Below, one piece after another: positions 1 through 64,000 of a DNA stretch of 64,000 nt. Under the pieces are notes generated by a model. It was not told the DNA's origin, made no database searches, and worked only from the letters and a program-made list of their open reading frames with translations. Both the position numbers and the translations under genes were made by a program. The DNA is from Alistipes sp. (GTDB taxonomy: Bacteria; Bacteroidota; Bacteroidia; Bacteroidales; Rikenellaceae): NCBI GenBank assembly GCA_017938765.1, contig JAGBAX010000028.1:124001-188000 (forward strand), given 5' to 3'. Positions within the stretch are counted from its first letter, which is position 1. Each line of letters starts with the position of its first letter.

Positions 1-238
1 CTAAGGAATTCTAATGTTAGATAGCGCACAATAGCAGCAAATGACAATAAATGACAGCGGGCTAAAGCCCTTAATATTGCGCGCACAGCGCGCTATTCTA
101 TGTCATTGAGAGCGAAAGCCCTTGCTATTAAATGTCATTTACCACTACTCCGCTAAATCAAAGCACCCTCACTGCTCAATCAAAGTCGGGTCACCAAAGG
201 TGAGCCAACGGCTAACGGCTAACGGCTAATAGCATAAA
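1..238. other. intergenic region with small inverted repeats, no gene seen
   Basis: No credible coding frame is present. The stretch contains short dyads: GGGCTAAAGCCC near 59-70, GCGCGC/GCGCGC near 80-92, and several copies of TGTCATT or its complement (about 38-55, 104-110, 143-149) that can pair across the region. A heptad run follows at about 204-233. It lies downstream of the minus-strand lipoprotein gene that ends at 474. I cannot assign a function. Confidence 0.5.
204..233. repeat. heptad repeat (GGCTAAC/GGCTAAT type)
   Basis: About four consecutive 7-bp units of the form GGCTAAC or GGCTAAT. The same heptad family recurs in many intergenic regions of this window. Function unknown. Confidence 0.8.
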
Positions 239-300
239 CTAATTTTAAGTGTGGATTTACAACGCTCGGCATATAAAACAGCGAAGGGCTGTACTTGAGG
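239..300. repeat. partial copy of the nested-palindrome element
   Basis: This stretch repeats the left half of the complete element at 350-475: the outer-arm sequence CTAATTTTAAGTG, then ACAACGCTCGGC, then ACAGCGAAGGGCTGTAC. The right half is missing, so it looks like a decayed or truncated copy. Confidence 0.7.
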
Positions 301-349
301 TACCCAGTAAAAAAATTGATTGTAGGCGAGGTTTTACAACGCTCTGATA

Positions 350-475
350 AAAAACTAATTTTAAGTGCGGATTTACAACGCTCGGCTCAAAAAACAGCGA
401 AGGGCTGTACTAATCGTACTGCCCTTTGCTGGAGTTTGAGTTAGCGGCAGGAAATACCGCTTAAAATTAGTTTTT
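350..475 (-). repeat. nested-palindrome element, copy 1 (3' end of the 1496-residue lipoprotein gene)
   Basis: The outer arms 350-370 and 457-475 are inverted repeats of about 19 bp. The inner arms 395-405 and 421-431 pair with one mismatch around a loop containing GTACTAATCGTAC. Conserved frame words are ACAACGCTCGGC on the left and TTAGCGGCAG on the right. The right outer arm includes the stop codon of the upstream gene (474-476). Related elements are at 38190, 45414 and 58239. Confidence 0.8.
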
Positions 476-3400
476 AAGGTACGTAGTTGAAGTAAGCATT
501 ATCCTTCAAATAAACCTCCTTAGACTGGTGACCACCATAGATGTACTCTGAGAAGTTGTTCTCGTTGAGAACTACACCGTTTACAGAACCACCGACAGCA
601 GCAGCCTCAAGAACAAGCGCGTGCTCAAGGGTACAAGCTGTACCGATTGAAGAGAAGTGCTGTGTACCGAGGATAGCACCGATAGTTGACTCTGGGTGAG
701 TAGACTGGCTACTTACAGCACCACCGTTGATGTCTGCCTTAAGCTCACCGTAAATCATAGAACCGCAAACACCACCTACGTGTGCAATAACAGTCTCAGG
801 GTTGTCAGTGAGGAAGGATACAGTACCTACATTTGAGCTACCGTTGAGGAAGAATACGTAAGCGTCTGTATAACGGTTAGATGCCATCTTACCCATCACA
901 CCACCGAGGAATGCCTCTGAAGAAGCCTTGTTACACTTCAGTGTCACATTACCCATGTTAGAGCAAGAGTTGTAGTGAGGGTTGTAAGCATTTGCACCAG
1001 CACTTGCTACAGCACCACCTACGCAGATACCGCAGTTATCAGCATAACGCATAGAGCCCTCGTCAAGCTGAGTATTTGGAGTATCGCACTCTACATAGAT
1101 ATCACCCTGGTTGATAAGGAATGTGTTCTCACAACCTACAGCGATATTACACTGAGTGAAGCAGAGCAGACCACCAACACAGAAGTAGTCAATAGCATTT
1201 GTTGTACCAGCAATCTCAGTCTCCCAGTTCTTGTTAGAGTACTCGCCAGTAATGAATGGGTCGTAGTGTACAGCGTAAACTGTAATATCACCCTCATTAG
1301 TCAGACGGTTGAGGCTAGCCCACTGTGTACGACCTACACCACCAGAGAGTGCGAAGGTGTGTACTACTGCAGGGTCACCTGGCTCACCAACGTTGATGTT
1401 ACCATAGTTAGTACAGTTGTTGATGTTACCAAATACGTTAGTAATGTTGGTATCAACACGGTTTGTAGCATAACCAGCGATAGCACCAATATAGAATGTA
1501 CCGATATGACGCTCAACGTTCTTATCAACAACAATCTCACCGTAGTTCTGGCAGTTTGTAACCTCATAACCTGCAGCACGACCGATAAATCCACCGATAG
1601 TAGTGTAACGGTAGTAAGCGTGGGACATCTTTGATGTTGTACCAACAGGATACTCTGACTGAGTTACATTGTAGATGTGAATCTTACCATAGTTCTTACA
1701 GCCAGACATATGAGAGATAGCATCAAGGTCAGTTGGAGCACCAGAAGCCTCACCGATGAATGCGCCGATATAGATGTTATCGTTTGAGTGCTCACCGAAG
1801 ATGTTGATTGCACCGTAGTTAGTACAGTTCTCAATGTTACCTGTAGCCTCGTGGTCTGAACCCTCAGAGATAACACCTGCATTTACGAGGAATGACCAGC
1901 ACTGAGTCTGAGCAGTGTACTCAGAGAGTGAAATACGAAGCTCACAGCTCTCGTCAAATACCACGTTAGAGATTGTGTTACCATAAACAAGGTTGCGGAA
2001 CAGTGACTTGTTAGGAACATCAACAAGAAGGTTCTTGATAGGCACACCACCACCGTTGAAGTTCTCGTTAAGGTTTACATCTGGCCAGTTAGCCATCACG
2101 ATGCCGCTCATATCAATAACACCACCGTTAGCCTCAGTAGCTACGAAACCGTAGTCACCGTCAAGGTTACGATACTTAGCCATATCCTCGCCACTCTTAC
2201 CTGCTGCAAGGTCAGATACGAAGTTGAGGAATGTAGCACCAGAGTCAATACCAGTTGTTACCACATCTGGAGCGAGGGTCTTAGTGCAATCATCAAGGTT
2301 TACAAGGTGCTTAGTAACATTACCAGCAACATAGTCAGCTGCAGGAAGCTCTACAGTGTAGTAGTATGCACCAGCATAGATATCTGCAGTGATTGTGCGC
2401 TGCTCTGCTGCCCAAACGCCGAGGTATACATTTGCTGCATCGTACTCGTTATCTGGAATGATGATAGCCTTGTCTGCTACTGCCTCAACGGTTGAGAGCG
2501 GATTGAGCTCTGCAACATCCTGACGGCTGTAGAGGTTTACAGTATGTGAACCAGCGATATTGTTACCACGAATGACAACCTTTGAAATCTTGTCGTTCAT
2601 CTTAGTCTTTGAGTAAACACCAAGCTGAAGAACTGAAGAGACAATCTGCATATCGCAACGCATCATACGAGTTGTACGGTAGCTCTGGTCGTTAACCATA
2701 ATCATTGGAGTAGAGTCAAGAACAAGAGCATCGTCTGTAATGCGCTGTGCTGTAGGCACTGAGAGTGAGATATCGCCAGCAGCAGCGTCGTTAGAAGCAT
2801 CGTATGGGCTATATACATAGACGGCCTTACCAGCATCGCCAGTGTTAGGGTTTGTACCTACGAACTGGTTGCTACCAGAGGTAGTTGAGCGGAGGTTGTT
2901 TGTTGTACCTGCATACAGACCAAGAACAGCGTTGTTAGAGAAGTAAACATCACCACCGGTATAGTACTGCTGTGCGCCGAAGTCATTTACAAGAGTAAGG
3001 AACTTATAGCCATCAGAAGAGTCTACAACCTGACCGCAACCTGCAAAGCGGAAGTTTGCAGTATTACGCAGATAGTTAGTACCGTTGTGGTCTACCTTAT
3101 TGATACGCTGGTAGTTAGTTGAGTTACATGGACCGCAAGTAAGGTTAGAAACCAGACGCAGACGCAAGAAGTAGTAACCATCCTCCATAGCATCAGGGAA
3201 GTTGATAATTACCTTATCTGGGTCAGTAGTGCAAACCTTTGAGCTCTTACCACCCATAAAGCCCTCAGAGTGGGTAATTACACCCTTCCAGTAACCTGCA
3301 GGAGATGATGCACTACCGATTGGAATACCTGATGAGTTCTTTGGAATATCTACATCATTTGGCACCTCTATATCTACAAGGTTCCACTGTGTCCAGTCAA

Positions 3401-4964
3401 GAGAGTCATAGAAAGCATCCTTCTCTGGATCATCAAGCATAATGATTGGACGGCCGTTGAGCTTATACTCGTCAGCAGTACACTGTGCCCACTCAAAGAT
3501 GTGATACTTACCACCTGCATCAGTACCCATAAATGAGAACTCACAAGCAAGGTTAGTATTTGCAGCAGCGTTGTGTACAGGGATAGTCCAAATCCAGTAG
3601 TCACCCTCGTACATACCAGTAATCTTTGGAGAAGAGGATGTTACGAGCATACCGTCGTTACCTGCACGCTTCTTAACGATAGAAGCCTCAGTACCCATAA
3701 TAAACTGTACGTTTGCAGATGTCTGAAGGGCTGTAGAGAACTCTACTGGCTCCTCCTTCTCATATGCACCAGACTCCTCTGAAAGAACGATTGCGAATGC
3801 CTCCCAGTTGTCACCCTTAGTCTCACCCTGCTTCAGGTCGTTGAACTTGAAGTTTACAGGAAGACCGATAATATCTGAACCAAGCTCAATAAGAGGGAAG
3901 ATATTGTCAGATGGATCGTACTCTGAGAAGAAGATATCGTCAATACGGTAAACATCCTCAGAAGTATTCTCAAAGCGGAAGTAGAGAATCTTGCTCACAT
4001 TTGGAGCGATAGAGAAGTCAAATGTATTGAGTGACCAATCATTTGTTGGGTGCTCAGTGTGGATATACTCCATCTCTGCCCAGTTATTGTTGTCGTGAGA
4101 GATGTAGAGCTTAAGGTCGTTAGTGCTAAAGCGACCGTCGCAGTTCTTTGCACCAAATGAGAGGTAGAAGTCAGTCTTATCCTGATTGTTGAAGTTACGG
4201 ATATCGAAGTGACCAGCACCGTCAATCATAATATTTGCGCCACCAGAAGCCTCAAGGTCAAACTGAACATCGTAATACTTCTTTGACTGATCGTCTACAG
4301 AGGCGTATACGTTGTCAGAAGATGCGTAAGCATAAGCATAGAGGTCACCGGCAGTAGCTACACCGTTGTAAGACTTGCTACCATCAGCGTTTGCAAATGT
4401 GTAGAACTTAACAAGGGTGTTCTCCTTAATCATGTCACCACCGAAGTCATCCTGAACGAATACAAGGCGGCTCTCGTTAAGGTTGGTCTTAGGACCACGC
4501 TGACGAACATGAACTGTATATGTAGTCTCGCGAGTCTTGAACACTACAGAAGCAGTACGATCCTCACCACTATTCTCACCCATAGTAAGATATACATTGG
4601 TTACAGATGTTGCAGGCTGCGGACCTCCGAGAGGAGAGACCTCAAGCCAAGGCTCAATCTCAGTAACCTCGCCAGTCTCTGGATTAGTAACAGTAGTCTG
4701 GTCGTACTCTACAGATACGGTCCAGTATACGCTAGAGTTTACCTCAAGATAAGGCACTGTACCGGTTGTACCGACACCGAGCTTATTGAGCACCAACTCC
4801 TGTGACTGGTCAGCAGCATCCCACTGTGCCTCACCAGTAGAGTAGTCAATGTCAAACGGAACGAAAGTACTCTCGTCGTTCGTTTGACTGGTAGTACAAG
4901 CAAAGGCGAACATAGCTACCGCAAATGCTGCTACCAAGTTGAAAAGTTTTCTTAAAGTTTTCAT
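474..4964 (-). CDS. large surface lipoprotein with BACON-like N-terminus and C-terminal NYG-type repeats
   Basis: 1496 residues. The N-terminus is a lipoprotein signal with lipobox AFAC, cysteine about residue 23. Residues about 80-160 resemble a BACON domain (WLEVSP, then a RTASVVF-like strand, ending VRQRG). Residues about 165-350 look like a jelly-roll or carbohydrate-binding type beta domain. The C-terminal third (about 1050-1400) carries repeated modules with GGFIGRAAG-like and NYGxI motifs, resembling GLUG-type beta-helix repeats. It is the last gene of the SusC/SusD operon, 17 bp after the phosphoesterase gene, so it likely acts as a SusE/F-like or adhesive surface protein. Ligand unknown. 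The stop codon lies inside a palindromic element. Confidence 0.75.
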   Translation of the reverse strand: MKTLRKLFNLVAAFAVAMFAFACTTSQTNDESTFVPFDIDYSTGEAQWDAADQSQELVLNKLGVGTTGTVPYLEVNSSVYWTVSVEYDQTTVTNPETGEVTEIEPWLEVSPLGGPQPATSVTNVYLTMGENSGEDRTASVVFKTRETTYTVHVRQRGPKTNLNESRLVFVQDDFGGDMIKENTLVKFYTFANADGSKSYNGVATAGDLYAYAYASSDNVYASVDDQSKKYYDVQFDLEASGGANIMIDGAGHFDIRNFNNQDKTDFYLSFGAKNCDGRFSTNDLKLYISHDNNNWAEMEYIHTEHPTNDWSLNTFDFSIAPNVSKILYFRFENTSEDVYRIDDIFFSEYDPSDNIFPLIELGSDIIGLPVNFKFNDLKQGETKGDNWEAFAIVLSEESGAYEKEEPVEFSTALQTSANVQFIMGTEASIVKKRAGNDGMLVTSSSPKITGMYEGDYWIWTIPVHNAAANTNLACEFSFMGTDAGGKYHIFEWAQCTADEYKLNGRPIIMLDDPEKDAFYDSLDWTQWNLVDIEVPNDVDIPKNSSGIPIGSASSPAGYWKGVITHSEGFMGGKSSKVCTTDPDKVIINFPDAMEDGYYFLRLRLVSNLTCGPCNSTNYQRINKVDHNGTNYLRNTANFRFAGCGQVVDSSDGYKFLTLVNDFGAQQYYTGGDVYFSNNAVLGLYAGTTNNLRSTTSGSNQFVGTNPNTGDAGKAVYVYSPYDASNDAAAGDISLSVPTAQRITDDALVLDSTPMIMVNDQSYRTTRMMRCDMQIVSSVLQLGVYSKTKMNDKISKVVIRGNNIAGSHTVNLYSRQDVAELNPLSTVEAVADKAIIIPDNEYDAANVYLGVWAAEQRTITADIYAGAYYYTVELPAADYVAGNVTKHLVNLDDCTKTLAPDVVTTGIDSGATFLNFVSDLAAGKSGEDMAKYRNLDGDYGFVATEANGGVIDMSGIVMANWPDVNLNENFNGGGVPIKNLLVDVPNKSLFRNLVYGNTISNVVFDESCELRISLSEYTAQTQCWSFLVNAGVISEGSDHEATGNIENCTNYGAINIFGEHSNDNIYIGAFIGEASGAPTDLDAISHMSGCKNYGKIHIYNVTQSEYPVGTTSKMSHAYYRYTTIGGFIGRAAGYEVTNCQNYGEIVVDKNVERHIGTFYIGAIAGYATNRVDTNITNVFGNINNCTNYGNINVGEPGDPAVVHTFALSGGVGRTQWASLNRLTNEGDITVYAVHYDPFITGEYSNKNWETEIAGTTNAIDYFCVGGLLCFTQCNIAVGCENTFLINQGDIYVECDTPNTQLDEGSMRYADNCGICVGGAVASAGANAYNPHYNSCSNMGNVTLKCNKASSEAFLGGVMGKMASNRYTDAYVFFLNGSSNVGTVSFLTDNPETVIAHVGGVCGSMIYGELKADINGGAVSSQSTHPESTIGAILGTQHFSSIGTACTLEHALVLEAAAVGGSVNGVVLNENNFSEYIYGGHQSKEVYLKDNAYFNYVP

Positions 4965-4981
4965 ATTGTTAGGTATTTTTA

Positions 4982-7099
4982 TTATTCAAGTGTCCAAGTA
5001 TTGTCAATCTTACTACCATCGTAGAACTTCTTAGGACGCTCCATAGTCTCCTGATATACTCTGCCGAAACGGTCCTTAACCTTAATAATCAAGGTTGTAT
5101 TCGGTGCAGAGGCTGTTACGCGGAACATATGGTTGAAGGCTGTTGAGCTACAAGAGTTTGCAGAGAAAGACTTCTTCTCCTGAACACCGTAGACATAAAT
5201 CTCTCCTGCAAGAGCCATCAACGGGTCACGAACTGTACCGTTGAGCTGCTCAACATCAAGTGGCTTGCCGTTCTCGGTAACTGTAATATCCCAGTCGCCA
5301 TAAGAGCCGTACTTACCATTCTCATAACCCCATACATTGATCCATACAGTGTTATCAGCCTCCTCATATCCATACTGCTTCTTGTTGATATTAACTGTAT
5401 TATTACCACCATTAGCAGTATTAACATATGAGCCTGCGGTGATAAACTTCTGTGCAGGGCCGTAGCTATCATAGTACTTCTTCACCTCATTCATATCGTA
5501 GCTCTTGAACTGCTTTGTTGCAGGCTCACCCACAAACTTATAGCGCCAAGTACGATTTGTTCCACTAACCTCGTATACATAGTAACAAGATGGAGTACCA
5601 TCTGCGCAGAGGTTAATAGCTCCAGACTTGCTGTTTGTACCACCTGTACGCTGGCTTGAGTTCCACCAAACACCACAAACGGCGCCGATGTTATGCTCGT
5701 ACATATTTGTACCATAGCCAGGAACTGGACGGAAACGAGTCTGATGTGTATGACCAGTAATGAAGTTTACATCCTTATAGTCCTTGAACAAGTCCACAAA
5801 GTTCTTCCAGCTTGTAGAGCTTGTAAACTCCGTGTTACGGCCGCTACCAGTCCAGTTTACCAGTGGAATGTGCAATCCGACAACAATTGGAGTATCCTTG
5901 CTCACATACTTCAAATCCTTCTCAACCCATGTAACCATATCCTGACGGAAGTCAGCGTAGTAGTTACACTCGCCCATAAGTGGGTCGTTGACAGAATTGG
6001 AACCTCCGAACTCGTTCACATAGATAATATCATCCAAAAGCATATAGTGAACCTTACCGAAGTTCATTGCCACGTGTGTAGGGCCAACCATCTTACGATA
6101 TGGGCCTGAAGCACGAAGGTCAACATCCTCTCCTGCTGGAGTGTGTCCGTCGTGGTCGTGGTTACCAAGGGTAGACCAAACCTGACATGGAAGACCGCTG
6201 ATGTAGTCCGATGGATGGTGTGTAAGAGACTCTGCCCAACCAATATCGTTCTTATACCAGTGTACGTCGTGCGCAAAGTCGCCCAAATTGAGGCAATATA
6301 CATTGCTCTTGCCTGTATAGTCTGCGATAAGCTCCTTTACAAAGCCATCACGGAACTGTGTACAGTCATTTGGAGACAAGCTACGATTGGTAAGGTGGAT
6401 ATCAGTTGCCACAAGCACTGTATGGTCGTCTGTAGACTGCTTGATAAGCTCAAAGTTGTACTGCTCCTCATTAGCTGTATCGGCAGAGGTCTGTGACCAG
6501 TACTTTGGCATACCACCCTGTGTAGGCACGTTGTAGCCTGAAGGGAGAATCACATAGACAACCTCGTAGGTCTTACGAGATTTGAGCCAATAGTGACCAT
6601 CCGCATTTGTCTCGGTAATCTCAACGCCATCTGTGACAAGTACGCCCTTAACACCCTTATTGCCGCAGTAGACCATACCCTTAAGGTTGTAACCATCCTT
6701 GCTCGGAACCTTGTTATCAACGCTCTGAACAGTGACATTTGTGGTAAACAACTCCTGAGTCTGCTCTCCACGACGAAGTGTAAGAGTATACTTTCCATCA
6801 ACAATCTCATTTGGCACAGCAAAACGGAACCAACTTGTGCTAAGACGAGTAATCGCGCACTCAAAGGTCTTGCTGCCCTCCATTACAAGAATATCGGTCT
6901 GCTCTGCGCCAGTAGCGGTAATACGGTAGTCACCACCTGGGGTAAGAAGCATAGATGCCTCTGACTTAACATTGGTAACAAGCGCACTGCTACCACCACC
7001 TGGCTCGTCAGTTCCACCGGAGCCGCCACAAGCGACAGCTCCAGCAAGAACTGCTAAACAGAGGAGTATATTCAATATATAACTCTTGATGTTTTTCAT
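4982..7099 (-). CDS. calcineurin-like metallophosphoesterase lipoprotein
   Basis: 705 residues from the ATG at 7099; an upstream TTG at 7105 is less likely. The signal peptide ends in lipobox AVAC followed by a Gly/Ser-rich tether, so the protein is membrane anchored, probably surface exposed. Residues about 40-190 contain beta-rich regions including a carboxypeptidase-regulatory-like segment. The catalytic domain shows the metallophosphoesterase motif series ATDIHL, LGDFAHD, LGNHDHD, VGLHIP and GHTH, all metal ligands present. A beta-rich C-terminal domain follows. The family hydrolyses phosphomonoesters or diesters; the substrate here is unknown. Its position inside a SusC/SusD operon suggests removal of phosphoryl groups from an imported polymer or nutrient. 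Confidence 0.85.
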   Translation of the reverse strand: MKNIKSYILNILLCLAVLAGAVACGGSGGTDEPGGGSSALVTNVKSEASMLLTPGGDYRITATGAEQTDILVMEGSKTFECAITRLSTSWFRFAVPNEIVDGKYTLTLRRGEQTQELFTTNVTVQSVDNKVPSKDGYNLKGMVYCGNKGVKGVLVTDGVEITETNADGHYWLKSRKTYEVVYVILPSGYNVPTQGGMPKYWSQTSADTANEEQYNFELIKQSTDDHTVLVATDIHLTNRSLSPNDCTQFRDGFVKELIADYTGKSNVYCLNLGDFAHDVHWYKNDIGWAESLTHHPSDYISGLPCQVWSTLGNHDHDGHTPAGEDVDLRASGPYRKMVGPTHVAMNFGKVHYMLLDDIIYVNEFGGSNSVNDPLMGECNYYADFRQDMVTWVEKDLKYVSKDTPIVVGLHIPLVNWTGSGRNTEFTSSTSWKNFVDLFKDYKDVNFITGHTHQTRFRPVPGYGTNMYEHNIGAVCGVWWNSSQRTGGTNSKSGAINLCADGTPSCYYVYEVSGTNRTWRYKFVGEPATKQFKSYDMNEVKKYYDSYGPAQKFITAGSYVNTANGGNNTVNINKKQYGYEEADNTVWINVWGYENGKYGSYGDWDITVTENGKPLDVEQLNGTVRDPLMALAGEIYVYGVQEKKSFSANSCSSTAFNHMFRVTASAPNTTLIIKVKDRFGRVYQETMERPKKFYDGSKIDNTWTLE

Positions 7100-7137
7100 T
7101 TTCAATAACTTGAAAAATAGTCTAATGCTTTATCAAC

Positions 7138-7896
7138 TTACATTGCAGCCTGCTTTACAGTAACTACGATGTTATTGTTACCATTTGTATTCTGATATAC
7201 TGTGATAGTACCCTGACGCTCCTCGCCAGTAGTATTTGCCTCAACAGAGATATCAAACTTAGCCTTAGTAACGTTAGAGACCTTAATCCACTCTACTGGG
7301 TCACCATTCGCATCATCATCAATTCGTGCGCTCCAAGCTACATTTGAGTCAAGCGGAATAGTCTTAACAAGCTCTTTTCCAGCGTTCTCACCATCCTCAT
7401 ACTTGCCAGAAGCAGTAAAGCTCTGAACCTGAAGGAATGGCTGGATATAGAACTGTGTGTTAGGAGCCTTATCCTGCTCGATGTCAATAGTCTGGATAAC
7501 CTGACCGTGAGAAACGATGTTTACCTTAGCATAGCGTGTATCGCCCTGACGAGAGTTAGCCTGGAAGTTGAGTGTGAAGCGACCGTCGTAGTTACCCTCG
7601 CTTGGCCAGCTTGTAATCCACTCATACTCTGGGTCATAGCACTCTGAATAGTCTGGTACAATCTGCCACTCATCTGCATTTGTATACATATCGTATGTTA
7701 CAGATACTGCATAGGTCTCACCGATATAACCATCGGTTGTTACCAACAGACGGGTATCAGTAGTGCCTGTACCACCGAACTTTACATAGATATCTCCACT
7801 CTCTCCCTCGCAAATATATGGAGTCTCCTCCTTACAAGCTGCAAAGGCAATTACACTAAGAGCGAGTATCGCAAAATATTTTAAACTCTTTTTCAT
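7138..7896 (-). CDS. BACON-domain-like lipoprotein of the SusCD operon
   Basis: 252 residues from ATG 7896 (residues MKKSLKYF); a longer reading frame would overlap the susD 3' end without a signal peptide. The lipobox is AFAAC with cysteine near residue 20. Two Ig-like beta segments follow; the C-terminal one (about 180-252) has the BACON pattern, with WSARI, EWIKV, GERQGTITVYQ-like strands and a final VTVKQ. It sits 20 bp after susD. Likely a surface glycan-binding or accessory lipoprotein in the SusE position. No catalytic motif is visible. Confidence 0.75.
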   Translation of the reverse strand: MKKSLKYFAILALSVIAFAACKEETPYICEGESGDIYVKFGGTGTTDTRLLVTTDGYIGETYAVSVTYDMYTNADEWQIVPDYSECYDPEYEWITSWPSEGNYDGRFTLNFQANSRQGDTRYAKVNIVSHGQVIQTIDIEQDKAPNTQFYIQPFLQVQSFTASGKYEDGENAGKELVKTIPLDSNVAWSARIDDDANGDPVEWIKVSNVTKAKFDISVEANTTGEERQGTITVYQNTNGNNNIVVTVKQAAM

Positions 7897-7916
7897 ATCT
7901 GTTTCGCTTTTTAGAA

Positions 7917-9563
7917 TTAACGAATCTCCTTTGCAAGACCTGCCTCGCTCCACCATACTGGAGTCAGCATATTGTCGGCACCGTCGTAGTATGTATTACG
8001 CAATGTCTCAACAACTGCAGCATAGTTATCTGGGTTGGTAGTCTTGGTTGTTGTTGGATACTCAAGTCGGAGCGGCAGAACACCGTTGTTCAGTGTACCT
8101 GTACCGATTGTGAGCTTAGGGTAGCCAGTACGACGGTAGTCGTTCCAAGCCTCGGTCATAATACGGAAGTTTGCGATATACTTCTGCTCCATAATGCACT
8201 CAAGACCGTTCTTGATATCAAATGGAACTGATGTATTGATGAAGTTATCAATAGAAGCATCGTCAAGAATTGGCTGAAGCTCAATGTGGTTGTAGTTGTC
8301 ATACATTGGCTCAACAGCTGCGAAGTTACGATATGCGCTATTGATGTTACGACCATTCTGACCGAAGTAGTTTACATAGAGGTCACGCCAGAACTCGATA
8401 GAAGCACGAACACCCTTGTTGTACCACTCTGTTACGCGAGCCTCACCACCTGCGATAGCTGCCCAGTGGTCATCATCGTTACGAAGGTAAGCCTCTGCAA
8501 GGATAAAGCAAACCTCATCGTAGTTCATAAATGATACTGGAAGCTTATAGCTGATGAAAATCTCGTAGTTCATAATTGGGTAACCTGCAGTAGCGGTATC
8601 GTCACCTGGCATACCTGACTGTACACCCATCCAAGCGATTGACTGGCTCCAAGGAATGAACCAAATCCACTTACGAGGGTCGTTCTTACCATTCATAAGG
8701 CCGATGAAGAACTCTGCACCACGGTGACCAGAGAGTGTTGACTGCTGGTAACCACCCCAGTTGTTCTGGTTTGGAGACTCACCAGAGAACTTAACCACTG
8801 CATTGTCCTCATAAGAGGTCATGATAGGGTACTTTGTTGGGTTGTCAATAATCTTCTTAATCCACTGAGCTACAGACTCACCAAGCAGAATCTCCATATC
8901 AGTTGAACGGTTAGACAGACGCATAAGGATACGGAGCATCAGAGAGTTAGTAAACTTCTGCCACTTCTTTGTATCGCCATTATAGAGCTTATCCTTACCA
9001 GTGTTGCTCAGATTCATAGAGGTCTTGTAGAGGCTATTTGCATAGTCAAGGTCCTTAATGAGCTGCGCGTAAATATCCTTTGGAGCGTCAAACTTTGGCT
9101 TGTTGATGTTCTGATCACGAAGCTGGAATGCCTCAGAGAAAGGAACATAACCGAAGATAGCTGTGAGCTGATCCATCCAGAATGCACGAAGGGTCAATGC
9201 TACTGCCTGATAGTTCTCATCCTCAATCTTTACAGCAAGCTGATACATATGGTCTGCATTAGCTGCCCAACGAGCTGGGTTGTTCCAGCAGTTTGCAACA
9301 TATGAAGGAGCGATGTAGTAACGGTGGATAACATTTGATGTTGAGCCTCCAGCACAAGTATACTGCATAAGCTCGGCAAATGTATCATAGAAACGCTGCT
9401 GATAGTTCAGTGCGCCATTACAGATGAGCTCATCCATCATATCGCACGGCTGAACAGTACCAACCTCAATCTGGTTTGGTGATACGTTATACTCCTCCAG
9501 AGTGCGGCACTGGCTGAAGGTGAGAATCACCAATAGAACCGATAAATATTTCAATGTTTTCAT
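7917..9563 (-). CDS. SusD/RagB-like nutrient-binding lipoprotein (SusD_2-type)
   Basis: 548 residues. The signal ends in lipobox FSQC (cysteine 19), followed by the family-typical YNVSPNQIEVG region. The helical, TPR-like body with the DMMDELICN and LTLRAFWMDQLTAIFGYVPFSEAF segments matches the SusD_2 group. SusD proteins form the lid on the SusC pore and capture the ligand at the outer membrane. It starts 21 bp after susC and is cotranscribed with it. The ligand cannot be read from sequence. Confidence 0.9.
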   Translation of the reverse strand: MKTLKYLSVLLVILTFSQCRTLEEYNVSPNQIEVGTVQPCDMMDELICNGALNYQQRFYDTFAELMQYTCAGGSTSNVIHRYYIAPSYVANCWNNPARWAANADHMYQLAVKIEDENYQAVALTLRAFWMDQLTAIFGYVPFSEAFQLRDQNINKPKFDAPKDIYAQLIKDLDYANSLYKTSMNLSNTGKDKLYNGDTKKWQKFTNSLMLRILMRLSNRSTDMEILLGESVAQWIKKIIDNPTKYPIMTSYEDNAVVKFSGESPNQNNWGGYQQSTLSGHRGAEFFIGLMNGKNDPRKWIWFIPWSQSIAWMGVQSGMPGDDTATAGYPIMNYEIFISYKLPVSFMNYDEVCFILAEAYLRNDDDHWAAIAGGEARVTEWYNKGVRASIEFWRDLYVNYFGQNGRNINSAYRNFAAVEPMYDNYNHIELQPILDDASIDNFINTSVPFDIKNGLECIMEQKYIANFRIMTEAWNDYRRTGYPKLTIGTGTLNNGVLPLRLEYPTTTKTTNPDNYAAVVETLRNTYYDGADNMLTPVWWSEAGLAKEIR

Positions 9564-9584
9564 ATTGTATACCTATATTTATTA

Positions 9585-19200: not shown

Positions 19201-20831
19201 GTTGATAGACTATCCCTACGGTTGATTTTCAGTGCCTTAAGGTCTGCTTTCTCAACATCCACAACCGCGCTATAGGCAGGAATGCCATTATCAGCCTTCA
19301 TCATTGCCGCCTGTAGACGAGCCTTAAGGTTTCTATCCGCACTGCCGAGGTTTAGCGCAGTCATACCATCACCGTGTGAGGCGTCAAAGCTGATACCAGT
19401 GTAGTCATAGTCGTTAAAGTGTAGCGCGGAGATTTTTCCTACAGCATTAGCAGACACCTGCTGGCCAAAACTTGCATCTCCCTTAATGCTAAATGAGGCA
19501 CTCATCGGCGAAGATGAAGCAAGCAGTGGCGAGATGTTGAGTCTATCAGCCACCATCTCCGCCGTAACAGCGCGACCCTGCTCCTCAGTGCGCATACTAC
19601 ACTGAGCCGTCAGCACACCGCCACTCCTAAGCTGCGCCACTCCCGAAGCGTCAAACGAAGAGATAAGTCCCTTGAACTTACCCTTGAGGGTCAAGTGGTC
19701 CATCCGCTCAATATATGGGCGCACCTTCTCCGGCACATTAAGCCGAGCTATATTTTTCAGCAGTCGCACAAACTCTGGTGTAGAGACATCCACACGCTCT
19801 ACATCTACATTAAAGCGCGTACGAGCAACATCCACAAGCCCCCTTACAGTTGCTGCAGCCTTGATTTTTCCGCCATCCTCAAGGGTAAGGTTATCTATGC
19901 GCCCCCTGAAGTTAGCCACCGTGCCGTGCATAGAGGCATCAACATCCGTCACAGCCGTATCCCACTGCAAAAGCGCTGGGGCGAAGTAGCCCGCCATATC
20001 GCTACTCACATAGCTATCCCTAACCTCAATATCCATCTGCACATTGCGGATATAGTCCTTGTAGCTCTCCCATCCACTACCCTTAAGGGTCATTGTCGGG
20101 ATGTTTATCTGCGACTCCTTGGCAATCAGCGTCGCATCCTTGAGCGTTATAACACCCTTATCAACAGAGAACTCACCCGACATATCATCAAGCACAAATC
20201 CACTCTGCTCCCAGAAGTTTATACTGGTAACATTGCCACCCACAGCAGCTCCATCAACATAGAAGTTTTCTATATGGCCATCTATACCACCGATGTGCAT
20301 ATCGGAGTAGTCTACGCCAAATTCTGGGTTACGCTTTTCAAGGCGCATAAGCCTAAAATCCAGACTATCAGCATCTAATGAGCGTATAACCAAGCGGAAA
20401 GGAGACTTTTTCTGCTTGTTAGGATTTGTAAGTTTGTCGGTTATCTCCTTGACATTCATAGGGCCACGCTCGGTCTCGCGCAGATAGAAAACCACATTTT
20501 CTGCCCTACCAGAGTTTATCGTCAGCTGTTCCGACATAGTAGCCAAAGGGCCGAGCTGTGCCGTCACAGAGCGGGCATATAGCAGCGTATCGCCATCCAA
20601 ATCCTCTACATAGAGACCCCTAACCTTGATATGGTTGAGCATTCCCACAGTGATGTGGTCAATGCTAACAGTAGTACCCAACTTCTCAGACGCAAAGTCA
20701 GTAGCCCACCTCACAGCACGATTCTGCATACTCGGCATAGAGAGTAGCAGAGTGCCGACAACAGGCAATAGAATCAACAATAAAATCACTGTTGATACTA
20801 TCATTGTAAATATTTTTGTAACTTTGCGCAC
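16239..20831 (-). CDS. tamB: TamB-like translocation/assembly module protein (DUF490)
   Basis: 1530 residues, normal for Bacteroidetes TamB. GTG start at 20831 preceded by AAGGGA; an ATG at 20804 is the alternative. A single N-terminal membrane anchor (about 8-32), then NRAVRWATDFASEKLGTTVS typical of the AsmA/TamB N-terminus, then long repetitive beta-taco sequence spanning the periplasm. The last ~400 residues (about 1080-1480) form the DUF490 domain. It bridges inner and outer membrane and is implicated in outer membrane protein insertion and phospholipid transport. Divergent from tsaD. Confidence 0.9.
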   Translation of the reverse strand: MRKVTKIFTMIVSTVILLLILLPVVGTLLLSMPSMQNRAVRWATDFASEKLGTTVSIDHITVGMLNHIKVRGLYVEDLDGDTLLYARSVTAQLGPLATMSEQLTINSGRAENVVFYLRETERGPMNVKEITDKLTNPNKQKKSPFRLVIRSLDADSLDFRLMRLEKRNPEFGVDYSDMHIGGIDGHIENFYVDGAAVGGNVTSINFWEQSGFVLDDMSGEFSVDKGVITLKDATLIAKESQINIPTMTLKGSGWESYKDYIRNVQMDIEVRDSYVSSDMAGYFAPALLQWDTAVTDVDASMHGTVANFRGRIDNLTLEDGGKIKAAATVRGLVDVARTRFNVDVERVDVSTPEFVRLLKNIARLNVPEKVRPYIERMDHLTLKGKFKGLISSFDASGVAQLRSGGVLTAQCSMRTEEQGRAVTAEMVADRLNISPLLASSSPMSASFSIKGDASFGQQVSANAVGKISALHFNDYDYTGISFDASHGDGMTALNLGSADRNLKARLQAAMMKADNGIPAYSAVVDVEKADLKALKINRRDSLSTISASVSLEAYGADVESMNGRVDIADAVYNYNDKQVTSDFVEVVVDSSEDTRQIALTSDFVDALFESRCSYKDAVYYVSTLVARYLPQLYDESTLDKIESKEAVIKDDVALLSVTAKDISPLLGCFAEGVEVAPNSTIKVYMDPAANKFVMRGRSECVERYPYLVSNVEIDATNSGDSLVMNVGSSELWAGAMRLSDFSLHGGAKSNTLDLYGEFADTLHDVRGELSAKALISRRNGMRHLRLDILPSRIGKSDNFWRISSGGIEVDSSRIDVNDLRVYNAKEGQNLTVDGVASHSKTDSLHLYLKNFSLAPFAQFAQRMGYNIEGRTNGYVTVRSALKDTRIDANVDLDSVYVNSLAVPDLKLSSRWDFGRSRAKLSVTTADEGKEVARGYLFPSQARYYAQILLEELDVSLLDPLLQGVIKDTQGKARVDLTLTGQRRDASLNGEIVVKDMKTMLDYTKCTYSAPSARVEVKDNRFYLRNAPIYDSNKNSGLLSMDLSLDHLSNIEYSLSAQFKDMQVLKTTKRDNDMFYGQLFASGDVRVSGDKAGVKMDITATSSENSKFFMPLTDKSNITSADFVTFAKPSDVDTTNYLVRKKIMFERRRKQRSASGGGMDINMSLDVRENTEVQIVIDPTVGDIIKGTGNGLLNLRINPQADIFEMYGLYTIDQGSYLFTLQNIINKKFVIEKGSTIQWTGEPLDALLNIAAVYKIKTSLQPLLEGYMDTSMPARAVPVNCIINLTDRLTKPTVDFDVQVPSADASMQAVIANVLSTPERRSQQFLYLLLSNSFLSDSSTEASSLGVSSAAVTGFELLSNQLSNWLSSDNFNIVLRYRPKTDQMMSDEVDFGFSQGLMGDRLLIEVEGNYLGDKSQVVNASSSFTGEAYVTWLIDQAGTLRLKGFTHTIDRFDENQGLQETGLGIYFKEDFDNAKDLKNRLTNRFSRRRRKEAQQQAASSLGLREQDNEAMESMIDGFDAPPMEDNMDNFD

Positions 20832-20863
20832 GGAATATCCCTTAAGTTATATTTTATAACTTA

Positions 20864-20871
20864 CAAAGATA
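20864..20871 (-). promoter_or_regulatory. -7 box for tamB
   Basis: TATCTTTG on the minus strand, 32 nt before the GTG start of tamB. It fits TAnnTTTG; no clear -33 TTG. Confidence 0.55.
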
Positions 20872-20908
20872 GTACTATTTTTTGAAAAACTCGCAGATTT
20901 TTGCAAAA

Positions 20909-21937
20909 ATGGATGATATAATAATTTTAGGCATTGAGTCCTCTTGTGACGACACCTCGGCAGCTGTGCTGCACAACACAACACTGCTCTCAAGTGTAAT
21001 TGCCTCTCAGGCTGTGCATGAGAAGTATGGCGGCGTAATTCCTGAGCTCGCTTCACGCGCACATCAGCAGAATATCGTTCCCGTAGTGGACACAGCCCTT
21101 AAGGAGGCGGGGATAACCATTGACAAGGTGGATGCCATAGCCTTCACACGTGGTCCAGGTCTACTGGGCTCGCTGATGGTCGGTACATCGTTTGCCAAGG
21201 GACTCTCTATCTCCAATAACATTCCGATGGTTGAGGTAAACCACCTTCATGGACACATTTTGTCCCACTTTGTGGACCTACCTGACCGCGAACTTCCGCA
21301 CCCTGACTATCCGTTCCTCTGTCTGCTTGTCAGCGGCGGACACACTCAGATTGTAAAGGTTGATGCGCCAGATAAGATGGAGATTGTCGGCACAACGATA
21401 GACGATGCAGCTGGCGAGGCGCTTGATAAGTGTGCAAAGGTTATGGGACTACCTTACCCAGGTGGCCCAGTTATTGACCGACTGGCTAAGGAGGGCAACA
21501 AGGATGCCTTTAAGTTCGCCAAACCTCGCGTAGAGGGCTTTAACTACTCTTTCTCAGGCCTGAAGACATCGTTCCTCTACACCCTGCGCGACCAAGTGGT
21601 CATAGACCCAGATTTTATTGAGAAGAATAAGGCAGACCTCTGCGCATCACTACTCTACACCGTTGTAGATATCCTTGCCGACAAGCTCGTCAAAGCCTCT
21701 AAGCAGTTCGGCATCAAGGATATAGCCCTCGGCGGTGGCGTATCGGCAAACTCAGTCCTCCGCGCCCGCATAGAGGCAGAGGGTAAGCGTCACCACTGGC
21801 GTACATTTTTGCCAGAGCTGAAGTTTACCACAGACAACGCCGCAATGATTGCCGTTGCGGGCTACTACCGCTACCTGCGTGGCGAGCTGGCTACACTCGA
21901 CCTTGCCCCTATCGCCCGCTACGAGGAGATGGTGTAG
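20909..21937 (+). CDS. tsaD: tRNA N6-adenosine threonylcarbamoyltransferase
   Basis: 342 residues from ATG 20909; an in-frame TTG at 20882 is disregarded because TsaD proteins begin close to the ILGIESSCDDTSAA motif. Metal-binding VNHLHGH, the SGGHTQIV loop, DDAAGEALDKCAK and the C-terminal GGGVSANSVLR motif are all present. TsaD transfers threonylcarbamoyl from TC-AMP to A37 of ANN-decoding tRNAs, in complex with TsaB and TsaE (not in this window). The gene is convergent with korB. Confidence 0.97.
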   Translation: MDDIIILGIESSCDDTSAAVLHNTTLLSSVIASQAVHEKYGGVIPELASRAHQQNIVPVVDTALKEAGITIDKVDAIAFTRGPGLLGSLMVGTSFAKGLSISNNIPMVEVNHLHGHILSHFVDLPDRELPHPDYPFLCLLVSGGHTQIVKVDAPDKMEIVGTTIDDAAGEALDKCAKVMGLPYPGGPVIDRLAKEGNKDAFKFAKPRVEGFNYSFSGLKTSFLYTLRDQVVIDPDFIEKNKADLCASLLYTVVDILADKLVKASKQFGIKDIALGGGVSANSVLRARIEAEGKRHHWRTFLPELKFTTDNAAMIAVAGYYRYLRGELATLDLAPIARYEEMV

Positions 21938-21938
21938 A

Positions 21939-22092
21939 TTAGCCGTTAGCTATTAGCTATTGGCTATTGGCCATTGGCTAATTAGGGAAATTAATGAGAT
22001 TAAGGAGTTTAAGGATATTTTACTTCCCTAAACTCCTTAAATTTTTGTTCTGCGTAGCCAGCTAATGGCTAATGGCTAACAGCCAATAGCTA
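21939..22092. repeat. inverted heptad arrays flanking a convergent terminator
   Basis: About six 7-bp units (TTAGCCG, TTAGCTA, TTGGCTA...) at 21939-21985 face complementary units at 22055-22092. Between them 22001-22011 and 22029-22039 form a perfect 11-bp stem followed by ATTTTTG, which looks like the terminator for tsaD and, in reverse, korB. The last heptad overlaps the korB stop codon. Confidence 0.75.
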
Positions 22093-23115
22093 TAAAACAA
22101 AGGTTTCGCCAGAATTTAGCAAATCATCCACACACTGAATCTTAGAGGCTGCCTTAACACTCTCAACCTGCGCCTCAACCTCGGTATCGTAGCAAGGGGC
22201 ATCTACAGAGCGGATTACGCCTAACGCCACTGGGTACTCTGGATACTTCATTGCGGCGAGCATAGAGTGCAGAGTTGTATCCTCGCAGTGCGCATCGTGT
22301 GTAAGAATGTGGTCAAGGGTATATCCATCCTCGCCGACAGTTACAACCTTAAGTTTCAGACCCTCAAGGACAAGACCTCGGTTTTTATCCTTACCAAAGA
22401 GCATCTTCTCGCCATGGCGCAGGGTTATGGTATTCTCCGCGCGAGTAGCCTTATCGGCAGCAAACGATGCGTGGGTCTTATTATTGAAAATCATACAGTT
22501 TACAAGCGCCTCCACGACAGATGTTCCGCGATGCTTGGCAGCCTCAACAAGAAGCTCCTTGGTAAGCATAACCTCTGCATCTACAGTACGGGCAAAGAAT
22601 GTTCCCTTTGCGCCAATAGCCAGCTCGCCAGGGTTAAACGGATGCTCAACAGTGCCATAGGGCGAGGTCTTTGTCACTGTGCCGAGCTTTGTAGTTGGCG
22701 AGTACTGACCCTTTGTAAGTCCGTAAATCTCGTTGTTGAAGAGGATGATATTTAGGTCCACATTTCTACGCAGGGCGTGGATAAAGTGGTTTCCACCAAT
22801 AGCAAGACTGTCGCCATCGCCCGTACATACCCAAACAGAGAGGTCTGGGTTTGCAACTTTCACTCCTGTAGCCACCGCCGCAGCGCGACCGTGAATAGTA
22901 TGGAAGCCGAAGGTCTTCATATAGTAGATAAAGCGAGACGAGCAGCCGATACCTGAGATAAATACAAACTTCTCGTGTGGCTTGTCAAGCGCATCCGCAA
23001 CCTCTGGCAGTGCGCGCTGCACAGCATTGAGCACAGCGTGGTCGCCACAACCAGCGCACCATTTTACCTGCTGGTCGGACTTAAAACTCTCTGGTGTATA
23101 TTTATATTCTGCCAT
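22090..23115 (-). CDS. korB: 2-oxoacid:ferredoxin oxidoreductase, beta subunit
   Basis: 341 residues. The N-terminal WCAGCGDH motif provides cysteines for the iron-sulfur cluster; GDGDSLAIGGNHFIHALRR plus NNEIYGLTKGQYSPTT is the thiamine diphosphate binding region of KorB-type subunits. With KorA it oxidatively decarboxylates 2-oxoglutarate (or a related 2-oxoacid) to the acyl-CoA, reducing ferredoxin; in anaerobes it can run reductively. It begins 2 bp after korA. Confidence 0.93.
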   Translation of the reverse strand: MAEYKYTPESFKSDQQVKWCAGCGDHAVLNAVQRALPEVADALDKPHEKFVFISGIGCSSRFIYYMKTFGFHTIHGRAAAVATGVKVANPDLSVWVCTGDGDSLAIGGNHFIHALRRNVDLNIILFNNEIYGLTKGQYSPTTKLGTVTKTSPYGTVEHPFNPGELAIGAKGTFFARTVDAEVMLTKELLVEAAKHRGTSVVEALVNCMIFNNKTHASFAADKATRAENTITLRHGEKMLFGKDKNRGLVLEGLKLKVVTVGEDGYTLDHILTHDAHCEDTTLHSMLAAMKYPEYPVALGVIRSVDAPCYDTEVEAQVESVKAASKIQCVDDLLNSGETFVL

Positions 23116-23117
23116 AA

Positions 23118-24956
23118 TTAACTCAATTTTTCATTAAACACACTCACTAACTCCGCCACTGTAAATGGCTGACCCTCAATTTTATTGCAACGCTCAAAGG
23201 TAAACTGCGGGAACTGGCTCTGAAGGTACGATGCCGCCTGACCAGCATTAAGTTCGCAGACAACAATACGCTTAAAACCTGCAAAAATCTCTGCAAGGTT
23301 TATTGGCAGTGGGTTGAGGTAGTTCAGATGGCAGTGGCTCACGCTCTTACCCTGTTGGCGCATCGCTGCAACAGCCGAAGCGAGGTGTCCGCGAGTGCCA
23401 CCCCAACCTACAACAAGCAGCTCTCCGCTCTTATCTCCCTCTACGGTCTGCGCTGGAACATCCGCCACAACAGCAGCGACCTTCGCAGCTCGCGTAGCCA
23501 CCATAGTGGCGTGGTTTGCAGGGTCGTAAGAGATATTTCCCGTAGTTGCATTCTTCTCAAGGCCTCCTATACGATGCTCAAGCGATGCAGTACCTGGAAA
23601 TGCCCAACTGCGAACAAAACGACTATCGCGCTTATATGGCATAAAGTCACCCTCGCCTGCCACAGCAATAGGAGGGTTAATCGCTGGCATATCAGCCATT
23701 TGCGGTATCGCCCACGCCTCAGAAGAGTTGGCGATAAATCCGTCAGTAAGAAGTACTACTGGCGTCATATGCTCCATAGCGATTTTAGAGGCTACAAAGG
23801 CGTAGTGGAAGCAGTCGCTTGGCGATGAAGCGGCGATAACTGGCACTGGACACTCGCCATTTCTACCATAGAGAGCCTGCAGCAGGTCGCTCTGCTCGGT
23901 CTTTGTCGGCAGACCCGTAGATGGGCCTCCGCGCTGCACATCAACAACAACAAGCGGCAGCTCCGCCATAACGGCCAGACCAAGCGCCTCGCTCTTAAGC
24001 GACAGACCAGGGCCCGAAGTTGTCGTTACGGCAAAATTACCCGCATAGGCAGCACCCACAGCTGTACAGATACCTGCAATCTCATCCTCCGCCTGTACGG
24101 TCTTAACTCCCAACGACTTATGCTTTGCAAGCTCCTCAAGGATAACCGTTGCAGGAGTAATAGGATATGAGCCACAGAAGAGCGGACGACCACTCTTCTC
24201 AGAGGCTGCAATAAATCCCCACGCCGTTGCCACATTGCCATTAATGGTGCGATACTTACCCTTTGGTAGTCCCTGAGGCTCAACAGCATAGGCACTATGC
24301 GAGAGGTGGTTGTTTGCCGCGTAGTTATATCCCGCCTCAATAACATGGTTATTCGCAACGGCCACATCTGGACTCTTCTTACCGAACTTGGCGTTGATAT
24401 AGTCGTGTGCGTGAGTTGTACTTCGGTTGGTTATGTAGAGGCAAATACCGAGTGCAAACATATTCTTACACTTGGTCTTTGACTTATTATCAAGTTCGCT
24501 ATCAACAAGCGCCTCGCGAGTCATCGTTGTTATGCGAGCGACAATCACATTACGGCCATCAAGATTTAACTCCGATATAGGGTCATCTGTCGTAAAGTTC
24601 GCTTTTGCAATATTCTCGGCAGTCAGCGAATCGCCATCAACAATAATCGTTGCATCTGGCTTCAAGAATGCTGCATTTGCCTTTAGCGCGGCTGGATTCA
24701 TAGCCACAAGCAGGTCACACTTGTCGCCTGGATTGTTAATCGTTTGTGAGCCGAAGTGCACCTGAAAGCCAGACACACCCGCTACTGTTCCCTGCGGAGC
24801 GCGAATCTCGGCAGGATAGTCCGGAAAAGTTGAAATCGCATTTCCAGAGAGAGCCAACGTCTCCGAGAATAGCGTTCCTGTAAGCTGCATACCGTCGCCC
24901 GAATCGCCCGAAAAGCGAATCACGACATCCTTAAGCAGTGAGCTCTGTTGTTTCAT
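23118..24956 (-). CDS. korA: 2-oxoacid:ferredoxin oxidoreductase, fused gamma-alpha subunit
   Basis: 612 residues. Residues about 1-190 are the gamma domain (IRFSGDSGDGMQLTG, FPDYPAEIRAPQG); residues about 210-600 are the alpha chain with SYPITPATVILEELA, QAEDEIAGICTAVGAAYAG and TTTSGPGLSLKSEALGLA. The fused layout is the common bacterial 2-oxoglutarate:ferredoxin oxidoreductase form. The product feeds anaerobic central metabolism. Preceded 24 bp upstream by a TonB-like gene with which it is probably cotranscribed, an unusual pairing. Confidence 0.93.
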   Translation of the reverse strand: MKQQSSLLKDVVIRFSGDSGDGMQLTGTLFSETLALSGNAISTFPDYPAEIRAPQGTVAGVSGFQVHFGSQTINNPGDKCDLLVAMNPAALKANAAFLKPDATIIVDGDSLTAENIAKANFTTDDPISELNLDGRNVIVARITTMTREALVDSELDNKSKTKCKNMFALGICLYITNRSTTHAHDYINAKFGKKSPDVAVANNHVIEAGYNYAANNHLSHSAYAVEPQGLPKGKYRTINGNVATAWGFIAASEKSGRPLFCGSYPITPATVILEELAKHKSLGVKTVQAEDEIAGICTAVGAAYAGNFAVTTTSGPGLSLKSEALGLAVMAELPLVVVDVQRGGPSTGLPTKTEQSDLLQALYGRNGECPVPVIAASSPSDCFHYAFVASKIAMEHMTPVVLLTDGFIANSSEAWAIPQMADMPAINPPIAVAGEGDFMPYKRDSRFVRSWAFPGTASLEHRIGGLEKNATTGNISYDPANHATMVATRAAKVAAVVADVPAQTVEGDKSGELLVVGWGGTRGHLASAVAAMRQQGKSVSHCHLNYLNPLPINLAEIFAGFKRIVVCELNAGQAASYLQSQFPQFTFERCNKIEGQPFTVAELVSVFNEKLS

Positions 24957-24980
24957 TTTATTGGTAATTAATAGTTAATT

Positions 24981-25817
24981 CTACTGCGGTATAAAGATAT
25001 AAGTTATCGTTCCCTCCTGCTTTGCAGGGGCAGAGTTGTTGTGGTCAAAGCGAGAGCCCTTAGCAGCCGAGACTGCCGTATTACGCATACACTCATCTCC
25101 TCCCGATTCAACATAGGCATAAAGCACCTTGCCCGCACGGTCAATAGCCACCTTAACGACCACCTCGCCACCGCCCTCACAGCGGTATGCAGGCTTTATA
25201 AGCTTACGCGAGTAGCGCACAGGGTTATCAAACGAGAAGCTCACTGTAACGCTTCCCTTGACCTTTTTGTCGCTCTTATTTCCGCTGCTATCCTCCACGC
25301 TCTCATCCTCTTGACGCTCGCCCGCACGACGCGCATCGCTAAGCCCCCTCTCATACGCCTCACGATTTGCCCTCATACGCTGCTCTACAGCCTGAGCATC
25401 CTCATTGAGCGACGAGGTATTGGTGCCTCGGTCGTCAGCAAGGTTCTCATTGAGCGCATTTTCATTTGAGGATGTATTGCGAATCTTGCTCCAATCTATA
25501 TTTTGATTTGCGCGACGCACCTCCTCGGCAAGCCTATCTCGCTCCTGCTCAAGGGCGGCAAGCTCCTGAAGGTCAATAAACATACCCTGCTGCGTGACTT
25601 TACGACCGATAACAATCTTGGAGGCGAAAAAACCGATACCAATCAGCAGATAGAGAATAATCATCACACATAGACCAATGCGGTGGTCGTACGCCCAACT
25701 ACCGATATCCTCGCTACGATTGTCAAATGGCAATCTTAGACGAGGACGACGAGGGGGTCTCGGCGCATCCTCCGATGTTCTATTTGTCGCTTTTTTACTA
25801 TCTTGATTCTGACTCAT
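24981..25817 (-). CDS. TonB-like C-terminal domain membrane protein
   Basis: 278 residues from ATG 25817; the GTG at 25841 lies upstream of the predicted transcription start. The N-terminus is cytoplasmic and Pro/Arg-rich, one membrane helix at about 48-71, then a coiled-coil-like stretch (LAALEQERDRLAEEVRRA) and a charged spacer. The C-terminus carries a TonB-like domain (IKPAYRCEGGGEVVVKVAID to GTITYIFIPQ). It probably transduces energy to an outer membrane receptor, but the long cytoplasmic N-terminus and the company of korAB leave that uncertain. Confidence 0.75.
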   Translation of the reverse strand: MSQNQDSKKATNRTSEDAPRPPRRPRLRLPFDNRSEDIGSWAYDHRIGLCVMIILYLLIGIGFFASKIVIGRKVTQQGMFIDLQELAALEQERDRLAEEVRRANQNIDWSKIRNTSSNENALNENLADDRGTNTSSLNEDAQAVEQRMRANREAYERGLSDARRAGERQEDESVEDSSGNKSDKKVKGSVTVSFSFDNPVRYSRKLIKPAYRCEGGGEVVVKVAIDRAGKVLYAYVESGGDECMRNTAVSAAKGSRFDHNNSAPAKQEGTITYIFIPQ

Positions 25818-25843
25818 TAACTCAATACTTAGTTTTGTCACTA

Positions 25844-25851
25844 CAAATGTA
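25844..25851 (-). promoter_or_regulatory. -7 box for the TonB-like/korAB unit
   Basis: TACATTTG on the minus strand; predicted start of transcription near 25837, which supports the ATG at 25817. It is back to back with the lpxC promoter, 21 bp away. Confidence 0.55.
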
Positions 25852-25872
25852 GTAGAATTTCCGAAAAATTAC

Positions 25873-25880
25873 TATATTTG
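25873..25880 (+). promoter_or_regulatory. -7 box for lpxC/fabZ-lpxA
   Basis: TATATTTG fits TAnnTTTG, 29 nt before the lpxC ATG. No TTG at -33. Confidence 0.55.
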
Positions 25881-25909
25881 TCCCGATAAATATTTTTATA
25901 ACAAGAAAT

Positions 25910-27310
25910 ATGACAACAACATCATCCACAAAACAGCAGACGCTCGCCGCTCCACTTACCTTTTCAGGCAAGGGTCTGCATACGGGCGTACAGGTCACTA
26001 TGACTGTAAACCCTGCACCAAAGGATCACGGCATTGTTTTCCGTCGTGTAGACCTTGAGGGTCAGCCTACAATCCCTGCACTTTGCGAATATGTTACAGA
26101 TACCTCTCGCGGAACAACTATTGAGATTGACGGCGTAAGAATCAGCACCATTGAGCATATTATGTCCGCACTCTGGACTATGGGTTGCGACAACGCTCTG
26201 ATAGATATTGACAACACCGAAACCCCTATTATGGATGGCTCTGCAAAGGCCTATGCCGAGGGTATTTCGCGCGTTGGCCTTGTTGAGCAGGATGCTGAGC
26301 GTAGATACTACGAGGTTCGCGAGAAGCAGGTATACACCATTCCAGAGAAGGGTGTGGCTATTGTCCTCTATCCTGACGAGGAGTTCTCTGTCTCTGTTCA
26401 CGTAGACTATAACTCTAAGATAGTCGGCAACCAGTACGCAGTACTTGTTCCAGAGGATGACTACGCATCAAAGATTGCACCTTGCCGCACATTTGTCTTC
26501 CTTCACGAGCTGGAGCCACTCTTTAAGATGAACCTTATCAAGGGTGGAGACCTTGACAATGCTATTGTAGTTGTTGAGAATCCAGTCTCAGACGAGCAGT
26601 TAGAGCATTTGAAGAACATCTTTGGCAAGAAGGATATCCGCGTGACTGGTGGATACCTCAACAACCTTGAGCTACGCGCAAACAACGAGCTTGCTCGCCA
26701 TAAGCTCCTTGACCTTCTTGGCGACTTTGCTCTACTTGGCATCAGAATTAAGGGTCGTGTATGGGCGACTCGTCCAGGTCACTTTGCAAATACTGAGTTT
26801 ATGAAGCAGATTCGCGCGACTATCCGCCGCGAGGGTGTTAAACCACGCTTCAAGTACAATCCACGCACAACACCCGTGTATGAGGTCAACCAGATTCGCG
26901 AAATGTTGCCACACCGCTACCCATTCCTACTTATTGACCGCATCTTCCACATTGATGGCACCTCTATCGCTGGCATTAAGAACATTACTACCAACGAGCC
27001 ATTCTTCCAGGGACACTTCCCAGAGGAGCCTATAATGCCAGGTGTGCTGATTGTTGAGGCTATGGCGCAGTGTGGTGGATTACTCGTCCTGAGCCAAGTG
27101 GAGGATAAAGGCAACTACTCTACATACTTCCTGCGCATAGACAATGTCCGCTTCAAGCACAAGGTTACTCCAGGTGACACGCTACAGATTGAGTGCGAGC
27201 TCGCCTCACCAGTGCGTCGCGGTATTGCCACAATGGTCTGCAAGGCCTTTGTTGCAGGAACTCTTGTTTGCGAGGCAGAGTTGATGGCTCAAATTGTTAA
27301 GAACAAATAA
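25910..27310 (+). CDS. lpxC/fabZ: bifunctional UDP-3-O-acyl-GlcNAc deacetylase / 3-hydroxyacyl-ACP dehydratase
   Basis: 466 residues, a fusion typical of Bacteroidetes. Residues about 1-300 are LpxC ([25 protein letters not shown] with a zinc histidine, [22 protein letters not shown]), which commits lipid A synthesis by deacetylation. Residues about 320-466 are FabZ ([35 protein letters not shown]), which dehydrates 3-hydroxyacyl-ACP. The fusion balances lipid A and phospholipid acyl supply. lpxA follows after 24 bp. Confidence 0.97.
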
Positions 27311-27334
27311 TAACTACTAAAAGATAACCAAACT

Positions 27335-28117
27335 ATGATTAGCCCACTGGCTTATGTGCACCCAGATGCACAAATTGGAAATAATGTTACCGTAGAGCCA
27401 TTTGCATATATCGCTGGCGACGTTGTTATTGGTGACGACTGCTGGATTGGTCCGGGCGCAGTTATCCACGACGGCGCTCGCATCGGCAAGCGTTGTAAGA
27501 TTCACACCGCAGCATCTATCTCTTGTCTTCCTCAGGACCTTAAGTTTCGCGGCGAGAAGACTACAGCCGAGATTGGCGACGACAATGATATTCGCGAGTA
27601 TGTAACTATCAGTCGCGGCACTGCTTCACGCGGAAAGACCGTTATTGGCAATGGCAACCTATTTATGGCATATGTTCACGTGGCTCACGACGATGTTATC
27701 GGCAGCCACTGCGTTGTAGCAAACCGTTGCTCTTTTGCTGGCGAGGTAGAGGTTGGCGACTGGGTAGTTATCGGCGGCCACTGCGCAATCCACCAGTGGG
27801 TTAAGATTGGCGACCATGTGATGCTTCAGGGCGGAACCCTGCTTACAAAGGATGTCCCTCCATTTATCACTGTCAGAAGCGACACCTCATCTTATGCAGG
27901 CCTTAACCGTATCGGTCTTCAGCGTCGTGGATTTACTGACGAGCAGCTTGACAACCTTACAAAGAGCTGTCGCATACTGTTCCAGAGCGGACTGAACTAC
28001 CTCAACGCCTGCAACGAGGCTGAGGCTCAACTTCCTCAATCTCCAGAGCGCGATGCACTTATTAACTTTATCCGCAGCTCTGAGCGTGGCGTAATTAAGC
28101 CATACAACTCAAAGTAG
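27335..28117 (+). CDS. lpxA: acyl-ACP--UDP-N-acetylglucosamine O-acyltransferase
   Basis: 260 residues, the normal LpxA length. Left-handed beta-helix hexapeptide repeats occupy about 1-190 (SPLAYVHPDAQIGNNVTVEP, then VHVAHDDVIGSHCVVANRC with the catalytic-type histidine); the C-terminal helical region has GLNRIGLQRRGF. It performs the first acylation of UDP-GlcNAc for lipid A. Cotranscribed with the lpxC/fabZ fusion, whose product acts next. Confidence 0.96.
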   Translation: MISPLAYVHPDAQIGNNVTVEPFAYIAGDVVIGDDCWIGPGAVIHDGARIGKRCKIHTAASISCLPQDLKFRGEKTTAEIGDDNDIREYVTISRGTASRGKTVIGNGNLFMAYVHVAHDDVIGSHCVVANRCSFAGEVEVGDWVVIGGHCAIHQWVKIGDHVMLQGGTLLTKDVPPFITVRSDTSSYAGLNRIGLQRRGFTDEQLDNLTKSCRILFQSGLNYLNACNEAEAQLPQSPERDALINFIRSSERGVIKPYNSK

Positions 28118-28134
28118 TATACAAAAACGGCTTT

Positions 28135-28166
28135 AAGGGACTGTCTAACCAAGTTAGCAGTCCCTT
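28135..28166 (+). terminator. terminator after lpxA
   Basis: A 9-bp stem AAGGGACTG/CAGTCCCTT around a loop that itself can pair (CTAAC/GTTAG), followed by TT. It lies 17 bp after the lpxA stop. Confidence 0.7.
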
Positions 28167-28183
28167 TTGCAAATTATAGTGAT

Positions 28184-30253
28184 ATGAAAAAGCAACTGTT
28201 ACTCCTTCTTACTCTATGCGTTGCACTGTCAGTAGTAGCGCAGCCATATTCACGACCAAAATTACCAATTGTAAGGACCACACAGAAAGATGGCAAGTAT
28301 GGACTAACTGACGACAATGGCAAATGTTTAGTTGCCAATGTATTAGACCAGATAAAGACCTACTACAACAGAGAGTATCTGATTGCTGTAAAGTACAACA
28401 AAGAGTACTTTATTATTGACCGCAAGGGTAGTATAGTTGCTAACGCTGGTCGTACAGTGCCATTATCATTCAATCAGTTTGTTGTCATAAATCGCAACAC
28501 AGCTATTGACGCTAACGGCAAGGAGCTATTTCCAGGTCAATCTGTCTCTCCTATAACCTTAACACATGGAGATAATCACTTCTATCTATTTGTCAACAAG
28601 CCGAAAAATGATAAAAATGATAGGTACCAATTAGTAACAATCAACAACGAGGTTGTAAGTGGCAAGCTAAATGGCTATTTCACCGCATCAATCTCTGGTA
28701 CAATTATATTTAAAAACTATCAAGAGGATAAATGTGGAGTGTTAAACTCATTGGGAGATGTGCTTGTGCCTTGCAAATATAGCTCTGTAGAGTTCTTTAG
28801 TTTTAACGATCTCAAATATGAGTGTAAACTTGACAAGACAAAGCTACTGAAGCTCTATAACAGTAAACTACACTTCTCTATTGGTCTGTTTGTCGCTCAA
28901 AGAGGTGGATACTACACCCTCTATGACCAATCCGGCACACAGCTGACCCAACCTAAAAAGTATAAAAACGCAAGCGAAGCAATAAAGAAAAACTTCAAGA
29001 AGGCTGCACTTCCTCACTTTATGCGCCGAGGTTATGTTATGCAGAGCATACAGGAGAAGATAAACAACCCCAATCGTATACGCTACGAGGAGTATATCAC
29101 TGCTGCAAATCTCCTACCAATATTTAGCTCCTCTAACAAGAGTCTAAGCTCTCATATTGCTTACCTTGAGCAGCACCCCAACTTCTCTGACTACACTCTT
29201 GCCGAGTGCTATGAAAAGGGTAAAAAGCTCTACGATGATGATAAATACCAGCAGGCTATCCCTTGGTTGCTTCGTGCGGCAGAGGGCAAGCACACCCCTG
29301 CCTACCGTCGTCTTGCCGACAGCTACAACAACTCCAAGCAGTTCCAAAAGGCGCATAGTTGGTACAGAAAGTGCGTCAAAGATTTAGCACCGGGAAGTAA
29401 CGACTATTGGTTCGCTTGTATGATATTGGGAGGTATGTACAAGTCGGGGCGAGGATGTGAGAAGAACTACGACACATCTCTCTACTACCTCAGACTGTTC
29501 CACCAGAATACCACGCAGATTAACAAATCAACGGCAAGCGAGATGATTGCCGAGGTTGTTGCGCTGAAGAACAAAGCTACTGCCCGACCACAGCAGTCTG
29601 CCTCAAGAAGTTCAAGTAGCACAAGTAGTTCAAGTAGCTCGTCAAGGTACTCAAAGCACTCCCCTATGCCTAACACTCTGCCAGACGATGTAAACAGATA
29701 TATCTGCTTCAAGAATAGGAGTGGTCTGATAGCCAGCATCAGGTCTTACTTCCACAATGGGGAGTGGAGGGCTACTGTATTTTTCCAAGAGAGCCGTAGC
29801 GAGAGTCACCTATATGGTTTTACCAAACAGTATGTCGATAATACCAAGTGGGTGTACAAGGGAGGTTATGCTTTTGCATATACTCAGGAGGAGAGAACTA
29901 ATGTAATACTGCATATAGCACTGAATTGGTCCTACATTAAAATCAATGGACATCTGTTTGATATACCAATTTCCAAGCAGGAGTATGATAATATAATGCC
30001 TCGTGGCAGAGTCTACATGAACAATGGTGGCGGAAATAACAGCAATAGCGGTAGTTACAACAGCAACGACAGTGGCAGAAGTTATGTAGACGGACCTTGT
30101 AAATATTGCGGTGGCGGTGGCGGATGTAGCTCTTGCAATGGTCGCGGATACAAGTACAACCCATACTCTGGGTATAACGACACTTGTCCATCTTGCAACG
30201 GCTCTGGTAGATGTTTCAACTGCCGAGGTACTGGCAAGCAGGCTACATATTAA
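28184..30253 (+). CDS. secreted WG-like/Sel1-repeat protein with C-terminal zinc-knuckle domain
   Basis: 689 residues. Signal peptide to about residue 20 (SVVAQ). Residues about 30-280 contain WG/KWG-like strands (GKYGLTDDNGKCLV, DKCGVLNSLGDVLVPCKYSS, GYYTLYDQSGTQL). Residues about 335-450 are TPR/Sel1-like (YQQAIPWLLRAAEGKHTPAY, MYKSGRGCEKNYDTSLYYL). A Ser-rich linker follows at about 470-490, then a globular region, and the last ~50 residues carry four CxxC-type knuckles (CKYCGG, CSSCNGRG, CPSCNGSG, CFNCRGTG) like the DnaJ cysteine-rich domain. Known relatives are uncharacterised; I cannot assign a function. Unusual for a cysteine-rich zinc motif on an exported protein. Confidence 0.8.
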   Translation: MKKQLLLLLTLCVALSVVAQPYSRPKLPIVRTTQKDGKYGLTDDNGKCLVANVLDQIKTYYNREYLIAVKYNKEYFIIDRKGSIVANAGRTVPLSFNQFVVINRNTAIDANGKELFPGQSVSPITLTHGDNHFYLFVNKPKNDKNDRYQLVTINNEVVSGKLNGYFTASISGTIIFKNYQEDKCGVLNSLGDVLVPCKYSSVEFFSFNDLKYECKLDKTKLLKLYNSKLHFSIGLFVAQRGGYYTLYDQSGTQLTQPKKYKNASEAIKKNFKKAALPHFMRRGYVMQSIQEKINNPNRIRYEEYITAANLLPIFSSSNKSLSSHIAYLEQHPNFSDYTLAECYEKGKKLYDDDKYQQAIPWLLRAAEGKHTPAYRRLADSYNNSKQFQKAHSWYRKCVKDLAPGSNDYWFACMILGGMYKSGRGCEKNYDTSLYYLRLFHQNTTQINKSTASEMIAEVVALKNKATARPQQSASRSSSSTSSSSSSSRYSKHSPMPNTLPDDVNRYICFKNRSGLIASIRSYFHNGEWRATVFFQESRSESHLYGFTKQYVDNTKWVYKGGYAFAYTQEERTNVILHIALNWSYIKINGHLFDIPISKQEYDNIMPRGRVYMNNGGGNNSNSGSYNSNDSGRSYVDGPCKYCGGGGGCSSCNGRGYKYNPYSGYNDTCPSCNGSGRCFNCRGTGKQATY

Positions 30254-30317
30254 TCACTAAAATTCACTAAAAGTATAATTTATTTCGCCAAAAAATCAAA
30301 ATATTAAAATTTTTGAT

Positions 30318-30325
30318 TAACTTTG
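30318..30325 (+). promoter_or_regulatory. -7 box for adk
   Basis: TAACTTTG, 27 nt before the adk ATG, fits TAnnTTTG. Confidence 0.5.
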
Positions 30326-30352
30326 TAGCACAGAATTACAACGATTTAGGTT

Positions 30353-30928
30353 ATGCTTAATGTAGTATTATTTGGCGCTCCGGGTTGTGGTAAGGGCACG
30401 CAGTCGGAGCTATTAGAGAAGAAGTTCGGTCTATCTCATATCTCTACTGGCGAGATTATCCGCTCGCACATCAAGGCTCAGACTCCACTGGGTCAGCAGA
30501 TGGCAGAGTACATATCTCGTGGCGAGCTTGCTCCAGATAGCGTAGTAATTGGCATGGTGGAGGAGTATCTCAGCCAGAACAAGGGCATTAAAGGCACTAT
30601 CTTTGATGGTTTCCCTCGCACAACGGCTCAGGCAGAGGCTTTTGACAAGCTCCTGGAGAGTATGGGCGACAGTGTGGATATTATGATTTATATGGATGTG
30701 CCAGAAGAGGAGCTTGTTCAGCGTATTCTTCTTCGTGGAAAGGTCTCTGGCAGAGCGGACGACGCATCAGAGGATGTTATCCGCAACCGCATTGAGATTT
30801 ACAACCAGCAGACAGCCGTAGTGGCTGACTACTACCGTCAGCAGGGCAAGTATGTTGCCGTGCCAAGCCTCGGCACTATTGATGAGGTCTTTGACCGCAT
30901 CGCTGCTGAGATTGAGAAGATTGCGTAG
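30353..30928 (+). CDS. adk: adenylate kinase
   Basis: 191 residues. P-loop GAPGCGKGTQ at 8-17, the NMP-binding region STGEIIRSHI, FDGFPRTTAQAE with the catalytic aspartate/arginine, and LLRGKVSGRADDASEDVIRNR before a short LID. It interconverts ATP, ADP and AMP. The short LID without the four-cysteine zinc site marks the small bacterial form typical of Bacteroidetes. Ends 22 bp before its terminator. Confidence 0.97.
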   Translation: MLNVVLFGAPGCGKGTQSELLEKKFGLSHISTGEIIRSHIKAQTPLGQQMAEYISRGELAPDSVVIGMVEEYLSQNKGIKGTIFDGFPRTTAQAEAFDKLLESMGDSVDIMIYMDVPEEELVQRILLRGKVSGRADDASEDVIRNRIEIYNQQTAVVADYYRQQGKYVAVPSLGTIDEVFDRIAAEIEKIA

Positions 30929-30950
30929 GGCTAACCCACTAAAAACTGAT

Positions 30951-30982
30951 AGAGCCTGCACATAAAGTGAGGCTCTTTTTTT
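30951..30982 (+). terminator. terminator after adk
   Basis: Stem AGAGCCT/AGGCTCT (30951-30957 and 30970-30976) followed by seven T's: a canonical intrinsic terminator. Confidence 0.85.
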
Positions 30983-30994
30983 ATATTACAAACT

Positions 30995-31870
30995 ATGAAG
31001 CGACTACTAACACTTATTTGTGCTTTGTCTCTGTGCAGTGTTGTCTTGGCAAGTGACATCAACGGCACTGGCACTCTTACTGAACACACTTTTCGCCACA
31101 AGGGCGTGGAGTACACCTACTACCTCTACACTCCACAGCACCTAAAGGCCGATGCACCACTGCTAATGGTCTTTCACGGCTATAACTCAAAGAATATTCC
31201 ATCCATTCCCTATGGTTTTCAGCCCGTTGCCGACCGAGAGGGGTTTGCTATTTGCTATCCTCGCGGACCTAAAGACCACAAGGGCAAGCCATACTGGTTT
31301 GTCGGCTATCAGTTCCATATAGAGAATGGCGGAGTAAGAGACGATGTAGGCTTTGCTATCCGCTTGGCAAAGTATCTACAGAAGGAGTATAACCTCTCAA
31401 AGAGAAACCTCTTTGCTACGGGTCACTCCAATGGCGGAGCAATGAGTTATATGTTGGCATACAAAGCCTCTGATACCTTTCGCGCTGTAGCCTCAGTGTC
31501 GGGACATATTATGGAGTGTATGTACCGCTCGCTCAAGCCTGTAAACGCAATCCCCCTAATGGAGGTACACGGCACCGAGGATGCCCTCTCGCGCTGGAAT
31601 GGCGACCCATACAACGCTGACGGCTGGGGCGCAGACATCGCCACACCTCGCGCCATAGGCCTCTGGGCGGCCAAAAACCGTTGTACGCACGAGAAGACCG
31701 ACACCCTGCCTCTGCGCCGTAATCGCGTTATCGCGCACCGATATATTAACGGAACAGGCGGCAACCAAGTGTGGTTTTATGAGGTGGTGGGCGGCAAACA
31801 CTCGTGGGCAAGTGACGATATGGATACTGCCGATGAGATATGGAAGTTTTTTAGTCTATATATAAAATAG
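30995..31870 (+). CDS. secreted alpha/beta-hydrolase esterase (PHB depolymerase/CE1-like)
   Basis: 291 residues with a signal peptide (cut near VVLAS). The alpha/beta-hydrolase fold shows the oxyanion region MVFHGYNS, nucleophile elbow GHSNGGAMS, acid-loop HGTEDALSRW and catalytic-type histidine in GGKHSWA. The pattern matches the LpqC/polyhydroxybutyrate depolymerase family, which in gut Bacteroidales often acts as feruloyl or acetyl xylan esterase. Exported to periplasm or beyond. Substrate not readable from sequence. Stands between adk and thiL with no functional link apparent. Confidence 0.85.
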   Translation: MKRLLTLICALSLCSVVLASDINGTGTLTEHTFRHKGVEYTYYLYTPQHLKADAPLLMVFHGYNSKNIPSIPYGFQPVADREGFAICYPRGPKDHKGKPYWFVGYQFHIENGGVRDDVGFAIRLAKYLQKEYNLSKRNLFATGHSNGGAMSYMLAYKASDTFRAVASVSGHIMECMYRSLKPVNAIPLMEVHGTEDALSRWNGDPYNADGWGADIATPRAIGLWAAKNRCTHEKTDTLPLRRNRVIAHRYINGTGGNQVWFYEVVGGKHSWASDDMDTADEIWKFFSLYIK

Positions 31871-31876
31871 AATTAC

Positions 31877-31884
31877 TATCTTTG
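31877..31884 (+). promoter_or_regulatory. -7 box for thiL
   Basis: TATCTTTG, followed by AAGGAG at 31894-31899, 13 nt before the thiL ATG, a good ribosome-binding site by the standard of this genome. Confidence 0.6.
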
Positions 31885-31912
31885 CGAAAATTTAAGGAGC
31901 GACAACATTTTT

Positions 31913-32953
31913 ATGGGAAAGATTAAGGGCAGAACAGAGATTGCCGAGTTGGGCGAGTTTGGGCTTATAGATACTCTTACCGAGCCATTTAAGGCTTCGC
32001 GCAAGACAACAATAGAGGGCGTGGGCGATGATGCAGCAGTAATTGAGGCATCAAAGAGCACCGCAATGCTCATTTCAACAGATATGATGGTTGAGGGTGT
32101 AGACTTTGACCTGACATATTTTCCACCGAAGCACCTTGGCTACAAGGCCGTAACAAAGGGTATTAGCGACATTATTGCCATGAATGCCCTGCCAGAGCAG
32201 GTGACCGTCTCTGTAGCCGTATCGTCAAAAATCTCGGTAGAGTTTCTCAAGGACCTCTATGCAGGTATTGAGTTTGCCTGCCGTGAGGCGGAGGTAGACC
32301 TTGTTGGCGGAGATACAAGCGCCTCGCTAAATGGATTAGTGATATCTATCACTGCCGTAGGTCGCGCAAAGAGGGAGAAGATTGTCTACCGCAGTGGCGC
32401 AAAGGTTAATGACCTTATCTGCATAACGGGTAGCCTCGGAGCCCCATACCTCGGACTAAAGCTCCTGCAGCGCGAGAGCCGAGTGCTTGAGGGCGTTGTG
32501 GGCGAGAAACCACAGTTTGACGGCTTTGAGTACCTGCTTGAGCGATACCTCAAACCTCGCGCACGATATGATATCATCCGCTCAATGGCTACAGAGGGCG
32601 TTGTGCCGACATCTATGATTGATATTAGCGACGGACTGGCCTCCGACCTTATGCAGATTTGCCGCTCATCACTCTGCGGCGCAAGAATATACCTTGAGCG
32701 AATGCCTATAGCGCGCCAGTGTACCGCTCTTGGAGAGCAGATGCATATAGACCCCGTAACAGCAGCCCTCAATGGTGGCGAGGACTACGAGCTGCTCTTT
32801 ACCCTACCTCTTGAGGCTCGCGAAAAGGTCGCTGCCCTCGGCTGTATAGATATCATCGGACACATTACCGAGCCTCAAACTGGCTGTTTCCTTGTAACCC
32901 CAGACGGCGGCGAGATAGAACTCCGCGCACAGGGCTTCGTACGACAGGCGTAG
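31913..32953 (+). CDS. thiL: thiamine-monophosphate kinase
   Basis: 346 residues. Family motifs: EFGLIDTLTEPF, GVGDDAAVIE, STDMMVEGVDFDL, a GDTSAS metal loop (VGGDTSAS) and SMIDISDGLASDL, plus the NGGEDYELLFTLP signature near the C-terminus. It phosphorylates thiamine monophosphate to thiamine diphosphate, the cofactor needed by KorAB in this window. No other thiamine gene is adjacent. Confidence 0.95.
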   Translation: MGKIKGRTEIAELGEFGLIDTLTEPFKASRKTTIEGVGDDAAVIEASKSTAMLISTDMMVEGVDFDLTYFPPKHLGYKAVTKGISDIIAMNALPEQVTVSVAVSSKISVEFLKDLYAGIEFACREAEVDLVGGDTSASLNGLVISITAVGRAKREKIVYRSGAKVNDLICITGSLGAPYLGLKLLQRESRVLEGVVGEKPQFDGFEYLLERYLKPRARYDIIRSMATEGVVPTSMIDISDGLASDLMQICRSSLCGARIYLERMPIARQCTALGEQMHIDPVTAALNGGEDYELLFTLPLEAREKVAALGCIDIIGHITEPQTGCFLVTPDGGEIELRAQGFVRQA

Positions 32954-32976
32954 TGAGAGTAGCTATTAGTGAGTTT

Positions 32977-33017
32977 AATGAGTTTAGAGAATTTAAGATA
33001 ATTCCTCTAAACTCATT
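32977..33017. terminator. convergent terminator between thiL and the radical SAM gene
   Basis: A perfect 13-bp stem (32977-32989 with 33005-33017, AATGAGTTTAGAG) within a region rich in the word TTTAATGAGTTT. Similar palindromes occur near 22001 and 56169. The rest of 33018-33137 holds no gene that I see. Confidence 0.6.
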
Positions 33018-33137
33018 AATTTCCTTAATCTCTCTACTTGCGTTAGCCTGCCAACGCTGCGATTAAGCCGAGTGCAATCAAACCTGTTTGAATTGCCGAG
33101 GCGGAGCAGGGTCGGGTTGCCGCAGGCAAGCCAATGG

Positions 33138-34214
33138 TTACATCAACCGCTTAAGGTGGCAGAACATCAATTTGCCCTCATCGTCGCGCAGGTGCATTCC
33201 GTTGCCCTTGCAGTAGCGGAAGTATGAGCAGTCGGCGCACTCGCCCCTGCGCATCCACTCGCGGTTGCGGTATGGGGCAAAGCGATGAGTCCAGACATCC
33301 CAGAACTTATCGGTGTAGATATTTCCCTGATTATAGTTTGCGCGTATGCTTGCGCAGGCAGATATCGCGCCATCGGCAAGCACAGAGCCTACCGTAACGC
33401 CCGCCTGACAAGAGAAGAAGTGATTTCTCACATCGCCCTCGTATGCGCCCAAGAAGCCCTCACAGCCATACTGGACAGCTATTTTACCCTCCTTGCGGGT
33501 ATCAACGATATACTGGAGTAGCTTGTGTAGTTGCTCTCTATCAAGTTGCAACTCTGGGTCTGTGGCTGCGCGACCTGCAGGAAAGACTGTAAAGAGTCGC
33601 CAACGCTTACAACCTAACGAGAGAAGGTGGTTTTTAATATCGTCAAGGTGGTCTATATTTCGTCTATTAACGCAGGTGACAACATCAAAGACAAAACCCT
33701 CTGTCTGCGCCATCATACGGATAGCCTGAGTAGCAGTAGTAAAGCTCTTTGGGTTGCCGCGCATAAAGTTATGGTCACTCTCAAGGCCATCTAACGAGAC
33801 AGTTGCCGTATGCAGTCCCGCACGAAGCAGTGCATCAAAGCGCTTGCGAGTCAGAGCGAGTCCATTGGTAACCATACCCCAGGGAAACCCCCTCTCATAT
33901 ATCGCTCTACCGCAAATCTCAAGGTCCGCACACATAAGAGGCTCGCCACCCGTAATAATTACAAAGACCTTGTGCGGGTCTGTGTTCTGGGCAATATTAT
34001 CAAGGACAGCAAGGAAGTCATTAAGGGGCATATCACGCTGAGTAGCAACATTTTTACAGTCGCTACCGCAGTGTCGGCAATTAAGATTACAGCGAAGGGT
34101 ACACTCCCAGAAGAGCTGACGCAGTGGATGATTCTTTACACTATCACTCTCAAGTTTGCGCCACAGCTCAAGAGCCAACCGACGACGAAGGCCAAGTTTT
34201 GTTACATCCCTCAT
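33138..34214 (-). CDS. radical SAM/SPASM enzyme of the rSAM/lipoprotein system
   Basis: 358 residues. The radical SAM cluster motif is CNLNCRHC (CX3CX2C), preceded by an extra cysteine (WECTLRC), with ITGGEPLM and VSLDGLESDHN downstream. The C-terminal SPASM-like region (about 270-345) has ACASI, GECADCSYFRYC, and a last cysteine near the end, ligands for auxiliary 4Fe-4S clusters. It starts 32 bp after a small lipoprotein gene. The pairing and sequence match the TIGRFAM rSAM/lipoprotein pair (TIGR04133 with TIGR04134) as I recall it; the reaction is unknown and the lipoprotein is the presumed substrate. Confidence 0.88.
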   Translation of the reverse strand: MRDVTKLGLRRRLALELWRKLESDSVKNHPLRQLFWECTLRCNLNCRHCGSDCKNVATQRDMPLNDFLAVLDNIAQNTDPHKVFVIITGGEPLMCADLEICGRAIYERGFPWGMVTNGLALTRKRFDALLRAGLHTATVSLDGLESDHNFMRGNPKSFTTATQAIRMMAQTEGFVFDVVTCVNRRNIDHLDDIKNHLLSLGCKRWRLFTVFPAGRAATDPELQLDREQLHKLLQYIVDTRKEGKIAVQYGCEGFLGAYEGDVRNHFFSCQAGVTVGSVLADGAISACASIRANYNQGNIYTDKFWDVWTHRFAPYRNREWMRRGECADCSYFRYCKGNGMHLRDDEGKLMFCHLKRLM

Positions 34215-34246
34215 AGCTACAGAGCAAGCAACAGATTTCTTACAGA

Positions 34247-34675
34247 CTACTTTGCCTTAAGTTTTACATTGGCCGTAACCTCATACTCGCCCATATCCCA
34301 GCCTCCATCGCCCTCAGCAACTTTTGTCTCTGGCAGGGTGTGAAGTTCAACAGTTTGGGTCTCAAACTCGCCACCATTCTCCGCCCCGTCAATATCGGTA
34401 AAGAGAAGTTTGCCGTGTATGCCTATAGCCTTGACTCTCTGCGTAGCGAAATGTCCATCCTCGCCTGTAACGGCCTCAAGACCACCATTCTCACTAAAAT
34501 AATTAACCTCTTTAGACGAGATTACAATACCCTTGATAGGCTTGCCGTCGGCATCTGTAACCCTTCCCTTAACGGTAAATTGAGCTGTCGGCGTGCCATA
34601 CTCGCACATCATACTATTATCACTACAAGCAGTAAAGCCAAGCGCACCAAGAAGTAAATAGATAAGTCGTCTCAT
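34247..34675 (-). CDS. radical SAM-associated putative lipoprotein
   Basis: 142 residues. The signal ends in lipobox GFTAC (cysteine 17). The mature part starts with MMCEYGTPTAQFTVKGRV, a motif characteristic of the rSAM-paired lipoproteins, followed by a carboxypeptidase-regulatory-like beta domain (DADGKPIKGIVISS, TGEDGHFA) and an acidic-aromatic end with EGDGGWDMGEYEV. Probably the substrate or partner of the enzyme encoded downstream. A strong promoter lies at 34701-34731. Confidence 0.85.
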   Translation of the reverse strand: MRRLIYLLLGALGFTACSDNSMMCEYGTPTAQFTVKGRVTDADGKPIKGIVISSKEVNYFSENGGLEAVTGEDGHFATQRVKAIGIHGKLLFTDIDGAENGGEFETQTVELHTLPETKVAEGDGGWDMGEYEVTANVKLKAK

Positions 34676-34700
34676 AACCCAAACATTTATACATTATACA

Positions 34701-34731
34701 CAAAGTTAGAAAAAATTCTCTTTTTCTGCAA
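34701..34731 (-). promoter_or_regulatory. promoter of the lipoprotein/radical SAM operon
   Basis: TAACTTTG (34708-34701) with TTG (34731-34729) exactly 20 nt upstream, minus strand. Predicted leader of about 20 nt. Confidence 0.75.
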
Positions 34732-34802
34732 AAAAATTGACATATTTTTGAATTTTTGCCCTCTTTGTAGATAGAAAAACTCCGATTTTTAGTTCAAATT
34801 GT

Positions 34803-34832
34803 TTGAAGTATAGATATTTTAGACTAAATTTG
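34803..34832 (+). promoter_or_regulatory. promoter of the ECF-like sigma gene
   Basis: TTG (34803-34805), 19-nt spacer, TAAATTTG (34825-34832). It is divergent from the lipoprotein/radical SAM promoter, with 71 bp between the two. Confidence 0.7.
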
Positions 34833-34852
34833 TGCTACAATAAACTACAACC

Positions 34853-35551
34853 ATGAGACACGACAAACTGACATTTGACGAACTGATAGACCAAGCCCAG
34901 CGAGGCGATGTCGAGGCTGTAGCATATATATTGCTTGAGGCAAAGTATCTGGACTACACATTCAACTTTCACCTGCGAAAAGTAGCCTCAAAGTACTTTA
35001 AGTATGGTACGGCGGAGCTCTTTGATGGTCTTGTGAACGACCTATACATAGAGCTGACAAAGAACGACTTCCGCGCCATAAAGAGTTTTAGTGGCAACCG
35101 TGAGCACAGTGGCGAACATCTTAAGCGCATCTTCTTCAGCTGGCTGATGATTACCGCCTCGCGCTACTTTAATGAGGTGCGCCGCAAGTATCTCAGTAAG
35201 CCAGAGTGTAATATTGACAAGTGCGTTGTCTCGGTGCCTGCCGAGGAGTATAGCGACGAGAAGGATGAGTATATAATGCTCCGCGAGGCTATAGCCAAGC
35301 TGGGAAAGGAGGAGCAGCGCATAGTCCTTGAACAGTGTCTACTGCCAGGCAAGGCTCGCCGATCATCAAACGTAGCCAAAGCCCTTACCGAGTGGCGACA
35401 ACGCCGGGGAAATATGCGTGAGGCTACTGAGGCAGAGGTAAACTGCATCAAGAGCCGCGCATATATAGAACTTCGCCCAATACTTATAGCTATGGGCTGC
35501 CAGAGAGTAATGCACAAGAAGGTGCAGACAAAGAGCAAATCTCGCCAGTAG
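34853..35551 (+). CDS. ECF-like sigma factor (divergent)
   Basis: 232 residues, soluble, basic C-terminus. Residues about 50-110 resemble sigma region 2 (FDGLVNDLYIELTKNDFRAI, then FFSWLMITASRYFNEVRRK). Residues about 135-205 may be a divergent region 4 (MLREAIAKLGKEEQRIVLEQ). Region 4 is not clean, so the call is by resemblance. It could instead be a sigma-like DNA-binding regulator. Followed 37 bp later by a small acidic protein gene, a usual place for a sigma-associated regulator. Confidence 0.55.
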   Translation: MRHDKLTFDELIDQAQRGDVEAVAYILLEAKYLDYTFNFHLRKVASKYFKYGTAELFDGLVNDLYIELTKNDFRAIKSFSGNREHSGEHLKRIFFSWLMITASRYFNEVRRKYLSKPECNIDKCVVSVPAEEYSDEKDEYIMLREAIAKLGKEEQRIVLEQCLLPGKARRSSNVAKALTEWRQRRGNMREATEAEVNCIKSRAYIELRPILIAMGCQRVMHKKVQTKSKSRQ

Positions 35552-35588
35552 GCAAAATCATTGTTAAACCTTTGAAAATCACGATAAT

Positions 35589-35975
35589 ATGTCAAATATT
35601 GTAACAGATAACCTGCTAAGTCAATATATCGCAGATAGCGGAAAACTTAATGACAAAGAGTTAGAGGCAGTGCACAACTATCTACTTCGCAATCCAGAGG
35701 ATATGGATATTGTTGCAAGCATTAGTGCCGCACTGGACGAGGTGGATATGGACGAGGATTTGAGCAACCTCAACCATCCGATAGCCGTCGTTCCATATAC
35801 TGACGAGGAACTTCATCAGAAGAGCCTGCAGAGTCAGAAGCATGCCCTTGAGCTGCTTGATGACATTTTGGTTGAGCGCACTGAGGAGGAGCTTATCGCC
35901 CATTTTGGCAGCCAGGCAGTCCACTGCGACAATAGTCAGGCAAAGAAGGCTCCACAGGTAGCCACACTGCACTAA
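35589..35975 (+). CDS. small acidic protein, possible sigma-associated regulator
   Basis: 128 residues, strongly acidic, no membrane helix. The N-terminus (LLSQYIADSGKLNDKELEAV, then NPEDMDIVA) resembles the first helices of anti-sigma factors of Bacteroidetes, but the transmembrane and periplasmic parts are absent. One Cys/His cluster near the C-terminus (GSQAVHCDNSQ) is weak. It follows the sigma-like gene and precedes rsh. I do not recognise a named family. Confidence 0.5.
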   Translation: MSNIVTDNLLSQYIADSGKLNDKELEAVHNYLLRNPEDMDIVASISAALDEVDMDEDLSNLNHPIAVVPYTDEELHQKSLQSQKHALELLDDILVERTEEELIAHFGSQAVHCDNSQAKKAPQVATLH

Positions 35976-36017
35976 AACAGATGCGACATCTTCTGCAAGA
36001 AGAGGTTGAGAGTATCA

Positions 36018-36045
36018 AAATAGTTAGGAGTTAGAGTTAGGAGTT
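36018..36045 (+). promoter_or_regulatory. repeat-borne ribosome-binding site of rsh
   Basis: GTTAGGAGTTAGAGTTAGGA is a tandem of GTTAGGA/GTTAGA units ending 5 nt before the ATG; AGGAG at 36038-36042 provides the Shine-Dalgarno. Strong SD sites are rare in this order. Confidence 0.5.
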
Positions 36046-37920
36046 ATGACAGAGTACAGCCAACAGATTGAAAGTAGTATTCAGGCGCTATTTAATAACA
36101 TTTCAGAACGTCTTACTACTGAAGATATGGTGCGCGTAGAGCGTGCCTATCTACTTGCTGCTGAGGCACATTCAGAGCAGAAGCGCAAGTCGGGAGAACC
36201 ATATATCATTCACCCCATTGCTGTGGCGCGCATCGTGGCTGAGGAGTTAGAGCTGGGTGCAAATCCTATAATAGCCTCTTTTTTGCACGATGTTGTAGAG
36301 GATACAGACTACACCATTGAGCAGATTCGTGAGCGTTTTGGCGAGGATGTGGCTCGCCTCGTGGCTGCCGTAACAAAGCAGAAGAAGGCTAAGTATCAGC
36401 ACTCTAAGCAGGTGGATAACTTCCGCCAGATTCTTGAGTCTGTGAGCTTCGATATTCACGCCCTACTTATCAAGCTTGCCGACCGACTGCACAATATGCG
36501 TACACTAAACAGTATGCGCTCGGACAAGCAGATGAAAATAGCTGGCGAGACCGACTACTTCTACGCTCCACTGGCAAACCGATTAGGACTCTACCATATC
36601 AAGAGCGAGCTTGAGAACCTCTCGTTCCGCTATCGTTGTCCTCGCGAGTACCTTGAGTTAGAGGCTCTTGTTGAGCATGACATAGAGCAGAAACAACCTC
36701 ATATAGAGGCATTTATCTCTAAGATGAGTGATATTCTTGAGGCTAAAGGTCTTCAGGCGCGTACAGAGGTGAGATATCGTCGCCCATATAGTATCTGGCG
36801 CAAGATGCAGGCTAAGCAGTGCGACTTTTCACACGTACCAGGTCGTCACTACATCCGCGTAATCTATCCCGATGGAGTAGAGTTTTCTGAGAAGGAGTAT
36901 GCACTCAAGATATACGCCGCCCTTACCGACTACTTCAAGGAGCGCCCAGGCAGTCTATCAAACTATATCAACGCGCCAAAGGAGAATGGCTACCAGTCTC
37001 TGCACGTAAAACTACTACGCGAGCAGGGCGTGTGGGAGGAGATACATATCTCCTCAGAGCGTATGGTCAGAAACTCACGCCTTGGATGCGCCGCCGAACA
37101 GGCAGAGCAGAATGTACATAAGTGGCTTGAGAAACTCAAGGCTATTATCCGCACTGATGCCAATGTAAGTGGCATACAATTTATGGAGGGAGTAACTTCA
37201 TCCTTCTATAACGACGATATTATGGTCTTCACACCAAAGGGTCAGGGAGTCATCCTGCCGAAGAACGCCACAGCCCTTGACTTCGCCTTTGAAATCCATA
37301 GCGATATTGGTCGTTATGCCCACTATGCGCGTGTCAATGGCCGTCTATGCTCCGTAAAGACAATACTCAGTCGTGGCGACTGCGTAGAGATTGCTACCGA
37401 CCGTAACATAGTCCCTGAGCCAGACTGGCTCAAAGCCGTGCGTACCTTCAAGGCCAAGAAGGCCCTGCACTCCTTCTTCTCCTCACAACCTAAGATGGAG
37501 TACCTGCGCTGCCGACATTGCCACCCACTGCCAGGAGATGAGGTTGTCGGATTTAAGGACGAAAATGGAGATATCACACTCCATAAGCGCGGCTGCGAGA
37601 CCGCCATACGACTGGCTTCTGAGCAGGGCGACTCAATAGTCAATAACCTCAACACATTCGCCGAGCGCGAAGATGTGCTCTACCCCGTGCGTATACGCAT
37701 ACGAGGCATAGACCGCTACCACCTGCTCTCAGACCTTATCTTCTGCATCACCGAGCAGCTACACCTCTCTATGAGCGGCATTGCAACCGAGACGGTAGAC
37801 CATATCGGCGTCTGCACCATAGACTTTGCTATCCACTCCCTGAGCGAACTGGAGAAGGCCATAGCCTCCATAGCTAATATCGACGGCGTGGACGAAGTCT
37901 CCCGAATCGATGTGGAGTAA
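36046..37920 (+). CDS. RelA/SpoT homologue with intact hydrolase and degenerate-looking synthetase
   Basis: 624 residues, shorter than the usual ~730. Hydrolase domain (about 30-190): H56, HDVVED at 81-86 and LADRLHNM at 144-151 are all present. Synthetase domain (about 240-370): GYQSLH is kept, but the catalytic aspartate position of YDLxAIRVI reads G266 (GRHYIRVI), the RFKDYIA loop reads SLSNYIN, and the QIRT motif reads HISS. TGS (about 390-455), a Cys/His region (LRCRHCHPLPGDE, then RGCETA) and a C-terminal ACT domain (about 545-620) follow. It probably hydrolyses ppGpp (SpoT-like); synthesis may be lost. The domain alignment is by eye. Confidence 0.85.
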   Translation: MTEYSQQIESSIQALFNNISERLTTEDMVRVERAYLLAAEAHSEQKRKSGEPYIIHPIAVARIVAEELELGANPIIASFLHDVVEDTDYTIEQIRERFGEDVARLVAAVTKQKKAKYQHSKQVDNFRQILESVSFDIHALLIKLADRLHNMRTLNSMRSDKQMKIAGETDYFYAPLANRLGLYHIKSELENLSFRYRCPREYLELEALVEHDIEQKQPHIEAFISKMSDILEAKGLQARTEVRYRRPYSIWRKMQAKQCDFSHVPGRHYIRVIYPDGVEFSEKEYALKIYAALTDYFKERPGSLSNYINAPKENGYQSLHVKLLREQGVWEEIHISSERMVRNSRLGCAAEQAEQNVHKWLEKLKAIIRTDANVSGIQFMEGVTSSFYNDDIMVFTPKGQGVILPKNATALDFAFEIHSDIGRYAHYARVNGRLCSVKTILSRGDCVEIATDRNIVPEPDWLKAVRTFKAKKALHSFFSSQPKMEYLRCRHCHPLPGDEVVGFKDENGDITLHKRGCETAIRLASEQGDSIVNNLNTFAEREDVLYPVRIRIRGIDRYHLLSDLIFCITEQLHLSMSGIATETVDHIGVCTIDFAIHSLSELEKAIASIANIDGVDEVSRIDVE

Positions 37921-38001
37921 CACATTGACTGTACCGAAGCTTTTTGAAAAAAGCTTCACCAAAAACTTTGTGAAAAACTGCGTTTTTCTTCCGTGCTGTT
38001 A

Positions 38002-38118
38002 CGGATTTAGGGTAGCCTTGCGGCTATTACGACAAAAAATAGAGCCATTCACTTTCAAGCAAGCTTGAGTGAGGCTCTATTTTTCATCGTACTCTCTACG
38101 AGAGTTTCCCTAAATCCG
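38002..38118. repeat. nested palindrome, second sequence class
   Basis: Outer arms CGGATTTAGGG (38002-38012) and its complement (38108-38118). The inner stem AAAAATAGAGCC (38035-38046) pairs with 38073-38084 and extends imperfectly through CACTTTCAAGC/GCTTGAGTG. It has the same outer-inner architecture as the other elements but a different loop. The inner hairpin followed by T's would work as a terminator in both directions. Confidence 0.7.
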
Positions 38119-38154
38119 AATAAACACAGACAGACGAAGTCTGTACCTATGAAA

Positions 38155-38190
38155 GGCTAACAGCCAACGGCTAATGGCTAATGGCCAACA
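38155..38190. repeat. heptad repeat (GGCTAAT type)
   Basis: Five units of GGCTAAC, AGCCAAC, GGCTAAT, GGCTAAT, GGCCAAC, directly before the nested-palindrome element. Confidence 0.75.
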
Positions 38191-38318
38191 GTCTTTGGCA
38201 ACAGAATGTGGTAGCTGTAACGCTCGGCAAAAAAATCAGTCACGGATAGTACTAATTCGTACAGCCGTGACTGATTTTTATGTTAGCGGCAACAGATGCC
38301 GCATTATCTTGCCAAAGA

Positions 38319-38320
<2 letters not shown>
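38190..38320 (-). repeat. nested-palindrome element, copy 2 (3' end of gap)
   Basis: Outer arms AGTCTTTGGCAA (38190-38201) and the exact complement (38309-38320). Inner arms of 15 bp are perfect (38231-38245 with 38265-38279) around a 19-nt loop with TAGTACTAATTCGTACAG. Frame words CGCTCGGCAAAAAAAT and GTTAGCGGC are conserved. The right outer arm overlaps the gap stop codon (38319-38321). Confidence 0.85.
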
Positions 38321-39383
<1,063 letters not shown>

Positions 39384-39395
39384 CTAATATCTGCG

Positions 39396-39425
39396 CAAAG
39401 TTACAAAGATTACGCAAAACAACAA
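39396..39425 (-). promoter_or_regulatory. promoter of gap
   Basis: TAACTTTG (39403-39396) with TTG (39425-39423) 19 nt upstream, minus strand; leader of about 55 nt. Confidence 0.7.
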
Positions 39426-39445
39426 AGAAAATTAAAGTTTTTTTA

Positions 39446-39478
39446 TGGCTATTGGCCGTTAGCCGTTAGCCATTAGCT
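39446..39478. repeat. heptad repeat (TTAGCCG/TTGGCCG type)
   Basis: Five units between the gap promoter and the mlaF stop. Confidence 0.7.
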
Positions 39479-39494
39479 TTATAGGCACAGTCAA

Positions 39495-40244
39495 TTATTT
39501 ACCACGTGCGCGCTTAGCCATTGCTGAGGCAAAGACAAAGTCGTTCAGCTCCTTATTGTCGGCGTAGAGAATATCCTCCTTTGTACCCTCCCACCACTTG
39601 TAGCCGGTGTGGATATAGACAATTTTCTCGCCAATCTCCATCACGGAGTTCATATCGTGGGTGTTGATGATAGTTGTGATATTGTACTCGCGCGTGATGC
39701 TCTGTATAAGGTTGTCAATGACGATACTTGTCTGCGGGTCAAGGCCAGAGTTTGGCTCGTCGCAGAAGAGGTAGCGCGGGTTAAGCACTATGGCGCGAGC
39801 GATAGCCGCACGCTTAATCATACCACCCGAAAGCTCTGACGGATAGAGGTGTGGGGCGTGCGATAGCTCTACGCGCTCAAGGCAGAACTCTACCCTCTCA
39901 CGCTTCTCCGCCTCGCTCTGCTCTGTAAATAGGTCAAGAGGCAGCTTGACATTCTCATAGACTGTAGATGCGTCAATGAGCGCGCCACCCTGAAAAATCA
40001 TACCTATATCCTTGCGGATTGCCTTGCGCTGCTTGAAACTCAATTTTGTGTAGCAGGTGTCGTCAAAATATATCTCTCCCTCATCAGGCTCGTGCAGACC
40101 CACCAAAGTCTTGAGCAACACAGTCTTACCAGAGCCACTGCGACCGATAATAAGGTTTGTCTTGCCAGTCTCAAAGGTAACACTTATATCGTTAAGCACT
40201 GTTCGTCCCTCAAACGACTTGAAGATATTCTCACATTTAATCAT
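39495..40244 (-). CDS. mlaF: ABC transporter ATP-binding protein, MlaF-like
   Basis: 249 residues. Walker A GRSGSGKT, signature LSGGMIKRAAIARAI, Walker B YLFCDEPNSGLDP and switch histidine in NTHDMNSV. The start overlaps the end of the MlaE-like permease by 4 bp, so the two are translationally coupled. Together they power lipid traffic between membranes with an MCE protein (MlaD), which is not in this window. Confidence 0.9.
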   Translation of the reverse strand: MIKCENIFKSFEGRTVLNDISVTFETGKTNLIIGRSGSGKTVLLKTLVGLHEPDEGEIYFDDTCYTKLSFKQRKAIRKDIGMIFQGGALIDASTVYENVKLPLDLFTEQSEAEKRERVEFCLERVELSHAPHLYPSELSGGMIKRAAIARAIVLNPRYLFCDEPNSGLDPQTSIVIDNLIQSITREYNITTIINTHDMNSVMEIGEKIVYIHTGYKWWEGTKEDILYADNKELNDFVFASAMAKRARGK

Positions 40245-40975
40245 CGCATCAACTGTGTTAGGAGAAGGTTGAAAATCATAATCATAATAGAGCTTACCAC
40301 AACAGCCGTCGTAGAAGCGCGACCCACCTCAAGGGAGTTTCCCTTGGCATAATAGCCGTAGAATCCCGAAATAGAGGTTATCAGGAAGGCAAAGACAGTC
40401 ATCTTGACAAGCGAGTATGTAATCTCGTAGCTGTCAAAGTAGTATAGCAGACCGTCAATATAGTCACTCGGAAGCATCACACCCATACGCGCCACCAAAA
40501 AACCGCCGAACATACCGACAATCATACTGAAAGCCGCAAGGAATGGGAAGAAAATCATCGTTGCAATAATCTTCGGAAGGATAAGATAAGCCGCCGAATT
40601 TACGCCCATAATCTCCAGAGCATCAATCTGCTCTGTAATTCTCATCGTTCCAATCTCGGAGGCGATGTTACTGCCCACCTTGCCGGCAAGGATTATGGCT
40701 ATGACAGTAGACGAAAACTCAAGAATCATGGTCTCCTTTGTCGCATAACCAATCATCATCTGCGGAATAAATGGCGTGTCAAGGGTAATTGCCATCTGAA
40801 TGGTAATCACCGCGCCGATAAATACCGAGATTATCGCTGTCAGCGCCATAGAGCCTACACCTAACTGGTCAAGCTCTGCAATAGTTCGCCTGTAGTATAT
40901 GCCCCACTTCTCTGGGCGGGAAAAGACCTTGCCCATCAAGATGCAGTAGCGTCCAAGTGTCTCTAAAAACTTCAT
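40241..40975 (-). CDS. mlaE: MlaE-like ABC permease
   Basis: 244 residues with five or so membrane helices and the MlaE family signatures GAVITIQMA, GYATKETMILEFSSTVIAIILAGKVGSNIASEIGTM and ALEIMGVNSAAYLILPKIIA. Permease of the MCE-type phospholipid transporter, partner of MlaF. No -7 box is obvious upstream; the leader carries a heptad array (40980-41016). Confidence 0.9.
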   Translation of the reverse strand: MKFLETLGRYCILMGKVFSRPEKWGIYYRRTIAELDQLGVGSMALTAIISVFIGAVITIQMAITLDTPFIPQMMIGYATKETMILEFSSTVIAIILAGKVGSNIASEIGTMRITEQIDALEIMGVNSAAYLILPKIIATMIFFPFLAAFSMIVGMFGGFLVARMGVMLPSDYIDGLLYYFDSYEITYSLVKMTVFAFLITSISGFYGYYAKGNSLEVGRASTTAVVVSSIMIMIFNLLLTQLMR

Positions 40976-40979
40976 ATTT

Positions 40980-41016
40980 TAGCTGTTGGCTATTAGCTTT
41001 TAGCCTTTAGCCTTTT
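40980..41016. repeat. heptad repeat upstream of mlaE
   Basis: AGCTGTTGGCTATTAGC followed by TTTTAGCC units, directly 5' of the mlaE start codon, so part of its leader. Confidence 0.7.
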
Positions 41017-41099
41017 AGTGGTGTCGGTTACACCGATTATAATATTAGCTACTTTTGCCACACAGTACCTGCACCCATTTTTTAGGCGAGGATTTGCGA

Positions 41100-41456
41100 C
41101 TACTCCTCCTTAAAAGGTACATACTCGCCCACATCGTCACTTACACGCGGTTCGTGCTTTGGCACGTGGACAGTAACCTTACCCTCAGTTCCTGTACCGC
41201 CCGCAGAGTGGCTATAACCACCAGACTGGGTACGGCGCTGGTGGTCGCGCAGCTGGTCGTCCATACTCTTCTGAACCTTACGCACGCGATACATCACCAT
41301 AAACCAACCAATAATGGCAATAATTAGCGGAATTATAAGTATCAACGCAAATACGCCCAACACCCCTGGCGCGGCTACTGCCAACATAATAACAAGGAGC
41401 GTTGTGAGCGGATTACGCTTGATAATTTCCCAAAGTGTACTAAAAAAATCCATCAT
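41100..41456 (-). CDS. DUF4834-like small membrane protein
   Basis: 118 residues from the tandem ATGs at 41456/41453; a longer frame to 41483 would begin upstream of the predicted transcription start. Two hydrophobic segments (about 14-34 and 36-56), then a basic cytoplasmic tail with RVRKVQKSMDDQLRDHQRRT and an acidic end VGEYVPFKEE. The pattern fits the DUF4834 family of Bacteroidetes. Function unknown. Confidence 0.7.
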   Translation of the reverse strand: MMDFFSTLWEIIKRNPLTTLLVIMLAVAAPGVLGVFALILIIPLIIAIIGWFMVMYRVRKVQKSMDDQLRDHQRRTQSGGYSHSAGGTGTEGKVTVHVPKHEPRVSDDVGEYVPFKEE

Positions 41457-41485
41457 AATTTCTGCATTACCTATAGTAAGCAACG

Positions 41486-41493
41486 CAAAGATA
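41486..41493 (-). promoter_or_regulatory. -7 box for the DUF4834-like gene
   Basis: TATCTTTG on the minus strand, 30 nt before the ATG. Confidence 0.5.
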
Positions 41494-41585
41494 GTGAAAA
41501 TTATTGTAAAAAAATATTTTACCTTTAACAGTTGAGAATATAGCCTCCAATTATGCCCAAAAAATGATGTAATTAGTATTTACAA

Positions 41586-41617
41586 CACAACAGCCACGAG
41601 TTTTCGTGGCTGTTGTG
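41586..41617 (-). terminator. hairpin after the fimbrillin-like lipoprotein gene
   Basis: A perfect 14-bp stem CACAACAGCCACGA with a 4-nt loop, 27 bp after the gene's stop codon. There is no strong T-run. Confidence 0.65.
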
Positions 41618-41643
41618 CTTTAGATGTTTATCTGTCCTAAATA

Positions 41644-43350
41644 TTAATAGGTAATATCAAAGTTTGTAACCTTAGTATAAGGTCCAGATACTTCGTAACT
41701 GCTTAAACAAGCCACTGTTGGATTTGATGTTGTCAATGTGCCAGTGGTACTTACAGACATTGGGTGCTCCTTTTGCTTGTTACTTCCAACTGAAGCCACT
41801 TCTTTTTCAAGGTCACTCACATAAACTTTAAATGTAGTATTATACCATATACCGATTTGATTAGCATGAATGTAACCTGAAACATCTACTTTTACTCCGA
41901 AGTCAGCAGGTGCGTAGAGGTCAAGTTTGATGCGAGAGTATCCAGTTTTGCCACCTAATTGTACGTAATCACCATTCCATTGAACGTTCTTAACAGATGC
42001 TCCACTTCGTGGATACCAAGCCCAGCCACCTGCTTCTGTTGGAGTGCCACGATGAGGTACTCCAGTCACATGAATATTGCTTGCTGTGCCAGTGAGTTCA
42101 TAGCCGTTTGCAAGGGTACATTTAACATAAGTGTTATATTGTCCCAAAGTTAAGCCAGACAACTGCTTAGTTGTGCCAAGTGATAGAGACGCTGTTGCAT
42201 CGTTATAAACCAACACAGTTTCTGTATCTGTATTATTCTGGATGTAGGTGTCGCTCAAATAGGCTGTGCAGTAGAGCGAGCTACCATCCTTGCTGTTATC
42301 CTTGTTCACTTTGTACTCTTCTTTGTTCTCTGAGTTATCAAAGCTAAAGCTGTCGTATGAAGAGTAGATAGAGTAAGAAGAGAGTGTAGGGATAGATGTA
42401 ACAACAACCGTCTTCTCAACTGAATAGTAGCCACCAGCCTTCTTTGGTACGCGAATCTTTACAGAGTGCATTCCTGAAGCGACATCAGTAATCTTGTTAT
42501 CAGTAACCTCCACTGTGTTACCATCCACAAGCACCTCGTAACCTGTAGCATCGCAATTCAAAGTTGTGAAATAGATAGTGTTACCCTTTGGGCAATTTGC
42601 AGGATTATCCCACCAGCTTGAGACTTCAAAGTCGATAGTTGGAGTCCACTGAACATTAAGAATTGTGCGCTTACCCCTTACGAAAGAGATTGTTCTGTCA
42701 GGAATTACAAGCTCACGACCCGTCATATCAACAAGGGTAATGTCATAGATATAATCGCCCGAAGCAACGTTAAATACTACCGAGCTTTCTTTAATATTCG
42801 CAAGAGAGGCAGAAACGCCACCATTTGTGGTTGTGCTGATTGTTGCAGACTTGATTTTACAGCTAGTCTCGCCATCAGAGTAGAATACGCGAATCTCAAG
42901 GGCTGCAGAGTAGTGCGCCATTGTGATTGTCTGTGCATTGACATCCTTAACAGTGGTAGATGCAACTGTACCCACAAGGGTTGGAGTCCACTTGCCTGTC
43001 TGAACATAGCCCAGTGTCTTATCATCGTTAAGAGCGGCTGCTGGATATACGAACATAAAGTCTGCAGGCTCAGTTACAGAGTACTTAAAATCATCTGTAC
43101 CAAATGAGCCGTTATCCTTGTGAGTAAGGGTGTTTACAATCTGGTCGCCCGCAACCTGATAGGCTGCAATCTCGTCTGTAGACTCCCAAGACCAAACAAG
43201 GTTATTATCAAAAACACGAGTGTCGCCATCAAGATCAACCTCCAATGAGGTAGTAAGGTACTGCGGAGTAGAGACAACCTCGTCTACCGCCTCAGTATTA
43301 CAGCTAACAAGAGCTGCAAGTGCTATAATAGTTGCAAAAATCTTCTTCAT
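41644..43350 (-). CDS. fimbrillin-like lipoprotein
   Basis: 568 residues from ATG 43350. Lipobox ALVSC with cysteine near residue 17. The segment TRVFDNNLVWSWESTDEIAAYQV and the MFVYPAA strand resemble the N-terminal domain of the Mfa-like/fimbrillin group; residues about 210-320 look like Ig-like beta domains. The C-terminal region (about 440-568) is a beta sandwich with aromatic residues. Likely surface exposed, adhesive or ligand-binding. A 44-residue peptide gene lies 12 bp upstream and is probably cotranscribed. Confidence 0.65.
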   Translation of the reverse strand: MKKIFATIIALAALVSCNTEAVDEVVSTPQYLTTSLEVDLDGDTRVFDNNLVWSWESTDEIAAYQVAGDQIVNTLTHKDNGSFGTDDFKYSVTEPADFMFVYPAAALNDDKTLGYVQTGKWTPTLVGTVASTTVKDVNAQTITMAHYSAALEIRVFYSDGETSCKIKSATISTTTNGGVSASLANIKESSVVFNVASGDYIYDITLVDMTGRELVIPDRTISFVRGKRTILNVQWTPTIDFEVSSWWDNPANCPKGNTIYFTTLNCDATGYEVLVDGNTVEVTDNKITDVASGMHSVKIRVPKKAGGYYSVEKTVVVTSIPTLSSYSIYSSYDSFSFDNSENKEEYKVNKDNSKDGSSLYCTAYLSDTYIQNNTDTETVLVYNDATASLSLGTTKQLSGLTLGQYNTYVKCTLANGYELTGTASNIHVTGVPHRGTPTEAGGWAWYPRSGASVKNVQWNGDYVQLGGKTGYSRIKLDLYAPADFGVKVDVSGYIHANQIGIWYNTTFKVYVSDLEKEVASVGSNKQKEHPMSVSTTGTLTTSNPTVACLSSYEVSGPYTKVTNFDITY

Positions 43351-43362
43351 AGTAACCAAGTT

Positions 43363-43497
43363 TTATGCCCAAACCTCTTCGTGGTCTTCGCCATTATTAA
43401 CCTCAATGCTTACACCAACTCCTGTAGCAGCGAAACCCTGCTCTACTGCCAACTCCTCAATCTCAACAGTTGGCATCTGATAAATCATCTTAATCAT
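43363..43497 (-). CDS. 44-residue conserved-type small protein upstream of lipoprotein
   Basis: The frame runs from ATG 43497 to TAA 43363. It begins MIKMIYQMPTVEIEELAVEQ and continues with a Gly/Ala segment and an acidic end (NNGEDHEEVWA). Short peptides with the pattern M-K-x-Y-x-x-P-x-V-E are frequent in Bacteroidales next to surface lipoproteins; their role is unknown. Evidence that it is real: own -7 box upstream, AT-rich leader, tight coupling to the downstream lipoprotein. No signal peptide is visible. Confidence 0.65.
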   Translation of the reverse strand: MIKMIYQMPTVEIEELAVEQGFAATGVGVSIEVNNGEDHEEVWA

Positions 43498-43569
43498 TTT
43501 TATAAATTTAGAAGTTAAACATTATCATTATCAACGACTTGCGGCTCACTAATTTAGCCAAAATCGGAA

Positions 43570-43577
43570 CAAAGGTA
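43570..43577 (-). promoter_or_regulatory. -7 box for the small peptide/lipoprotein pair
   Basis: TACCTTTG on the minus strand, about 73 nt before the small peptide ATG. Confidence 0.5.
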
Positions 43578-43692
43578 TAACTATTTTTTCTGAAAATATG
43601 CCACTTTTTCAAAAAAAATCAGACTTTTCAACGAACAGCCACTTTTTAACCACGAAAGCAATTTTTGGCTATTGGCTGTTGGCCATTAGCAA

Positions 43693-43741
43693 AGAGTACA
43701 GAGTACAGAGTACAGAGTACAGAGTACAGAGTACAGAGTCA
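43693..43741. repeat. AGAGTAC tandem array
   Basis: Six exact copies of the 7-bp unit AGAGTAC and one degenerate copy AGAGTCA. It is a perfect microsatellite, so copy number may vary between strains. It is flanked on both sides by heptads of the other family. Confidence 0.95.
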
Positions 43742-43790
43742 ATGGCTAAATGGCATTTGTCGTCAGAGCGGGGAAGGGTCGCCAAAGGCG

Positions 43791-43823
43791 AGCCAATGGC
43801 TAATGGCTAATGGCTAAAAGCCA
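43791..43823. repeat. heptad repeat (GGCTAAT type)
   Basis: Four units of AGCCAAT/GGCTAAT; inverted relative to the heptads at 43665-43690. Confidence 0.75.
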
Positions 43824-43885
43824 ATTTTGTCGTCAGAGTGGTGCAGTTACCACGCTCAATGAAAAATGCCTGCGCAGGATAGTAC
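43823..43885. repeat. half nested-palindrome element
   Basis: Matches the left half of the copy at 45414-45539 (ATTTTGTCGTCAGAG, CCACGCTCAATGAAAAATGC, then GGATAGTACT) and then breaks off. The right half is missing. Confidence 0.75.
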
Positions 43886-43950
43886 TGCAAATCCGATTTT
43901 AGGCGAGGATTTACCACGCTCGGCAAAAAAATTAGCAGTGCCAACCAAAA

Positions 43951-44064
43951 TGCAATCAGAGCGAGCTATTTTTAGGCTTGCGCAGGCTGTAAAACCGGAG
44001 CATACTGAGCGTATGTGAGGATTTTACAGACAAGCGTAACGACAAAAGAGCCGCTCTGATTGCA
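43951..44064. repeat. palindrome with GTAAAAC/GTTTTAC-type inner stem
   Basis: Outer arms TGCAATCAGAGCG (43951-43963) and exact complement (44052-44064). The inner part carries GTAAAACC and GGATTTTAC around CATACTGAGCGTATG. It lies downstream of the rplI terminator. Confidence 0.75.
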
Positions 44065-44070
44065 AGCAAA

Positions 44071-44107
44071 AAAAAAGGTTGCTTGACAATCAAGCAACCC
44101 TTTTTTT
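44071..44107 (-). terminator. terminator of rpsF-rpsR-rplI
   Basis: Stem GGTTGCTTG/CAAGCAACC flanked by A9 and T7, a canonical and bidirectional intrinsic terminator 14 bp after rplI. Confidence 0.9.
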
Positions 44108-44120
44108 GCGGTTTTGTATT

Positions 44121-44561
44121 TTACTCCTCAGCGACTACTGAAATAGCCACCTCAGCCTTAACCTCGCGGTGAAGCTTAACGGCAACCTTGTACTCGCCTA
44201 CGGTCTTGATACCCTCAACGGTAATGTTCTTCTTATCAACCTCAACGCCCTTAGCAGCCAGTGCCTCAGCAACGTCAGCAGAGGTGATAGAACCGAAGAT
44301 ACGACCCTCCTCAGCCTTAACAGTAAATGTAAGGTTAAGGTTCTCAAGAGTAGCTGCAAGAGCCTGAGCGTCAGCAAGAATCTTAGCATCCTTGTGAGCG
44401 CGCTGGCGGAGGTTCTCTGCAAGAATCTTCTTTGCAGAAGCAGTAGCAGCCTTTGCGAAGCCCTGTGGAATCAGGTAGTTGTTAGCATAGCCAGGACGAA
44501 CAGTTACGATGTCGTTAGCGTAGCCCAAGTTCTCTACATCCTTAATCAAAATAATCTCCAT
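44121..44561 (-). CDS. rplI: 50S ribosomal protein L9
   Basis: 146 residues. N-terminal MEIILIKDVENLGYANDIV and the RPGYANNYLIPQGFA motif, then a long connecting helix and C-terminal domain. It binds 23S rRNA near the base of the L1 stalk. Last gene of rpsF-rpsR-rplI, 12 bp after rpsR. Confidence 0.97.
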   Translation of the reverse strand: MEIILIKDVENLGYANDIVTVRPGYANNYLIPQGFAKAATASAKKILAENLRQRAHKDAKILADAQALAATLENLNLTFTVKAEEGRIFGSITSADVAEALAAKGVEVDKKNITVEGIKTVGEYKVAVKLHREVKAEVAISVVAEE

Positions 44562-44573
44562 AGTGCCTCCTCC

Positions 44574-44852
44574 TTATTTCATACAATCGGTTACAAATGG
44601 CAGAATTGCAAGGTGACGCGCACGCTTAACAGCCTGAGCTACCTTCTTCTGGAACTTCTGAGAGGTACCAGTCAGACGACGAGGAAGGATCTTACCCTGC
44701 TCGTTGAGGAACTTCTTCAAAAATTCGCCATCCTTATAATCTACATACTTAATGCCGAGCTTCTTGAAACGGCAATACTTCTTCTTCTTTACGTCAACCG
44801 ATACTGGGTTGAGGTAACGCAGCTCACCTGCCTGATTTACTTCCTGTGCCAT
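44574..44852 (-). CDS. rpsR: 30S ribosomal protein S18
   Basis: 92 residues with [37 protein letters not shown] and [13 protein letters not shown], the family signatures. It pairs with S6 in the platform of the small subunit. Confidence 0.97.
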
Positions 44853-44855
44853 AGT

Positions 44856-45203
44856 TTACTCCTCTGTGTTTTTGTTAGCAAGCTTAGCACGGCGACGGTC
44901 AGCGTACTCCTTAGCGTACTTGTCCTGCTTGAAAGTTAAGAAACGGATAATTCGCTCATCACGGCGATACTGTGTCTCAAGGGTGTTGATAAGGTTACCC
45001 TCGCCGGCGAACTCTACCAAGAAATAGAAACCAGTGGACTTCTTCTGAATTGGATAAGCGAGCTTGCGAAGGCCCCAGTTCTCCACATTCACAATAGATC
45101 CGCCGTTCTCGGTAATGATGCCCTGGAATTTGTCAGCAACCTCTGCTACCTGAGCCTCAGAGAGCACTGGAGTGACAATGAAAACGGTTTCGTAATTGTT
45201 CAT
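44856..45203 (-). CDS. rpsF: 30S ribosomal protein S6
   Basis: 115 residues. [16 protein letters not shown] and [20 protein letters not shown] are diagnostic. First gene of the operon, with a full promoter match at 45242-45272 and a leader of about 30 nt. Confidence 0.97.
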
Positions 45204-45241
45204 AATGTTTTAATTTTTAGTTATTTGCTACAATAGCGGGG

Positions 45242-45272
45242 CAAAGGTAGTAAAACTTTTCTGAATATTCAA
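45242..45272 (-). promoter_or_regulatory. promoter of rpsF-rpsR-rplI
   Basis: TACCTTTG (45249-45242) with TTG (45272-45270) exactly 20 nt upstream, minus strand. Confidence 0.75.
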
Positions 45273-45295
45273 AAGTTTTCCAAAGTTTTTTACCT

Positions 45296-45412
45296 TTAGC
45301 TGTTAGCCGTTAGCTATTAGCCTTATAGAGGTGTCGGCAAAGCCGACTTATATACATCCGCAGTGCGGATACCTTGTTAAAGCCAATGGCTAATGGCCAA
45401 TAGCTAAAAGCC
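45296..45412. repeat. inverted pair of heptad arrays
   Basis: TTAGC-type units at 45296-45325 (five) face GGCTAAT-type units at 45381-45412 (four). Both arms could pair to form a long imperfect stem. Confidence 0.7.
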
Positions 45413-45413
45413 T

Positions 45414-45539
45414 TTTTGTCGTCAGAGTAGTGCATTTACCACGCTCAATGAAAAATGCCTACGCAGGATAGTACTTTGACGTACAGCCCAGTAGGCATTT
45501 TTTATTAGCGGCAGGAAATGTGCCAATCTGACGACAAAA
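45414..45539 (-). repeat. nested-palindrome element, copy 3 (3' end of the YeiH-type gene)
   Basis: Outer arms TTTTGTCGTCAGA (45414-45426) and exact complement (45527-45539). Inner arms AAAAATGCCTAC (45451-45462) and complement (45491-45502) around GGATAGTACTTTGACGTACA. TTAGCGGCAG frame word is kept. The element abuts the stop codon at 45540. Confidence 0.85.
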
Positions 45540-46838
45540 TTATAGTCCGAGGGCAGGTTTCACTATACCAAACAACAACCACGCCACAAAGAATGTGAAG
45601 ATGATATTGAAGGTCTGTGCGCCGAGGAAGGTGTAGAGGATGTTACGATTCTCCTTTGACACGATATCCTTGAGGCGGGTATCCATACCGATGCAGACGA
45701 AGGCAAGTGAGAAGAAGAAGCCAGAGAAGTTCTTTGCCATAGAGGTCTCAACGAGCTTCTTAGCGGCATAGTCTGGGAAGATTTCGTAGCTCTGGAGCAG
45801 GCTGAAGACAGCTGATGCCAGAACAAAGCCCAGAACGAACTTAGGGAACTTATCCCAAACAATCTTGAGCGATGGGCGGTGGAGCTTACCGTCGCCAGCG
45901 CTCTTAGAAGAGAGGTAGAGGGCGATGAAGAATGCCACAACGCCGATAAGGACGTTCTGTGTAGCCTTAACAATCATTGCAATCTTATTTGCCTCGTCGC
46001 TATAGATAGCCGATGCTGCACCTACGCCGCTGGTAGTATCTACAGTACCGCCAATCCAAGCACCTGCAATCTGAGCCTGGATAGTTGGGTCATCTGTAAG
46101 CAGTGGCACGATGAGCTTTGCAAGGTAAGGCATTAAATATATCATAGGTACAACGATAATCAGCACCACAGATACGATATAAGAGAGCTTCTTACCATCT
46201 GTATTTGCAACACCCGCAGCAGTGATACAAGCAGAGACACCGCAGATTGAAAGACCAGAAGAGAGTGTCATACCGCTACGCTCATCAACGCCCATCTTCT
46301 TTGAGAGGAAAAAGGCGAACATCCACACGCAGAATACTACAACACAGCCCTGTATAAGAGCCAGAGAGCCAGCAGCCAAAAAGTCGCGGAACAGAATTGT
46401 AGCACCAAGGCAGACAACACCAATCTTGATGAAGAACTCGCCCTGAATAGCTGGCTTGAGCCACTCTGGGATGTGGAAGAGGTTGCGGATGATAAGTCCG
46501 AAGATTACAGAGAAGAATACAGCCTCAAAGCCCAAATCCTTAATAAAGCCTATTTTAGCAGTCAGCTGTGCGAGCATAGAGACGGCAAAGACAACCACAA
46601 AAGACCAAAATAGTCCACGCAAAGGGCGAGAGAGGAGCTTGTTACCCACATAGAGCAACACAAGCGCGATAAGGAACAATGCTCCGATATTGATCCAAGA
46701 CTCGGAGTGGAGCAGGTCTGACGAAATCTTGAGCGCATCCTTAGGAAGGAAGGTCGCCAAGCCCGCGATGATAAGGAGCGGAATAGATAGGAAAGTAACT
46801 ACCCAATCCTCAACCAACAATTTCTTAAATTTACTCAT
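45540..46838 (-). CDS. putative sulfate exporter family transporter (YeiH/UPF0324)
   Basis: 432 residues, about ten membrane helices. Family signatures: GLIIRNLFHIPEWLKPAI, IKIGVVCLGATILF, LSSGLSICGVSACITA and GAWIGGTVDTTSGVGAAS. Members are annotated as putative sulfate exporters from links to sulfonate metabolism, but transport has rarely been shown. It starts 27 bp after a porin gene, so outer and inner membrane steps may be coexpressed. Confidence 0.88.
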   Translation of the reverse strand: MSKFKKLLVEDWVVTFLSIPLLIIAGLATFLPKDALKISSDLLHSESWINIGALFLIALVLLYVGNKLLSRPLRGLFWSFVVVFAVSMLAQLTAKIGFIKDLGFEAVFFSVIFGLIIRNLFHIPEWLKPAIQGEFFIKIGVVCLGATILFRDFLAAGSLALIQGCVVVFCVWMFAFFLSKKMGVDERSGMTLSSGLSICGVSACITAAGVANTDGKKLSYIVSVVLIIVVPMIYLMPYLAKLIVPLLTDDPTIQAQIAGAWIGGTVDTTSGVGAASAIYSDEANKIAMIVKATQNVLIGVVAFFIALYLSSKSAGDGKLHRPSLKIVWDKFPKFVLGFVLASAVFSLLQSYEIFPDYAAKKLVETSMAKNFSGFFFSLAFVCIGMDTRLKDIVSKENRNILYTFLGAQTFNIIFTFFVAWLLFGIVKPALGL

Positions 46839-46865
46839 AATTATCTCTATTTGTTTGACAGTCTA

Positions 46866-47990
46866 TTAGAAGAGCGCAGTAGCCATCAGATAGAGGCAGT
46901 TGCCACTTTTTGAGCCCGCTAACTTATTGTATGTCTGGCGAGTATACTCAGCCTGCAGACGCAAGTACTTCCAAGGGTGGTAAGAGATTGCTGCAGAGTA
47001 GTTTATCTGATTACCCTCCACATTTACATCCTCATCGAAGTAGTCAAAGCGAACACCTACAGCACACTTGCCAAGGAACTTATAACCGACCTGAACATAT
47101 GCACCCTCTGAAGTAAGGTCGCCAGTCTTTCCGCCGATATACTCACTTCGGGCATAGAGGAACTTGTTGTTATAGTCCACACCACCTCCATAGCGGCTAT
47201 AGGCTACATATTTTGTATTGTTCCAACCATTGATAATTGCTGGATACTTTGTTGCAAGGGTAGTAGCATCGGCCTCACCCCAGTGGTAGTAACCTGCAAT
47301 CTTGAGCTTTTTTGCTGGCTGGATTGTAAGTCGAGCTGCAACATCCTTACTCTTGTTGTTATCCTTGGAATTGATACCTGCGCCATTGAATACGCCAACC
47401 TCGTAGTTAATAATGCTGAAGCCATCCTTCTTAATAAAGCCACCAAAGAGCTGCACACCCATATCACGACCAGTAGAGCTGATACCTGTCATATCGCCAC
47501 TACCAAGACGAGCAAGGCGCTGAACAACCTGCGCATAGTTTACAAACTCAAGCTTTGTAGCGTTGTAGTCTGTATTCTCTATTGAGACTGGGAGCTTAAA
47601 CTGACCCACCTGCACACCGAACTGATTTACTGGCTGATACTTAGCCCACAAATCAACAATCACTGGAGTACGGCAGAAGTCAATTTGCAGACGATAGCTC
47701 GCCTTTGCACCCTTCTCGCCCTTGAAAACATCGCCCTGCATAGTCATACGAGCACGACGAAGGTGGAAGGTAGAGGTCTTTGTTCCATCCTCATTCCACA
47801 GATAGTCATAACCAGCCTGGATATAACCAGAGAGCTTGAACGCAGGCTTGAGCTTATCCCACACTTTAGCACGCTTTTCAAGTTTTTCTACACGCTGCTG
47901 TAGAGCCTCAACATCAGCCTCTGTTGTATTCTGCGCTGCTACTACGCCAAGCGTACAAAGCGACAAAATTGTTAGTATAAATCTCTTCAT
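46866..47990 (-). CDS. outer membrane porin (OprO/OprP-like)
   Basis: 374 residues. Signal peptide to about 19 (VAAQ), then a short coiled-coil trimerisation segment (VEALQQRVEKLEKRAK), then beta-barrel strands with FKLSGYIQAGYDY, LRRARMTMQGDV and a terminal aromatic strand LYLMATALF. The pattern fits the phosphate-selective porin O/P family. The heading with a coiled coil and 16-strand barrel is typical. Solute unknown; cotranscription with the YeiH-type exporter suggests an anion. Leader of about 30 nt from the -7 box at 48028. Confidence 0.85.
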   Translation of the reverse strand: MKRFILTILSLCTLGVVAAQNTTEADVEALQQRVEKLEKRAKVWDKLKPAFKLSGYIQAGYDYLWNEDGTKTSTFHLRRARMTMQGDVFKGEKGAKASYRLQIDFCRTPVIVDLWAKYQPVNQFGVQVGQFKLPVSIENTDYNATKLEFVNYAQVVQRLARLGSGDMTGISSTGRDMGVQLFGGFIKKDGFSIINYEVGVFNGAGINSKDNNKSKDVAARLTIQPAKKLKIAGYYHWGEADATTLATKYPAIINGWNNTKYVAYSRYGGGVDYNNKFLYARSEYIGGKTGDLTSEGAYVQVGYKFLGKCAVGVRFDYFDEDVNVEGNQINYSAAISYHPWKYLRLQAEYTRQTYNKLAGSKSGNCLYLMATALF

Positions 47991-48027
47991 AGTATATATT
48001 TTAGTTAGTATTTACACATAATCAGTA

Positions 48028-48035
48028 CAAAATTA
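48028..48035 (-). promoter_or_regulatory. -7 box for the porin/exporter operon
   Basis: TAATTTTG on the minus strand, 37 nt before the ATG. Confidence 0.45.
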
Positions 48036-48091
48036 ACACATTACATCCAATTTACCATAGGTATTTTTACCTACTCGCAGGTAGACAAAAA

Positions 48092-48121
48092 AATATCCAC
48101 CTTCGGACAAAGGTGGATATT
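48092..48121 (-). terminator. terminator after the PHP phosphodiesterase gene
   Basis: A perfect 12-bp stem (48092-48103 with 48110-48121), followed on the minus strand by a T-run (TTTTTTTG). A smaller dyad CTACTCGCAGGTAG lies just beyond. Confidence 0.8.
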
Positions 48122-48143
48122 ATTGCGTTTTTATGGCGCGCTC

Positions 48144-49319
48144 TTAGCGGGTAGCCTTAACGGTAAATGCTACTGGCTTATTAGGGCCGATATAGAAGTT
48201 TTCTGCCACAAAGCTAACCTCGTACTCCTTAAGATTCTTATCAAATGCAGGCTGCTTAGCATCAACAAGCAGAGGGCGCACCTTGTAAGAGTATGTTGAG
48301 AATGGAGGAATAACGACATAGCGAGCATACCAAGTATCCTTAGAGCCCTCGCCCTTTGTAAGGGTTACAGGGATTGAAGAGACATTCTCAAAGTCGATAA
48401 CAATATCCTTCTCGTGGAACTTAACACTCTTAACCTTCAGACAAGCGTGGAGTAGAGGGCGAACCTCCTGCTCACGACCATACACATTACCCTCAGCCAA
48501 GACTGCTGTACGGCGAGCATCAAGAGCTGCGCGAACACCAGCAAGCGACTTCTCTGTAGCAAACACGAGGGTTACTGGGCGGTGTGCGCCGTGCAGATAG
48601 TCTACCTCCATAAAGAATGGAGCATGGCAGTCAGAGTTTCCGAGCATAGCCAAATTGTTCTCAAGAGCCCACTGGTGACCCTCAGGGGTGTAACCACAAG
48701 CCATGTTGTAGATCTCGATTGCATCCATATAACCCTCCTTGAGAATCTTCTTGTGAGCCTTATGCATCACTGTCTCATTTGGAGCCTGCTTGCACCAGTT
48801 AGGGTGGTTCCACATAAGGAATGCGCCCTGCTTGCGAGCCTCACGAAGACCGGCCTCCATAGCAAGTACGTGGTCGTGGTCAAACTCCTCAGCGGCCTCA
48901 CAAATTGCGTCGTTATCCTTTACAAAGAGGCAGTTAAAGTGACCTGGAGGCATTCCAAGACGGGTAATCTCACCGCCATGAACAACAAGGATATTCTTAC
49001 CTGCGGCCTTCTTTGCAATCTTGTAAGAGTAGTCGCGGTCGCACTTCTCCTTAACGAAAGTGCCGTTGTTTACCATCTTTTGATGGCGAGTGTCAATATG
49101 CTCGGTAATAGCAATAACATCCAGACCCTCCCAGATAGCCTCCTGCACACGAGTTGAAGGCCATACAGAGGCATCAGAAAATACGGTGTGAATGTGGAAA
49201 TCACCTGTCAAGGTCTTGTAGCCCTCAATGTCTGGAACGACAATCTTATTGGGCGTAAACTGTGCAGAGGCGCTCAAAACGCCCGCTACAGCCATAACTG
49301 TTAAAAGAAATCTTTTCAT
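48144..49319 (-). CDS. PHP-domain phosphodiesterase (Sb-PDE-like), secreted
   Basis: 391 residues. Signal peptide cut near SASAQ. The PHP fold metal ligands are visible: DFHIHTVFSDASVWP, ITEHIDTRHQ, HGGEITR, MWNHPNW and LGNSDCHAP. A beta-sandwich C-terminal domain (about 270-391) follows. Homologues are labelled Sb-PDE family phosphodiesterase after a Sphingobium enzyme acting on organophosphate diesters; the physiological substrate is unknown. Exported, so it acts on periplasmic phosphodiesters. Confidence 0.82.
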   Translation of the reverse strand: MKRFLLTVMAVAGVLSASAQFTPNKIVVPDIEGYKTLTGDFHIHTVFSDASVWPSTRVQEAIWEGLDVIAITEHIDTRHQKMVNNGTFVKEKCDRDYSYKIAKKAAGKNILVVHGGEITRLGMPPGHFNCLFVKDNDAICEAAEEFDHDHVLAMEAGLREARKQGAFLMWNHPNWCKQAPNETVMHKAHKKILKEGYMDAIEIYNMACGYTPEGHQWALENNLAMLGNSDCHAPFFMEVDYLHGAHRPVTLVFATEKSLAGVRAALDARRTAVLAEGNVYGREQEVRPLLHACLKVKSVKFHEKDIVIDFENVSSIPVTLTKGEGSKDTWYARYVVIPPFSTYSYKVRPLLVDAKQPAFDKNLKEYEVSFVAENFYIGPNKPVAFTVKATR

Positions 49320-49341
49320 CTTTGTAAATTTTAGGTTTATG

Positions 49342-49349
49342 CAAAGATA
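49342..49349 (-). promoter_or_regulatory. -7 box for the PHP phosphodiesterase gene
   Basis: TATCTTTG on the minus strand, 22 nt before the ATG. It lies in the 55-bp gap after the GH3 gene, so the PHP gene has its own start. Confidence 0.5.
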
Positions 49350-49374
49350 TAAAAAATTTGCCGAAATTTGAAAC

Positions 49375-51594
49375 TTATTTCAAATTAAATAGCACTGAAG
49401 TGCGGATATCATCAGCCGCTGCGCCTATAAGAGCCTCAAACTCACCCGCTTCTGCTACCCAGCTATGGCTCTTGTCATCAAAGTAGCTCAATGCACTGCT
49501 GTCTACCGTAAACTCCACATTCTTGGTCTGTCCAGCCTCAAGCTCAACCTTGACAAAGCCCTTAAGCTCCTTCTCTGGGCGCATAACTGACGCCTCACGG
49601 TCAGCAATATAGAGCTGCACAACCTCCTTACCACTGCGGCTACCCGTATTTGTCACAGGAACGGTAATAGTAACCTCTCCACCCTGCTTCATTGTGGTAC
49701 GGTTAATCTTCGCCTCGCCATACTCAAAGGTTGTATATGATAGTCCGTGACCAAAGGCAAAGAGCGGAGCAACATCCTTAGCATCGTTCCAACGATATCC
49801 CACAAGCAGACCCTCGCCGTAGTACTCCTCGCCATCCTTAGAGAACTGACCCATAGAGTGCGCACCCGTATCTGCAAGCTGAACTGGGAATGTAAATGGC
49901 AACTTTCCCGAAGGGTTTACATCGCCCACAAGCACTGCTGCAAGCGAGTTTCCAGCCTCCGAGCCTAAGTACCAACCCTGAACAATGGCAGGCACGCTAT
50001 CTATCCAAGGCATAGCCACTGCATTACCAGAGATATTTACAAAAACGACTCTATCAGTAACCTCTGCAAGGGCAGCAATAAGTTTATCCTGCGAGTAAGG
50101 CAAGCCAAGACTCTCGCGGTCTGTACCCTCGCAGTCCTGCCTCTTGGCCTTATTAAGACCGCCGAAATAGAGAACAACATCTGCCCTCTTTGCCACATCA
50201 ACAGCCTCGGCAATAAGTTCCTTCTCGCTACGATCGTCTGCCAATCGCTGGCCAGAGTCTACGCGCTTATATACAGATGTTGTATCGCCCACATATCCGC
50301 GAGCATAGAGAATCTCAGCACTATCGCCCACACGCTTTCTTAGACCCTCAAGTGGAGAGACCTCCTTCTTAACCTTCAGCGATGAGCTACCACCACCAAT
50401 GGTCATCATCTTGATTGCATTCTCGCCAATAACGGCGATGGTTTTTGTAGTCTCAAGGTTTATCGGCAGAATATTGTTATCATTCTTCAGAAGCACAATA
50501 CCCTCAGCACCAATAGTATATGCCGCTGCAATATGCTCGTCAGAGACAAGCGAGCCCATTGGCTTATCTCTATTCATAGATGTGCGATACATCAGTCGAA
50601 GCACGCGGCGAACCTTATCATCAAGCTCCTTTGTAGTATACTCGCCACTCTCAATAAGCTTTTTATAAGCATCAGCAAGGTGGTAGAGGTCGTAACTGTT
50701 TGTCTTGCCCATAGTAAGTCCATCTGTCCAAGTACCAAACTCAAGGTCAAGACCATTTGTAATAGCCTCGCGAGTGTCGTGCGTACCGCCCCAGTCAGAG
50801 ATTACCGCACCGTCAAATCCCCACTCTCCCTTCAAAATTTTATTGAGCAGCAGGTCGTTATGGCAGGCATGCTCTCCACGAAAGAGGTTATAAGCGCCCA
50901 TAATAGACCACGCGCCACCCTCAACAACAGCAGCCTTAAATGCAGGCAGATATATCTCGTAGAGTGTACGGTCATCAACCACTGGCTCTGTAGTATGGCG
51001 GAAAGTCTCGGAGTTATTGAGCGCATAGTGCTTCACACACGCCGCAACGCCATTACGCTGCACACCCTGAACATATGGCACAACCATACGAGAAGCCAAG
51101 TATGGGTCCTCGCCCATATACTCAAAATTTCGTCCATTGAGCGGACTGCGGTAGATATTCACTCCAGGGCCCAGCAGCACATCCTTCTCACGATAGCGAG
51201 CCTCCTCGCCAATGCTCTTACCATAGAGAGCCGCCATATCGGTGTTCCATGTCGCTGCAAGGGCTGTAAGAGCTGGAAAGGCCACACACTTATCATTTGT
51301 CCAACCAGCCTGCACCCACTCATCCCACAGCACCTCTGGGCGAATGCCGTGAGGGCCATCTGTGGTCCACAACTCTGGAATACCAAGACGAGGGACACCT
51401 GCAGAGGAGAACTTACTCTGCGCGTGAATAATTGCAATCTTCTCATCAAGGGTCATCCTTGACATTGCATCGTCAATACGAGCCTCAACATATACCTCTG
51501 GATTTAGATAATCTGGCAAAGAGGATTTTTCGCCACAAGCAACAGCGCAAGATAGTGCCACTATTGCCATAAAAAGTTTAACAGTGGTTTTCAT
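49375..51594 (-). CDS. glycoside hydrolase family 3 lipoprotein (beta-glucosidase-like)
   Basis: 739 residues. Lipoprotein signal with cysteine about 20 (AVACG). N-terminal TIM barrel with TTDGPHGIR, GEDPYLASR, KHYALNNSE and the nucleophile region GFDGAVISDWGGTHD; C-terminal alpha/beta sandwich with LLKNDNNILPI, then a fibronectin-III-like domain at the end (NTGSRSGKEVVQLYI). Cleaves beta-linked sugars from non-reducing ends; exact linkage unknown. Start codon is 20 bp after plsX and no separate promoter is visible, so it may be transcribed with fatty acid genes, which is odd. Confidence 0.92.
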   Translation of the reverse strand: MKTTVKLFMAIVALSCAVACGEKSSLPDYLNPEVYVEARIDDAMSRMTLDEKIAIIHAQSKFSSAGVPRLGIPELWTTDGPHGIRPEVLWDEWVQAGWTNDKCVAFPALTALAATWNTDMAALYGKSIGEEARYREKDVLLGPGVNIYRSPLNGRNFEYMGEDPYLASRMVVPYVQGVQRNGVAACVKHYALNNSETFRHTTEPVVDDRTLYEIYLPAFKAAVVEGGAWSIMGAYNLFRGEHACHNDLLLNKILKGEWGFDGAVISDWGGTHDTREAITNGLDLEFGTWTDGLTMGKTNSYDLYHLADAYKKLIESGEYTTKELDDKVRRVLRLMYRTSMNRDKPMGSLVSDEHIAAAYTIGAEGIVLLKNDNNILPINLETTKTIAVIGENAIKMMTIGGGSSSLKVKKEVSPLEGLRKRVGDSAEILYARGYVGDTTSVYKRVDSGQRLADDRSEKELIAEAVDVAKRADVVLYFGGLNKAKRQDCEGTDRESLGLPYSQDKLIAALAEVTDRVVFVNISGNAVAMPWIDSVPAIVQGWYLGSEAGNSLAAVLVGDVNPSGKLPFTFPVQLADTGAHSMGQFSKDGEEYYGEGLLVGYRWNDAKDVAPLFAFGHGLSYTTFEYGEAKINRTTMKQGGEVTITVPVTNTGSRSGKEVVQLYIADREASVMRPEKELKGFVKVELEAGQTKNVEFTVDSSALSYFDDKSHSWVAEAGEFEALIGAAADDIRTSVLFNLK

Positions 51595-51614
51595 ATAGGT
51601 TTAGGTTTAAATTT

Positions 51615-52565
51615 TTAGAATTTCTCGCGGAGTTTTCCCACAATATCTATCTCAACGCTATGCATTGTCTTGAGAATCATATTCTTAATTGCCTCTGGTG
51701 TTGATTTGCCGTGACCGATAGTGACAACAGCACCAATACCCAGCACTGGTGTTCCACCCGCCTGCTCGTAGTTCAGCCCCTGCCAAAATGGGGTTACAAC
51801 GCCATCAGAAGCATTAATTGCATAGAATCCCTCGGTAAGTTTAAGCACCGTATTGCCAACAAAGCCGTCACAGACAACCACATCAGCAACATCGCCCGTA
51901 AAGATATGCGAAGGCTCTACATTACCCACAAAATTATAACGACCCTGCTCTGCCGCCTGACTCATAAGCTGATAGGCAACCTTTGCTTGAGCATTTCCCT
52001 TGCTGCTCTCCTCGCCAATATTAAGAAGTGCCACGCGCGGCGAGGATTGACCAAGCACCTCTGACGCATAGACCGAGCCTATTACTGCATACTGCTCAAG
52101 CACCTCAGGGCGACAGTCCACATTGATACCTATGTCTAATATCGTAACTTTGCTACCCTTTACCGTAGGGATAGATATAGCAATCGTTGGTCTGAGAACT
52201 CCCGCAAGCGGTTTTGCAACCATCATAGAGCCGACCATCATCGCACCAGTGCTACCCGCACTTGCCAAGCCGTCAATCTCACCCCTTGCAAGAAGTTCAA
52301 AGCCCACAGCGATGCTTGACTGCCTCTTACTGCGAAAGCTCTCGGCTGGATGGTCACCCATCTCAATGCGCTCTGGCGCGTGGACAATATCAAACTGTTC
52401 GGCACTACAACCACACCTTTCTAACTGCTCCAAGATAATATCCTTGTCGCCCAACAACACAATGCGGCAATCAGCCCCCAGAACACTCTGAGCAGCAATC
52501 GCACCCTCAATAACAGCCTCTGGCGCATTATCCCCGCCAAAGACATCTATACCGATTTTTATCAT
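51615..52565 (-). CDS. plsX: phosphate acyltransferase PlsX
   Basis: 316 residues. IGIDVFGGDNAPEAVIEGA, HAPERIEMGDHPAESFR, and LLNIGEESSKGNAQAK with VGNVEPSHIFTGDVADVVVCDGFVGN mark PlsX. It makes acyl-phosphate from acyl-ACP for the first step of phospholipid synthesis. Upstream genes are rpmF and yceD in the usual order; the usual follower fabH is missing. A 30-bp perfect palindrome precedes the start. Confidence 0.95.
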   Translation of the reverse strand: MIKIGIDVFGGDNAPEAVIEGAIAAQSVLGADCRIVLLGDKDIILEQLERCGCSAEQFDIVHAPERIEMGDHPAESFRSKRQSSIAVGFELLARGEIDGLASAGSTGAMMVGSMMVAKPLAGVLRPTIAISIPTVKGSKVTILDIGINVDCRPEVLEQYAVIGSVYASEVLGQSSPRVALLNIGEESSKGNAQAKVAYQLMSQAAEQGRYNFVGNVEPSHIFTGDVADVVVCDGFVGNTVLKLTEGFYAINASDGVVTPFWQGLNYEQAGGTPVLGIGAVVTIGHGKSTPEAIKNMILKTMHSVEIDIVGKLREKF

Positions 52566-52581
52566 CTGTACCTCACAAATT

Positions 52582-52611
52582 TAGAAGTTGTTTAACGTTA
52601 AACAACTTCTA
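52582..52611. promoter_or_regulatory. 30-bp perfect palindrome before plsX
   Basis: Two complementary 15-mers with no loop (TAGAAGTTGTTTAAC and its complement), centred at 52596/52597, ending 16 bp before the plsX ATG. It could be an operator for a dimeric regulator or an RNA hairpin in the rpmF-plsX transcript. There is no T-run, so it is a poor terminator. Confidence 0.6.
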
Positions 52612-52615
52612 AAAC

Positions 52616-52645
52616 CAATAAAGCACCGTTGACGGTGCTTTATTG
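52616..52645 (-). terminator. hairpin after rpmF
   Basis: A 13-bp stem CAATAAAGCACCG with loop TTGA, followed on the minus strand by GGTTTTA. It may attenuate transcription between rpmF and plsX. Confidence 0.65.
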
Positions 52646-52662
52646 AGTCAATGTTTACTCAA

Positions 52663-52848
52663 TTACTCAACTACCTTCTTCTCGATAGCCAGCTTACCAC
52701 GGTAGAAACCGCACTCAGGACATACTCTGTGGTAGAGTACTGATGCACCGCAGTTTGAGCAAGCCACTACTGTAGGAGCTACTGCCTTGTAGTGGGTTCT
52801 TCTTTTGTCACGTCTGGTAGACGAGACTTTGTGTTTTGGATGTGCCAT
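52663..52848 (-). CDS. rpmF: 50S ribosomal protein L32
   Basis: 61 residues. MAHPKHKVSSTRRDKRRTHY and a zinc motif CSNCG followed by HRVCPECGFY are diagnostic. Lies between yceD and plsX as in most bacteria. It carries the intact four-cysteine form. Confidence 0.97.
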   Translation of the reverse strand: MAHPKHKVSSTRRDKRRTHYKAVAPTVVACSNCGASVLYHRVCPECGFYRGKLAIEKKVVE

Positions 52849-52876
52849 AATTAGTCTTAATATTAAGTTGTTAAAA

Positions 52877-53320
52877 TTATTCCGTTACACCACTTATACG
52901 CGCAATCATATCGGGGTTACACTCCCCCTCCTTGTGTGCGCGAATCATTGGTAAAGCCAGCATAATGCTGTCGTACACAAACTGTGCGATGCTCAGCTCG
53001 TCGCCACGCTGAAGAGTCACCTCCTCGCCGTCAAACTCCTTTGCAACATCGCCAAAGAGAAGTGTCATCTCCGCCTCAACATCAACCTCAAGAGTCACAT
53101 CGTCAAGGCAACGGTCGCACAGTGTAACCACCGTACCCTCGCCGCTTAACTGAATAACACTACGGTTGTGCGCCTCCTTATGACCACTGACTGTAAGCTT
53201 AAAATCGGCACCAGAAATATCAGTCATCTCCATTGCCTCAAATAGCTCCATACCCACCTGCAGCTCAAACTCAAAGTCGCTCTGCTGCACTGTCTGGGCG
53301 TCAATTACATATCTCTTCAT
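52877..53320 (-). CDS. yceD: DUF177/YceD family protein
   Basis: 147 residues from ATG 53320; a longer frame begins upstream of the predicted transcription start. FDLxxL-like N-terminus, and the conserved CDRCLDDVTLEVD segment followed by acidic EFDGEEV. The family acts in 23S rRNA accumulation in other bacteria and is always next to rpmF. Promoter at 53345. Confidence 0.88.
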   Translation of the reverse strand: MKRYVIDAQTVQQSDFEFELQVGMELFEAMEMTDISGADFKLTVSGHKEAHNRSVIQLSGEGTVVTLCDRCLDDVTLEVDVEAEMTLLFGDVAKEFDGEEVTLQRGDELSIAQFVYDSIMLALPMIRAHKEGECNPDMIARISGVTE

Positions 53321-53344
53321 ATCACTTTTGTGCGCTTTAGGTCG

Positions 53345-53352
53345 CAAAGGTA
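53345..53352 (-). promoter_or_regulatory. -7 box for yceD-rpmF-plsX
   Basis: TACCTTTG on the minus strand; start of transcription near 53338 supports the ATG at 53320. Confidence 0.55.
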
Positions 53353-53505
53353 TAGCATTTTTTTTGATTTTACAAACTTTTTCAAAAATTAGCTACCCCG
53401 CCTTTCCTAATATTTGTATAAAATTTGCCACTCTCTAATTTTAAGGACAATATTTAGCATAGTTTTTCCGTTAATTAGATACAGAAATATAAAAACACAA
53501 CGATT

Positions 53506-54276
53506 ATGATACAATATTTTGATTTAACAGGACAGGTTGCCGTAGTTACAGGAGCCTCAACAGGTTTGGGACTACAGATGGCAAAAGCGTTTGCAAATCA
53601 GGGCGCAAACATCGTTTTATTGGCTCGTAGATTCAATCTTTTGGAGCAGAATGCCGCACTTATTTCAGAGCAGTATGGCGTAGAGGTGCTTCCTCTCGCT
53701 TGTGACATAACAGACACAGAAGCCGTAAAGGCTGCCGTAGAGGCGACTATGGAGCGTTTTGGGCGCGTAGACATCCTTGTAAATAACGCTGGAACTGGCG
53801 CTATTGGCGATGCAGAGAGTATTACCGACGAGCAGTTTAAGCACGAACTTGAAATTGACCTCTTTGGAACATTTGTCTGTGCCCGTGAGTTTGGCAAGAA
53901 GATGATAGCAGCGGGCTATGGTCGCATTATCAACATCGCATCTATGTATGGTCTGGTGGGCAATATGATTGCAGGCAGCTCTCCATACCACGCAGCAAAG
54001 GGTGGTGTAGTAAACCTCACCCGTGCCCTTGCCGCAGAGTGGGGCAAGCACGGCATTACGGTAAATAGTATCTGTCCAGGCTATTTCTACACAGAGCTAA
54101 CAACGGCAACCCTTGACAGCGACTACTTCCAGAGCATAGCCAAACAGAACATCCCACTTGGTCGCTATGGTCGTGAGGGCGAGCTGAACACCTGCGCACT
54201 ATTCCTCGCCTCGCCAATGAGCACATATGTCAACGGACAGAATATCGCCGTTGATGGCGGTTACACCAGCATATAA
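53506..54276 (+). CDS. SDR family oxidoreductase (gluconate 5-dehydrogenase-like)
   Basis: 256 residues. Classical SDR: NAD(P) motif TGASTGLG, NNAG, catalytic Ser-Tyr-Lys (IASMYGL..., SPYHAAKGG) and CPGYFYTE. Closest in pattern to sugar-acid dehydrogenases such as gluconate 5-dehydrogenase or IdnO; substrate not certain. A single gene between the yceD operon and a convergent hydrolase gene. No -7 box is evident. Confidence 0.85.
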   Translation: MIQYFDLTGQVAVVTGASTGLGLQMAKAFANQGANIVLLARRFNLLEQNAALISEQYGVEVLPLACDITDTEAVKAAVEATMERFGRVDILVNNAGTGAIGDAESITDEQFKHELEIDLFGTFVCAREFGKKMIAAGYGRIINIASMYGLVGNMIAGSSPYHAAKGGVVNLTRALAAEWGKHGITVNSICPGYFYTELTTATLDSDYFQSIAKQNIPLGRYGREGELNTCALFLASPMSTYVNGQNIAVDGGYTSI

Positions 54277-54280
54277 TAAC

Positions 54281-54308
54281 AAGGGGAGGCTATGATTTGC
54301 CTCCCCTT
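54281..54308. terminator. convergent terminator after the SDR gene
   Basis: A perfect 10-bp stem AAGGGGAGGC/GCCTCCCCTT with an 8-nt loop, 4 bp after the SDR stop and 30 bp from the convergent gene end. Confidence 0.85.
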
Positions 54309-54338
54309 ATCCTATTTGTGGTTGAATTATTCAGCCTC

Positions 54339-56036
54339 CTACTGCTTTGCGCGGTACTCCTTTAGATAGTCAATCTGGAAGGCAGCCTTCTGCTCCTGAT
54401 ACTTAGCAAGCTTAGAGCCTGAGTGCCAAGTGGTATAGCCACCCGTAAGGCCTGCATCGTAGAGTCCGCGAATCTCCTTCTCAACATTCTCGGCATTGTA
54501 CTTAATACCGTTACGGTCTACATGGCGCATAACGTCGTAGGCCTGCACCCATGTACGGACAACAGCTGGCGTAGGAGTAACCTCCTGACGGCCCTGCACA
54601 CGCTCTCCCCACGCCTTGAGAATCTGGTAAGGATTGTTCCAAGGCTTCTTAATACCGTAGTAGCCATTTGAGAAGTGGTCTGGGTAAGGCATACCGCAGA
54701 TAGCATCAGCAATATTTGAGATTGCAGGCCAGTACTGACCATAGGCTGTCGTATAACCAGGATTTGCAGCCTCGCCAAAGACATCTATAGAGACGTAAGC
54801 GCCCACAGCGTGAATCTCATCACACGCATACTGCACAAAGCGCTGAATAGCCTGTACCTTGCTCTCGTTGTACTTGTTATGGTAGTCAATAAGGTTTTCA
54901 ACCTTTGTCATACGGTCTGGGAAACGGACATAGTCAAAGTTAATCTCGTTAAAGCCAAACTTGCGCACAGCCTCCTTTGCCAGCTCAACATTGAACTGCC
55001 AAACCTTACGGTCGTATGGACTTGGCCAGTATGCCTTGTTGTGCTTAAATGGCTTGCCTGTAGCCTTCTCGGTAATAGCCACCTCTGGGTGGTCCTTAAC
55101 AAGATATGAGTCCTTGAAGCAGGTAATTCGTCCCACAACATAGAAACCCTCCTCGTGCAGACGCTTAACAACCTTCTTGTAGAGCGCCTCCTTAGTAGCA
55201 CCCGCACGAGCATAGTTTGTTGGCGAGTAGAGCTTCATCGCCTCGGCCTTGTAGCCTGGACACTCGTTATCCTTGATGTCAATTGTAAAGGTGTTAATCT
55301 TTGTCTCCTTTGCAAAGGCTATGTAAGCCTCAATATTACCCAGTATCGCTGGCGAGATATTGAGGTAGAGCGAGTAGCAAGCCTCTGGCATCTTGTTGTT
55401 CTCAAACACCACGCGCTCTGTTGGATAAAAGTCGCAACCAATAGCCTCGCCACCACCAAATGGATTCTTAATGGCCTTATGCACCTTGTCGTACTCCTCA
55501 GCCTTGTAACGCTTCAGAGCCTCCTCTTTATTATATACGGTATACTTGGCGTAGATATATCCCTCAGTGTTACCCTGACGGACAATGTAACGATTTACGC
55601 GACCTGTCGCATAGAGCGTGTCGTAGCCGATAACAGCGAGCTCAGCGCCCTTGTCTGCATTTGCACCAACCTTTGAGGTCGCAACGTCCGAGATAATAGA
55701 TGCCGGTGTGCGCACAAAGATACTCTTCTCCTGCACCACCTCGCGGTGCGTTGCCACAAGAGCAGATGCTGGCACATAAAACCTCTGCTTGTCCACCTTT
55801 ACGGGCAGATACTCTACATCGTTAAACTTCTTACTGCCATTTACAACGACACTTAACTGCGCACCACGCACAAGGGTGTCAGCAACAGTCAAGTTCTCGC
55901 CCTGCTCATCGGCAGCATAGAGGTAAGCCTCTGGTCGCTCCGAAGCCAGATAACGCACCTCAATAATCTCTTCGCTGCTGCAAGCTACCATAGCCACAAC
56001 AGCCACAATCTGGGTTAATAATCTTTTCATATTCAT
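54339..56036 (-). CDS. putative glycoside hydrolase lipoprotein (DUF4015/GH13-like barrel)
   Basis: 565 residues from ATG 56036 (56030 also possible); longer frames begin upstream of the -7 box. Lipobox VAMVAC. Residues about 40-190 include an SH3-like segment (TLYATGRVNRYIVRQGNTEGYIYAKY). The barrel (about 215-540) has TFTIDIKDNE, GRITCFKDSYLV, NEINFDYVRFPDRM and GAYVSIDVFGEAANPGY, the pattern of the DUF4015 putative glycosidase family. Catalytic residues are not established; aspartates in IDIKD and FDYVRFPD are candidates. Surface or periplasmic. Confidence 0.8.
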   Translation of the reverse strand: MNMKRLLTQIVAVVAMVACSSEEIIEVRYLASERPEAYLYAADEQGENLTVADTLVRGAQLSVVVNGSKKFNDVEYLPVKVDKQRFYVPASALVATHREVVQEKSIFVRTPASIISDVATSKVGANADKGAELAVIGYDTLYATGRVNRYIVRQGNTEGYIYAKYTVYNKEEALKRYKAEEYDKVHKAIKNPFGGGEAIGCDFYPTERVVFENNKMPEACYSLYLNISPAILGNIEAYIAFAKETKINTFTIDIKDNECPGYKAEAMKLYSPTNYARAGATKEALYKKVVKRLHEEGFYVVGRITCFKDSYLVKDHPEVAITEKATGKPFKHNKAYWPSPYDRKVWQFNVELAKEAVRKFGFNEINFDYVRFPDRMTKVENLIDYHNKYNESKVQAIQRFVQYACDEIHAVGAYVSIDVFGEAANPGYTTAYGQYWPAISNIADAICGMPYPDHFSNGYYGIKKPWNNPYQILKAWGERVQGRQEVTPTPAVVRTWVQAYDVMRHVDRNGIKYNAENVEKEIRGLYDAGLTGGYTTWHSGSKLAKYQEQKAAFQIDYLKEYRAKQ

Positions 56037-56067
56037 CGTTTTCACTCTTTTCAAACACAATTCGCCA

Positions 56068-56105
56068 CAAAGGTACAAAAAAATCTTGCGGATGCAAGAT
56101 TTTTT
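56068..56105 (-). promoter_or_regulatory. hybrid terminator/promoter hairpin upstream of the DUF4015 gene
   Basis: TACCTTTG (56075-56068) with TTG (56097-56095) 19 nt upstream, minus strand. The TTG is inside a perfect 12-bp hairpin (56078-56089 with 56094-56105, AAAAAATCTTGC arms, GGAT loop), which also ends with a T-run suitable as terminator of the upstream TIR gene. The same arrangement occurs at 58139-58177. Confidence 0.7.
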
Positions 56106-56246
56106 GGCTATTAGCTGTTAGCCATTAGCCGTTAGCTTGCCTTCGGCAACACGACCCAGCTAACGCAGAACAGAGAATTTAGAGAATTTAATGAATTTAG
56201 ACTCTCTGTTATCTGTACTCTAAAAGGCTAACGGCTAATAGCTAAA
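56104..56246. repeat. inverted heptad arrays around a small palindrome
   Basis: TTAGC-type heptads (56104-56136) face GGCTAAC-type heptads (56226-56246). Between them, AACAGAGA (56169-56176) pairs with 56213-56220 around copies of TTTAGAGAATTTAATGA-like sequence. The right array ends at the TIR gene stop codon. Confidence 0.7.
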
Positions 56247-58118
56247 CTAAAAAGCGGACACGGCGCGCACATAGCCATCGCTATCCTTACTCATTGTCCA
56301 AGCCTGTCCATCACTCATTTCAATATACCAAGCACACGAATAACCATCATACTGACAATCATCTTCCGTTGACGACCAATAATCACTATCGGTAGACAAT
56401 TTATCAGTTAAATTAGAGTTGAGCTTATCTTTGTTTTTATAAATTGTATGCAGTTCTTCTTTTGACGGCAGATACCAACCTTCGCCAAGGTCGGCGCACC
56501 ACGCAAAGGCAGGATATTTCTCTCGCCAACCAGAGATAGCCTTGACCTTTGCCATATTTGCTGCACCGTCAGTCTCACTATCAGCACCAATTAAGTATTC
56601 CATTTCATACCAATCTATTGACCACTGCAAATGCCCTGCTGATTGCTTCATACTGACAATCTTGCCGTGACGGCCGTCTGCACTAACCTCAAAGACTACG
56701 CCCTCGCGCACACCGTCATTGTAGTAGTCGCCAACGCGATATATGCCCAATCTTCGTCTTCGTTCCGCCGCTTCGCGAGCTTTACGTTCCGCTTCCTCGC
56801 GTGCCTTGCGTTTCTTCTCAACAAATGCGCGAAAATCATCTTTTAAAATATCCTCTCCAAAGGTTGCTACGGCGCGCACATAGTGGTTGGTGCCCCTACT
56901 GTCGTGGTAGGTGTAGCCAATGGGCATATAGACACTCCACGCGCAAAACTCGCCGCTTGAAAATTTATAATTGTCCTCCGTTGATGACCAGTACCAACCC
57001 CTTTCACCTTCATCATACAACTTTGTACCACCTCTTGCTATGAGTGTACGATTAACAGCATTGTAAACAGCGGTGTTTAGCGCAAAGACCTTCAACTCCT
57101 CTATTGACGGTAGATACCAACCCTCTCCAAGGTCTGCGCACCACTTGAAGGCAGGGTATTTGTCTCGCCAACCATAGATAGCCGCAACTTTTGCCATATT
57201 TGCTGCACCGTCTATCTCGCTATCAGCACCTATTAGGCGTTTTTTTTCAGTCTCGTCAGATGACCATTGCAATATCTCTGCGGACCGCTTCATACTGACA
57301 ATCTTACCGTGACGACCATCGGCACTTACCTCAAAGACAACACCCTCACGCACACCGTCATTGTAGTAGTCGCCTACCGCGTATATACCCAGTCGTCGTC
57401 TACGCTCTGCCTCCTCGCGAGCCCTGCGTTTTGCTTCTTCGCGAGCCCTGCGTTCTGCCTCTTCGCGAGCTTTGCGTTCTGCCTCCTCGCGAGCCCTGCG
57501 TTCTGCCTCTTCACGAGCCTTGCGTTCTGCCTCTTCGCTAGCTTTGCGAGCAGCTTCCTCACGAGCTTTGCGTTCTGCCTCCTCACGAGCCCTGCGTTCT
57601 GCCTCCTCGCGGGCTTTACGTTCTGCCTCCTCGCGCACGCCGTCATTGTAGTAGTCGCCCACTTTGTCGGTCTTTGCAGGGGCTGGGGTTGGCTTGGTAA
57701 CATTTGAGGTTTTAGCACCTACAAGATTTGAGATGACAGTAACCAAATTTGCAAACCGCGTTTTAAAGTCTGGGTAAGCCTCAATCCAGTGGCGGTTGTT
57801 GAGCATTAGATAGAACTCGTCGTAGTTCTCAAGAGGGGTTGCGTCTATCTTATATGGAACAATTGGTCTGCGGTTTGAAAAGGCGATATTTATCTCGCTC
57901 TCTACCCAAGGAGAGATTGCCGAATACTCCGAAAAGACAAGCACAACAGCCTTGCACTCCTTAATGGCTTGAGTGATAACCGAAGCATACTTTGCGCCTA
58001 CGGGAATATCTCGCGGGGCCATCCAACACTTGATATTATTATCTTCAAGCTCATGACATATCGCCTGCGCAGCCGCTGAGTTTTTACTTGAATAACTTAT
58101 AAATACATCGTGATTCAT
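56247..58118 (-). CDS. TIR-domain protein with Glu/Arg-rich coiled coils and two DUF1566-like domains
   Basis: 623 residues from ATG 58118. Longer frames start upstream of the promoter. Residues 3-125 are a TIR_2-type domain (DVFISYSSKN, MAPRDIPVGAKY, WVESE at 71-75 with the candidate NADase glutamate E75). Residues about 162-242 are about ten octads of EEAERKAR type. Then a DUF1566-like domain (about 247-410; VGDYYNDGVREGVVFEVS, WCADLGEGWYLPS, YWSSTED), a second charged coil (about 425-450) and a second copy (about 450-623). An abortive domain start (VGDYYNDGVRE) occurs at 153-163 directly before the first coil. No signal peptide, so cytoplasmic. Role unknown; NAD-linked defence is possible. 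Confidence 0.8.
   Translation of the reverse strand: MNHDVFISYSSKNSAAAQAICHELEDNNIKCWMAPRDIPVGAKYASVITQAIKECKAVVLVFSEYSAISPWVESEINIAFSNRRPIVPYKIDATPLENYDEFYLMLNNRHWIEAYPDFKTRFANLVTVISNLVGAKTSNVTKPTPAPAKTDKVGDYYNDGVREEAERKAREEAERRAREEAERKAREEAARKASEEAERKAREEAERRAREEAERKAREEAERRAREEAKRRAREEAERRRRLGIYAVGDYYNDGVREGVVFEVSADGRHGKIVSMKRSAEILQWSSDETEKKRLIGADSEIDGAANMAKVAAIYGWRDKYPAFKWCADLGEGWYLPSIEELKVFALNTAVYNAVNRTLIARGGTKLYDEGERGWYWSSTEDNYKFSSGEFCAWSVYMPIGYTYHDSRGTNHYVRAVATFGEDILKDDFRAFVEKKRKAREEAERKAREAAERRRRLGIYRVGDYYNDGVREGVVFEVSADGRHGKIVSMKQSAGHLQWSIDWYEMEYLIGADSETDGAANMAKVKAISGWREKYPAFAWCADLGEGWYLPSKEELHTIYKNKDKLNSNLTDKLSTDSDYWSSTEDDCQYDGYSCAWYIEMSDGQAWTMSKDSDGYVRAVSAF
57400..57645 (-). repeat. 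24-bp tandem repeat inside the TIR gene
   Basis: Consecutive 24-bp units, consensus on the plus strand CGTTCTGCCTCCTCGCGAGC and variants, about ten copies, encoding EEAERKAR/EEAERRAR octads. Units differ at only a few bases, so slippage or recombination can change the number. Confidence 0.85.
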
Positions 58119-58138
58119 ACCATTTGTGAATAGTTGTA

Positions 58139-58177
58139 CAAAGGTAATAAAAAAATCTTGCGGATGCAAGATTTTTT
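58139..58177 (-). promoter_or_regulatory. hybrid terminator/promoter hairpin upstream of the TIR gene
   Basis: TACCTTTG (58146-58139) with TTG (58169-58167) 20 nt upstream, minus strand. The hairpin 58150-58161/58166-58177 has the same sequence as at 56078-56105. It would terminate the C1 peptidase transcript and begin the TIR transcript. Confidence 0.7.
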
Positions 58178-58198
58178 GGCTGTTAGCTGTTAGCCAAA
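58178..58198. repeat. heptad repeat (TTAGCTG type)
   Basis: Three units GGCTGTT, AGCTGTT, AGCCAAA adjoining the hairpin, as at 56104. Confidence 0.65.
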
Positions 58199-58238
58199 GG
58201 CGAGCCAGCGCTCGGCAAAGTTCAATTAGAACAACCCT

Positions 58239-58366
58239 ATTTTGTCGTCAGAGCGCGGTAGATACGACGCTCGGCAAAAATCCCAGCGATGGATAGTACT
58301 AAAATGTACAGCCATTGCTGGGATTTTTGTTAGCGGAAGTAGGTATCCGCGTTCTGACGACAAAAT
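58239..58366 (-). repeat. nested-palindrome element, copy 4 (3' end of the C1 peptidase gene)
   Basis: Outer arms of 20 bp with one mismatch (58239-58258 with 58347-58366). Inner arms of 17 bp with one mismatch (58276-58292 with 58312-58328), loop containing TAGTACTAAAATGTACAG. Conserved words CGCTCGGCAAAAA and GTTAGCGG. The right arm ends on the first base of the peptidase stop codon. Confidence 0.87.
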
Positions 58367-59742
58367 TACTCCTCTGGGGCAAACATAGGATCCCACGCCG
58401 GCAACATAATCGGCTTCTGCTCAAGGAGCTTGAGGATGTCTTGTGGGACATACTTGCGCTCGGCAACAAGGCGGAACATATACTCGTCAAACCACTGGTC
58501 GGTCATAATAAGGTTTCCTTGATAGCCGCTCTTTGCTCCCCAGCTATTCTCAACCATCCACTTTGTTGTCTTGCCGCTCTCGTCAGTATCTACAGCGATA
58601 AGAGTCATGGCGTGAGACGAGCCACTGGCAAAGGTGCTGACTCTCTGCCTCTTATTCATCGGGAAGTCGGTAGCAAAGAGTGAGCCGTAGTCCAGATTTG
58701 TAACATCCAGCACACCGCGCTTACGGTCAAAGAACTTGCCCACGTCGCAAGAGAAGTACATAGCCGTATTATCCTTGATAGATGCCAGTGCAACCTCCTT
58801 AATACGCTCTATAGGCAGGTTGATATAGAGCCAGTTATCGCCATCGTATGTGTGGCGGTCGTAGTCAATCTCATAGACCTTGCCATACTCGCGCGTAGGG
58901 TCGTTCATCAGCATAACATAGTTATTCTCAAGGTCTTCGCCAACAAACTCAGCATAGAAGCTCTGCGGGGTATAGGTTTTACTGCTCACTCGCTCGCCCT
59001 TGCTATTGTAGCGTGTCCAGACAAACTCTGTAGGTGGCACACCGAGGCACTTAACAAGAATATCGTAGATATTTGTCAGCATAGCGGTTTTAAGCAGGTA
59101 GATATCCCCCTTGCGAGCCTCGCGAAGTTTAAGTGCATACTCGCGCAGCTTGAGCGAGAGAATCATTCTCATATCGCGAGTGTTGTTGCTCTGGTAGGTC
59201 TCTGGCATAGCGCTACTTGGCACAGCACCATACTTTGTAATAAGGTTGCTCACGCCCGTAAACTGACCTCCGTCGCCAATAGGACTCTTCAGCAGCCACT
59301 CTACCTTGCGGTCGTCAAGCGGCAGCTCGCGTGTGTCAATAATACCCTGCAAAAAGAGGTTTGACTTCTCCAGCAGGTCGTAGAAAGAGAGGTAGTTCTG
59401 CGAGAACTCAAACCCCTTCAAGTCGTGCTTTGCTATCATCTTGGCACGCAACACATTAAGACCCGTAAAGAGCCAGCAACGACCCGATGATTTCTGGTCA
59501 GTAATACCCTTAGTCTTTACTTGGTGCTTAAAGTGTGTGTCGCACATAGCAAGGTTCTCGCCATTTACAGCAAGGGTAGAAATTGATGTAGAGGCAAGGG
59601 CGTTCTTTACTGCTACATCACTTGCCTTTCCCTTGTATCCACTGCGAATTTGCTCTAACATTGCGGCGTCAATACCGCCACTTCTCTGCGCTACGGCCGT
59701 AAAAGTAGCAAGCGCACATAGGATTGTAAGTACTCTTTTCAT
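58366..59742 (-). CDS. exported C1-family cysteine peptidase (bleomycin hydrolase/PepC-like)
   Basis: 458 residues. Signal peptide cut near AVAQ. Papain-fold catalytic residues: QKSSGRCWLF (Gln and Cys), SSHAMTL (His) and VENSWGAK (Asn). The overall plan and the length match the PepC/bleomycin hydrolase group, normally cytoplasmic; here the signal peptide places it in the periplasm. It starts 9 bp after an SGNH hydrolase gene and is cotranscribed with it. It likely trims peptides. Confidence 0.9.
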   Translation of the reverse strand: MKRVLTILCALATFTAVAQRSGGIDAAMLEQIRSGYKGKASDVAVKNALASTSISTLAVNGENLAMCDTHFKHQVKTKGITDQKSSGRCWLFTGLNVLRAKMIAKHDLKGFEFSQNYLSFYDLLEKSNLFLQGIIDTRELPLDDRKVEWLLKSPIGDGGQFTGVSNLITKYGAVPSSAMPETYQSNNTRDMRMILSLKLREYALKLREARKGDIYLLKTAMLTNIYDILVKCLGVPPTEFVWTRYNSKGERVSSKTYTPQSFYAEFVGEDLENNYVMLMNDPTREYGKVYEIDYDRHTYDGDNWLYINLPIERIKEVALASIKDNTAMYFSCDVGKFFDRKRGVLDVTNLDYGSLFATDFPMNKRQRVSTFASGSSHAMTLIAVDTDESGKTTKWMVENSWGAKSGYQGNLIMTDQWFDEYMFRLVAERKYVPQDILKLLEQKPIMLPAWDPMFAPEE

Positions 59743-59751
59743 ATTGTCTAA

Positions 59752-60498
59752 TTATTTGATTAACATCGGTTTAAGAATCTTCACCCACTCGGCATAGCCC
59801 TTTGCGTTAAGGTGGATTTTGTCATCAACAAACTTACTCGCATCAATCTCTCCATCAGCCGTAAGCAGAGGGGTGCAAGTATCGACATAGATAACCTGGT
59901 CGCTAACCTCGGCATACTCACGCATCAGTGCGTTATATGTCGCCTGACGGTCACGAATAGCCTCACGGCGCTGACAGTGCTTCATAGCAAGGAAGTAGAC
60001 GGGCACACCTGGATAGTCCGCCTCAATGCGCTTAAAGAGCAGACGCACAAGGTCAAACAGTTCGCCTACGGTGATATTAACCTCTGGCTTTGTTCTCAGG
60101 TCATTGTCGCAGTAGAATACAAATGCCTTTGGCTTGTAGTGCGCCATAACGGTGTTGTAGTTGTAGTGAAGGTCACGCAGCGTAGCACCGCCATAACCAC
60201 GATTGACGACAGTCAGCGGAGCAAAATCCTCCTTCAGACTCTTCCAGAGGCGAATAGATGAGCTACCGAAGAACATCACATCACAATCACTCGGCTCTGT
60301 TTCGGCTCTCTCTCGCAGGGTCTTGATATGCTTATCCTCATAGCGGAGAATCCACTCCATATCGCACTGCTTAGTAACTGGCAGGCTGCTGTTGATTGTA
60401 TAGACACTGCTCTGCTCGGCAGTCTGAGCCTCTGTTGTATGGTTGTTTGCACAGCTAACTGCAAACAGAACGGACAGAATAAAAAGTATCCCTTTCAT
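59752..60498 (-). CDS. SGNH/GDSL-type hydrolase lipoprotein
   Basis: 248 residues. Lipobox AVSC with cysteine 16. SGNH blocks: block I FFGSSSIRLW (Ser), GYGGATLRDL (Gly), YCDNDL (Asn) and block V DKIHLNAKGY (Asp and His). Family members are esterases or acyl/acetyl hydrolases acting on lipids or polysaccharides. First gene of a two-gene unit with the C1 peptidase; promoter interlocked with that of the divergent FAD gene. Confidence 0.9.
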   Translation of the reverse strand: MKGILFILSVLFAVSCANNHTTEAQTAEQSSVYTINSSLPVTKQCDMEWILRYEDKHIKTLRERAETEPSDCDVMFFGSSSIRLWKSLKEDFAPLTVVNRGYGGATLRDLHYNYNTVMAHYKPKAFVFYCDNDLRTKPEVNITVGELFDLVRLLFKRIEADYPGVPVYFLAMKHCQRREAIRDRQATYNALMREYAEVSDQVIYVDTCTPLLTADGEIDASKFVDDKIHLNAKGYAEWVKILKPMLIK

Positions 60499-60515
60499 AA
60501 TTATTTATGTTTTTA

Positions 60516-60546
60516 CAAAGATACAACTTTTCTTGCATAACCGCAA
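60516..60546 (-). promoter_or_regulatory. promoter of SGNH hydrolase/C1 peptidase unit
   Basis: TATCTTTG (60523-60516) with TTG (60546-60544) exactly 20 nt upstream, minus strand. Confidence 0.75.
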
Positions 60547-60563
60547 AAAGGTTAGTAACTTTG
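60533..60563 (+). promoter_or_regulatory. promoter of the FAD oxidoreductase gene
   Basis: TTG (60533-60535), 20-nt spacer, TAACTTTG (60556-60563). The -33 boxes of this and the divergent promoter lie inside each other's spacer. Confidence 0.75.
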
Positions 60564-60580
60564 TGTAAACATTTTTAGAG

Positions 60581-62389
60581 ATGAATAGCTCAATACTCCT
60601 TCCGGCATCACTTTTTGCCGACTATGGTGGCTGGAGAGCCGACAGCCAGTTTTTTGACCTTATAGGCTCAACCCCACTGCTTGCGCACGGTCTGGGCGAG
60701 GCTGTGGAGGATGCAAGTACTCAATTTATAGCACCTACAAAGGGAGAGTATAATGTCTATGTCCGCACACGTAACTGGACTAAATATTGGTCCGATGCAC
60801 CTACACCAGGAGTTTTTGAGGTCTTTGTTGATGGACAGAGCGTCGGTGTTTTCGGCAATGAGAAGTCGGAGTGGCACTGGCAGCGCGGAGCAAAGATAAC
60901 GCTTACAGAGGGCAACCATACTGTTACAGTAAAGGACCTTACGGGCTTTGATGGAAGATTTGATGCTATACTGCTGACAAAGTCAAGCAGAGCACCTAAA
61001 GATGACCTTGCTACATACCTATCGCTTCGCAAACGACTTTTGGGACTACCTCAAAGAGCAGAGCGCGCGGGGTCTTACGACTTTGTTGTCGTTGGTGGAG
61101 GTGTAGCGGGTATGTGCGCCGCCATAGCTGCTGCCCGCACAGGCTCTCGCGTGGCACTTATTCAAGACCGCAAGGTGCTGGGCGGAAATAACTCCTCCGA
61201 GGTGCGTGTAGGTCTGGGAGGCAGACTAAATATAGGTCTCTACCCATCGCTGGGCTATCTGCTTAACGAGTTTGCACCCGTAACAAAGGGCAACGCCCGC
61301 ACGCCAGATGTTTATGAGGACGAGAAGAAACTCGCCGCCATACTTGCCGAGAAGCGAATAACGCTCTTTATGGGCTACCGCGTGAGTGAAGCTATCGTAA
61401 ATGAGGAGAATAAGATAACAGCCGTAGTGGCTACTGACGTTATAAACCACAGCCGTATTCGCATTTCGGGTCGCCTTTTTGCCGACTGCACGGGTGATGC
61501 AAATCTCGCAGTCCTTGCAGGTGCAGAGACCCATATGGGTCGCGAGGCAAGAGCAGAGTATGGCGAGAGTTCTGCGCCAGAGAGAGCCGACACAATGACT
61601 ATGGGCGCATCACTGCAATGGTACTGCCTTGAGGATAACGTTGTCCGCCCATTCCCAGATATTGACTGGGGACTTAAGCTCGATGAGCAGAGTGTGCAGG
61701 TTGTGCGCCGAGGTCAGTGGTACTGGGAGGTGGGTATGCGCGATGACCAAATTGCTGATGCCGAGCGTATACGCGACTATGGAATGTATGTAGCCTACTC
61801 AAATTGGTCGTACCTTAAAAACCGATACTCCAAGCGCGAGGATTACGCAAATAGTTACCTTGGCTGGGTGAGCCATGTGGCAGGCAAGCGCGAGTCGCGT
61901 CGCGTGATTGGCGAGTTTGTGCTTCGTGAGCAGGATTTGAAAAACAATGTTATCTACCCTGACGGCTCGGCCTCTACCTCGTGGTATATAGACCAGCACT
62001 ACCCAGACCCAGAGAATAGTCGCCGCTTTCCAGGTCAAGAGTACCTCTCATGCGGGCATCTTGACCCTATGGGCTTCTACCCTATTCCATACCGTTGCTT
62101 CTACTCAAAGGATATTGTCAATATGTTTATGGCGGGCCGTGATATCTCTGTCAGCCACATAGCCCTTGGCACTGTTCGCGTGATGCGCACAACGGCAATG
62201 ATGGGCGAGGTTGTGGGTATGGCTGCCACTATATGTCGCCGCCGAAAGTGTATGCCTCGCGACATATACCATACCCACCTTGAGGAGCTTAAGTCTATGA
62301 TGCGTCGCGGCGTAGGCCGCACCGATATGCCTTATACACAGATTTACACCCTTATAGATACTACTGCCGCGCGTAGTGAGGATTGTTAG
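60581..62389 (+). CDS. FAD-dependent oxidoreductase with N-terminal beta domain
   Basis: 602 residues, no signal peptide. Residues about 10-130 form a beta-sandwich resembling carbohydrate-binding modules (YNVYVRTRNW, VFEVFVDGQSVGVFG). FAD-binding begins at DFVVVGGGVAGMCAA (about 168-182), then QDRKVLGGNNSSEVRVGLGG and ADCTGDANLAVLAGA, and a C-terminal FMAGRDISVSHIALGTVRVM. This is the PF12831 (FAD_oxidored) type. The partner substrate is probably a sugar derivative, but no experimental link is known to me. Terminator follows. Confidence 0.85.
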   Translation: MNSSILLPASLFADYGGWRADSQFFDLIGSTPLLAHGLGEAVEDASTQFIAPTKGEYNVYVRTRNWTKYWSDAPTPGVFEVFVDGQSVGVFGNEKSEWHWQRGAKITLTEGNHTVTVKDLTGFDGRFDAILLTKSSRAPKDDLATYLSLRKRLLGLPQRAERAGSYDFVVVGGGVAGMCAAIAAARTGSRVALIQDRKVLGGNNSSEVRVGLGGRLNIGLYPSLGYLLNEFAPVTKGNARTPDVYEDEKKLAAILAEKRITLFMGYRVSEAIVNEENKITAVVATDVINHSRIRISGRLFADCTGDANLAVLAGAETHMGREARAEYGESSAPERADTMTMGASLQWYCLEDNVVRPFPDIDWGLKLDEQSVQVVRRGQWYWEVGMRDDQIADAERIRDYGMYVAYSNWSYLKNRYSKREDYANSYLGWVSHVAGKRESRRVIGEFVLREQDLKNNVIYPDGSASTSWYIDQHYPDPENSRRFPGQEYLSCGHLDPMGFYPIPYRCFYSKDIVNMFMAGRDISVSHIALGTVRVMRTTAMMGEVVGMAATICRRRKCMPRDIYHTHLEELKSMMRRGVGRTDMPYTQIYTLIDTTAARSEDC

Positions 62390-62408
62390 CCTACAGCTAA
62401 GCACAAAA

Positions 62409-62436
62409 AATCCCAGCAAGAACGATTGCTGGGATT
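62409..62436 (+). terminator. terminator after the FAD oxidoreductase gene
   Basis: An 11-bp stem AATCCCAGCAA with a 6-nt loop, followed by TTTCT. It also faces the convergent symporter gene ending at 62460. The stem shares CCCAGC with the element at 58239. Confidence 0.75.
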
Positions 62437-62459
62437 TTCTGTTATATAGGCCTCAAAAA

Positions 62460-64000
62460 CTACTTCTTAGGCTTACCAAGCATACATATAGCTGTTGAGA
62501 TAATACCTCCGATAGGAGCCCACCAAGTCCAAGCGATATACTGAGTACCGAAAATCTGCTTCTGGAACATCAGAGGGATAATTATCAGTGCGCCAACAAC
62601 TATAGCGGCAACAACACTGGCCGTATTTCCGCGCTTAGTAAATATTGCTGTGAGGAATACTCCAATCATACCCGCATATGCAAAGCACATAACACCCGTA
62701 GCAAAGTCTACAAGGTTTAATCCACTCGCCTCCTGCATCACTGCCGTAACGATAGCAAAACCAGTAAGGAGCATACCCATAAAGAACACCATCTTACGAG
62801 AAGATGACAACTGCTCAGCATCACCCTTTACAGCCTTGCCCTTATCAGCGCGAATAGGCAAGTAGAGGTCCGTCACGAAGCTTGACGCCATAGCGTTAAT
62901 AGCCGAGTTAAATGATGAGAGGGCAGCCGCAAGCAGACCAGTAATCATAAGTCCGCGCACACCCATAGGGATATGGTTCTTAATGTACTGTGGGAAGATG
63001 TCGCGAGCATCCGCAAAGAACTGCGAAGGGACTCCTGTAGCCATAAACTCACTCTTATACTTTACAAAGAGCAGTGAGCCGATAAGCAGGAACACCAGCA
63101 CAATAGGCAGTGAGATAAGCTGCGACCAGACAAGCGACATTGATGCCTGCTTAACATCGCGGCAGGCGAGCTGACGCTGTACAAACTCGTGGTCTGTAGT
63201 ATACTGGCACACCTTGAAGAATGCCACGCCAATCATACCACCAAGGACAGTATATGGCGATGCCCAGTTAAGCGAGAAGTCAAACATCTTGAGTTTACTA
63301 CCCTCCTGCCAGCCAGCAAGTGAACCATCAGCAGCCACAGCACCTGCATCTGCCCCCGGAATCTTCGTCTGTCCGCCATCTGTAAGCATTGCCCACATAT
63401 CTGATATTGGCATATCAATCGAGCAGAAGACCATAATAAGCGCTACAACACCCGTACCTACAAGCAGCAGTGTCTGGAAAGTATCAATATATAGCAGCCC
63501 CTTAATTCCGCCCATCATCGTATAGATAGTAGATACCAATCCGAGCAGAATAATGGAGTAGACCATAAAGTCAAACTTAATACCTCCAAAGACGATTACC
63601 GAGATTGCAATAGCGGCAATAAAGAGTCGTGAGCCAGAGGTAAAGAGCTGTCCGAGAAGGAACATCGCACTATTTACACGCTTAGACTTCTCACCGAAGC
63701 GGTCGCCGATATATCCATAGATAGTAATAGTATTTGCCTTGTAGAGCTTCGGCATAATAAGCGCCGCCACAAGCATACCACCTACAATAGCACCCAGAAG
63801 GTTGAGCACATAGGTCAAATCTGTATTAAATCCCAGCTCTGGAGAGCCCACGAATGTACCCGCCGAAATTGTCGTTCCCGTAGCTGCAATAGCCACAATC
63901 CAACCCGGCATAGAGCGACCTGCAACGAAGTAATCTTCAACATCTTTGTTCTTACGAGAGAAGGCATAGCCGATAGCCATCAGCGTACCTAAAAAGAGGG
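62460..64000 (-). CDS. sodium:solute symporter family (SSS) transporter, 5' end outside the window
   Basis: At least 513 residues are visible; reading continues in frame to base 64000 without a start (LFLGTLMAIGYAFSRKNKD), so the true start lies beyond the edge. The visible protein has about 12 membrane helices, DYFVAGRSMPGWIVAIAATG and TTISAGTFVGSPELGF in the Na+/substrate region, and GYIGDRFGEKSKRVNS. Members import sugars, sialic acid, amino acids or similar with Na+. Substrate cannot be told; it may serve the neighbouring FAD oxidoreductase. Confidence 0.9.
   Translation of the reverse strand, partial: LFLGTLMAIGYAFSRKNKDVEDYFVAGRSMPGWIVAIAATGTTISAGTFVGSPELGFNTDLTYVLNLLGAIVGGMLVAALIMPKLYKANTITIYGYIGDRFGEKSKRVNSAMFLLGQLFTSGSRLFIAAIAISVIVFGGIKFDFMVYSIILLGLVSTIYTMMGGIKGLLYIDTFQTLLLVGTGVVALIMVFCSIDMPISDMWAMLTDGGQTKIPGADAGAVAADGSLAGWQEGSKLKMFDFSLNWASPYTVLGGMIGVAFFKVCQYTTDHEFVQRQLACRDVKQASMSLVWSQLISLPIVLVFLLIGSLLFVKYKSEFMATGVPSQFFADARDIFPQYIKNHIPMGVRGLMITGLLAAALSSFNSAINAMASSFVTDLYLPIRADKGKAVKGDAEQLSSSRKMVFFMGMLLTGFAIVTAVMQEASGLNLVDFATGVMCFAYAGMIGVFLTAIFTKRGNTASVVAAIVVGALIIIPLMFQKQIFGTQYIAWTWWAPIGGIISTAICMLGKPKK

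What the first reader, a model, noticed from the sequence alone, without database searches (positions are those of the whole stretch)
350..58366. Family of nested palindromes with conserved frame and variable stems, sitting on stop codons
Four full copies (350-475, 38190-38320, 45414-45539, 58239-58366) share one architecture: an outer inverted repeat, the word ACGCTCGG or ACGCTCAATG, an inner inverted repeat with A/T-run edges, a loop with GTAC...GTAC, the word TTAGCGG, and the outer arm again. The stem sequences differ between copies but stay self-complementary, so the fold is conserved rather than the sequence. Each copy lies at the 3' end of a minus-strand gene (1496-aa lipoprotein, gap, YeiH-type exporter, C1 peptidase), in the same orientation, and reaches the stop codon. 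Seen in sequence. I infer either a terminator or RNA-processing family, or a non-autonomous mobile element that inserts at 3' ends. Half copies at 239-300 and 43823-43885 support mobility.
Basis: partly seen in the sequence, partly recalled or inferred. Interest (0 to 1): 0.8.

Follow-up and report, generated by a model that had tools for sequence, protein, structure and literature searches.

The report
Mobile hairpins sitting on stop codons
A gut bacterium carries dozens of about 130-base hairpin elements whose sequence changes but whose fold does not, most of them placed almost exactly at stop codons of genes that run with replication; the same hairpin tip turns up in a few unrelated bacteria, and how they spread is unknown.

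Summary
Confirmed, and larger than reported. The four copies belong to a family of nested hairpins of about 130 bp: 43 places in this 2.1 Mb draft genome, matches in 16 of 37 genus genomes. Stems co-vary: 113 distinct inner stems pair 86-99% with their own partner, 25-59% with swapped ones. The tip GGATAGTAC-N-GTACAGCC recurs, 1-6 copies each, in five Desulfovibrionales-type genomes, one Chitinophagaceae and one Spirochaetaceae, but in 0 of 295 other sampled Bacteroidota. Most copies abut a stop codon in fixed orientation; on contig C24 they occupy 12 of 46 leading-strand and 0 of 30 lagging-strand transcription-unit ends. The strand opposite to the gene's coding strand folds better: G.T against A.C pairs 466 to 106. 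I read it as a REP-like or MITE-like mobile palindrome, moving as single-stranded hairpin by an unidentified enzyme and doubling as terminator. Y1, IS110, IS630 and reverse transcriptase do not explain it. Location at 3' ends, a supplied stop codon and some stem variation have REP precedent; size, cross-phylum tip and one-strand orientation I did not find described. Chitinophagaceae copies break the placement rule.

The parts
350..475 (+). Full copy 1 (CM core 360-464, 81.0 bits); strand given is that of CGCTC...TTAGCGG, antisense to the host gene
244..344 (+). Degraded copy lying gene-distal to copy 1, tandem (33.0 bits)
474..4964 (-). 1496-aa gene with BACON domain; its stop codon lies in the outer arm of copy 1
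38190..38320 (+). Full copy 2 (core 38202-38306, 93.0 bits)
38319..39335 (-). gap (GAPDH) ending at copy 2, stop TAG
43834..43921 (+). Degraded copy (26.4 bits, E 8.4e-4)
45414..45539 (+). Full copy 3 (core 45423-45528, 102.2 bits)
45540..46838 (-). PF03601 (YeiH-type) gene ending at copy 3, stop TAA
58239..58366 (+). Full copy 4 (core 58249-58354, 95.2 bits)
58366..59742 (-). Peptidase C1-like gene ending at copy 4, stop TAA

Best explanation
A family of non-autonomous mobile palindromes of the REP/MITE kind. The active form is the single-stranded hairpin of the strand opposite to the host gene's coding strand. An unidentified enzyme recognises the conserved tip (GG-ATA-GTAC-N-GTAC-AG-CC) and the conserved internal loops, and tolerates any paired stem. 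New copies land at stop codons of genes co-directional with replication, the element's first base (A or G) overlapping the third base of the stop. Once there, the inner stem and its T-rich stretch act as a terminator. Shown: family, fold, covariation, position and orientation in the genus, the better-folding strand, patchiness, within-genome amplification. Inferred: mobility itself, the single-stranded intermediate, the enzyme, insertion into the stop codon, and termination.
For: Matches in 16 of 37 genus genomes (1 to 63 per genome, some palindromes counted on both strands) and 0 of 24 genomes of other families of the order; 0 of 295 other sampled Bacteroidota, yet 1-6 copies in each of 7 distant genomes, reversed-pattern control 0. 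Identical inner stems in 49 of 621 pairs within genomes against 30 of 3565 between; in the own genome three stem types make 17 of 30 copies, and inner and outer modules are re-assorted. Orthologous gene ends in related species carry unrelated members, another hairpin family or none. 109 of 112 listed copies share their contig's orientation (null max 95). G.T exceeds A.C on the + strand in 99 of 107 genus copies (6 the other way, 2 ties) and 12 of 14 Desulfovibrionales copies. Desulfovibrionales stops next to elements: TGA 0 of 10 against 24 of 45 (p 0.003).
Against: No mobilising gene found: Y1 transposase in 0 of 37 genus genomes and 1 of 7 others, IS110 in 1 of 44, IS630 over cut-off in 0 of 44, RT in 14 of 37 without tracking copies. 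No target-site duplication. No clean empty site, because 3' regions differ completely between species. The Chitinophagaceae copies do not follow the placement: 2 of 5 abut a gene end on the opposite side, 3 of 5 none. One G003 copy lies upstream of genes, not at a 3' end. With stricter gene calls the stop-codon shift in the genus is weak (TAA 59 of 82 against 269 of 448, p 0.048; TGA p 0.69). Energy alone favours + in only 16 of 26 own copies.
Confidence: 0.47

Rival explanations
1. A host-domesticated 3'-end element: a structured terminator or mRNA 3' protector selected at ends of leading-strand genes, spreading by recombination between copies rather than by transposition.
For: Sits at transcription-unit ends. 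The 12 C24 ends with an element have no other terminator-like site in the first 110 nt, against 7 of 34 minus ends without (not tested for significance, small numbers; detector strict, blind to the element's own stem). T-rich stretch in sense in 88% of copies. At gap, two species carry what look by eye like shrunken copies turned into plain terminators (G006, G022). Same genes recur: gap 4 loci, pgk in Bacteroidales and Desulfovibrio, phosphoglucomutase 3 loci.
Against: Wobble pairs favour the strand that is not in the mRNA. Outer arms beyond the T-rich stretch co-vary too. Ten of 23 readable species have other or plain terminators at gap. On C24 a quarter of minus-strand ends carry it, so recurrence at one gene is partly chance.
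Confidence: 0.27
2. A small RNA or RNA-binding-protein site transcribed from the + strand (antisense to the host gene), multiplied as a regulon.
For: The + strand folds better; conserved tip and internal loops look like binding features.
Against: Left flanks, read by eye, are unrelated repeats (no promoter scan was run). No Rfam family at gathering score in the window; permissive scans gave only matches below the families' scores for these hairpins. The gene on the left is on the + strand in only 8 of 15 C24 cases.
Confidence: 0.12
3. attC-like recombination sites of an integron-type tyrosine recombinase.
For: Site directly after the gene, mostly fixed orientation, structure more conserved than sequence, strand opposite to the gene folds better (attC features recalled).
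Against: Paired RYYYAAC/GTTRRRY boxes in 0 of 162 copies on either strand (shuffled mean 0.2). Several host genes are housekeeping genes. Integrase not searched.
Confidence: 0.04

Closest known systems
REP / BIME elements with RAYT (IS200/IS605-type) transposases
   Same: Palindromic, multicopy, many within 20 bp of 3' ends of genes; termini of GTAG REPs often supply the TAG stop codon (PMC3733652, section 15 read); families include units with different stem, loop or tail (PMC3733652, passage)
   Different: About 130 bp with nested stems instead of 20-40 bp; GTAG or CGTC tag in only 11 and 9 of 162 copies; fixed tip shared across phyla; Y1 transposase in only 1 of 44 genomes searched
Bacterial MITE-like hairpin elements (ERIC, CREE/NEMIS, RUP, YPAL)
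   Same: About 100-200 bp, transcripts fold as long stem-loops, several with TA at the termini (PMC2229807, passages). TA lies within 4 nt of the left arm in 3 of 10 Desulfovibrionales and 4 of 5 Chitinophagaceae copies (its own count of 4 of 10 includes one misplaced match)
   Different: Here stems differ between copies and species while pairing is kept; that those families keep their sequence is recalled. No TSD found
Repetitive hairpin-forming elements of sponge mitochondria
   Same: Hairpin elements, structurally and compositionally divergent, scattered distribution, recurrent invasion (PMC2800124, abstract)
   Different: Organellar; no stop-codon placement in the abstract I read
Intrinsic terminators
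   Same: Stem followed by a T-rich stretch on both strands, at transcription-unit ends
   Different: Conserved tip, long outer arms, multicopy family, folding bias to the other strand

Membership tests
REP (RAYT-mobilised) | 20-40 bp palindrome with GTAG or CGTC tag at one end | tested here: not met
   About 130 bp; GTAG in the outer 16 nt of 11 and CGTC of 9 of 162 copies
REP (RAYT-mobilised) | Y1 (RAYT) transposase in the genome, flanked by the repeat | tested here: not met
   PF01797 in 0 of 37 and 1 of 7
REP (RAYT-mobilised) | Location next to 3' ends of ORFs | tested here: met
   144 of 188 copies have a minus ORF ending 20-130 nt right of the tip, 119 of those at 48-64 nt; left side 47 of 188, 11 of them at 48-64 (some copies occur in two loci, a few chance hits included). 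Not met in Chitinophagaceae on that side (0 of 5)
MITE (IS-derived) | Terminal inverted repeats | tested here: met
   Outer 10-nt arms 8.78 of 10 complementary, swapped 3.93 (69 distinct arms)
MITE (IS-derived) | Target-site duplication | tested here: not met
   2-mers 13 against 8.5 shuffled (max 17), 4-mers 2 against 0.5 (max 3), 130 copies
MITE (IS-derived) | Ends shared with an autonomous IS | tested here: inconclusive
   IS110 1 of 44, IS630 0 of 44 over cut-off; other IS families not searched. 69 of 79 ORFs beside non-genus copies: no transposase among the 25 of 70 Pfam families shown
Integron attC | RYYYAAC / GTTRRRY boxes | tested here: not met
   0 of 162 copies on either strand
Integron attC | IntI integrase in genome | not tested
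Retroelement (group II intron, retron) | Reverse transcriptase tracks the element | tested here: not met
   RVT_1 in 14 of 37; none in G011, G017, G021, G022, G028, G034, which have 23-63 matches
Known RNA family | Rfam match at gathering score | tested here: not met
   0 in the window; for single elements only matches below the families' scores, e.g. LOOT RF03000 15.6 bits against 46.4
Intrinsic terminator | Transcript ends at the U-tract | not testable with these tools
   needs RNA 3'-end mapping

The most novel reading that the evidence does not exclude
A new class of mobile hairpin, shared across phyla by its tip, that is written into the stop codon itself (between its second and third base) of genes co-directional with replication, by a mechanism that senses translation termination or the mRNA end (for example A-site mRNA cleavage of the RelE kind, recalled and untested) and so spares the protein. 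I lowered this from 0.18 when a stricter recount weakened the stop-codon shift and showed that Chitinophagaceae copies are placed differently.
Probability: 0.13. Interest if true: 0.88.

Novelty: new variant of a known kind. Interest (0 to 1): 0.64.

Why it matters
This family keeps shape rather than sequence, with all four Watson-Crick pairs at 10 of 11 inner-stem positions, and in its main genus it is placed within a few bases of stop codons and on one replication strand. That is a clean system to ask how a palindrome is recognised by fold, how it comes to lie at stop codons, and what moves palindromes that lack a RAYT transposase, a question left open for CGTC repeats (PMC3733652).

Tried and rejected
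RAYT/IS200, IS110, IS630 and reverse transcriptase as movers: absent or not tracking. Rfam identity: none. Pfam scan of 69 of 79 ORFs next to non-genus copies: housekeeping-type families among the 25 of 70 shown. Genes flanked by inverted copies as a REPtron: one such pair, G003:C51 near 214129(+) and 216507(-), encloses two FKBP-domain genes and no transposase; in the two other mixed contigs looked at (G000:C13, G003:C28) copies of opposite strand are 12 kb or more apart. Tandem polarity (proximal intact, distal decayed): seen by eye in some loci, scores do not agree, dropped. A left linker (16 of 108) is shared with other local repeats and not taken as part of the element. Viral scan: 4 hits, none of this architecture by eye. 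An arm-end measurement drifted into the flank and its script crashed; replaced. A first count of stop codons (Desulfovibrionales TAG 11, TAA 3, TGA 0 against 25, 21, 61; genus TAA p 8e-4) allowed overlapping ORFs in all frames; the non-overlapping recount keeps only the Desulfovibrionales TGA depletion (p 0.003) and a marginal genus TAA excess (p 0.048); Desulfovibrionales TAG is not significant (6 of 10 against 15 of 45, p 0.16), nor is the own contig. Recurrence at the same genes is not claimed as significant.

Literature: searches showed me no description of this family; that is a statement about those nine searches only.

Full report
Observation. The four copies are real, each one long nested hairpin far more stable than shuffled sequence (z -7.7 to -9.0). 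Each lies at the 3' end of a minus-strand gene. The window is part of a 2.10 Mb, 29-contig, 87% complete draft genome, position C24:124001-188000.

Size of the family. A tip pattern finds 26 places in the own genome with 0 for the reversed pattern. A covariance model from 20 own copies finds 53 matches at E <= 1e-3 (150 of 820 candidates scored), 43 distinct places after I removed 10 opposite-strand hits at the same palindrome. The two half copies are degraded members (33.0 and 26.4 bits). In 61 genomes, 16 have matches, all in the genus: 16 of 37 genus genomes and 0 of 24 from other families of the order. Counts there run from 1 to 63, are capped at 64 scored candidates per genome and may include opposite-strand hits. 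The model is built on one species, so diverged members may be missed.

Distribution. 105 are in MAGs labelled Alistipes sp. or Rikenellaceae, many from ruminant guts by their titles. Some of these contigs have exactly the lengths of contigs in the genus genomes searched (402,394 and 175,021 bases). Nine lie elsewhere. Two of the nine (Rheinheimera, Hafnia) I took as chance: the Rheinheimera sequence shown is not such a hairpin, and neither appears among the hairpins printed. Seven fold as nested hairpins with the same tip: five Desulfovibrionales-type genomes, one Chitinophagaceae, one Spirochaetaceae (one copy of each folded). Each of the seven genomes has 1-6 exact tips, 26 in all, control 0. 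By contrast 0 of 295 other sampled Bacteroidota genomes have an exact tip. The tip is thus a rare, patchy, cross-phylum feature and not background.

Fold and covariation. In 147 nonredundant copies, Watson-Crick pairing is high in the inner stem and again in the outer arm (74-93% at 45-54 nt from the tip), lower and rich in wobbles and fixed mismatches between them, and falls to 39-57% at 55-64 nt, where the aligner still drifts. This sets the element at about 125-130 bp. Of 181 distinct copies, 151 have a gapless inner stem (the filter was at least 8 of 11 pairs, so absolute pairing rates are inflated). Among 113 distinct inner stems, own partners pair at 86-99% per position and swapped partners at 25-59%, and all four Watson-Crick types occur at 10 of 11 positions. 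Outer arms agree 8.78 of 10 with their own partner against 3.93 swapped.

Which strand folds. G.T pairs on the + strand (opposite to the host gene's coding strand) outnumber A.C, which would be G.T on the sense strand: 466 to 106 in 107 genus copies, 99 copies favouring + and 6 sense; 44 to 20 in 14 Desulfovibrionales copies, 12 against 2. The effect lies in the middle of the element: inner stem 60 to 47, not significant. Energy alone is less clear: + was more stable in 16 of 26 own copies. Related copies share inherited wobbles, so the counts are not independent events, but the second lineage agrees.

Position. Of 188 copies, 144 have a minus-strand ORF ending 20-130 nt right of the tip, 119 of them at 48-64 nt; on the other side 47 of 188, 11 at 48-64 (some copies sit in two overlapping loci and a few chance hits are included). 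With arm ends measured on deduplicated copies, 78 of 130 stops lie within 4 nt of the arm end, most often with the stop's third base 1-2 bp inside the arm (43 of 130). On C24, 12 of 46 minus and 0 of 30 plus transcription-unit ends (gap >= 100 bp) carry an element (Fisher p 0.0023), and core-to-stop distance is 9-16 nt in all 12. Three of the 15 C24 copies are not at a stop: a tandem remnant, another remnant, and one that by eye follows a terminator. Two of three Spirochaetaceae copies have a minus gene ending 43-45 nt to the right. Chitinophagaceae copies differ: 2 of 5 abut a plus-strand gene end on the left, none on the right. One G003 copy lies upstream of genes.

Stop codons. By eye the arm's first base often doubles as the third base of the stop (TA|A, TG|A, TA|G), as reported for GTAG REPs, whose termini often provide the stop TAG (PMC3733652). 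Counts support this only in part. With non-overlapping ORFs, Desulfovibrionales stops next to elements are TAG 6, TAA 4, TGA 0 against 15, 6, 24 (TGA p 0.003); named genus loci TAA 59, TAG 16, TGA 7 against 269, 132, 47 (TAA p 0.048, others not significant); C24 TAA 9, TAG 2, TGA 1 against 106, 75, 34 (not significant). A looser count gave stronger numbers, which I do not rely on. In the ortholog pairs I read, proteins end at the same place with and without an element, for example GAPDH ...AYNK.

Orientation. On 31 contigs with at least two copies (from 43 own places plus the 121 relatives' rows that one search listed), 28 are uniform and 109 of 112 copies share the contig's orientation; with the 60:40 gene bias of C24 the simulated maximum was 95 of 112 (tandem copies not merged). 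GC skew of the C24 + strand is negative in 16 of 16 bins and genes there are 154 minus, 102 plus, so host genes run with the fork if, as usual (recalled), the leading strand is G-rich. GC skew was measured on C24 only.

Turnover. For gap, 30 genomes were searched, 26 loci tried and 23 ends read. By eye, five have this element, each with a different sequence (one with an altered tip); six have a second hairpin family with tip AGCATAC-N-GTATGTGAG; two have what look like shrunken remnants; ten have other or plain terminators. The second family sits in the same way (13 of 16 beside a minus ORF end) and shares outer arms by eye, so the hairpins look modular. Among 586 ortholog pairs in fetched loci, 32 have the element on both sides, 137 on one, 417 on neither (regex call, altered tips missed, many loci chosen for having elements). 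Identical inner stems make 49 of 621 pairs within genomes and 30 of 3565 between. These are marks of a family that multiplies in each genome.

Mechanism. I prefer a mobile palindrome recognised by shape as single strand, because one strand folds better, orientation follows replication, copies amplify per genome, and distribution is patchy across phyla. The enzyme is missing: Y1, IS110, IS630 and RT do not track it. Terminator use is plausible but secondary: at least 5 T in 10 nt after the inner stem in sense in 88% of 147 copies, + strand 75%; 0 of 12 ends with an element have another terminator-like site within 110 nt against 7 of 34 minus and 8 of 30 plus ends without (no significance claimed).

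Odds.

Literature seen: PMC3733652 (abstract, passages, section 15), PMC2229807 (passages), PMC2800124 and PMC2817692 (abstracts). The RelE comparison, attC features and the YeiH name are recalled.

Noticed in passing
G000:C24 225094, 225215, 267245; L210, L218-L220, L233, L235, L012, L018: A second hairpin family with tip AGCATAC-N-GTATGTGAG at gene 3' ends, 13 of 16 next to a minus ORF end, sharing outer arms with the GTAC family by eye.
   Followed up: partly
window 200-235, 38150-38190, 45380-45412, 58180-58200: GGCTAATGGCC-type short repeats lie gene-distal of these copies.
   Followed up: no
window 38110-38140; L033, L041, L044, L057 left flanks: Other intergenic repeats, e.g. CCTAAATCCGAATAAACACAGACGAAGTCTGTACC and GTGTCGGCAAAGCCGAC...ATCCGCAGTGCGGAT, crowd the same intergenic regions.
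   Followed up: no
L194, L196: Copies whose inner hairpin is inverted relative to the outer arms.
   Followed up: no
G000:C24 310962-311067 (L038): A copy placed directly after the T-tract of what looks by eye like an ordinary terminator instead of at a stop codon.
   Followed up: partly
L163, downstream of the gene starting near 2066: A copy with the tip changed to GTAT...ATAC, both sides altered so that pairing is kept.
   Followed up: no
L267, L274 (Chitinophagaceae, G065): Copies with the same tip placed at the 3' end of a plus-strand gene on the left, the reverse of the usual orientation; this genome is also the only one of the seven with a Y1 transposase.
   Followed up: partly
L204 3687-3907 (-): Cobalamin riboswitch, 68.5 bits.
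   Followed up: no
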